Part shown: in pieces, positions 1 through 30,813 of the stretch
How the letters are laid out: each line of letters opens with the position of its first letter
Position numbering within the stretch: the stretch's first letter is position 1
Source: a virus
Virus record (IMG/VR): IMGVR_UViG_3300003873_000040
Coordinates: 1-30,813 of that record
DNA: 30,813 nt
Strand: one strand, 5' to 3'
Translations under genes and position numbers: made by a program
Notes under the pieces: generated by a model
What the model saw: the letters and a program-made list of their open reading frames with translations, nothing else
The model's database searches: none
Told to the model about the DNA's origin: nothing

Positions 1-96
1 CCGACAACGTACTAACGAAATAGCGGACGCGGTATTAAATAAAGGCTTCGACCCTTTCGACCCCGCAAACTATCAACAACAACCCGACATAATAGA
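1..96. repeat. Left copy of 96-bp terminal direct repeat (circular overlap)
   Basis: These 96 bases are identical to the last 96 bases of the window. The reading frame of the replication-initiator-like gene continues smoothly from one copy into sequence beyond the other. The repeat therefore most likely marks the overlap of a circular or circularly permuted assembly and not a true second copy. Joined at the repeat, the genome is 30,717 bp. Confidence 0.93.
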
Positions 97-127
97 CGCT
101 CAAATAGAAGGGGGCGAAAATGTTTAA
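1..127 (+). CDS. Replication-initiator-like protein, 3' end of the gene that starts at 30143
   Basis: The open frame entering the left edge (codons from base 2) ends with TAA at 125-127. It is the C-terminal part of the gene beginning at 30143. Joined across the 96-bp overlap, the full gene is 702 nt and encodes 233 residues. This fragment is a hydrophilic tail with DPFDPANY and a run of three glutamines, and ends in GGENV. It overlaps the next gene by 8 nt, which suggests translational coupling. Homology to DUF6291-type phage replication proteins rests mainly on the N-terminal part at the other end of the window. Confidence 0.85.
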   Translation, partial: RQRTNEIADAVLNKGFDPFDPANYQQQPDIIDAQIEGGENV

Positions 128-671
128 TCTACGCAACGAAACTATAAAGGCAATTTTAACAGAATTAAAAATAGATAATAGCCCTTTTAATATCGAAGTA
201 GTGCGGGAGTTTATAGAGCATATAGCAGACGCAGAACTAAAAGCGTTTTATATGGCATTATTTAAAGACGGGGCTAAAATATTTAACGGCTTAGACCGTG
301 TAGCAAAAGTAGCCGAACAATTTAAGCCCGAAGGAATAAACTTAATAGAAGAACGCGCTAAGAAACTTATAGCACTAATCGAAGCAACTAATACAGCTAT
401 AGACGAACAAGCTAAAGCTAAAGGCGAAGACTTTGTAAAAATGGTAAAGTATGGAATAAAGCTAACGCTACCAAAAGAAGATATAGCTATTTTAGACTTA
501 GTAAAGCCGTATAGCAATCACAAAGAGTTAATAATCAATATTAGACATTATCAAACGTCTACGGATAGTTTACGGGAGTTTATAAACGCTATTAAATATT
601 TCGATAAAATTAGCAGTACGGAAGCGATAGAAAATAAAACTATCAACGCTTTACAGATAAGAAAGGCTTAG
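120..671 (+). CDS. Early-region protein of unknown function (183 aa)
   Basis: I do not recognise this family. The protein is 183 residues, mostly helical in appearance and rich in Lys, Glu, Ile and Ala, with no signal peptide or membrane segment. The start is supported by a GGGGG-containing ribosome site just upstream, and the gene overlaps the end of the initiator-like gene by 8 nt. It stops one base before the next small gene. Its place directly after the initiator gene and before the recombination genes suggests a part in DNA replication or an accessory early role, but nothing in the sequence shows a catalytic motif. Confidence 0.8.
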   Translation: MFNLRNETIKAILTELKIDNSPFNIEVVREFIEHIADAELKAFYMALFKDGAKIFNGLDRVAKVAEQFKPEGINLIEERAKKLIALIEATNTAIDEQAKAKGEDFVKMVKYGIKLTLPKEDIAILDLVKPYSNHKELIINIRHYQTSTDSLREFINAIKYFDKISSTEAIENKTINALQIRKA

Positions 672-672
672 T

Positions 673-810
673 ATGATTAATTCTATAATAATAGCTATAG
701 GCGGGCTTATATTGTATTCTTTAATACTATGGGGTGTTTCAAAGATAAAGCGCCGTATAAGAGCTAAGAAGAACTTAAAAGCTAATAGCTATATGCTTAT
801 GTTTTTATAA
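673..810 (+). CDS. Small single-pass membrane protein (45 aa)
   Basis: A 45-residue ORF starts one base after the previous stop, with AAAGG upstream of the ATG. Residues 3-22 form a hydrophobic segment of Ile, Leu and Gly ending in Trp. A strongly basic stretch of Lys and Arg follows (residues 24-36). The positive-inside rule would place the C-terminal part in the cytoplasm. I do not recognise a family. Small early membrane proteins in phages often act in superinfection exclusion or host takeover, which is only a possibility here. Tight packing with its neighbours and the ribosome site support it as real. Confidence 0.65.
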   Translation: MINSIIIAIGGLILYSLILWGVSKIKRRIRAKKNLKANSYMLMFL

Positions 811-835
811 ACATTAAAATAAGAAAAGGTTAAAT

Positions 836-1351
836 ATGAAAACTACTACAAAAATATCACGGGGCGTACTTAAAGATTTTATGGTACTTAATTTCGCGGG
901 CGCATTAATGGAAATAAGTTTACAAGATAACGACGCAGTAAAGCGCGACAATGACAATAAAAACTATAAGCTAAACAAACGCATAGATAGACGCATAGGA
1001 ACGCTTAGAAGCAAAACAAAAGAAGTATTAAGACAAATAGGTAACAAGTGCGCGGAAGACGAAGCTAAATACACTAAGAAGCGCTTATACGTAATAGGCG
1101 AACTATTGCACTATTTTGAAGAAAAAGACATAGAAGTAAACTTAGAGTTATTAGCACTTAATATTTTATTTGTAAATTTTACGCCTAACGAACGACAAAA
1201 CAAAACGATACACGAAGATTTTTTATTTTTCACTAAAAGCGAAAACTATTTAGATGAAAACGCGGATTTAATCGGAAGCACATTATCGGACAAAGTAGAA
1301 ACGGATATGTTTTTATTAGCTTACGACTGTATAAATAAACTAAAGGCTTAA
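836..1351 (+). CDS. Early-region protein of unknown function (171 aa)
   Basis: I do not recognise this protein. It has 171 residues with a very basic central part (about residues 35-85) that could contact nucleic acid, and a more acidic, hydrophobic C-terminal half that looks helical. There is no membrane segment and no obvious catalytic motif. The start is well supported by the AAGAAAAGGTTAAA leader, which precedes several first-in-group genes of this phage. It stops two bases before the GTG of the next gene, so the two are probably translated together. Confidence 0.8.
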   Translation: MKTTTKISRGVLKDFMVLNFAGALMEISLQDNDAVKRDNDNKNYKLNKRIDRRIGTLRSKTKEVLRQIGNKCAEDEAKYTKKRLYVIGELLHYFEEKDIEVNLELLALNILFVNFTPNERQNKTIHEDFLFFTKSENYLDENADLIGSTLSDKVETDMFLLAYDCINKLKA

Positions 1352-1353
1352 AA

Positions 1354-1602
1354 GTGAAATTAACTAAAAAAAGAAAAGACGCTATACGCGGGCATATTGA
1401 AAATATTAACCTTATGGGGTGTATGGAATTAACCGCGTTTGATATGAAGCTACAAGAAGTTAAAGGGCAAATGGACGCTTTAGTATGGAAGTGGGTTAAT
1501 AAAGCCGTAATGAAACAAATAGAATATTTAGCTGATATAGATTTGAAGACGGGCGGTGCTATGGCTATTATGTCGGAAATGAAAGAAGACGACACCGCAT
1601 AA
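1354..1602 (+). CDS. Small early-region protein of unknown function (82 aa), GTG start
   Basis: This 82-residue protein starts with GTG two bases after the previous stop, preceded by AAAGG. It is rich in Lys, Met and Glu, looks helical throughout, and ends in an acidic tail (EMKEDDTA). There are no cysteines beyond one and no membrane segment. I do not recognise a family. It closes this small group of genes; a promoter-like region follows directly. Its size and composition would fit a small DNA-binding or host-modulating protein, but this is not shown. Confidence 0.72.
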   Translation: MKLTKKRKDAIRGHIENINLMGCMELTAFDMKLQEVKGQMDALVWKWVNKAVMKQIEYLADIDLKTGGAMAIMSEMKEDDTA

Positions 1603-1611
1603 CTAATATAT

Positions 1612-1694
1612 TATATTATAATATAGGATATTTTAAAGTTACTCTAAGTTAAAAAGGTATATACTTTTATATATCAATAAGAAAAGGTTAAATT
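1612..1694 (+). promoter_or_regulatory. Early promoter/operator element A
   Basis: An AT-rich gap before the gene at 1695 holds three parts seen again before 3514. These are an ATAATATAGGATA box (1618-1630), a near-palindrome AAAAGGTATATACTTTTA centred on GTATATAC (1657-1664), and the ribosome leader AAGAAAAGGTTAAA just before the ATG. TATACT inside the second box could serve as a -10 element. Recurrence before separate gene groups points to a shared promoter or operator, but no transcript data exist. Confidence 0.65.
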
Positions 1695-2243
1695 ATGAAA
1701 GCTTTAGAAATTAGAACAATCATTAAAAATGACTTAACACCGCGTTACGAAATTGCACGCGATAGTGTAGTCGCATACGTTACAAAAGAAGCGCATAAAT
1801 TACAAGCGCTTCGTAAAGAGTTTAGTAGCTTATCACAAATGGAAAACGGTAAAGAGTGCAAAAGGTGGCGCGAACTTTATATAGGTTTCTATGGTTATTA
1901 TGATAAAGAAGCTAAAAAACAAGTAGACGGAACTTTCTACAATGGAATAGCTAAAAAATATCGCGGTGTAATTGCTTCTTATACAGACAAAGCAATTATA
2001 AAACATTATACGAAAGAATATAAAGACCTTTTAAAAGATTTAGTAGAAGCAATTTATACAGATATAAAAGGGCTTAAAGCTAAAGACATAAAAATAGGAC
2101 AAAGCGAACACGATATAAACTTTACACTTACTTTTAAAGATGATAAAAAAAGAAGCTATACAATAAACACTATTGTAGCGGGCGGGTTTATTCAAGTTAT
2201 ACATAATAGAACTTTAAAAACTTTACATAAGGGGGTTATATAA
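1695..2243 (+). CDS. Early-region protein of unknown function (182 aa)
   Basis: This is the first gene after element A and is probably co-transcribed with the exonuclease gene that follows; its last base overlaps that gene's first. The protein has 182 residues. Residues 1-65 look helical and charged, and residues 135-182 look like beta strands. I see no recognised motif. Its position immediately before a RecE-like nuclease and a Bet annealing protein suggests a recombination accessory role. This is inference from neighbourhood only. Confidence 0.8.
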   Translation: MKALEIRTIIKNDLTPRYEIARDSVVAYVTKEAHKLQALRKEFSSLSQMENGKECKRWRELYIGFYGYYDKEAKKQVDGTFYNGIAKKYRGVIASYTDKAIIKHYTKEYKDLLKDLVEAIYTDIKGLKAKDIKIGQSEHDINFTLTFKDDKKRSYTINTIVAGGFIQVIHNRTLKTLHKGVI

Positions 2244-3061
2244 TGAAAGCATACCAAGAACTAACCGACGAAGAATATAACAATATAGGCGGATATAGAA
2301 GTACGGGTATAAAAGAGATACTTAAATACGGAATGTTCGACTATCTAAAGCCCGAAGGCGTTAAGCGTGGCGGTGTAGCATTAGACTTCGGTATCTATTT
2401 TCATACCTTAGTGCTAGAAGAAGAAAAAGTAAGCCTTAATTATGCTTTACCGTTAGAATTAGAATACCCCGAACTAAAAGGGTTAAATAAAAACACTAAC
2501 GCATATAAAGACGCTAAAAAGATTTATGATTTAGAAAATATAGACCGCACTATTATTTCAATAGATGATTATAAATTAGCTAAAAGTATGCGTGAAGTAG
2601 TTATGAATAGATACGGTAAAATTATCGAACGTGCAAAACGTGAAGTAGTCTTTAGCTATACGGACGAAAACAAGATTAAGCGTAATTGTAAAGTAGATAT
2701 ATACGACGAACTAAGCGGAAATATGTTTGATTTAAAGTCAAGTGGCGAAGAAATATATTTAGATAATATTCGCTATGTATCTTCTAAATATGGCTATGAT
2801 ACTTCGGGGGCGTGGTACTACGACACGATTAAGGGAGCGGGGGGCGACGTTTCGGGCTTCGGGTTATTGTTTAGCAGTAAAGCAGACTATAGAGCGCTTT
2901 TATATAAGCCTTCTAACTTCTTTTTAGAAATAGGACGCGCAAAGTATGGCGTAGCTTACGAAAAGATATTACGATACGAAAAAGAAGGAATTATAGACGA
3001 CGCGTTTATAGATTTAGACCCGTCTTATAATGAGTTAAAAAAATACGGTTACGTGGAGTAG
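2243..3061 (+). CDS. RecE-like PD-(D/E)XK exonuclease (DUF3799/exonuclease VIII type)
   Basis: This is a probable 5'-3' double-strand exonuclease that makes 3' single strands for the Bet protein encoded about 650 bases downstream. The catalytic pattern of this nuclease family is visible: H54 in IYFHTLVLE, E134 in KREVVF, D152 in CKVDIY, then D163 and K165 in FDLKSS, with a tyrosine-rich helix around 185-193. At 272 residues it matches the C-terminal nuclease core of RecE and the short phage versions. It lacks RecE's long N-terminal region. The start overlaps the previous gene by one base behind a GGGGG ribosome site. The pairing with Bet strengthens the assignment. Confidence 0.85.
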   Translation: MKAYQELTDEEYNNIGGYRSTGIKEILKYGMFDYLKPEGVKRGGVALDFGIYFHTLVLEEEKVSLNYALPLELEYPELKGLNKNTNAYKDAKKIYDLENIDRTIISIDDYKLAKSMREVVMNRYGKIIERAKREVVFSYTDENKIKRNCKVDIYDELSGNMFDLKSSGEEIYLDNIRYVSSKYGYDTSGAWYYDTIKGAGGDVSGFGLLFSSKADYRALLYKPSNFFLEIGRAKYGVAYEKILRYEKEGIIDDAFIDLDPSYNELKKYGYVE

Positions 3062-3066
3062 ATAAA

Positions 3067-3321
3067 ATGAAAGTAAAAGTAATCGCAGTAGGGAAGTTTG
3101 AATATTTAGATAACGAAGATACCAAAATAGAATTAGAGGTAGATTTAAATGAAATGCACGATAATGATGTTACTTTTGAAACCCTTATAACAGAAGCTTT
3201 TGAAGATAGAAATAGCGAGGGGTGTAGTTGTAGTTTTAATGAAAGTAATAATCATTGTGAGTGCGACGGTTACGGGTACGAATATGAATATTTGCTTTTT
3301 AAAATAGTAGAAGCAATATGA
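3067..3321 (+). CDS. Small acidic protein with CxC...CxC cluster (84 aa)
   Basis: The protein has 84 residues and is strongly acidic. Four cysteines are arranged as two CxC pairs (C53, C55, C64, C66), with a histidine at residue 63, followed by a Tyr/Gly/Glu-rich stretch (DGYGYEYEYL). The spacing would suit one bound metal such as zinc, or a pair of disulfides, though the cytoplasmic setting favours metal. It lies between the exonuclease and Bet genes and its stop overlaps the start of the next small gene. I do not recognise the family. A DNA-mimic or inhibitor role would fit the acidity but is speculation. Confidence 0.7.
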   Translation: MKVKVIAVGKFEYLDNEDTKIELEVDLNEMHDNDVTFETLITEAFEDRNSEGCSCSFNESNNHCECDGYGYEYEYLLFKIVEAI

Positions 3322-3458
3322 AATGTGTATATCATAGAAGCTACAAAAGCTTACTAACCGAAAAAATAGGACACGCCGAAGCATATAAAAAAATTACGAA
3401 TAGGCTTAACAAACAATTTAAAAAGTATTTTATTAACAAATCCTATAATATAATATAG
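3318..3458 (+). CDS. Small basic protein (46 aa)
   Basis: A 46-residue ORF starts in an ATGA overlap with the preceding stop, a common sign of coupled translation in this genome. It is strongly basic (many Lys, Arg and Tyr) with no membrane segment. Its stop codon lies inside the palindrome-like box TCCTATAATATAATATAGGA of the next regulatory element, so its 3' end and the promoter share sequence. No family is recognised, and the coding call rests on the overlap and the open frame. Confidence 0.5.
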   Translation: MKCVYHRSYKSLLTEKIGHAEAYKKITNRLNKQFKKYFINKSYNII

Positions 3459-3513
3459 GATAGTTTAAGGTTAATAGGTATATACTTTTAAATCTCAAAG
3501 AAAAGGTTAAATT
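3441..3513 (+). promoter_or_regulatory. Early promoter/operator element B
   Basis: The element begins with an interrupted inverted repeat, TCCTATA and TATAGGA separated by six bases (3441-3460). It continues with GTTTAAGGTTA and the box GGTATATACTTTTA (3477-3490), and ends with the leader AAAGAAAAGGTTAAA before the ATG at 3514. The 13-base ATAATATAGGATA (3450-3462) and the GGTATATACTTTTA box are shared exactly with element A. It probably drives the signal-peptide gene, bet and the genes after it. It may bind a phage regulator at the symmetric boxes. Confidence 0.68.
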
Positions 3514-3711
3514 ATGAAAAAGATATTACTTTTAGTATTAGTTGCTTCGGCTTTATTTTCGGCTACTTATGAAGTGAAAAAGAAAGCCCCTAAATGTAAA
3601 GCGGGCTTTATAGAAAAGCAAGTACAGACGAATAAAACTTACTATTCGTACCAAGTTAAAAGATATAAAACGGTATGTGTAGAAATCAAACAAGAAAAGG
3701 TTAAAAAATGA
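3514..3711 (+). CDS. Small exported protein with signal peptide (65 aa)
   Basis: The first 17-19 residues form a classical signal peptide: MKK, a Leu/Val/Ala core, and a likely cut after FSA. The mature part is about 47 residues, very basic, with two cysteines (in KCKAG and TVCVE) that could form a disulfide in the periplasm. The gene is the first after promoter element B and overlaps bet by four bases. An exported protein within a recombination operon is unusual. Blocking superinfecting phages at the envelope is a reasonable hypothesis with no motif to prove it. Confidence 0.78.
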   Translation: MKKILLLVLVASALFSATYEVKKKAPKCKAGFIEKQVQTNKTYYSYQVKRYKTVCVEIKQEKVKK

Positions 3712-4466
3712 GTAATGAATTACAATTAACAAAAGACGAAAAGTTAGTTATTAAAAATAACTTTTTTCCAACAAATACAACACCCGCAGATATGGCGTTT
3801 TGTATGGGTGTAGCTAATCAATTCGGATTAAACCCGATTTTAAATCAGATTTATTTTGTAGGTAGAAAAGCTAAAATTAATAATCAATGGGTAGAAAAAG
3901 TTAGCCCTATGGTAGGACGCGACGGGTTTTTAACTATTGCGCATAAAAGTGGTAAATTTGCGGGTATTGAAACTAAGACTACTATTAAGCAAGTGCCTAC
4001 GTTTGACGGTAACGAATGGACGGAAGAACGCGACTTAGTGGCTATTTGTAGCGTATATAGAACGGACACGGAACGCCCTTTTATCGTAGAAGTAGCTTTT
4101 AAAGAGTACGCGGGCAAAACACGCGACGGACAATTAACTAAGTTTTGGAAGGAAAAAGGCGCGACTATGCTTAAAAAGGTAGCCGAAAGTCAATGTTTAC
4201 GTAAAGCGTTTAACGTAAGCGGTATATATTCCGAAGAAGAAATAAACGATATTAATGTAGTACCGAAAGTCGAAGAAGTGGTAGAAACGACTACGGACGA
4301 CGTAACGGCATTAATTACCGAAGATATGAGTAATCAAAATGTAAATATGGTTACGGGCGAAGTATCGCAACACACACAACCCGCGGGCGAAGAAGTACCC
4401 GCATATATGAGCGACGAAGTAGCGGAAAACCCGCAACAACAAACATTAGAATTAGATATAGACTAA
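3708..4466 (+). CDS. bet: Bet/RecT-family single-strand annealing protein
   Basis: This anneals complementary single DNA strands in phage recombination, partnered by the RecE-like exonuclease at 2243. It belongs to the lambda Bet branch of the RecT superfamily. Visible hallmarks are TPADMAFCMGVANQFGLNP (residues 25-43), QIYFVGRKAK (47-56), MVGRDGFL (68-75) and the basic helix MLKKVAESQCLRKAF (154-168). Residues 187-252 form an acidic, Gln-rich tail that probably varies freely and may contact SSB or other partners. Length (252) is close to lambda Bet (261). The ATG is preceded by AAGAAAAGGTTAAA and overlaps the previous gene by four bases. Confidence 0.95.
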   Translation: MSNELQLTKDEKLVIKNNFFPTNTTPADMAFCMGVANQFGLNPILNQIYFVGRKAKINNQWVEKVSPMVGRDGFLTIAHKSGKFAGIETKTTIKQVPTFDGNEWTEERDLVAICSVYRTDTERPFIVEVAFKEYAGKTRDGQLTKFWKEKGATMLKKVAESQCLRKAFNVSGIYSEEEINDINVVPKVEEVVETTTDDVTALITEDMSNQNVNMVTGEVSQHTQPAGEEVPAYMSDEVAENPQQQTLELDID

Positions 4467-4477
4467 AGGGCTAAAAT

Positions 4478-5473
4478 ATGAAAGATTTAAAAGTAACAAT
4501 TACACCCGCTTTAGTAACGGCTAACTTTGACGATTTAAAATCGTACTTATCCGTAGAAGTGGCTAAGTATGATATAGAAGTCAAAGAAGACACGGTTAAA
4601 GACGCTAAGAAATTAGCTACAGAACTTAACGCAGTTACTAAGGGCATTAACGCAGTTAAAAAAGAACAATTAGCAATCTTAGAAGCACCCGCTAAAAAGT
4701 TTAAAGAACAAATAGCGGAACTTAACGGGATTATTCAAGACGGACGCGAAAAAATCTTAGTACAAGTACGCGGATATGAAGAACGTACACTACAAGAAAT
4801 TAACGACCTTATCGTAGCTAAAGAAATGGAAGAATATCAAACGCAAGAACTAAGCGAAGAATATCACGGTATTAACTTTAGCGACTTAGTGCTATTAGGT
4901 AGCATTACAAAAACGGGAAATCTTACTAAAAAAGTAATCGACGAAATAGTAGCCCGTGTAGCAAAAGCTAAAGCGGTAGAACGTGCGGTAGAAATGCGTT
5001 TACTACAGTTAGAAAACGAATGTTATAAAGCGGGGTTAAAAGTACCATTAAGCCACGAATATATAAAAGAGTTTTTAAAGGCGGAAGACGAAGTATATCA
5101 CGCGCGCTTAACGCACCTAATTAGCTTAGAGCTACAGCGCCAAGAAAAAGCGGAAGCTAAAGCTAAGTTTAACGCGGATTTAGAAGCCGAAAGACTACTA
5201 AAACAAGCCGAAGAACAAAAGAAACGCGCAATTAAAGCGGAAGAAGCTTTAGAAGTAGCAGAAAAGAAAGCGGAAACGGTAGTAGAAGCTAAAAAAGACC
5301 CTACGCCTATAGCGGAAGCCCCCGAAGGTAAAAAAACGCTTAGAATAGCTATAGCGTTTGATATTATAGTGCGTGAAGGTGCTACAGATGATAAAGTATT
5401 ATCTAAAATGCGCGACTTACTTAATAATGCGGGTATACCTTCATTAAATTATATAATGGTAGAAAATGGCTAA
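4478..5473 (+). CDS. DUF1351-like coiled-coil protein
   Basis: The protein is 331 residues and dominated by charged helices. The N-terminal 120 residues match the DUF1351 pattern seen in phage recombination operons: FDDLKSYLSVEVAKYDIEV, then a Lys-rich LNAVTKGINAVKKEQ helix and a long helix with IQDGREKIL. Residues about 215-270 form a highly charged Ala/Glu/Lys coiled coil. A small C-terminal domain follows, rich in beta-type residues. DUF1351 genes commonly sit beside RecT/Bet and SSB, and their biochemical role is unknown. It overlaps the next gene by eight bases. Confidence 0.8.
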   Translation: MKDLKVTITPALVTANFDDLKSYLSVEVAKYDIEVKEDTVKDAKKLATELNAVTKGINAVKKEQLAILEAPAKKFKEQIAELNGIIQDGREKILVQVRGYEERTLQEINDLIVAKEMEEYQTQELSEEYHGINFSDLVLLGSITKTGNLTKKVIDEIVARVAKAKAVERAVEMRLLQLENECYKAGLKVPLSHEYIKEFLKAEDEVYHARLTHLISLELQRQEKAEAKAKFNADLEAERLLKQAEEQKKRAIKAEEALEVAEKKAETVVEAKKDPTPIAEAPEGKKTLRIAIAFDIIVREGATDDKVLSKMRDLLNNAGIPSLNYIMVENG

Positions 5474-5666
5474 GAAGGAAACTAAAAAGGCGGGTAGCTA
5501 TAAAATGCGCCCGTCAATAAAAGCGGAAGCTATGAGATTTATCGCGCAAGATGAAAACATAAAAAGCTTTAATGACTTTTTAGAAGTTGCTACAGTATCT
5601 TATATTAAAGCACAAAGAAAAATCCCGCGTGAAAATGAAAATCAAGGTAAGTTAGAATTTGATTAA
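5466..5666 (+). CDS. Small basic protein, possible ribbon-helix-helix DNA-binding protein (66 aa)
   Basis: This 66-residue protein starts inside the end of the DUF1351 gene. Residues 11-50 read like a short strand followed by two helices (SYKMRPSIKAEAMRFIAQ, then SFNDFLEVATVSYIKAQ). That spacing is expected of Arc/ParG-type ribbon-helix-helix proteins, which bind DNA as dimers. The N-terminus is Lys-rich. Its stop codon directly abuts a GTATATAC box, the first of an inverted pair, so it could regulate those boxes. The fold is inferred from pattern only. Confidence 0.65.
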   Translation: MAKKETKKAGSYKMRPSIKAEAMRFIAQDENIKSFNDFLEVATVSYIKAQRKIPRENENQGKLEFD

Positions 5667-5737
5667 GTATATACCTTTAAGCTTCTTATTATGTAAAAAG
5701 GTATATACTTTTATAAATCAAAGAAAAGGTTAAAAAA
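5665..5737 (+). promoter_or_regulatory. Early promoter/operator element C with inverted pair of GTATATAC boxes
   Basis: Two copies of the GTATATAC box lie 34 bases apart in opposite orientation: AAGTATATACCTTTAA at 5665-5680 and AAAAAGGTATATACTTTTAT at 5695-5714. The second copy matches elements A and B almost base for base and is followed by the same AAAGAAAAGGTTAAA leader. The paired arrangement looks like an operator for a dimeric regulator, possibly the ribbon-helix-helix-like protein encoded just upstream. Confidence 0.68.
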
Positions 5738-5860
5738 ATGGTTTACAAATCTACACTATGGCATATTATGAATTTAATATTGCTAGAAAATCCAACACTA
5801 ACGGCGGGCGAAGGCGCTCAAGTAGTACGCAATATCAAACTAGCACTAAGGGGGCTATGA
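5738..5860 (+). CDS. Small protein of unknown function (40 aa)
   Basis: This 40-residue ORF has the standard strong leader AAGAAAAGGTTAAAA directly before its ATG. That makes it a better candidate than the in-frame start at 5758 in another frame, which has no ribosome site. The protein has a hydrophobic first half (LWHIMNLILL) and a basic C-terminal end. Its stop overlaps the ATG at 5857 as ATGA, so it is probably coupled to the membrane protein that follows. Function is unknown. Confidence 0.55.
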   Translation: MVYKSTLWHIMNLILLENPTLTAGEGAQVVRNIKLALRGL

Positions 5861-5958
5861 TGTTAAGTTTTCGCGGTAAAGTATGGCTTAGTATATTAGT
5901 TTTAGGTGTTTTTATACTCTATATAGCGTTTAAATCAATTTCGTATATAGTTTCGTAA
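5857..5958 (+). CDS. Small single-pass membrane protein (33 aa)
   Basis: I chose the start at 5857: AAGGGGG sits just upstream and the ATGA overlap couples it to the preceding ORF. The same frame is open back to an ATG at 5758, but that start lacks a ribosome site and lies within the other gene. The 33-residue protein has a basic N-terminus (SFRGK) and one hydrophobic helix of about 20 residues (LSILVLGVFILYIAF). Holin-like, exclusion or host-membrane roles are all possible. No family is recognised. Confidence 0.55.
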   Translation: MMLSFRGKVWLSILVLGVFILYIAFKSISYIVS

Positions 5959-5967
5959 AGGCTTACT

Positions 5968-6303
5968 ATGGAAGATATGAGCGGATTAAAAAGTAACGAT
6001 AGTTTAACGCGTTATAGCGATAGACATAACGGAAGATTACCAACTACAGCGATAAAAGACGCGCCGATAGAAGGAAAACCGTTTAAGGACGTTCTACGAG
6101 AACATATAGACAAAGAGAAACAACTATATAGCATTACTAATGAGGTAGACGGCGAAAGCTATGTAAAATCGTTCTACGACAAATACGAAGCTAGACATTG
6201 GATTATAAACACTTTGGATTTAAGTAAAGAATGGAGTATCTACGTACAAGAAAAAGCGAAGATAGAACATATAGACATTGATATAAAAATAGAAAAGGTT
6301 TAA
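5968..6303 (+). CDS. Early-region protein of unknown function (111 aa)
   Basis: The protein has 111 residues, charged and soluble. The N-terminal half is polar with RYSDRHNGRLP, and the C-terminal half looks like alternating helix and strand. I see no catalytic or metal-binding motif and do not recognise the family. It sits nine bases after the small membrane protein, behind AAAGG, and two bases before the next gene. That arrangement suggests one operon starting at element C. Confidence 0.75.
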   Translation: MEDMSGLKSNDSLTRYSDRHNGRLPTTAIKDAPIEGKPFKDVLREHIDKEKQLYSITNEVDGESYVKSFYDKYEARHWIINTLDLSKEWSIYVQEKAKIEHIDIDIKIEKV

Positions 6304-6305
6304 AA

Positions 6306-6581
6306 ATGAACAACTACGACACACTAAAAGAAAAACAGTTAGACGACGAAATAAACAAGCATAACGAAGAAGCTACAAAAGCTAAAAGTAAAGCGTTTAA
6401 AAATCTATCCGTAGAATTAAGCGCGGACGGAACGGCTAAAGTAGTAGTTAATAATATGGAAGCATACGACGCTTTATTAGCAATTTCGGCTATAATTAGA
6501 ACATTATCCGATAGTGTAAACGTGCCGACTTCACATATACTAAAAGACCTTAAAGGTTTAACCAAGAAAAAGGCTAAATAA
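6306..6581 (+). CDS. Early-region protein of unknown function (91 aa)
   Basis: A 91-residue soluble protein. The first 30 residues form a charged helix (LDDEINKHNEEATKAKSKAF). The rest could be a small alpha/beta domain (SVELSADGTAKVVVNN, then a helix with LLAISAIIRTL), ending in a basic KKKAK tail. I do not recognise a family. The leader AGAAAAGGTTTAAAA gives a strong start, and its last base overlaps the next gene's start codon. Confidence 0.74.
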   Translation: MNNYDTLKEKQLDDEINKHNEEATKAKSKAFKNLSVELSADGTAKVVVNNMEAYDALLAISAIIRTLSDSVNVPTSHILKDLKGLTKKKAK

Positions 6582-6865
6582 TGCTTGAAGGTAGAGCAGA
6601 AAAGAAGATAAAATTATATGATATTATCTTAGAAAAAATGGTACAAAATTATAAGTTTTGTGGGGATAGCGTCCACGATATAGAAATCGAAGTATTTAAA
6701 GATAAGTACGGTATAGAATTAACGGCGGAACAAATCATATTCTTAGCTTCGATTATGAGAACTAGAAGGCACGTTTTAGTTAAAAACCCTTCTATGGACT
6801 TACGCGTAAAAAACAAATCTTTAGAAGAAGAAGATAGAGAATTTTACGCTAATGATAATCTTTAA
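6581..6865 (+). CDS. Early-region protein of unknown function (94 aa)
   Basis: A 94-residue soluble, helix-rich protein whose ATG overlaps the previous stop by one base. It has a single cysteine and a basic patch (IMRTRRHVLVKN, about residues 62-73) that could touch nucleic acid. The C-terminus is acidic. No known domain is apparent. Its position in an unbroken line of small early genes running to ssb favours a replication-accessory or host-modulation role, without direct evidence. Confidence 0.74.
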   Translation: MLEGRAEKKIKLYDIILEKMVQNYKFCGDSVHDIEIEVFKDKYGIELTAEQIIFLASIMRTRRHVLVKNPSMDLRVKNKSLEEEDREFYANDNL

Positions 6866-6880
6866 AAAGGACGGCACAAA

Positions 6881-7153
6881 ATGAACGAAAAACAAGCAGT
6901 AGAAGAAATATTAGACGAACAAGGTCGGGAACTACGCGACGCTTATAAAATGCTAAGAGATACGGCGAAGCGTCATAAGATAGCCGATAAAAACTTAACT
7001 AAAAATTCTTTTTCTATGAGTATGCAAGAAGTACAAAACGAAAAGAAAAAAATAGCGCAACTTCGTAAAGAAATGAATAGCCAAATTAAAAAGCTACATA
7101 AGTTAGGTGGCGAATGGGATAACGAAGAAGAAAGGAATAAAATTGAAGTGTGA
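6881..7153 (+). CDS. Small charged helical protein (90 aa)
   Basis: A 90-residue, highly charged protein that is almost entirely helical in pattern, with heptad-like spacing around residues 44-75 (MQEVQNEKKKIAQLRKEM). A short coiled-coil dimer is plausible. AAAAAGGACGG precedes its ATG. It overlaps the putative zinc-ribbon ORF that starts with TTG at 7143. I do not recognise a family. Confidence 0.75.
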   Translation: MNEKQAVEEILDEQGRELRDAYKMLRDTAKRHKIADKNLTKNSFSMSMQEVQNEKKKIAQLRKEMNSQIKKLHKLGGEWDNEEERNKIEV

Positions 7154-7277
7154 ATATTGTAACAACGGCGAAGCAAAAGAAGAATTTAAAAAGTGGGGCA
7201 ATTATTGTTCTAAGACGTGTACCAACAAAGGCGAAAAGCAAAAGGAAGGTAAAGAATGTTTAATAAAACGATTTTAG
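7143..7277 (+). CDS. Small zinc-finger-like protein (44 aa), TTG start
   Basis: This short ORF encodes CEYC near the N-terminus and CSKTC about 16 residues later, a four-cysteine layout typical of a small zinc-binding finger. It begins with TTG behind GAAAGGAA and overlaps the gene before by 11 bases and ssb by 22. Heavy overlap is common in this region, and the cysteine layout argues that the frame is coding. The rest is Lys/Glu-rich. A start codon other than ATG lowers certainty. Confidence 0.55.
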   Translation: MKCEYCNNGEAKEEFKKWGNYCSKTCTNKGEKQKEGKECLIKRF

Positions 7278-7822
7278 TAGGGAACTTAACCCGCGATATA
7301 GAACTAAGATACGCGCAAAGCGGTAGCGCAATAGCTAACACGGCTATAGCAACTACGCGCAAGTTTACGCAGAACGGCGAAAAAAAAGAAGAAGTTTGTT
7401 TTATGGATATAACTTTTTTCGGGCGTAGTGCTGAAATAGCTAATCAATACTTACGCAAAGGTAGCAAAATTTTAGTAGAAGGGCGTATTAAGTTTGATAC
7501 GTGGGTAGCGCAAGACGGTAGCAAAAGAAGTAAGCATAGCGTTATAGTTGAAACTATGCAAATGTTAGATAGTAAACCCGCAGACGGTCAAAGTAATTCA
7601 CATACTAATCACAATGTGAATAACCAACAACAAGCGCAAGCGTATCAAGCACCACAACAAGGCGCGGATAACTACAGCTACGGCGGACGTAACCATAATG
7701 CACAACAACAACCGAACAACGTACCGACTGAATATCAAGACCGTAACGGGAATACAACACAAAGACCACCCTCTAACCAAATACCCGAAATAGATGTAGA
7801 CGAAGAAGAAATACCCTTTTAA
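7256..7822 (+). CDS. ssb: Single-stranded DNA-binding protein
   Basis: SSB coats single-stranded DNA during phage replication and recombination and recruits partners through its tail. The OB fold occupies residues 1-105, with family hallmarks NKTILVGNLTRDIELRY (3-19), FMDITFFGRSAEIANQYL (49-66) and the glycine-rich strand KGSKILVEGRI. A Gln/Asn-rich flexible linker follows (about 110-175). The C-terminal tip DVDEEEIPF is the acidic protein-interaction tail used by bacterial SSBs, so host partners can probably bind it. Length (188) is usual. A GGAAGG ribosome site precedes the ATG. Confidence 0.97.
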   Translation: MFNKTILVGNLTRDIELRYAQSGSAIANTAIATTRKFTQNGEKKEEVCFMDITFFGRSAEIANQYLRKGSKILVEGRIKFDTWVAQDGSKRSKHSVIVETMQMLDSKPADGQSNSHTNHNVNNQQQAQAYQAPQQGADNYSYGGRNHNAQQQPNNVPTEYQDRNGNTTQRPPSNQIPEIDVDEEEIPF

Positions 7823-7954
7823 ATGAGAGTATTTTACGTATGTGTTAAATGTAATATGCAATACTCTATGAATGGGCATTGTAGAATATGTAGTAGAATG
7901 TTAAGCAAGTTCTATAAGATACCATTTTATAGAGATAGACAAAAGGGTAAATAG
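7823..7954 (+). CDS. Small zinc-ribbon-like protein (43 aa)
   Basis: The ATG directly follows the ssb stop codon. The product is 43 residues, with CVKC (residues 7-10) and CRIC (20-23) separated by nine residues, a compact two-knuckle zinc-ribbon pattern, and a basic C-terminus (FYRDRQKGK). It shares one base with the GTG start of the small terminase (TAGTG). The pattern suggests a small nucleic-acid-binding or adaptor protein. The precise function is unknown. Confidence 0.62.
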   Translation: MRVFYVCVKCNMQYSMNGHCRICSRMLSKFYKIPFYRDRQKGK

Positions 7955-8577
7955 TGGCACTAACTTTAAGTCAAAAAGAAATCATACGCGTAGCGGTTAA
8001 GTCAGACTACTACGACGCGGTTAATAATCCTAACGGAATGAGTAACAGAAAGATAGCAAGTAAAGCGGGGTGTAGTGAAAGTGCGGTTAGAACTTTAATA
8101 CGCAAAGAAGGCTTAGAAAAAAACGCAATAAACGCACTAGCAAAAGCGGACGCGCATACTACTATAATACAAGAAGAAATAGGCATACAGAAAAACGCCT
8201 TAAATAACGCAGAAAAAAACGCATACGACGCAGTATTTAAAGACGCTAAACAGACGATACAAATAGCTACAGACTTTCAAACAATCATACAACAACGTCA
8301 AAAAATGGATAGTGAAACGATAGACGCTTTAATCAAGATGAAGGCGCACGACCTCAAAGAAGCGGAAACACCCGAAGACGTATTGCGCGTTAATTTCAAG
8401 TATAGGGAGTATATGGCGGTAGTATCTGATTTTAAAGACATTAAAGACGGTATCGAAGCAAACGACAAAGCTATGATTACTAAAGGCGAAGCGCCACGTT
8501 TTGCGCCTAAAAGTGATACTACAGTAAATAATTTAACTATAACAGATACCGAAGCGGGCACTAAAGGGAAATGGTAA
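7954..8577 (+). CDS. terS: Small terminase subunit (probable)
   Basis: The small terminase recognises phage DNA and regulates the packaging motor. It is assigned from its place directly before TerL and from an N-terminal helix-turn-helix (about residues 28-52: MSNRKIASKAGCSESAVRTL). A long charged helical region that could form the oligomer follows. The tail is Gly/Lys-rich. The length of 207 is normal for this class. GTG is the start, with AAAGGG upstream, overlapping the previous stop by one base. Confidence 0.82.
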   Translation: MALTLSQKEIIRVAVKSDYYDAVNNPNGMSNRKIASKAGCSESAVRTLIRKEGLEKNAINALAKADAHTTIIQEEIGIQKNALNNAEKNAYDAVFKDAKQTIQIATDFQTIIQQRQKMDSETIDALIKMKAHDLKEAETPEDVLRVNFKYREYMAVVSDFKDIKDGIEANDKAMITKGEAPRFAPKSDTTVNNLTITDTEAGTKGKW

Positions 8578-8578
8578 T

Positions 8579-9841
8579 ATGTGTAAACTACCGTGTTTAG
8601 ATTTAGCAGAAATACGAGGATATATAAAACAATATAGCCCCGCCTTCGTACCTATGTTTCGCGACGAAAGCCGTTATAGCATTATATGGGGCGGTGCGGG
8701 TAGTGGTAAATCTCACATAGTAGCCCGTAAGCTTCTTTATAGACTAATTGACGAAAAGCACGTTAAGCATAACTTCTTAATCATACGTAAAGTAGACCGC
8801 ACTATTAAAAGGTCGGTTTTTACTCTAATGAAAAATCTTATAACCAAGTGGGGCTTATATAATGACTTTAGTATAAACCTAACCGATAAGACTATGATAT
8901 ACAAGCCTACGGGGTCGCAATTTATGTTTAGTGGATTAGACGACGTAGAAAAGCTTAAATCTATTGAAGGCGTAACGGGGATATGGATAGAAGAAGCTAC
9001 GGAACTACAGCAAGAAGACTACGAACAATTAGACCTTAGACTACGTGGCGACACGGGAGCATATAAACAAATCATATTAACGCTTAATCCTATTAGTGCC
9101 GAACATTGGATAAAAAAGATATTTTTTGATAGCGGTTTACCGAATGTTTTTACACTAAAGACTACTTATTTAGATAATCAATTTATAGACGCGGAATATA
9201 AAGCCGTATTAGACGCTAAGAAGATAACTAACCCACGCTACTATAAAATCTACGCGTTAGGCGAATGGGGTACGGCGGAAGGCTTAGTATTTAATAACGT
9301 AAAGTGTAGGCTTATCCGTGAAGCTGAAATAAAACCTTTAGAGTGTATACAAGGTTTAGACTTTGGTTATAGCGTAGACCCTACAGCGTTTACGCATAAC
9401 TACATAGACCACGTTAATAAAAAGTTTTATATCTACGACGGCTTTTATGAAAAAGGATTATCAAATAGTCAAATAGCTAAAAAGCTTATAGATTTAAGAG
9501 TACATAAGCACGTAATAACGGCGGATAGTGCCGAGCCTAAAAGTATAGCTTCGATTAAAGCTAAAGGCGTACCAAGAATAAGAGGTGCGAAAAAGGGTAA
9601 AGATAGTATTAACGCGGGTATAGATTTTCTTTCAGATTATGAGATTATTATTAACGCGCATTTAGTAGAAGTAGAAAAAGAGTTTTTAAATTATTCGTGG
9701 GCGGTAGATAGAAACGGGAAACAATTAAATAAACCTATAGACGATTATAACCACGCTATAGATAGTATTCGCTATAGTGCTGAACATTTAGCGTTAAGAC
9801 GTGGGAAGTATGCAAGGGTTAAAAAACCTTCGGGCGTATAA
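8579..9841 (+). CDS. terL: Large terminase subunit (packaging ATPase and nuclease)
   Basis: This is the motor that cuts and pumps DNA into the prohead. The ATPase half carries a Walker A GGAGSGKS (residues 38-45), a Walker B IWIEEA (135-140) with its catalytic Glu, and a coupling motif near LTLNP (167-171). The RNase-H-like nuclease half has D261 in GLDFGYS, D316 in TADSAEP and D395 in NHAIDSIRY. It belongs to the terminase_3 / PBSX-like group, and 420 residues is standard. It starts two bases after terS ends. Confidence 0.97.
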   Translation: MCKLPCLDLAEIRGYIKQYSPAFVPMFRDESRYSIIWGGAGSGKSHIVARKLLYRLIDEKHVKHNFLIIRKVDRTIKRSVFTLMKNLITKWGLYNDFSINLTDKTMIYKPTGSQFMFSGLDDVEKLKSIEGVTGIWIEEATELQQEDYEQLDLRLRGDTGAYKQIILTLNPISAEHWIKKIFFDSGLPNVFTLKTTYLDNQFIDAEYKAVLDAKKITNPRYYKIYALGEWGTAEGLVFNNVKCRLIREAEIKPLECIQGLDFGYSVDPTAFTHNYIDHVNKKFYIYDGFYEKGLSNSQIAKKLIDLRVHKHVITADSAEPKSIASIKAKGVPRIRGAKKGKDSINAGIDFLSDYEIIINAHLVEVEKEFLNYSWAVDRNGKQLNKPIDDYNHAIDSIRYSAEHLALRRGKYARVKKPSGV

Positions 9842-9882
9842 AGATGATATAATACGGACAAAGTAAATTTAAGGGCTACTAA
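9842..9882 (+). promoter_or_regulatory. Possible promoter before the portal gene
   Basis: The 41-base gap between terL and the portal gene contains GATATAATAC, a good -10 match (TATAAT near 9848). No convincing -35 is seen inside the end of terL. It could be a secondary promoter for head genes. A similar TGTATAATAC occurs before the gene at 23498. In AT-rich DNA such boxes also occur by chance. Confidence 0.4.
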
Positions 9883-11250
9883 ATGACACTATTTGAATAT
9901 ATGAAAACACCGAAGTATAAGAACTATATCCGTAACCGTGAGATATTTGAAGAACGAAGCGCGGGTATCTTTAGGGCTACAGTCAATAGCCGTATTAAAT
10001 TAGAATTAATGGGAAGCGGTGCGATAGTACAAAACGACACCGTATTTAGTGGATTTAATGGGGGTAAGGGTAATTATTCAAGCATTAGCGACCTTATCGT
10101 ACCGTCTAATCTTCTATCTTCTATCACTTCTACATATATTAGTTATGCTACAAATGGGCGCGTACTGTTTGATAAAAAAGAAAACGAATATATGTTACAA
10201 AAGGTTAAGACCGCAATTAAAGAACAATCTATAGGTGGTAGTTGTCTTCTAAAATTAGTAGAAAAAAACGGACAACCTTATATTAATATCTTTAACGCGA
10301 TTAGCTATTATGCCGTAGAAGATGAAGACATACAAGACATTAGAAGCGCCTACGTAATATTTAATCTAGTAGAAGAAACGGACAACGCGGAAACGTATCT
10401 ATTAGAACGACACGAAGGTAAATTAGTAACATACAAGTATCTAAAAAGAGTTACAGAAAAAGACGGCGTAACGGTGGCATATATAGACTGTAAAATAGAA
10501 GGCTTAGAACAAAAAGAAGACGAAAAAGGCGTATGGTTTAGCTATGAAACCTTAGAAAAGCCCGTAGTATCTGAAATAACAAACTTAGTCTTTAGTGGCG
10601 AAAGTGATTATACGGACGATAACATAGCTTTACTTCGTGAAATTGTAGTTACAAACACTATCAATTCACAAACTTTTGACAAAATATCTAACCCGATTTT
10701 AGCACTACCCGAAGAAAGTATAGAATATGACGAAAACGGGAACGCACGCGTAAACCTTAGTGATAGAACTATTATTATACGTGAAGGCGGAAGCAAGCCC
10801 GAACAAATTAGCTTAGAAAGTCGTATAGAACAATCAGACCAACACCGCACAAACTTAGAAGGTCAAATTTTTAGTAGTTTAGCGGTTAATACAATCGCTT
10901 TAGGGGTAAGTGGCGAAGGAAGTCTAAGCGGTATAGCTATAGAACGTATGCTAAGTAATACTTCGGCACGCGTAGAAGAAAAGCGTAAAAATGTAGCTAA
11001 AGCCTTATTTGATTTAGCGGGCGTAGAAATTGATTTTAGCGACCCTATAGGGGATAACTACAAAGAAGAAGTAACTACAGCTAAAACAGCAGTAGACGGC
11101 GGATTTATGAGTATTAAACAAGCGTGTATCGAAATAGGCAACGAAGACGACTACGCACAAATCATAAAAGAAGCTAAAGCGCAAGTTACGGGAGATTATG
11201 AAGGTTTTACAGACGATAAAAAAACACCCGAAGAAGGCGACGTTAAATAA
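9883..11250 (+). CDS. Portal protein
   Basis: The portal forms the dodecameric ring at one vertex through which DNA enters and leaves. Assignment rests on position (terL, portal, minor head protein), length (455) and the SPP1 gp6-like layout. An N-terminal beta/alpha wing contains ISDLIVPSNLLSSITSTY. A central stem region follows (SIGGSCLLKLVE), then a C-terminal helical crown region (LSGIAIERMLSNTSARVEEKRKNV, cited here only as residues about 350-373). The tail is acidic. It shares its last base with the next gene. Confidence 0.92.
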   Translation: MTLFEYMKTPKYKNYIRNREIFEERSAGIFRATVNSRIKLELMGSGAIVQNDTVFSGFNGGKGNYSSISDLIVPSNLLSSITSTYISYATNGRVLFDKKENEYMLQKVKTAIKEQSIGGSCLLKLVEKNGQPYINIFNAISYYAVEDEDIQDIRSAYVIFNLVEETDNAETYLLERHEGKLVTYKYLKRVTEKDGVTVAYIDCKIEGLEQKEDEKGVWFSYETLEKPVVSEITNLVFSGESDYTDDNIALLREIVVTNTINSQTFDKISNPILALPEESIEYDENGNARVNLSDRTIIIREGGSKPEQISLESRIEQSDQHRTNLEGQIFSSLAVNTIALGVSGEGSLSGIAIERMLSNTSARVEEKRKNVAKALFDLAGVEIDFSDPIGDNYKEEVTTAKTAVDGGFMSIKQACIEIGNEDDYAQIIKEAKAQVTGDYEGFTDDKKTPEEGDVK

Positions 11251-12926
11251 TGGCTAAAAATGTAGGTTATTGGAAAGACGAACATAATAAACTACATAGA
11301 CGTGTAGATAAAGACGCGGTACATTTAGACGCTATTTATCGTAAAAAACTAAACGAAGTAGAAGGACAAATAAAAGACTTCTATAAAAAATATGCGGTAG
11401 ATAATGAGATAACCGAAGATATAGCGCGAAGCCTTTTAACACCTAAAGAGTTTAGAGTATTTAACGAAAAGCTTAGGGAGTGGATAAAGTCGGGTAAATA
11501 TAGTAATGACGCTTCTTTTATGGCTTCTTTGGATAGATTAGCGGGTACTTCAAAGATTAACCGCCTACAGCGCTTAGAAACTGAATTAACGGCTAAAATA
11601 TCGGAACTAAAAAGCGAACAAATCATAGCTACAGAAAATAGCTTAATAGATACGTACAAAGAAACGGAAGACGCTACGGCTAACGTGGTAGAAAGTCAAT
11701 TTAAGCAAGTAAGCGAAGCAAAGATTAGAACGGTAATTAATTCAGAGTTTCAAGAACGAAGATTAAGCGGTAGAGTATGGACGCATAGAAGCCATTTAAG
11801 AACTAAGCTTATATCTACACTTACGGACAACTTTATAGAAGGTAAAAACTTTAATGATTTAAAGACCGATTTAAAAAGAAGTTTCGGGGCTTCGGATTTT
11901 GAAGCAAGGCGTTTACTTATTACAGAAACGGCACGTATCAATAGCATAGCAAAAGAAAACAGCTATAGCGAAGCGGGATTTACACATTATCAATATATAG
12001 CGGTAGACGACGATAGAACTACGCCTATATGTAACGGCTTAGACGATAAGATATTTAGATTAGAAGATATGAAAGTAGGAGTAAACGCACCACCTACACA
12101 CGTATACTGTAGAAGTACGATAGTACCGTATGAAGTGGGCGAAGAAGATATACAAGTACCGCCTAAAAAAGTAGCGCCTAAACCTAAAGCAAAGAAAGCA
12201 CCAACTAAAAAGCCTATTAAAAAAGAAGCGCCTATAGACTTCGGATACAATGGACGTTTTAACGGGTATGTAAAAGATATTACGCCTACAGCTAAAAAGC
12301 TTATAGAAGATACGCCGAAGCCCGCACTATTAAAGCATAATAGAACGGCTTATTATACGGCTTATAAAGACGTTTCGCGCGGGGAAGTTAGAACTACTAA
12401 AGATAAAGAAACTTTCTTACACGAATACGGGCATTACATAGATCACGTATTAGCGCAAAAAGACGGCGGAACTAACTACTATAGCAAAAGATTAGAAACT
12501 TCGGCTATTGCAGACGCTAAACTATACGGAACTTCTACTATACGCGGTAAAGGACAATTTGAGCGCGAATATATAACTATAGGTAAAGATAAGATAGACG
12601 AAATTACCGACGAACTTTATACCTTTGGCGAAAAGACAACTAAGCGCGGTAGAAAATGGAACGGCTATATAGTTAAAGAAAAACGATACGAAGCCGTAAG
12701 CGATATTTTTGATAGTTTAACGGGTGGTAGTTTTATGGAAAAACGCTACGGGATATACGGACACGGTAGCCGATACTATCAAAAAACGAATATGAAGCAA
12801 GCGGAAAACTTCGCTAATCTATTTAGTGCTTATGCTATAGGCGGTAAAGACTACGAAATAGTTAAGCATTATTTCCCTAACTTAACTAAAGAGTTTGAAA
12901 AAATTATGAAGGAAGCGACAAAATGA
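11250..12926 (+). CDS. Minor head protein (Mu gpF/SPP1 gp7 type) fused to a zincin-like metallopeptidase domain
   Basis: Residues 1-300 contain a Phage_Mu_F head-morphogenesis domain. Its signature lies around residues 225-295: ETARI, then YIAVDDDRTTPICNGLDD, then PPTHVYCRSTI with the conserved His and Cys. A Pro/Lys-rich linker (about 304-327) leads to a second domain with HEYGHYIDH (391-399), a canonical HExxH zinc-peptidase motif. A downstream AENFANLFSAYA helix (518-529) has Glu519 as the likely third ligand. At 558 residues it is longer than plain gp7 proteins. It may act as a capsid-processing or injected peptidase; the substrate is unknown. Confidence 0.88.
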   Translation: MAKNVGYWKDEHNKLHRRVDKDAVHLDAIYRKKLNEVEGQIKDFYKKYAVDNEITEDIARSLLTPKEFRVFNEKLREWIKSGKYSNDASFMASLDRLAGTSKINRLQRLETELTAKISELKSEQIIATENSLIDTYKETEDATANVVESQFKQVSEAKIRTVINSEFQERRLSGRVWTHRSHLRTKLISTLTDNFIEGKNFNDLKTDLKRSFGASDFEARRLLITETARINSIAKENSYSEAGFTHYQYIAVDDDRTTPICNGLDDKIFRLEDMKVGVNAPPTHVYCRSTIVPYEVGEEDIQVPPKKVAPKPKAKKAPTKKPIKKEAPIDFGYNGRFNGYVKDITPTAKKLIEDTPKPALLKHNRTAYYTAYKDVSRGEVRTTKDKETFLHEYGHYIDHVLAQKDGGTNYYSKRLETSAIADAKLYGTSTIRGKGQFEREYITIGKDKIDEITDELYTFGEKTTKRGRKWNGYIVKEKRYEAVSDIFDSLTGGSFMEKRYGIYGHGSRYYQKTNMKQAENFANLFSAYAIGGKDYEIVKHYFPNLTKEFEKIMKEATK

Positions 12927-13117
12927 AAGATTTAGTACAAGAACATATATCGAAATATGGAATTAAGCCCGTAGTAATAGGAATGTTTTTTAATGATGTA
13001 GACAAAGTTATAGACGGAATAGCGGACGCAGTAGAAGGGGATAAGCCTTATAATGAATATGAATTACTTACAGATGAAGAAAAGAAATTATACGACGAAG
13101 AAAAATTAGTATTTTAA
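12923..13117 (+). CDS. Small acidic protein of unknown function (64 aa)
   Basis: This 64-residue acidic protein starts in an ATGA overlap with the minor head gene. The N-terminal half resembles a helix and a short strand (ISKYGIKPVVIGMFFND). The C-terminal half is helical and rich in Asp, Glu and Tyr. It meets the reverse-strand gene tail to tail, with four bases shared. Small acidic genes at this site occur in other phages of this layout with no known role. Confidence 0.72.
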   Translation: MKDLVQEHISKYGIKPVVIGMFFNDVDKVIDGIADAVEGDKPYNEYELLTDEEKKLYDEEKLVF

Positions 13118-13557
13118 TCTTTGTCTATAGTTTCGCGTATATACCTTAATTCTCTAAGTATGCTTTTAATATCGGCACTATTAGCGCTTTCAGTTCTAGC
13201 ACTTTCTTTATGCACTTTGTTAATCTTTTCGTGTACGTTTCCTATTTGTCCGTTAAAGTAAACAACCGCACCAACGAACAAACTAAACATACCACCTATT
13301 AACACCATAACGGAAGTTCTACCGCGTCTAATTGCGGGGTATATGTCTTCTTCACTTTCTCTAATCTTTGTAGCTATTTCTTTTGATTTTAAATCGCAAG
13401 TTTGATAAATTACCTTACTAAATTCTTCGTCGTGTACTTCTAAAGTTCTTACACGTTCTTTTAAATCAACGATAACTATTTTAGCTATGTTTCTAAATTC
13501 TATAACCGCTTCTTCTACAGAGCGTAATCTTTTTTCGTTTTCGTCTTCGTTTGGCAT
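13114..13557 (-). CDS. Reverse-strand membrane-anchored coiled-coil protein (147 aa)
   Basis: This is the only convincing gene on the reverse strand, inside the head block. The 147-residue protein has a charged coiled-coil stretch (about 8-75), one membrane helix (82-101, VMVLIGGMFSLFVGAVVY) and a second helical tail (105-147). AGGG lies upstream of its ATG, and TATAAT read on this strand (13590-13595) gives a -10. The topology recalls XhlA-like or superinfection-exclusion proteins but matches neither closely. Its own promoter and opposite orientation suggest a separately expressed accessory gene (a moron). Confidence 0.78.
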   Translation of the reverse strand: MPNEDENEKRLRSVEEAVIEFRNIAKIVIVDLKERVRTLEVHDEEFSKVIYQTCDLKSKEIATKIRESEEDIYPAIRRGRTSVMVLIGGMFSLFVGAVVYFNGQIGNVHEKINKVHKESARTESANSADIKSILRELRYIRETIDKD

Positions 13558-13690
13558 TTATAAACCCTAAAAAATTTAATTATTAATGTATTATAGCGAT
13601 AATTATGCAAAAAAACTTATATTATGCTATAATTTTTCCATAAATCGCGTGGAGTAATCGACGGGAAATATTTTAAGATAAGGGTTAAAA
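13558..13690. promoter_or_regulatory. Divergent promoter region between the reverse-strand gene and the scaffold gene
   Basis: The 133-base gap contains GCTATAAT in both orientations: TATAAT at 13628-13633 forward, and ATTATA at 13590-13595, which is TATAAT in reverse. They are about 33 bases apart with AT-rich flanks. The forward copy would drive scaffold, capsid and later genes; the reverse copy would drive the membrane coiled-coil gene. The forward transcript would carry a leader of roughly 50 bases containing CGCGTGGAGTAATCGACGGG, for which I see no clear fold. Confidence 0.6.
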
Positions 13691-14248
13691 ATGGAATTAG
13701 AAGAAGCATTGGCGTTAATCGAAACGCAAAAAACAGAAATTGCGGGGTTAAAAGATACGCACCAAACAGCGTTAAGCGACTTAACTAAGACGCACGAAAA
13801 AGCGGTACAAGTATCTTATAACAAAGGTTTTGACAAAGCTAAAAACGCTTCTAAAGATGAAGTTAAAGACGGTTATATTAAAAAAGAAGAAGTAGAAGCT
13901 ATGCTATTAGAAAAAGACAATCTATTTAAGCGTAAATCTACATTATCTAAAATGGGCGTAAAAAACCCCGAACGTGCTTTAAAGATTATTGATGAAGAAG
14001 ACTTAGCGCTATTCGGTAGCGAAGACTTTAAAGAAGATGATTTTAAAAAGAAGTACGGCGAAGATATTGTTTTTTCTACGTCTTCACAAAAAGAAGAAGA
14101 CGAAGGGGACGAAAAAAAGCCACCTTCTAACATTACGAAGAACAACCAAAAACCACGAACGGGGCTAACCGCTGAAAAATACGCGGAAATGTCGGACACG
14201 GAACGGGCTAAAATTAGTACCGCCGATAAACTAGCACTTTTAAGCTAG
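13691..14248 (+). CDS. Capsid scaffolding protein
   Basis: The gene directly precedes the major capsid gene, the usual site for scaffold, and the composition fits. It encodes 185 very charged residues with an N-terminal coiled coil (EEALALIETQKTEIAGLKD), a central basic helix (LFKRKSTLSKMGVKNP) and a disordered acidic C-terminal half (KEEDEGDEKK). It resembles the GP20-like scaffold family of SPP1/PBSX-type phages. Scaffold guides capsid assembly and leaves before packaging. No protease motif is present in it. Confidence 0.85.
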   Translation: MELEEALALIETQKTEIAGLKDTHQTALSDLTKTHEKAVQVSYNKGFDKAKNASKDEVKDGYIKKEEVEAMLLEKDNLFKRKSTLSKMGVKNPERALKIIDEEDLALFGSEDFKEDDFKKKYGEDIVFSTSSQKEEDEGDEKKPPSNITKNNQKPRTGLTAEKYAEMSDTERAKISTADKLALLS

Positions 14249-14272
14249 TCAATTTAAAACAAAGGTAATATT

Positions 14273-15088
14273 ATGGGTTTAGATAATAACAAAATTACGA
14301 TTTTTACGGACGTTATGGACACGAAGCTACAAGAGAAATCTATCGTACCTTCAATCGCAAGAGGTGTTTATAAGGGTCAAGTTGTACGCGGTGGTACTGT
14401 TAAGATTTTAGGTACGGAAGACGTAACTATCGGTCAATATAACGGAACTATCACACATCAAGCTATGGACGGTACGGCGCAAGACGTAGCGATTAGCAAA
14501 AAACCGTATTTCTCTATTAAATTAGGTGCGGACGATTTAAGTCAAGTGCCTACAAATGAGTTAAACTTTTTAACGGGTAAAGCTTCGGACGGTTTAGCGC
14601 TAGACGTAGATACTCAATTAGTAGCTTTAGTTTCTAAAGCAGTAGTTACAGTTACGGGCGCTATTGCTACGGTAGATAGTGCATTTACGGGATTAGCTAC
14701 GGCTTTCGATAATGCTAACGTATCTATGAATGATAGAGCGGTAGTGTTAAGCCCTTCGGTAGCTAACAAGCTTGTAGAGTTACAAGGTAAAGCACTAAGT
14801 GGCGAAAAATCGGCTAATATCGTTTACGAAGGTTACTTAGGTAAGTATATGGGTATCGAGATTTTTAAATCAAATAAAATCGGCTCAACTCTTACAGTTG
14901 CTAACTGTGTAGGTGTAGATATGTCGGCTTTAGTTCTTGCTAAGTCTTACGAAGAACTACGCGAAGCAACAAGCGCGGACTTCTTCGGTGTAGCACTTCA
15001 AGGGCTATTAGTTTACGGTATCGACGTAGTAGAAACTCAAACGGGTGCTTCTGATAGAATTATCGGTTTTGATATTGACGAAGCGTAA
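14273..15088 (+). CDS. Major capsid protein
   Basis: This is the main shell protein, assigned by its position after scaffold and its HK97-fold-like content. It has an N-terminal arm with MDTKLQEKSIVPSIARG, extended strands around residues 38-80, an A-domain-like centre (VVLSPSVANKLVELQG, 158-173) and a C-terminal strand region ending in FDIDEA. At 271 residues it is at the small end of the family. The codon choice looks more relaxed than in the early genes, as expected for a highly expressed gene. A terminator-like hairpin follows its stop. Confidence 0.9.
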   Translation: MGLDNNKITIFTDVMDTKLQEKSIVPSIARGVYKGQVVRGGTVKILGTEDVTIGQYNGTITHQAMDGTAQDVAISKKPYFSIKLGADDLSQVPTNELNFLTGKASDGLALDVDTQLVALVSKAVVTVTGAIATVDSAFTGLATAFDNANVSMNDRAVVLSPSVANKLVELQGKALSGEKSANIVYEGYLGKYMGIEIFKSNKIGSTLTVANCVGVDMSALVLAKSYEELREATSADFFGVALQGLLVYGIDVVETQTGASDRIIGFDIDEA

Positions 15089-15091
15089 GTA

Positions 15092-15107
15092 GAAGCCTTC
15101 GGGCTTC
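15092..15107 (+). terminator. Hairpin after the major capsid gene
   Basis: GAAGCC and GGCTTC pair around a TTCG loop three bases after the capsid stop. The run after it is AATTAAATTAAATT and not a pure T tract, so it may only partly terminate. It could lower transcription beyond capsid or protect the capsid message 3' end. Confidence 0.6.
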
Positions 15108-15133
15108 AATTAAATTAAATTAAAGGTTAAATT

Positions 15134-15487
15134 ATGGCAAAGCTAACACCCGCGCAAGAAGCGCAAAAAGAACTAGACGCGATTAATGAAGCAAAAGCGC
15201 AAGCGCAAGCAGAGTTAGACGCAACAAATGACGCAAAAGCTAAGGCGGACGCTGAATTAGTACAAATCGACGAACAAATCGACGAAGCTAATACTACGTT
15301 AGACGCAACAAATGACGCGATTAGCGAACTTAGCGCAAGCGAATTAGCTAAGTTAGAAAAAGAAGCCAATAGCCCTTCGGCGGATAAATACGAAGAAATG
15401 GCTAAAGCTAGAAAAGAAAAAGGTAAAAACGGAAAGCCTCTTATCGGTAAAGGTACGGGCTTCGAGATTACACTTAACAAAAAGTAA
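15134..15487 (+). CDS. Ala-rich coiled-coil protein after the capsid gene (117 aa)
   Basis: The protein has 117 residues; residues 5-80 are an Ala/Glu/Asp/Gln-rich helix that should form a long coiled coil. LDATNDA occurs twice, 28 residues apart, and the DNA has the matching 21-base direct repeat (15214-15234 and 15298-15318). The C-terminal part is basic and compact. A capsid-associated or head-tail joining role is suggested by position; similar short helical proteins follow the capsid gene in other phages. I cannot name the family. Confidence 0.75.
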   Translation: MAKLTPAQEAQKELDAINEAKAQAQAELDATNDAKAKADAELVQIDEQIDEANTTLDATNDAISELSASELAKLEKEANSPSADKYEEMAKARKEKGKNGKPLIGKGTGFEITLNKK

Positions 15488-15497
15488 TCAAATTTTA

Positions 15498-15526
15498 GGG
15501 GCATAAAACCCCCTTTTCAAAAGGGG
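15498..15526 (+). promoter_or_regulatory. Hairpin pair that can hide the ribosome site of the next gene
   Basis: CCCCTTTT (15510-15517) pairs perfectly with AAAAGGGG (15519-15526), which contains the ribosome site for the gene at 15532. The same C run can alternatively pair with GGGG at 15498-15501. The two folds exclude each other, so translation of the connector gene could be tuned by upstream translation. The first fold could also be a weak terminator. Confidence 0.5.
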
Positions 15527-15531
15527 CTAAA

Positions 15532-16035
15532 ATGGCTATTGTTATACCTACGTATATTACACTTTTCGGAAGCGAAGCCGACGCGGTTACGTTTTTCAAA
15601 GACCTTTTTACTACTACAACACTTGCAGACGAACAAATCAAAAACTTACTTAATATTTCTTATATGAAGATAGACCCTATTTTCGGCGAATTTAGATTAT
15701 ATGAAGTAGGCGAAGAAACGGTACGTAACGAACATATAAAGCGCGCGGTATCTTTTGAAGCTAATAGTATAGCTTTAGACAATACGGACGCTTCTAATAT
15801 AGTAAACGGCGGTTTAAATAGTGGCGACGGTAGTAACTCAAACATAACGGAAGAAAAAATAGGAAACATTACAACTAAGTACGGAAAAGGTACGAGCGGA
15901 ACGGCGGGCGGTAATGGTAGCACTATATCTTCTATATTAGGGCTTCTTTCAGTAGACGCGGGCGTATTAATTGCGCGCTATATCCGTAAATCTTACGGGT
16001 GGGGTATGCAAGTAGATACTAGCGTATCAGTTTAG
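15532..16035 (+). CDS. Head-tail connector protein (probable)
   Basis: The gene sits where the first head completion (adaptor) protein is expected, after the capsid block and before the closure protein. The N-terminal 85 residues look helical, as in gp6/gp15-type adaptors (ADAVTFFKDLF, then ADEQIKNLLNISYMKIDP). Residues 95-145 form an unusual Gly/Ser/Asn/Thr-rich stretch that may be a flexible loop. The C-terminus returns to a helix and strand (LIARYIRKSYGWGMQ). The length is 167. Assignment is by order and general pattern. Confidence 0.7.
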   Translation: MAIVIPTYITLFGSEADAVTFFKDLFTTTTLADEQIKNLLNISYMKIDPIFGEFRLYEVGEETVRNEHIKRAVSFEANSIALDNTDASNIVNGGLNSGDGSNSNITEEKIGNITTKYGKGTSGTAGGNGSTISSILGLLSVDAGVLIARYIRKSYGWGMQVDTSVSV

Positions 16036-16045
16036 AAGGCTTAAT

Positions 16046-16468
16046 ATGAATATACGCAACTATAGAAAACATTTTACAAAGTGGAACGTACAAACTTCTA
16101 CTAATACTAAAGACGACTTCGGCGGTATTGTAGTAGGAGTAGTTACGCGTGAAATAGAAGGCTATTTATCAAAGTCTATGACTAATACACGCGATACGGG
16201 TAACGGTATTCCTACGACGCGTAGCGGGGGTATTTTATTTACTTACCCCGACGTACTTTTAGTAGAAGGCGATATACTAAACAATCAATATCAAATCATA
16301 GATAGTGATAAGCACGCTTCGCATAATGAATATAGCGTTAAATTTATAGAAAAGTGGGGTAATGAAGTTAGTCCGTTACCCGCGCCCGACATAGATATAT
16401 TAACCGAAGAAGGCGACATTTTTCTAACCGAAGAAGGCGACGTTATGATTACGGAACAAAATTACTAA
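16046..16468 (+). CDS. Head closure protein (SPP1 gp16-like, probable) with tandem LTEEGD tail
   Basis: Residues 1-112 look like a small beta-barrel: WNVQTSTNTKDDFGG, then GGILFTYPDVLLVEGDIL, then YQIIDSDKH. That fits phage closure or stopper proteins, which plug the portal after packaging. The last 25 residues carry LTEEGD twice followed by ITEQ, a short beta-repeat of a kind seen at the ends of some phage structural proteins. The order (connector, closure, gp10-like, terminator, sheath) supports the call. It starts 10 bases after the adaptor. Confidence 0.72.
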   Translation: MNIRNYRKHFTKWNVQTSTNTKDDFGGIVVGVVTREIEGYLSKSMTNTRDTGNGIPTTRSGGILFTYPDVLLVEGDILNNQYQIIDSDKHASHNEYSVKFIEKWGNEVSPLPAPDIDILTEEGDIFLTEEGDVMITEQNY

Positions 16469-16480
16469 AAAGGGTAAATT

Positions 16481-17038
16481 ATGGGTAAGAAAATAAGCGC
16501 ATTTACTGAATTAACTACAGCTTTAGGCGAAAACGTAGTAGCGATAGTAAACGGCTCAAAAACGTATAAGATTACTTTTGATAATCTATTCAAAGGTGTA
16601 GTTAAAAAGGTAGAAACGGGGCTTTTAAGTATGAAAAGCGGTATAAGCGCCCCTATTGCTTTAGGAACTACTTTCGCTAAGATACCTTTCGCGGGTGCGG
16701 TGGTTACGGATATGTCAAACGGACATATTACATACCTTAATGATAGAATAACTTTTGTATCAAGTGGAAATTATACTATTATCGCTTTCGGGTCGATAGA
16801 AGCGCAAAATAACGTAGATATTGTATTTAGTTATTTTTTAGACGGGGTAGAATTGAATATAGACGCGCACCCTATTTTTATAGGACGCGGAGCGGGTAGG
16901 GGAATACCTATTAGTGATAGTATTACCGCAGATTTTACAGCGGGTCAAGTTTTAGAGATACACGCTAAAGCAAGTACGGCGGGGGATATAACTATATTAT
17001 ATTCTAATACGTCCGTAGAAAAGAAAGTGTTTAGCTAA
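16481..17038 (+). CDS. Beta-rich structural protein, possible capsid decoration or fibre protein (185 aa)
   Basis: Residues 1-40 resemble the start of many phage fibre and head-fibre proteins (KKISAFTELTTALGENVVAIV). The rest (50-185) reads as a beta sandwich of the TNF/jelly-roll kind, with alternating strands and IIAFGSIEAQNNVDIVFSYF near its core. It is not part of the usual connector set and interrupts it between closure and gp10-like genes. A decoration or receptor-binding accessory is likely. It is not needed by the PBSX-like order, so it may be a recent insertion. Confidence 0.65.
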   Translation: MGKKISAFTELTTALGENVVAIVNGSKTYKITFDNLFKGVVKKVETGLLSMKSGISAPIALGTTFAKIPFAGAVVTDMSNGHITYLNDRITFVSSGNYTIIAFGSIEAQNNVDIVFSYFLDGVELNIDAHPIFIGRGAGRGIPISDSITADFTAGQVLEIHAKASTAGDITILYSNTSVEKKVFS

Positions 17039-17047
17039 GGCTTTGTT

Positions 17048-17413
17048 ATGGCTACAATAACTTTTAATTCTAAAAGGCTTAAAAAGGCTATAGAAATACA
17101 CGGCGAAAATGTAGTTAAAAAGTTTAGCGCCGAAACTTTTAAAGAGATAGTAAAAACAAGCCCCGCGAAAGATACTTTTAGCGAAAGCGGAAAATATAGA
17201 CGCACGGGGGCATTACGCGACGGGTGGAATTTAAAAAAGTCTATCGGTGGCGGTATGAAAATCTTTAACGAAATATCTTACGCGCCTTATTATGAGTACG
17301 GGCATAGAAAGCGTGGCGGTGGTATACAAAAGGGCGCTTATCTTATGTCTAAGGCGGTGGATAAAATGCTTAAAAAATTCGGCTTAACGGCTAAAAGAAA
17401 AGGCGGAATATGA
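17048..17413 (+). CDS. HK97 gp10-like tail completion protein (XkdI-like)
   Basis: This 121-residue basic protein carries the HK97 gp10 family pattern: a helix at residues 8-40 (KRLKKAIEIHGENVVKKFS), the SPAKDTFSESGKYRRTGALRDGW segment (given as residues about 54-75), a strand pair, and YAPYYEYGHRKRGG. In PBSX and Mu-type phages this protein joins the head to the tail. Position between closure and terminator agrees. Its stop overlaps the next start (ATGA). Confidence 0.85.
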   Translation: MATITFNSKRLKKAIEIHGENVVKKFSAETFKEIVKTSPAKDTFSESGKYRRTGALRDGWNLKKSIGGGMKIFNEISYAPYYEYGHRKRGGGIQKGAYLMSKAVDKMLKKFGLTAKRKGGI

Positions 17414-17862
17414 TTACTTCGACAATGATAGAAAACTCTATAGTAGCACTATTAAACGCGAAATATCCCGAAGCCGATATTTTTAGACGTAATGCTATGC
17501 AAAGTAAAGATAAGGCTATATTTATAGTAAATATAGACCTTCAAGGACAAACAGCAAATAAAGACTATCAACGTAAAGACTTAGAAATTATCGTGCAATA
17601 CTACGAAGATGATAAGATAGCATTTAATAGAAATCTTAATGCTATACGTGATACTTTAGTAAGTGAAATATTTATTAATTCTATTCCTATACTAGATGAA
17701 ACTAAAAATGTGGTAAAATACATTTTAGTTAAGTCGAGTAGCGTAACGGTAGTAGATGATATTTTATCGCTTAGAATGATTAGCGACTACGTAGACGACG
17801 TAGTAGTAACTAATCCAACTTACGACCTTATGGGCGTTTTACATTTAAACAAGGAGTGTTAA
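17410..17862 (+). CDS. Tail terminator/completion protein (XkdJ-like, probable)
   Basis: A 150-residue protein with an alpha/beta pattern typical of tail terminators: an N-terminal helix (MIENSIVALLNAKYP), then strands (AIFIVNIDLQGQ, LEIIVQYYED), a helix (NLNAIRDTLVSEI) and late strands. Terminators cap the tube and stop its growth. It lies directly before the sheath gene, as in PBSX. Its ATG overlaps the previous stop by four bases. Confidence 0.75.
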   Translation: MITSTMIENSIVALLNAKYPEADIFRRNAMQSKDKAIFIVNIDLQGQTANKDYQRKDLEIIVQYYEDDKIAFNRNLNAIRDTLVSEIFINSIPILDETKNVVKYILVKSSSVTVVDDILSLRMISDYVDDVVVTNPTYDLMGVLHLNKEC

Positions 17863-17864
17863 TT

Positions 17865-18920
17865 ATGGGTTTACCTATTTTTTCAATCAATTTTCAAACG
17901 AAAGCGATAGAAGCTATTGGATTAGCTACGCGTGGCTTTGTGGCTTTAGTTATTAAGGACGCTACACAAACGGCGGGTACTTATACATATAAAAACTTCG
18001 CGGAAGTACCTACGGGGGCTTTTGATACTTCAAATTATGATTTTATCGAAAGTATTTTTAAGGGTAGTCCGACAAAAGTTAAAGTTATTTCGGGCGCTAT
18101 TGACGCGGTTTTCGCAGACGTACAAGCGTCAATCTTACAAGGTAGCCCCGACGTGGATTACTTAGTAGCACCTTCTTTTAGTGCTGAAAACACGGCTATT
18201 ATTTCTTTTATTACAGATAAGAGAACAAACGCGGGCGCAAAAATCAAAGGCGTTTTAGTTGCTTCGGGTAGCGATAAAGAGTATATTATCGACGTTAAGG
18301 TAACGGGCGCAGTAGATGAAAACGCGGTAGCATTACCAAATCAAGAAACACGGGTAGCGGGAATAGTTGCGGGATTAGACCCTACACGAAGCGCGACTTA
18401 CTTCGTAGTATCGGAAGTAGTAGACGTAGACGCTTTCGTAGACCCCGACGTAGAAATAGACGGCGGTCATTTAATTTATATTAATGACGGTGCTAAGGTT
18501 AAAATCGCGCGCGGGGTTAATAGTTTTGTATCTACTACACCAACAAAAGGCGCTTTGTTTACCAAGATTAAAAACGTCGAAACTATGGATATGATTAGTT
18601 ACACTATCCGCCAAGTAGTAGAAGACGACTACGTAGGTAAGTTTACGAATAGCTTAGACAATAAAAACCTTATCGTTACGGCGGTAAATCAGTTTTTATC
18701 GGAATTAGCTAAACAAAACTACCTTAACCCTTCTTATAATAATGTTTGTACGTTAGACCTTCAAGCGCATTTAGACTATGCAGAACTTAACGGCGTAGAT
18801 ACTACGGGATTTAACGAAACGGACATTAAGAAAATTGATACGGGCGATAATCTTTATTTGAATATTTCTTGTAGATTACTAGACACGATAGAAGACGTTA
18901 CTATCGAAGTCTTTATTTAA
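17865..18920 (+). CDS. Contractile tail sheath protein (XkdK-like)
   Basis: This sheath protein makes the tail a contractile (myovirus) one. I chose the ATG at 17865, eight bases after a perfect AAGGAG, over the in-frame GTG at 17856, which lies inside that site and within the previous gene. The protein has about 351 residues and shows the XkdK-type order: an N-terminal strand region, a variable outer domain (about 95-200), and a conserved C-terminal part with FTNSLDNKNLIVTAVNQFL. The short length matches PBSX-type sheaths, not long T4-like ones. Confidence 0.92.
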   Translation: MGLPIFSINFQTKAIEAIGLATRGFVALVIKDATQTAGTYTYKNFAEVPTGAFDTSNYDFIESIFKGSPTKVKVISGAIDAVFADVQASILQGSPDVDYLVAPSFSAENTAIISFITDKRTNAGAKIKGVLVASGSDKEYIIDVKVTGAVDENAVALPNQETRVAGIVAGLDPTRSATYFVVSEVVDVDAFVDPDVEIDGGHLIYINDGAKVKIARGVNSFVSTTPTKGALFTKIKNVETMDMISYTIRQVVEDDYVGKFTNSLDNKNLIVTAVNQFLSELAKQNYLNPSYNNVCTLDLQAHLDYAELNGVDTTGFNETDIKKIDTGDNLYLNISCRLLDTIEDVTIEVFI

Positions 18921-18935
18921 TAAAAGGGGTATGAT

Positions 18936-19373
18936 ATGGAAATTAACGCTAAAAACGTAATGAACGGAACTTATGGAGTTATTAGAGTGGACGGGCTTGA
19001 ATATGGGAATATTTCAAGCTTTGAAGCTAAGGTAACAAATACACGCGAAGATTTACAGTTTTCGGGAAACTTAGGCGTAGATAGTAAGCTTATTTCTTCG
19101 GCGGGTAGTGGTACTATGACTTTTAAAAAAGTTAATAGTAGAGTATTGGCGCGTAATTTACCTTCTATCGTTTCGGGTAAAGATTTTAAAATGGTTTTAA
19201 TCCTTACGGTAGACGACCCCGACGGGTTAGGTAAAGAAACTATTTCTATTACCGACGTATGGGTAAACGACTTCGATTTAATGAAGTTTGAAATTGGCGC
19301 AACTATGGACGAAACGGTAACTTTCGGCTTTAATCCTACTAATATCGTAGCTATTGACGCAGTAGTAGAGTAA
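18936..19373 (+). CDS. Tail tube protein (XkdM-like)
   Basis: A 145-residue beta-rich protein that follows sheath. It shows the XkdM tube pattern: MNGTYGVIRVDGLEYGNISS (the first visible block), strands around residues 30-75, SGSGTMTFKK-like wording at SAGSGTMTFKKVNSR, and a C-terminal FEIGATMDETVTFGFNP. The tube polymerises inside the sheath and carries DNA into the host. The assignment is firm from pattern and order. Confidence 0.9.
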   Translation: MEINAKNVMNGTYGVIRVDGLEYGNISSFEAKVTNTREDLQFSGNLGVDSKLISSAGSGTMTFKKVNSRVLARNLPSIVSGKDFKMVLILTVDDPDGLGKETISITDVWVNDFDLMKFEIGATMDETVTFGFNPTNIVAIDAVVE

Positions 19374-19402
19374 AAAAAAAATAAAAAGAAAAGGTTAAAA
19401 CT

Positions 19403-19807
19403 ATGAAAAAAAAGAACGAAACAAAACCCGAAGAAGTTAAAGCTACTTCGGAATTAACTTTAGAAAACATTTTAGAGAATATCGACGAAATTAACGGCGC
19501 TAAAGAAGATAAAGAAGTAACGATTACACACCAACGATTAAACGCTGATTTTACTTTTTTAGTACCGCAATTAGCCGACTTATCGGGAACGGCGGACAAA
19601 GCGGGAAATATGATTATGCCCGAAGTGTATAAGGCACTATCGCTTAATCTAGTTACACGTATTACGGACGATATGCTAAAAGCTTTAAAAGTTAAGAGTA
19701 ACGCCGAAGCATTAGCTAAACTTTTCACGGAAGACGAAATACTAATAGTATTAGCTTCTTTAATGGAAGGTTTAGAAGATAACGGGATAGTAATAAAAAA
19801 GCAATAA
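19403..19807 (+). CDS. Tail assembly chaperone, short form (XkdN-like)
   Basis: A 134-residue protein between tube and tape measure, matching the G-type chaperone that coats tape measure protein during tail assembly. The N-terminus is Lys-rich, followed by helices (LTLENILENIDEINGAKED) and an EALAKLFTEDEILIVLASLMEGLED helix pair near the end. The last codons contain a slippery site (19795-19801), so a fraction of ribosomes should move to the -1 frame and make a longer form. It begins behind AAGAAAAGGTTAAA. Confidence 0.85.
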   Translation: MKKKNETKPEEVKATSELTLENILENIDEINGAKEDKEVTITHQRLNADFTFLVPQLADLSGTADKAGNMIMPEVYKALSLNLVTRITDDMLKALKVKSNAEALAKLFTEDEILIVLASLMEGLEDNGIVIKKQ

Positions 19808-19962
19808 AGGGGGATAACACCCTTTTTATGCTTCATTATTATTTGCAAAAAGGGATTTTACCAAACGAGATAATTAAGTTATCGCCCTTAGAAAAATCGT
19901 TTTTTGAAAGTAGTATGATTATAGAGTTAGAAGAACAAACTAAAGCAAATAAAGGGGCTTAA
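19403..19962 (+). CDS. Tail assembly chaperone, long -1 frameshift form (GT-like)
   Basis: Slipping one base back on A AAA AAG at 19795-19801 leads from the short chaperone into an open frame from 19801 to the TAA at 19960-19962. That adds 53 residues, about 186 in total. The added part is acidic and helical (LEKSFFESSMIIELEEQTK). This matches the G/GT strategy of tailed phages, in which the longer form bridges tape measure and tube protein. The same tail frame has an ATG at 19828, so separate translation of a 44-residue protein is an alternative. Confidence 0.82.
19795..19827 (+). other. Programmed -1 ribosomal frameshift signal
   Basis: The heptamer A AAA AAG is in the correct zero-frame register (codons AAA and AAG at 19796-19801), and TAA follows one codon later. 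A hairpin starts four bases downstream: AAAGGGGG (19806-19813) pairs with CCCTTTTT (19820-19827), using two G-U pairs and a loop of ATAACA. Heptamer, spacer and hairpin are the standard parts of such a site. Confidence 0.85.
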
Positions 19963-19963
19963 A

Positions 19964-21511
19964 GTGGAAGAAAAAGTAATACTAGACATACAAGCCAACG
20001 ATAAAAAAGCCTTAAATTCAATAGATAAAATTAATAGAAAGTTAGGCACTACAGAAAAACAAGCCGAAAAGAATAATACAGTATTTAAAAAAATGGGTAG
20101 TATCTTAGGCGGTATAGCATTAGTTAGCGGATTAGTAGCTACAGCTAAACACACTATTAACGTAGCGTCTAATTTAGAAGAAGCGGAAAATAAACTTAAT
20201 GCGGTTTTCGGGTCAAAGGGTCAAGCTTTAGTTAATGACTTCGCTACAAGATACCGCGACGCTTTAGGTATGTCGGTAATCGAAACTAAAAACTTTATAG
20301 CAGACGCGGGAAACTTATTTACGGGTTTTGGTATGGGCGCAGAACAAGCGCGCGTATTTAGTACGGACGTTTTAAAACTTACTAATGATTTAGCGTCATT
20401 TAACAATATTTCAACGGGCGACGCTCAACGTAGAATGATGTCGGCACTAATGGGCGAAAGCGAAAGCGCTAAAGGCTTAGGGGCTTCTATTTTAGAAACT
20501 CAACTTAGAGTAGCTTCGTTAGACGCGGGCTATGGCGAATATAGTAATACTATGGACGAAAACACTAAAATAATGATTAGGTATCACGCTATTTTAATGC
20601 AGTCTAAAAACGCTATAGGCGATAGTGAAAGAAGCTTAGATAGTTACGTCGGTAAATCGCGAAGAATGAAGACAGCTTTAGAAACTTTATCTATGACGTT
20701 AGGTACTAAAATTTTACCTATGGTTACTTCGGTAGTAAGTGCGTTAGGTACTTTAGTAATAGCGATAGAACAAAACTTAGATATTATCGCGTCCGTTACG
20801 GTAGCAATAACGGCGGGGGCTACAGCGTACGGGATATATAGCTTAGTAGTAAATAGAGTAGCAATAGCTACACGAATAGCTACAATAGCACAAACGGCGC
20901 TTAATATTGCTTTACGGGCTAATCCTATAGGTTTAATTATTACGGCTATAGGCGCATTAGTAGGGTGGTTAGTTTATATGTATAATACTAATGAAAAAGT
21001 AAGATACGGATTTATTTACGGGTGGGAAATGATGAAGAACGGCATAGCTTCGTTTACAAATTTCTTTATACGTCAAATAAATATGATGTTAAAAGCCTAT
21101 AATGTAGTAGCTACAAGCTTAGGACAAAAACCGCTTAAACTAATAGCAGAAATGAAGGTTAAAAACTTAGACGAAATAGATAAAATAGCTAAAGCTAAAG
21201 CCGTAATAGCTACAGCAGACGGCGCAGTAAATCCCGCTTTAGGGTTAGGCGGTAGTACATCAACTTCGGGCGGTGCGGGCGCTACGGGTGCGGGTGCTAC
21301 TACAGCGGGCGACGGCGAAAGCTATTTTAAAACTTTTGCGAAAGGCGGAAGCGCTACTACAGCGGGAAAAGGCGGAAGCTTAACCGTAGGCGATATTACT
21401 ATTAACATAACAAAAAAAGAAGACGAAAACGACGACGCTTTAATAGATAGATTAACTTATAAAATAGCTAATGAATTTAACCGCGCGGGTAAAATCGCGG
21501 GCGTGATATAA
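19964..21511 (+). CDS. Tape measure protein (short), GTG start
   Basis: This protein sets tail length and helps DNA enter the cell. It begins with GTG behind AAAGGGG, one base after the frameshift product ends. The first 40 residues are a charged helix (KALNSIDKINRKLGTTEKQ). Hydrophobic stretches lie at 45-62 and about 245-340, the latter including ANPIGLIITAIGALVGWLVY, a block common in tape measures. A Gly/Ala/Thr-rich region (about 425-480) precedes the C-terminus. At 515 residues it predicts a tail of about 75-80 nm, using the usual rule of 1.5 angstrom per residue. No peptidase domain is seen. Confidence 0.92.
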   Translation: MEEKVILDIQANDKKALNSIDKINRKLGTTEKQAEKNNTVFKKMGSILGGIALVSGLVATAKHTINVASNLEEAENKLNAVFGSKGQALVNDFATRYRDALGMSVIETKNFIADAGNLFTGFGMGAEQARVFSTDVLKLTNDLASFNNISTGDAQRRMMSALMGESESAKGLGASILETQLRVASLDAGYGEYSNTMDENTKIMIRYHAILMQSKNAIGDSERSLDSYVGKSRRMKTALETLSMTLGTKILPMVTSVVSALGTLVIAIEQNLDIIASVTVAITAGATAYGIYSLVVNRVAIATRIATIAQTALNIALRANPIGLIITAIGALVGWLVYMYNTNEKVRYGFIYGWEMMKNGIASFTNFFIRQINMMLKAYNVVATSLGQKPLKLIAEMKVKNLDEIDKIAKAKAVIATADGAVNPALGLGGSTSTSGGAGATGAGATTAGDGESYFKTFAKGGSATTAGKGGSLTVGDITINITKKEDENDDALIDRLTYKIANEFNRAGKIAGVI

Positions 21512-21523
21512 AAAGGGGCTACA

Positions 21524-22021
21524 ATGGCTTTAACATACACAAACAAGACTTTTGACGAATTATTAGGGTTAATACCCGACCCCGCAGTAAAAGAAGCTTT
21601 TAACGAATGGGAAGAAAGAGGACAAAATAAGCTTACCCCTTATAAGGTTACTTTGGACGGTAAAGAAATAAAAGTATACGGGGATTTAGATTTTATAGAC
21701 GGTCAAAAAAGTATCACGTATGAAACTACTTACGGGGATATAATTAGTTTAAAAGGAAAAAGAAAACCAAAAACTACTACGCTAAACTTCTTAATAGAAT
21801 ATGATTTTATTAATGATAATGAAGCGGAAATACGACAACAAATAACGGATTTAGAAAAGATAAAAAAAGACCGTACCCCCGTTTTATTGTCAATATCTGA
21901 ATTAAATGTAGAATATCCCGTAACGCTAGAAACGCTAAGGGTAACTTATAGGGGCGTACGTGATATATACGTACAAACTGAACTAATGGAAGTTTACGAA
22001 GATGAAAATAACAATAGATAA
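21524..22021 (+). CDS. XkdP-like tail/baseplate protein without a LysM domain
   Basis: The protein sits at the XkdP position between tape measure and hub, as in PBSX, and is 165 residues. A beta-rich core includes YKVTLDGKEIKVYGDLDFID and TTYGDIISLKGKRKPKTTTL, then a helix (EAEIRQQITDLEKIKKD) and strands. XkdP-type proteins usually carry a C-terminal LysM peptidoglycan-binding domain, and this one stops before such a domain (EDENNNR). It overlaps the hub gene by 20 bases. The role is likely to link tube end and hub. Confidence 0.75.
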   Translation: MALTYTNKTFDELLGLIPDPAVKEAFNEWEERGQNKLTPYKVTLDGKEIKVYGDLDFIDGQKSITYETTYGDIISLKGKRKPKTTTLNFLIEYDFINDNEAEIRQQITDLEKIKKDRTPVLLSISELNVEYPVTLETLRVTYRGVRDIYVQTELMEVYEDENNNR

Positions 22022-22931
22022 CTTAGAAGGCGAAAAAGTAGACGCTACTTTATTCACGGCTAAATTAGTTTTTGAAACTTCTTTAGATGAAATTTTTAGC
22101 ACTATAAAGTTTGATTTACCTTATCAGTTTTACGAAGATAATAAAATAAAAATATTTTCACGTGTTACGGCTACTTCGGGTAGTGATTTTAATTTTAGCG
22201 GTATCGTTATAAATACGGCTATAGATGATTTAAAAAGAGTATCTTTAGAAGTAGTAAGCGATAGTTTTTATTTGTCTACATACGAAGAACTTATTAAAGT
22301 AAAAAACTTGAGAGCTGATAAGGTAATAAAGCAAGTATTATCTAATTACGATAGTAGCTTTACATTAGACACTATACCGCTTCAAAACGGCATAACTAAG
22401 ATTTATAAGGGCGATAGCATTATCGACATTATCGACGACGTTATAAAGCAATCGGAAGGCGCAAACGGTAAAAAGATTTATCGTACTTTTGAGAACAATA
22501 ATTTAACAATATTTACAGACCCGAAAAAATACCCATTAGATTTTACATACGCTATTAGCAAACTAAAACTATCTTACAACGGCGAAGATATAAAAACGAG
22601 AATAAAAGTATATACCGAAGATAAGAAAAAGATAGAAGTAGAAGCCGTAAAATCAAATATAGAACTTATCAAAAAAGCGGGAATTATTCAAAAAGTACAT
22701 AGTATAAAAGCTAAGAATAAAGCCGAAGCGGATTTAGTTGCGGAAAATTTATTAAAAATATACGGACAAATTAAGCGCACGGGTAGCTTTACGATTTACG
22801 GCGATTATAAAGCCCGTGTAGGTATGGGCGTAACTATAGAAGGTAACGACTATATAATTAGCGCTTTAAAGCACACTATAGAAGACGAAATTCATCTTAT
22901 GGGCGTAGGAGTAGTATTATATGAAAAATAA
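22002..22931 (+). CDS. Baseplate hub protein (XkdQ/gp27-like)
   Basis: A 309-residue protein with the hub pattern of the XkdQ/late-control-D group: N-terminal strands, then SVEVVSD-like turns, a KVIKQVLSNYDSSFTL helix-strand block, IYKGDSIIDIIDDVIKQSE (about 134-152), and C-terminal strands with GDYKARVGMGVTIEGNDYII. The hub forms a trimer at the tail tip and carries the spike. Order (P, Q, R, S) supports the call. It overlaps its successor by 11 bases. Confidence 0.85.
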   Translation: MKITIDNLEGEKVDATLFTAKLVFETSLDEIFSTIKFDLPYQFYEDNKIKIFSRVTATSGSDFNFSGIVINTAIDDLKRVSLEVVSDSFYLSTYEELIKVKNLRADKVIKQVLSNYDSSFTLDTIPLQNGITKIYKGDSIIDIIDDVIKQSEGANGKKIYRTFENNNLTIFTDPKKYPLDFTYAISKLKLSYNGEDIKTRIKVYTEDKKKIEVEAVKSNIELIKKAGIIQKVHSIKAKNKAEADLVAENLLKIYGQIKRTGSFTIYGDYKARVGMGVTIEGNDYIISALKHTIEDEIHLMGVGVVLYEK

Positions 22932-23469
22932 CGGCGCATTAGTAGAGATATTCAGAGCATTAAAAAACCCTTCTAAATTCGGGTTAATTATGGGCGAAAT
23001 AAAAGCCGATTTGCCCGAAATTAAAATAGATATAGGTAACGGCATAGTTTTAGATAAAGACGATTTAGTATTTAGCGCTTCAATATTAAAAGACTACGCG
23101 CGCGAATACTCTATAGAAAGTACGGACGCGCAATTATTAGGGGATAAGTTAAATAGTAGCGGTACTAAATTAAATAGTAGCGGTGTAGACTTTAGTTTTA
23201 CGGGTGCGCCTTATGTGGCTTTTGATACATTACCCGACGGGAATAGTAGACCTATAGTTACAATACCCGAAGGCGTGGCTACTGTATGGAGTACGGACGC
23301 GACGGCTTTCGACGCGGAAGCCACTAACTTTGATTTAGATAGTAATGATTTTAAAAGTACGGGTACAATTACATTAACGGACGAAATAAAAACGGGTGAT
23401 AAAGTTATGCTTATGGCTACGGAAACTAATCAATTATTCTACGTAATTGATAAAGTTATAGCTTTTTAA
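22921..23469 (+). CDS. DUF2577-like baseplate protein (XkdR-like)
   Basis: Residues 15-60 and the last 35 residues fit DUF2577/XkdR (FGLIMGEIKADLPEIKIDIG, then a strand with DKVMLMATETNQLFYVIDKV), an OB-fold spike-associated baseplate protein. Between them lies an extra segment (about 75-150) with two LNSSGTKLNSSG-type repeats and ATAFDAEATNFDLDSNDFKS. That makes it longer (182) than the usual 100-120 residues. The repeats are short beta-type units and may form part of the spike surface. Confidence 0.8.
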   Translation: MKNNGALVEIFRALKNPSKFGLIMGEIKADLPEIKIDIGNGIVLDKDDLVFSASILKDYAREYSIESTDAQLLGDKLNSSGTKLNSSGVDFSFTGAPYVAFDTLPDGNSRPIVTIPEGVATVWSTDATAFDAEATNFDLDSNDFKSTGTITLTDEIKTGDKVMLMATETNQLFYVIDKVIAF

Positions 23470-23497
23470 TGTATAATACAAAAATGAAGGGGAACTA
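23470..23497 (+). promoter_or_regulatory. Possible promoter before the baseplate wedge gene
   Basis: TGTATAATAC lies right after the previous stop, an extended -10 match like the one before the portal gene (9846-9852). AAGGGGAA provides the ribosome site. No clear -35 is seen, so this is a weak call. Confidence 0.3.
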
Positions 23498-23983
23498 ATG
23501 GCTACATACGATTATGACTATATAGAAAAAACGGACATAGTAGAAGCGGAAGTAGTAACCCCCCGCGGTACGATAGTTTTAGGTATTGATTTTAACGACG
23601 GAACGGCTTTAATGGCTAATGCTGATTTAAAAAGAATAGACGGAGCGGAAGCGTTACTACAGCGTATTATTAAATTTCTTCGTACTGAAAAGAATTTATA
23701 TAGATTATATAATGCTGAAATGAACGAAGCGGGTACGGTTTTCGGTTTTTCTATTTTTGAAACTATAGGATATACGTATACTTCGGTAGTATTATCTAAA
23801 TATAGCGCAGAAATTAGAAACTTTTTACAATCAGAATATGACGTAGAAAGTGTAGATAGTATTAGGCTACAACCCGTAGAAGACAATATATTAGTATCTC
23901 TTTATATTACTTCTACCTACGGAAAAATAGAGATAAAAGAAGTAATACAAGAAAATTACTATTTATACGGTAAAGGGGCTTAA
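23498..23983 (+). CDS. Baseplate wedge protein, DUF2634/gp25-like (XkdS-like)
   Basis: A 161-residue protein of the XkdS/DUF2634 type, related to T4 gp25 lysozyme-like wedge proteins that start sheath assembly. The family layout is seen: strand and turn at residues 22-38 (RGTIVLGIDFNDGTALM), a helix with DGAEALLQRIIKFLRTE (47-63), then FSIFETIGY and a C-terminal VSLYITSTYGKIEIKE. It directly precedes the baseplate J gene, as in PBSX and P2-like phages. Confidence 0.86.
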   Translation: MATYDYDYIEKTDIVEAEVVTPRGTIVLGIDFNDGTALMANADLKRIDGAEALLQRIIKFLRTEKNLYRLYNAEMNEAGTVFGFSIFETIGYTYTSVVLSKYSAEIRNFLQSEYDVESVDSIRLQPVEDNILVSLYITSTYGKIEIKEVIQENYYLYGKGA

Positions 23984-23985
23984 AT

Positions 23986-25041
23986 ATGAGTGATATTATA
24001 CTAGACCAAAAGACAAAGTTTTTAGACGCTTTAGCTGATACTTACGACAAAACGGAAGGTACGGTACTAAATGACTTAGCAACGGCTAACGCTATAGCTA
24101 ACGAGCATTTTTATATCGAATGGGCTAATTTAAAAGATAGCTTAGACTACAGAATAGCAACGGGCGACGATTTGACTACCTTAGCTTTAAACTTTGGTAT
24201 ATATCGCAAAGAAGCTTCTTACGCGGTAGGATATGTTACCTTTAGCGGAACGGCGGGAACTTCTATACCACAAGGCTTCGTAGTCGCAAATGATACCGTA
24301 GAATATGTTACAAACGCACCCGCACTATTAGACGCTACGGGCGCGGTCACTACATTAGTTACGGCTACAGTAGCGGGGACGGTAGGAAATACCCCCGCTA
24401 ATACTATAGTAAATATTCCTATCTCTATGGTAGGTTTAGATAGTATTACTAATGGCTTATCTTTTTCAGACGCGCAAGACGAAGAAACGGACGAAGAATT
24501 ACGCGAAAGAATAGACTATGTTTTAAGATACCCCGCTACAAGTGGTAACGCTAATCATTATTTCCAATGGGCTACGGAAACTTCGGGAGTAGGTGGCGCG
24601 CGTGTAATTGTTAAGCCTTCGGGTGCGGGTAGTATGAAAATAGCTATAGTAGATACAAATAACGACACGGCGCAACAACCGCTAATAGATAGTGTTTACG
24701 ACCATATTATAGAAAATAGACCCGCAACGTCGGGAATTTTAGAAGTAGTTAGCGCTACACCTTTAAATATAGACGTAGCAGTAACGGGCGTAACTATTGA
24801 CAGTACGAGCGGATTAGGTACGCAAGAAGTTTTAGACGCGATTATCGCTAATATTACGGCTTATGTAAATAGTTTCGCTATGGACGCTACGGAAGTGCCA
24901 TACGTAGGAGTAGTTAAGGTAGTTATTCAGACCGACGGAGTAGCAAACTATACGGGCTTAACTCTAAACGGTAGTAATGCTTCTATACCTATTGTAGATA
25001 TAGAAATACCTAAAGCTAATAGCATAACGGCTACGGTGTAA
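23986..25041 (+). CDS. Baseplate J protein (XkdT-like)
   Basis: A 351-residue baseplate wedge protein of the P2 J / T4 gp6 / XkdT family. The signature DEETDEELRERI lies at residues 165-176, preceded by SVGNTPANTIVNIP-like wording at about 130-145 (GTVGNTPANTIVNIP). The N-terminus is helical (FLDALADTYDKTEGTVLNDL). Strands dominate after residue 200. J proteins form the ring that opens on contraction. It begins two bases after the wedge gene ends. Confidence 0.95.
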   Translation: MSDIILDQKTKFLDALADTYDKTEGTVLNDLATANAIANEHFYIEWANLKDSLDYRIATGDDLTTLALNFGIYRKEASYAVGYVTFSGTAGTSIPQGFVVANDTVEYVTNAPALLDATGAVTTLVTATVAGTVGNTPANTIVNIPISMVGLDSITNGLSFSDAQDEETDEELRERIDYVLRYPATSGNANHYFQWATETSGVGGARVIVKPSGAGSMKIAIVDTNNDTAQQPLIDSVYDHIIENRPATSGILEVVSATPLNIDVAVTGVTIDSTSGLGTQEVLDAIIANITAYVNSFAMDATEVPYVGVVKVVIQTDGVANYTGLTLNGSNASIPIVDIEIPKANSITATV

Positions 25042-25044
25042 GTT

Positions 25045-25572
25045 ATGATAGAAAATTTACCTAAATACTATAAAAAAGATACGGGTACGTGGGTAGACTT
25101 AGATTTAGCGTTTATCGCTACTACGGACGGGTGGGAAGAATTAGCTACTAATTTTAGAAACGGCTATATTTTTCATTTAGCAGACACCACACAATTAAAA
25201 TATTTAGAAGAAATGTTAAAAGTACCCGTAGACGAAACATTATCTAATGAATATAGAGCGGGTAGACTTCGCGCTAAATTAGTACGTAAAGTAACTACGC
25301 AAGAAGTAGTTATTAATATAGCTAAACAGTTCTACCCGTTAGAAAATCCTACATTAAGCGAAACGGAAGCGGATTATACTTTAACTATATTTTTCGGTAA
25401 TATGCAAGTTTTACCCGTAGATATAGATATATTTAGAAATACGGTTATAGATATATTGCAAGCCGATTTAGATTTTATTGTAGAATTAGACGTAGCTTTA
25501 TCGGCATTTACGCACGACGAACTAAACGCATATACACACGACAATCTAGTAGCTTACAGACAAAGCACATAA
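25045..25572 (+). CDS. Tail protein I / XkdU-like baseplate protein (DUF2313)
   Basis: A 175-residue protein downstream of baseplate J. The family pattern is IENLPKYYKKDTGTWVDLDLA at the start (shown as residues 2-22), then YRAGRLRAKLVRKVTTQE (given around 71-88). The end is AFTHDELNAYTHDNLVAYRQ, a Phe/Thr/His/Asp/Leu repeat typical of XkdU/YmfQ ends. It links wedge to fibre. Its start lies four bases after the previous stop. Confidence 0.88.
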   Translation: MIENLPKYYKKDTGTWVDLDLAFIATTDGWEELATNFRNGYIFHLADTTQLKYLEEMLKVPVDETLSNEYRAGRLRAKLVRKVTTQEVVINIAKQFYPLENPTLSETEADYTLTIFFGNMQVLPVDIDIFRNTVIDILQADLDFIVELDVALSAFTHDELNAYTHDNLVAYRQST

Positions 25573-25586
25573 AAAAAGGGGATTAA

Positions 25587-26447
25587 ATGGCAACAATTAC
25601 ACCAAATATCGGCTTAACGAAGCCCGAAGGTACGGAAAAATACGACTTAGACGTAGTGAACGCGAATAGTGATATTATAGACGCGGAAATTACAGACGCT
25701 AAAGCGGGTAGTAATATACGTGTTTTTAAGGTTAAAAATGATGTATCTAGCGTAGACAATGCGCTAAACGTACAAGCGGGCGACGGTAGATATATAAGAC
25801 AAAGTTTAAGCATTACAGCTTTTATTCATTTAAACTATGCACACGCTACGGACGCGGTAGCAAGATTTAATCAATCGGGCGCGGGTAAAATAGCTTCGTT
25901 CTTACAGAATGGAGCAGAAAAGAGTTATATCGCTAACGACGGTAGCGTATGGGTGGCGGGCAAAAAGCTAGTTAATACCGACGAACTTCAAGCGGTAGAA
26001 GATTTAGCTATAGCTAATACTACACCCGTCGGCACTATGATAGATTTTGCGGGAGATACCGCACCAAGTGGTTATCTAGTTTGTAATGGTGGCGAAGTAT
26101 CACAAACAACTTACGCGGATTTATACGCGGTATTAGGTGTTTTATGGGCTAATACGGCGGGCGCTTCTACCCCCGCAGTAGGGAACTTTAGATTACCGCC
26201 TCAACAAGTAGACGGATTAGGGTTATTTAATCGTGGTGTAGGTGCTACTAATGGCGATGTAGGGGTTTATCAAGTAGATGTATTTAAAGAGCATAACCAC
26301 GAAGTAGCGGGTAGTAATAATAGTGGAATAGTATTAAACGCGCAAGGCTCAAGCATACTCGCAAGATATATTCCAACTGAAAACACGGGCGACCCTACAG
26401 AAACAAGACCAAGAACAATCACCGTTCTAAAATGTATTAAATATTAA
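25587..26447 (+). CDS. Short tail fibre with a collar domain
   Basis: A 286-residue fibre. The N-terminus has the common phage fibre start (NIGLTKPEGTEKYDLDVVNA). A middle region (45-140) has strands and GDGRYIRQ. A phage tail collar domain spans about 147-205 (PVGTMIDFAGDTAPSGYLVC, then FRLP). The C-terminal part has EHNHEV (235-240) and ends TRPRTITVLKCIKY, as in T4 gp12 and Mu-type fibre tips, where His residues may bind metal. It is probably the receptor-binding protein. Confidence 0.88.
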   Translation: MATITPNIGLTKPEGTEKYDLDVVNANSDIIDAEITDAKAGSNIRVFKVKNDVSSVDNALNVQAGDGRYIRQSLSITAFIHLNYAHATDAVARFNQSGAGKIASFLQNGAEKSYIANDGSVWVAGKKLVNTDELQAVEDLAIANTTPVGTMIDFAGDTAPSGYLVCNGGEVSQTTYADLYAVLGVLWANTAGASTPAVGNFRLPPQQVDGLGLFNRGVGATNGDVGVYQVDVFKEHNHEVAGSNNSGIVLNAQGSSILARYIPTENTGDPTETRPRTITVLKCIKY

Positions 26448-26462
26448 AAAAAAGGCTAATAA

Positions 26463-27164
26463 ATGAAAGCATATTTATACGACGACCAAACAAGCGAATT
26501 TAAAGGCGAAACGCAATTATATATAGACCCTTTAGAAACAGAAAAAGCGGGCGAAAATGTTTATATTAAAATAGCAAACTCTACAGAATTAGCGCCTTTA
26601 CCCGTAGTAGAAAATGAAACAAATGTTTTTGTAGACGGTAATTGGAAAGTAATTGCAGACTTTAGAAGCGTAGAAATGTTTTATATAGAAGACGCTACAA
26701 AAGTAGATTTTAGTTTAGGCGATACCCCTACGGAATTAATGACGCTAGAAAATCCTACTAGCCTAATAAAGCCTATATGGGATAGTGTTTCTTTAAAATG
26801 GGAAGAAGACTTACCTATAGAAGACGTTAGAACAAACAAGAAAAAAGAGTTAGAAAATAGCTTTAATGAAAAAGCTTCTTTAATGACTACAGCACTACCG
26901 CACGAAATGGCTTCGTGGGATAAGCAAGAAAATCAAGCCCGCGCGTGGAATAACGACAATACCGTAGTAACTCCTATTATTGACGAACTTCTAATAGCTA
27001 GAAACTTCGGCGAAACTAAACAAGATTTAGTTAATAAGATTATAGGTAATGCGGACGCTTACGAAGTAGTTTACGGTCAAATATTAGGAAAGTATCAAAA
27101 CCTAATTAGCCAAGTAGACGGCGCTACGACTATAGCAGACGTAGAAGCTATTATATGGGGTTAG
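26463..27164 (+). CDS. Tail fibre assembly/DUF4376-like protein
   Basis: A 233-residue protein following the fibre gene, a normal place for a fibre assembly chaperone. The N-terminal part (1-110) has strands such as IDPLETEKAGENVYIK. The C-terminal helical half (120-233) has KKKELENSFNEKASLMTTAL and HEMASWDKQENQARAW, a pattern of DUF4376-like proteins attached to fibres. Whether it stays on the virion is not known. A terminator follows. Confidence 0.72.
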   Translation: MKAYLYDDQTSEFKGETQLYIDPLETEKAGENVYIKIANSTELAPLPVVENETNVFVDGNWKVIADFRSVEMFYIEDATKVDFSLGDTPTELMTLENPTSLIKPIWDSVSLKWEEDLPIEDVRTNKKKELENSFNEKASLMTTALPHEMASWDKQENQARAWNNDNTVVTPIIDELLIARNFGETKQDLVNKIIGNADAYEVVYGQILGKYQNLISQVDGATTIADVEAIIWG

Positions 27165-27192
27165 CCTTCTTCGGGCTACTTCATTTTTTTTA
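27162..27192 (+). terminator. Terminator after the tail genes
   Basis: TAGCC and GGCTA pair around TTCTTCG, right at the stop of the fibre-assembly gene. ACTTCATTTTTTTT follows, giving a T-rich tail of eight. This looks like an intrinsic terminator for the late tail transcript. Confidence 0.72.
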
Positions 27193-27196
27193 AATA

Positions 27197-27260
27197 AATA
27201 TATCCTATAATATCTTATATTATGTTATAATGCTTCAATTAAAAAGAAAAGGTTTAACAA
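27197..27260 (+). promoter_or_regulatory. Promoter region E before the small RHH-like gene
   Basis: TCCTATAATAT (27203-27213) repeats the first half of the inverted box of element B. A second TATAAT lies at 27226-27231 in GTTATAATGC, and the leader AAGAAAAGGTTTAA precedes the ATG at 27261. There is no GTATATAC box. The overlap with element B suggests a related control. Confidence 0.58.
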
Positions 27261-27425
27261 ATGAGTATAGAAGTTAAAACAATACGTAGTAATCAGTCTT
27301 TTAGTGTTACCCCCGAAGTAGTAGACCTAATAGCAAGCTTCAAAAAAGGCGAACTATCAAAAGCAATAAAGACGGCTTTAATTTATGCGGATAAAAGAGG
27401 GGCTTTAAATGACTTCAAAAAATAA
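27261..27425 (+). CDS. Small ribbon-helix-helix-like protein (54 aa)
   Basis: A 54-residue ORF with a strong leader. Residues 3-17 look like a strand (VKTIRSNQSFSVTPEV), followed by two short helices (VVDLIASFKKGELSKAIKTAL), a compact layout seen in Arc-like DNA-binding proteins. The charge is positive. It opens the late/lysis group behind promoter E and could regulate it. Recognition is by pattern only. Confidence 0.58.
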   Translation: MSIEVKTIRSNQSFSVTPEVVDLIASFKKGELSKAIKTALIYADKRGALNDFKK

Positions 27426-27436
27426 ACGATACAAAG

Positions 27437-27940
27437 ATGAATAGTAACCCCTTAAACGATTTTAATAGCTTAGACGATAAAGTAGACGTAAAAAGACTAA
27501 AGAGGGCTAAGAAGCCTTCTAATGTTAATATTTTGGCTACTTTCAAAAAGAAGCCACGCGCTAAAAGAATAGATTACGAACATATAGAGCAAGTTAAGTT
27601 ATTTAATTGGACTAAATTACCTTCTTCTAAGTTGAAATATCCACTATTTGAAAAGCTACTTTTTGCAGTACCGAACGGCGGATATAGAAGTAAAACTACC
27701 GCTATAGCATTAAAAGCCGAAGGCGTAGAAAGTGGTGTAGCTGATATACTCTTTTTAGTGGCTTCGCGTGGCTTTGGTTATCTATGTATCGAAATGAAAT
27801 ACGGAAAAAATAAACAATCGGACAATCAAAAAGACTTTGAAAAAGCCGTAGACGGTGTAGGCGGGATATATCAATTAGCATATAGCGCGGAAGAAGCGCA
27901 AAAGATTTTAGAATGGTATTACGCAGACATTAAGCTATAA
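27437..27940 (+). CDS. VRR-NUC domain nuclease
   Basis: Residues 45-160 match the VRR-NUC family of PD-(D/E)XK nucleases. E51 is in HIEQVKLFNW, AVPNGGYRSK is at 77-86, D103 is in GVADILF, E119 and K121 are in IEMKYG, and Q131 starts QKDFEKAV. Phage VRR-NUC proteins are thought to act on branched DNA, possibly in Holliday-junction clearing before packaging. Residues 1-44 are a basic tail not in the core. The start has only a weak ribosome site. Confidence 0.9.
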   Translation: MNSNPLNDFNSLDDKVDVKRLKRAKKPSNVNILATFKKKPRAKRIDYEHIEQVKLFNWTKLPSSKLKYPLFEKLLFAVPNGGYRSKTTAIALKAEGVESGVADILFLVASRGFGYLCIEMKYGKNKQSDNQKDFEKAVDGVGGIYQLAYSAEEAQKILEWYYADIKL

Positions 27941-27946
27941 TACCTT

Positions 27947-28261
27947 ATGAGTAATTTAATATTAACCCCTAATATAGATAATACGTTTACAGTTTTAGAG
28001 CCTTTTGAAATAAAGGGCTATATCGTACCCGTAGGCTACAAAACGAACGGCGCAGACATACCCCGCGCCTTTTGGTGGTATATCGCACCAAACACCCCTA
28101 AATATTTAGAAGCTATTGTAATTCACGATTATTTATGTGATTTAGAAATGTACGAAGAAGCCGACGAAGTTTTTAAAGAAGTATTATTAGCTATAGAAAA
28201 TAGTTTTAAAACGCGTATTATGGTAAAATCAGTAAAATTTTATACAAGGTGGATTAGATGA
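27947..28261 (+). CDS. DUF1353 protein of the lysis neighbourhood
   Basis: A 104-residue protein with the DUF1353 pattern: VPVGYKTNGADIPRAFWW (27-44), a Pro/Lys turn, and VIHDYLCD (58-65), where the His and Asp are conserved. Such genes often lie beside holin and endolysin genes in phages, and their exact role is unknown. The stop overlaps the holin start (ATGA). Confidence 0.88.
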   Translation: MSNLILTPNIDNTFTVLEPFEIKGYIVPVGYKTNGADIPRAFWWYIAPNTPKYLEAIVIHDYLCDLEMYEEADEVFKEVLLAIENSFKTRIMVKSVKFYTRWIR

Positions 28262-28803
28262 TAGGAATAGGAACGGCTTTAGTTAGTATGGGAATAGGTT
28301 TTGTTAAAGACCTTATTATGGATAACGGCGAAGACTTAGTAAAAGAAGGTATTAAAAAAGTTACGGGAATAGATTTAAACAAAAAGAAGCCCGCAGATTT
28401 AACACCCGAAGAAGTTAAAAAAATCAATGAATATAAGTTAGAAATTCAAAAATTAGATTTTAAAAAACTTCAATTAGCGCTAGACAAAGAAAAAGAAAGT
28501 AATCGGCACGAAGAAGCCAAATACAACAAGGCGCACGAAACATATCAAGATAAAAACGAAATGGCGGACGGAATAGCTAAACAAATTATAGATAGAAACT
28601 TACCTATAATCGCGGTTTTAGTTATAGTAAATATTCTTTTAGTTTATTTTATGAAAGACGAAGCTACATTAATCGCTATTGCTAGTAATATTATTGGTAT
28701 TACAATCGGAAATCTATTTGCGGAACGTCAAGCTATTGTTAATTTCTTTTTTGGCAGTTCTATAGGCTCAAAACAAAAAGATAAACATTTAAAAAGGTCA
28801 TAA
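28258..28803 (+). CDS. Holin-like protein
   Basis: A 181-residue protein. An N-terminal amphipathic stretch (1-20) and a charged coiled-coil region (50-105) precede two membrane helices (about 114-132, LPIIAVLVIVNILLVYF, and 137-154). The C-terminus is basic and contains NFFFGSSIGSKQKDK, a motif seen in phage 3TM-type holin-like proteins. Position between DUF1353 and the endolysin agrees. Holins form the hole that lets endolysin reach the wall. Confidence 0.82.
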   Translation: MIGIGTALVSMGIGFVKDLIMDNGEDLVKEGIKKVTGIDLNKKKPADLTPEEVKKINEYKLEIQKLDFKKLQLALDKEKESNRHEEAKYNKAHETYQDKNEMADGIAKQIIDRNLPIIAVLVIVNILLVYFMKDEATLIAIASNIIGITIGNLFAERQAIVNFFFGSSIGSKQKDKHLKRS

Positions 28804-28804
28804 A

Positions 28805-29287
28805 ATGGAAAATTTATTAGCAAGAAATAAAACCGCAAAATATCCATATAGTAAAAGTTCTTTAGCAAAACTAGAAGGGGTACACCCCGATATGGTAAAT
28901 TTCGCTTTTGAGTTAGCGAATGTAATCGACTGTAAAATAGTTTACGGCGTTAGAACGGACGAAGAACAATTAGCACTATATAAAAGCGGTAGAAGTTCTT
29001 TTGACGGAATTACGAAGCGCAGTAACCACCAAATACAAAAAGACGGCTACGGCTATGCTTTAGATATTCTACCTTTACCCGTAGGCGTTAATATGTACGA
29101 CGACAAAGACGAAGAAAATAAGCTACGGTGGGCGCAGTTTGACGGGTTTTGTTTTGCTATTGCGTATAAGTTAAGTATGAATATTAAAACGGGTTTTAAA
29201 TGGCGTAATAATATGATGAAATCACTACAAAGAAACGAAAAAGATAACACTTTACCCGACGGTAATCATATAGAGCTTTTATTATAA
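28805..29287 (+). CDS. Endolysin, M15 (D-Ala-D-Ala carboxypeptidase / L-Ala-D-Glu peptidase) type
   Basis: A 160-residue zinc peptidase that cuts peptidoglycan. The M15 pattern is visible: H75 in RSNHQ, D87 in GYALDI, and H155 in GNHIELL, with YGVRTDEEQLALYKSGRS (47-64) as the family's substrate region. There is no signal peptide or membrane segment, which fits a holin-dependent endolysin. The start lies two bases after the holin ends. Confidence 0.9.
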   Translation: MENLLARNKTAKYPYSKSSLAKLEGVHPDMVNFAFELANVIDCKIVYGVRTDEEQLALYKSGRSSFDGITKRSNHQIQKDGYGYALDILPLPVGVNMYDDKDEENKLRWAQFDGFCFAIAYKLSMNIKTGFKWRNNMMKSLQRNEKDNTLPDGNHIELLL

Positions 29288-29329
29288 GATTTTTTATGAT
29301 ATACTTCTAATATCCTTAAAGGTGTCTAT

Positions 29330-29363
29330 AAGCAAGGCTTTAATTAACCTTTTCGCCTTGCTT
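29330..29363 (+). terminator. Terminator-like hairpin after the endolysin
   Basis: AAGCAAGGC pairs perfectly with GCCTTGCTT around a 16-base AT-rich loop. Only three T follow, so the terminator would be weak unless helped. It lies about 43 bases after the endolysin stop and probably ends the late transcript. Confidence 0.6.
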
Positions 29364-29400
29364 TGGATATTATGAACTTTTTAAGTAAATATTAATTCTA

Positions 29401-29424
29401 TTTAGTATATACTTTTTCTTTATT
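29401..29424 (+). promoter_or_regulatory. Promoter-like GTATATAC box before the replication genes (element D)
   Basis: TTTAGTATATACTTTTTC repeats the GTATATAC box and T-run of elements A to C. TATACT could be the -10 for a transcript that begins near 29420 and passes through the structured element into the GIY-YIG and initiator genes. Confidence 0.55.
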
Positions 29425-29506
29425 TCTTAGCCTAGCACTACTAGGCATTTTTAACACTTCACTTCGGAGTGTTAGGCTAAGAGATTATTAGGGTGTTTAG
29501 TAGTGC
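29425..29506 (+). ncRNA. Pseudoknot-capable structured element
   Basis: Helix 1 pairs TCTTAGCCTA (29425-29434) with TAGGCTAAGA (29473-29482). Helix 2 pairs GCACTACTA (29435-29443) with TAGTAGTGC (29498-29506). The two interleave, so together they form a pseudoknot on one continuous 19-base strand. Between them lies a small hairpin, AACACT/AGTGTT (29453-29473). A competing hairpin CCTAG/CTAGG (29431-29445) would break both. Whether RNA or DNA is the active form is unknown. Confidence 0.55.
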
Positions 29507-29553
29507 ATTCCCCCACTCTTAAAATTTTAATTGTTAATCACTAAAGGAAAAAA

Positions 29554-30156
29554 ATGTATATTGAAATACATAACCACGCCGATTTTGAGCAAAAAACACT
29601 ATATTTTAAATTAAACAACGCTTTTAATATGGATATGGAAAACGAACTTAACCAAAAGTTACAAGGAATATACGCAATATATTCTAATAATATTTGCTTA
29701 TATGTAGGACAAAGTAAAAACCTTGCTAGTAGAATAGCTACACACATAAGAGGAAAATACGAAAAATCTACAGAAATATATCTATGGAATATCGAAGACA
29801 TAGGCTTTAATGATTTTTTAAGAAGAAGTAAGGCTATACAACAATCAATATTAGATAATAGCGAAAAGTTATATATGCAGAAGCTAAAACCTATAGATAA
29901 TGTAAATATAGATATGGACTTTAAATTAAATGAAGACGAAAGCGCCTTATTAACTAACCCTTCTATAATATTAAGCCTACAATTCCACGCTTTAAGAATT
30001 ACTGATAATGTATCTAATATTCAAGAAGAAATAGAAATATCAGTAGATTATCTACATAAAGAAAAAGAAATATCCGACAAGCAACATACTAAAATAAAAT
30101 CAATTTTAAAAGAATATGAATTAATTTTTAAAGGCGGATTTAATGAAAATAGATAA
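29554..30156 (+). CDS. GIY-YIG nuclease family protein
   Basis: Residues 36-112 carry the GIY-YIG nuclease fold: QGIYAIYSNNICLYVGQSKN (GIY at 38-40, YVG at 50-52), R60 in LASRIATH, and E104 in NSEKLYMQKLKP. Residues 1-35 and 120-200 are extra helical parts with no known domain. It is not next to an intron, so it is probably a free-standing or repair-type endonuclease, possibly cutting host or competing DNA. Codon usage has far fewer CG pairs than in the structural genes. It overlaps the initiator gene by 14 bases. Confidence 0.88.
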   Translation: MYIEIHNHADFEQKTLYFKLNNAFNMDMENELNQKLQGIYAIYSNNICLYVGQSKNLASRIATHIRGKYEKSTEIYLWNIEDIGFNDFLRRSKAIQQSILDNSEKLYMQKLKPIDNVNIDMDFKLNEDESALLTNPSIILSLQFHALRITDNVSNIQEEIEISVDYLHKEKEISDKQHTKIKSILKEYELIFKGGFNENR

Positions 30157-30813
30157 AAAAGCAATCAATTACTATTATTCATTTTTTGAAGTATCAAAAG
30201 AATTAAATCAAAAACAATTTTATGATTTTAATATGGCTATTTATAAAGTTATGTTTTTTGAAGAACATATAGAAAGTATAACTTTTGAAGATAAAATGTT
30301 ATCTATTTTGTGGAAGTCCGTAAAACATAGCATACAAGCAAGTGTTAAAGGGTTTTGTGATAAAAAATTAATCCCTTATGATGATGTTTTTACACCCCTT
30401 AGCAAGGGTGTAGATAAGCCCCTTACTAACAAACAAGAAGGACAAGTACAAGAGAAAGGACAAGTACAAGAGAAAGAAGAAGCCCCTTTTTCTTTTTCTC
30501 TTAAATCACAAAGTCAAATAACATCACTATCAAAAGAATATATTACTAACTTAGAAAATTATATAAATTCTTTAGGATATGGGAATATGACTTTTCAAGA
30601 TTTTAAAGACGGGTGCGAAATAAAGGGATATAAATATAAAAACTTTAAATTGGCATATAACAAGTGGAATAAAAATAATACAGCTACTACAAAACCTACA
30701 AGCTTCAAAGAACAAGACCGACAACGTACTAACGAAATAGCGGACGCGGTATTAAATAAAGGCTTCGACCCTTTCGACCCCGCAAACTATCAACAACAAC
30801 CCGACATAATAGA
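30143..30813 (+). CDS. Replication-initiator-like protein (DUF6291-like N-terminus), 5' part
   Basis: The ATG lies inside the end of the GIY-YIG gene, and the frame runs off the right edge to continue at base 2 of the window. Joined, it gives 233 residues. Residues 1-75 resemble DUF6291 (YYSFFEVSKELNQKQFYDF, then ILWKSVKHSIQASVKGF). A linker with two GQVQEK repeats follows, then a domain with FKDGCEIKGYKYKNFKLAYN, as in phage initiator or helicase-loader proteins. Such proteins open the phage origin, which often lies inside their own gene. Composition shifts to CG-rich near the 3' end. Confidence 0.82.
   Translation, partial: MKIDKKAINYYYSFFEVSKELNQKQFYDFNMAIYKVMFFEEHIESITFEDKMLSILWKSVKHSIQASVKGFCDKKLIPYDDVFTPLSKGVDKPLTNKQEGQVQEKGQVQEKEEAPFSFSLKSQSQITSLSKEYITNLENYINSLGYGNMTFQDFKDGCEIKGYKYKNFKLAYNKWNKNNTATTKPTSFKEQDRQRTNEIADAVLNKGFDPFDPANYQQQPDII
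30392..30475 (+). repeat. Hairpin and tandem 18-bp repeats inside the initiator gene (possible origin)
   Basis: ACACCC and GGGTGT form a hairpin (30392-30411). Then GGACAAGTACAAGAGAAA occurs twice in tandem (30440-30457 and 30458-30475), followed by a CT-rich stretch. Repeats in the linker of an initiator gene followed by a low-melting stretch match the layout of the lambda origin in gene O. Simple protein-repeat expansion is the alternative. Confidence 0.45.
30718..30813. repeat. Right copy of 96-bp terminal direct repeat (circular overlap)
   Basis: These bases are identical to 1-96. See the left copy: the initiator gene frame is open through both copies, so circular closure is the best reading. 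Confidence 0.93.

Follow-up and report, generated by a model that had tools for sequence, protein, structure and literature searches.

The window, the whole 30,813-nucleotide stretch of viral DNA analysed here, is a complete phage genome of about 30,717 bp of unique sequence with contractile-tail genes aboard, from which some 20 short motifs have been almost wholly purged; what is new is that this motif constraint extends to the protein sequences. In all likelihood, this contractile-tailed phage escapes restriction by having no targets, the roughly 20 mostly Type II specificities of its hosts having purged the sites over long evolution. Avoidance of sites tends to be regarded as an inexpensive adaptation made through synonymous changes. 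Here it is near-total and alters proteins, so that what it costs to evade restriction can be measured residue by residue. The list of purged motifs also offers a readable fingerprint of an uncultured host's defence repertoire and predicts host methylomes to seek.

Motif losses in the window

An earlier note on this DNA had reported GATC, GANTC and CATG as nearly absent, and CCGG and GGCC tentatively so. Whole-window counts confirm both statements, the former more strongly than it was made: GATC occurs once, and CATG, GANTC (all four forms), CCGG and GGCC do not occur, against order-1 Markov expectations of 49.7, 26.3, 58.2, 53.6 and 45.7, respectively. In codon shuffles, which preserve every protein and codon usage, 42.2, 47.5, 37.2, 17.0 and 21.7 are expected. 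Further zeros (order-1 expectation in brackets) were found for GCNGC (67), CCAG (65), CAGG (65), GAACC (31), GGNCC (31), GGNNCC (31), CCNGG (30), GTYRAC (25), AACGTT (23), GATGC (19), CTTAAG (18), CATCC (13) and CCATC (13), and CTGNC is nearly gone (4 against 86 expected). The zero for CCNGG is not independent in the window, since every form includes CCGG, CCAG or CAGG, but it is independent evidence in a relative, G001, where CCGG is common.

Both genome halves show the loss, which is all-or-none, motif by motif. Control palindromes are near normal (observed/expected: GTAC 98/116, CGCG 139/138, GCGC 126/118), and AGCT and ACGT are also normal; TCGA, which the earlier note had listed as common together with the first three, is lowered (42/103). 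Set against a Markov model, as had been proposed, the counts depart widely from expectation, and motifs that match them in composition but are otherwise unrelated are normal, so neither of the outcomes named in advance as refuting the observation was found. Palindromes are preferentially eliminated, both among 4-mers (4 of 16, against 2 of 120 non-palindromes; p 0.002) and among 6-mers (7/23 against 25/1217; p 7e-7), while for 5-mers known enzyme sites are over-represented among those eliminated (7/73 against 9/398; p 0.006).

Rusinov et al. (2018) define elimination as an observed/expected ratio below 0.1 (PMC6286503), and by a similar test 17 non-nested enzyme sites are eliminated in this 31-kb window. 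The likeness to the avoidance described in that study is that restriction is countered passively, by losing the sites that host enzymes target. The window differs in combining so many sites, non-palindromic ones included, in one genome, and in that its proteins are affected; we found no mention of a protein effect in PMC6286503. Haloviruses of the HF1 group are likewise reported to lack GATC, CTAG and 21 six-base palindromes jointly, which is attributed to diverse sequence-specific defences; that study (PMC7230728) centres on palindromes, and the excerpt drawn on here does not mention protein-level effects.

The preference for palindromes and known enzyme sites is weaker for CCAG, CAGG, CTGNC, CCCAA and GAACC, which are not typical Type II sites. 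To our knowledge, no common Type II enzyme matches CCAG, CAGG or CTGNC, all of them non-palindromic, an observation that runs against restriction. So does the report that elimination falls almost solely on orthodox Type II sites (PMC6286503). CRISPR PAMs, BREX-like systems or modification-dependent (Type IV) defence might lie behind some of these non-palindromic losses, which we think rather doubtful. Depletion of PAMs in phages is reported in the portion of PMC4246573 drawn on here, and CCAG and CAGG stand in the enzyme list solely within CCDG (which covers CCAG, CCGG and CCTG), the site of a modification-dependent enzyme. As a single target, however, CCDG is ruled out, as G001 retains CCGG at a normal level with CCAG and CAGG nearly gone.

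Codon choice and missing dipeptides

On the basis of 14 core motifs, 364 forbidden codon pairs are expected, and one is seen. The base that follows determines codon choice: Pro before G is CCC in 56 of 56 cases (elsewhere 5/152), His before G is CAC in 35 of 35 (elsewhere 15/76) and Gln before G is CAA in 79 of 79, and Thr and Ala before GG are ACG (37/37) and GCG (52/52). Also forced is Ser after Asp or Glu, which is AGY (50/50). For five dipeptides (AA, GP, PG, WP and WM) every possible codon pair brings in a forbidden motif, and all five are absent from the window proteins. Ala-Ala is missing (0 against 54.8 expected) because no codon pair writes it without a forbidden motif, and none of 80 Ala-Ala pairs of homologues is conserved, compared with 40-50% for AG, GA, AL and LA.

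Under the mechanism that we propose, the hosts would between them carry about 20 mostly Type II restriction specificities, IIS/IIG-like ones included, and over long evolution site-removing mutations would have been retained and site-creating mutations lost. Most sites would have been removed synonymously, leaving the next base to dictate the codon, and where a synonymous change could not remove a site the protein sequence would have yielded, at the expense of Ala-Ala, Gly-Pro, Pro-Gly, Trp-Pro and Trp-Met. Low counts could also arise without restriction, from a bias in composition or mutation or from the codon preference of phage or host; low values do extend to trinucleotides, CTC and CAG among them, and the codons CTG, CTC and CAG are rare. 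Yet tens of each motif are still expected under codon-preserving shuffles, codons depend on the next base, Ala-Ala is missing despite normal AG and GA, and CCGG and TTCGAA are normal in a 79% identical relative. On the codon shuffles, the aligned CCGG sites (below) and the dipeptide counts, we reject bias as extremely improbable.

We are fairly confident that pressure from enzymes recognising GCNGC, GGNCC and CCNGG makes a phage lose Ala-Ala, Gly-Pro and Pro-Gly, such that host restriction dictates protein sequence genome-wide and missing viral dipeptides reveal the hosts' restriction enzymes, and that the effect is general, being seen also in Staphylococcus phage K (PMC6532042; NC_005880). 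Phage K resembles the window in having GATC eliminated; it is unrelated, and its purge takes in fewer motifs (6 non-nested enzyme sites in 50 kb). Its first 50 kb contain no GCNGC and no GGNCC, with observed/expected values of 0/20 for AA, 0/17 for GP and 18/17 for PG, and the next 50 kb contain 3 GCNGC and no GGNCC, with 3/35, 0/33 and 15/33, respectively. Phage K shows, as an independent case, the same effect for GCNGC/Ala-Ala and GGNCC/Gly-Pro. The genetic code itself bars Ala-Ala from any phage that has no GCNGC at all, and the dipeptide test is applicable to any viral proteome.

Motif differences between close relatives

Two relatives, G001 and G004, were found via portal, head and RecT searches (a terminase search gave mostly distant phages) and are colinear with the window at 72-79% nucleotide identity. 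Most window losses are common to both, yet each retains some other motifs. Counts in the window, G001 and G004 are 0, 62 and 138 for CCGG, 0, 12 and 20 for TTCGAA, 0, 0 and 51 for GAACC, and 0, 5 and 34 for GANTC, the last being partly depleted in the relatives (observed/expected 5/62 and 34/98). None of 40 aligned G001 CCGG sites is kept in the window, where most control motifs are kept at about 25-60%, and 30 of the 40 read CGGG or CCCG, single-base escapes from CCGG that avoid creating CCAG and CAGG. Such a pattern excludes composition as the cause and is what would be seen if targets of host restriction had been purged. An apparent Gly-Pro excess in G004 was discounted, as it lies in tandemly repeated sequence at the ends of the contig.

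The idea put forward in the earlier note, prolonged selection by hosts that carry several restriction systems, is supported by the all-or-none losses, the bias towards palindromes and enzyme sites, the motif-by-motif differences between close relatives (CCGG, TTCGAA and GAACC being lineage-dependent), the depletion relative to composition and codon models, and the cost in codons and amino acids. The agent is probably host restriction-modification. The purge could combine the repertoires of many strains or species encountered one after another, with no single host having all the systems, which we consider moderately likely: the relatives have a core set in common and diverge in individual motifs, as expected if strain repertoires vary, and both hold partly depleted motifs such as GANTC. 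A broad host range is, however, a sub-case of restriction avoidance, and the present data do not separate one host from many, either of which may have been responsible.

Genome, defence genes and possible hosts

The identical ends (Table 1) mark the window as a circularly permuted or complete contig.

Table 1. Positions of features in the window.
Feature	Position	Strand	Remarks
96-bp end repeat	1..96	+	identical to 30718..30813 (+)
Exonuclease VIII-like protein	2243..3061	+	PHROG 412, E 6e-24
RecT/Bet-like annealing protein	3708..4466	+	PHROG 252, E 7e-38
Single-strand binding protein (SSB)	7256..7822	+	best plasmid/phage matches Campylobacterota
Terminase large subunit, PBSX-like	8579..9841	+	
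Portal protein	9883..11250	+	PHROG 64/533
Mu F-like head protein gene	11250..12926		carries the sole remaining GATC
Sole GATC left	12441..12444		codon pair GAT CAC (Asp-His)
Major head protein	14273..15088	+	92% identity to G001; without Ala-Ala
Tail sheath	17856..18920	+	PHROG 1480, E 2e-88
Baseplate J/wedge protein	23986..25041	+	PHROG 6, E 2e-55
Endolysin	28805..29287	+	PHROG 465

Self-protection by methylases or anti-restriction proteins of the phage's own did not show among the ORFs scanned (all except a few small ones): in Pfam, PHROG and PADLOC comparisons none of these matched a methylase or known anti-restriction gene, consistent with the earlier remark that no such gene stands out, and a search of the window for a D12 methylase was negative. 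Anti-restriction proteins of types not yet known may still be present.

The depleted set had been taken as a possible pointer to Helicobacter and its relatives; our comparisons do not support Helicobacter, although the phylum, Campylobacterota, may be right. Phages and plasmids of Campylobacterota carry proteins similar to the SSB and to several small proteins of the window, and the homologues of the SSB and those in phage NrS-4 point to Campylobacterota, not specifically Helicobacter, as candidate hosts. The one Helicobacter phage examined, KHP30 of H. pylori, has another eliminated set (ACGT eliminated, GCNGC present 30 times) and is absent among the listed best protein matches of the window.

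The Nitratiruptor phages NrS-2 to NrS-5 (PMC9723563), whose hosts are Campylobacterota, have homologous SSB and several small proteins; they differ in their siphovirus morphology and integrase (temperate), and NrS-2 and NrS-3 also in carrying a methylase and a BglII-like nuclease. Eliminated sites number 0 in NrS-2 and 1 in NrS-4. The Nitratiruptor host methylates GCNGC (PMC9723563) and the NrS phages do not avoid it, an observation that speaks against the restriction explanation. A contig from a Robiginitomaculum bin (L067; terminase 69%), the sole one obtained from a genome-collection scan, was rejected as host evidence as it is possibly a mis-binned phage; for most motifs its counts lie close to expectation.

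Eliminated words and codon choice in the window

By eye, GATC, GANTC and CATG had been judged nearly absent from the window and CCGG and GGCC, with less certainty, absent; counting bears this out (one GATC; none of the other four). Other palindromes are common, as also claimed (order-1 Markov observed/expected: GTAC 98/116, CGCG 139/138, GCGC 126/118), and the control palindrome AGCT is normal at 171/162. Under a codon-shuffle null, in which synonymous codons are permuted while every protein and codon usage are held fixed, GATC (1/42.2) is the sole non-zero motif among the 14 listed (CATG 0/47.5, GANTC 0/37.2, CCAG 0/69.4, CAGG 0/59.1, GATGC 0/35.5, CCATC 0/32.0, CATCC 0/20.8, GGCC 0/21.7, CCGG 0/17.0, GCNGC 0/19.1, GGNNCC 0/13.8, GTYRAC 0/19.6, AACGTT 0/13.6). 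A survey of every gapped four-base pattern found strong depletion to be rare (CCAG, CTGNC, CAGG, CATG, GATC, GANTC, GGCC, GCNGC, CCGG, GGNNCC). CTGNC, for which we know of no matching enzyme, stands at 4/86 and is comparably low in two colinear IMG/VR relatives, G001 and G004. When a published elimination criterion (a count under 10% of expectation) is applied with Markov expectations, 17 non-nested enzyme sites are eliminated in the window and 19 and 22 in these relatives; the number is 7 for T7 and 6 for Staphylococcus phage K (50 kb), and lies at 0-3 for most of the remaining sequences compared.

Codons in the window's genes are set by the next base. Before G, proline is always CCC (56/56; elsewhere 5/152), histidine CAC (35/35; otherwise 15/76) and glutamine CAA (79/79), while before GG threonine is ACG (37/37) and alanine GCG (52/52). 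Similarly, every serine that follows Asp or Glu uses AGT or AGC (50/50), and none of the 149 codons preceding ATG ends in C. If codons were used independently, 364 codon pairs would be expected to contain one of the 14 core motifs; the only one seen is the lone GATC.

Word-by-word switching and its probable cause

G001 (31,371 bp) and G004 (32,452 bp) are 79% (over aligned bases) and 72% identical to the window, respectively. CATG, GATC, GGCC, GCNGC, CCNGG, GGNNCC, GTYRAC and AGTACT are at or near zero in all three genomes. Other words switch between lineages (window/G001/G004): CCGG 0/62/138, TTCGAA 0/12/20, GAACC 0/0/51, AACGTT 0/0/12 and GANTC 0/5/34. None of 40 aligned G001 CCGG sites is conserved in the window, where most control motifs are retained at 25-60%; 30 of the 40 read CGGG or CCCG. 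The alternative middle-base changes give CAGG/CTGG or CCAG/CCTG, which are forbidden words too, and several constraints therefore act jointly. Selection in the window works on individual words. Mutational bias as the cause is ruled out by the CCGG switching and this escape pattern.

Motif loss, with its lineage-specific switching and demonstrable cost in codons and protein, is most simply accounted for by purging, in which the phage would clear its genome of host restriction targets. Statistics support an enrichment of palindromes and of known enzyme sites among the eliminated words, and we infer restriction-modification to be the agent. CCAG, CAGG, CTGNC, CCCAA and GAACC are not standard Type II palindromes, and their identity is less certain; they may be targets of Type IIG, IIS or III enzymes or of other motif-reading defences. 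Site avoidance as a strategy is well established (PMC6286503), and extreme avoidance of many motifs at once is described for haloviruses (PMC7230728). No report of an effect on dipeptides was found in the open-access papers searched, so priority is uncertain.

Missing dipeptides

Exactly five dipeptides are unencodable under the forbidden set, and all are absent from the window's proteins: AA (0/54.8, log10 P -24), GP and PG (0/12.9 each), WP (0/1.2) and WM (0/0.8). AG (52/43) and GA (51/44) are normal in the automatic ORF set. G001 proteins have AA 1/49, GP 0/13 and PG 0/13, and G004 proteins AA 0/41 and PG 0/19. The Gly-Pro excess of G004 (41/19) is due to a tandem-repeat region at its contig ends (see table); forbidden motifs other than GGNCC remain absent across the whole G004 genome. 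Ala-Ala of homologous proteins is kept in the window at 0 of 80 aligned positions, which are not independent events, the source relatives partly overlapping (L052 and L053 are near duplicates). Comparison dipeptides are kept more often (AG 38/95, GA 34/74, AL 57/113), and replacements of Ala-Ala usually retain one alanine (SA, GA, VA, TA, AV).

Phage K lacks GATC (PMC6532042). Its first 50 kb contain no GCNGC or GGNCC and 30 CCNGG, with AA 0/20.1, GP 0/16.8 and PG 18/16.9; the next 50 kb contain three GCNGC and no GGNCC, with AA 3/35.1, GP 0/33.0 and PG 15/33.0. The motif-dipeptide rule therefore holds in a phage unrelated to the window. The near-absence of Ala-Ala and Gly-Pro in phage K proteins (pieces L090 and L093) matches its GCNGC and GGNCC loss.

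Gene content and host

The window begins and ends with the same 96 bases and is therefore a complete genome, circularly permuted. Its genes encode an exonuclease VIII-like protein, RecT/Bet, SSB, a PBSX-type terminase, portal, major head protein, tail sheath, baseplate and endolysin, and from this content it is a contractile-tailed phage. Among the ORFs scanned there is no methylase, no nuclease inhibitor and no other anti-restriction gene of a recognised kind.

The nearest matches of the SSB are plasmid SSBs of Campylobacter, Malaciobacter and Sulfurovum (up to 70%) and SSBs of Nitratiruptor phages (63-66%). Of the window's proteins, six have a homologue in the Nitratiruptor phage NrS-4, and NrS-2 has homologues of five. 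On these similarities the host probably lies in the Campylobacterota. Helicobacter, to which the earlier note pointed, is not singled out by them, and the sites eliminated in KHP30, a phage of H. pylori, form a different set. Methylation of GCNGC is reported for a Nitratiruptor host (PMC9723563), so that specificity exists among Campylobacterota.

Positions of individual features in the window and its relatives
Feature	Sequence	Position	Observation
Lone GATC	window	12441	
Intergenic direct repeats (three, ~40-90 bp)	window	1604-1705, 3440-3527, 5661-5740	up to 93% identical; also found between genes in G001 and G004; may be regulatory elements
GIY-YIG nuclease domain protein	window	29554-30156	close to genome end; no counterpart seen in G001 ORF list, which has HNH-like and similar ORFs instead
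Phosphoadenosine phosphosulfate reductase-like protein (by eye)	G001 (L049)	3942-4916	none seen among window ORFs
Tandem-repeat region at contig ends	G004 (L082/L083)	4-247 and 31543-32419 (reversed coordinates)	holds 41 of 44 GGNCC of G004
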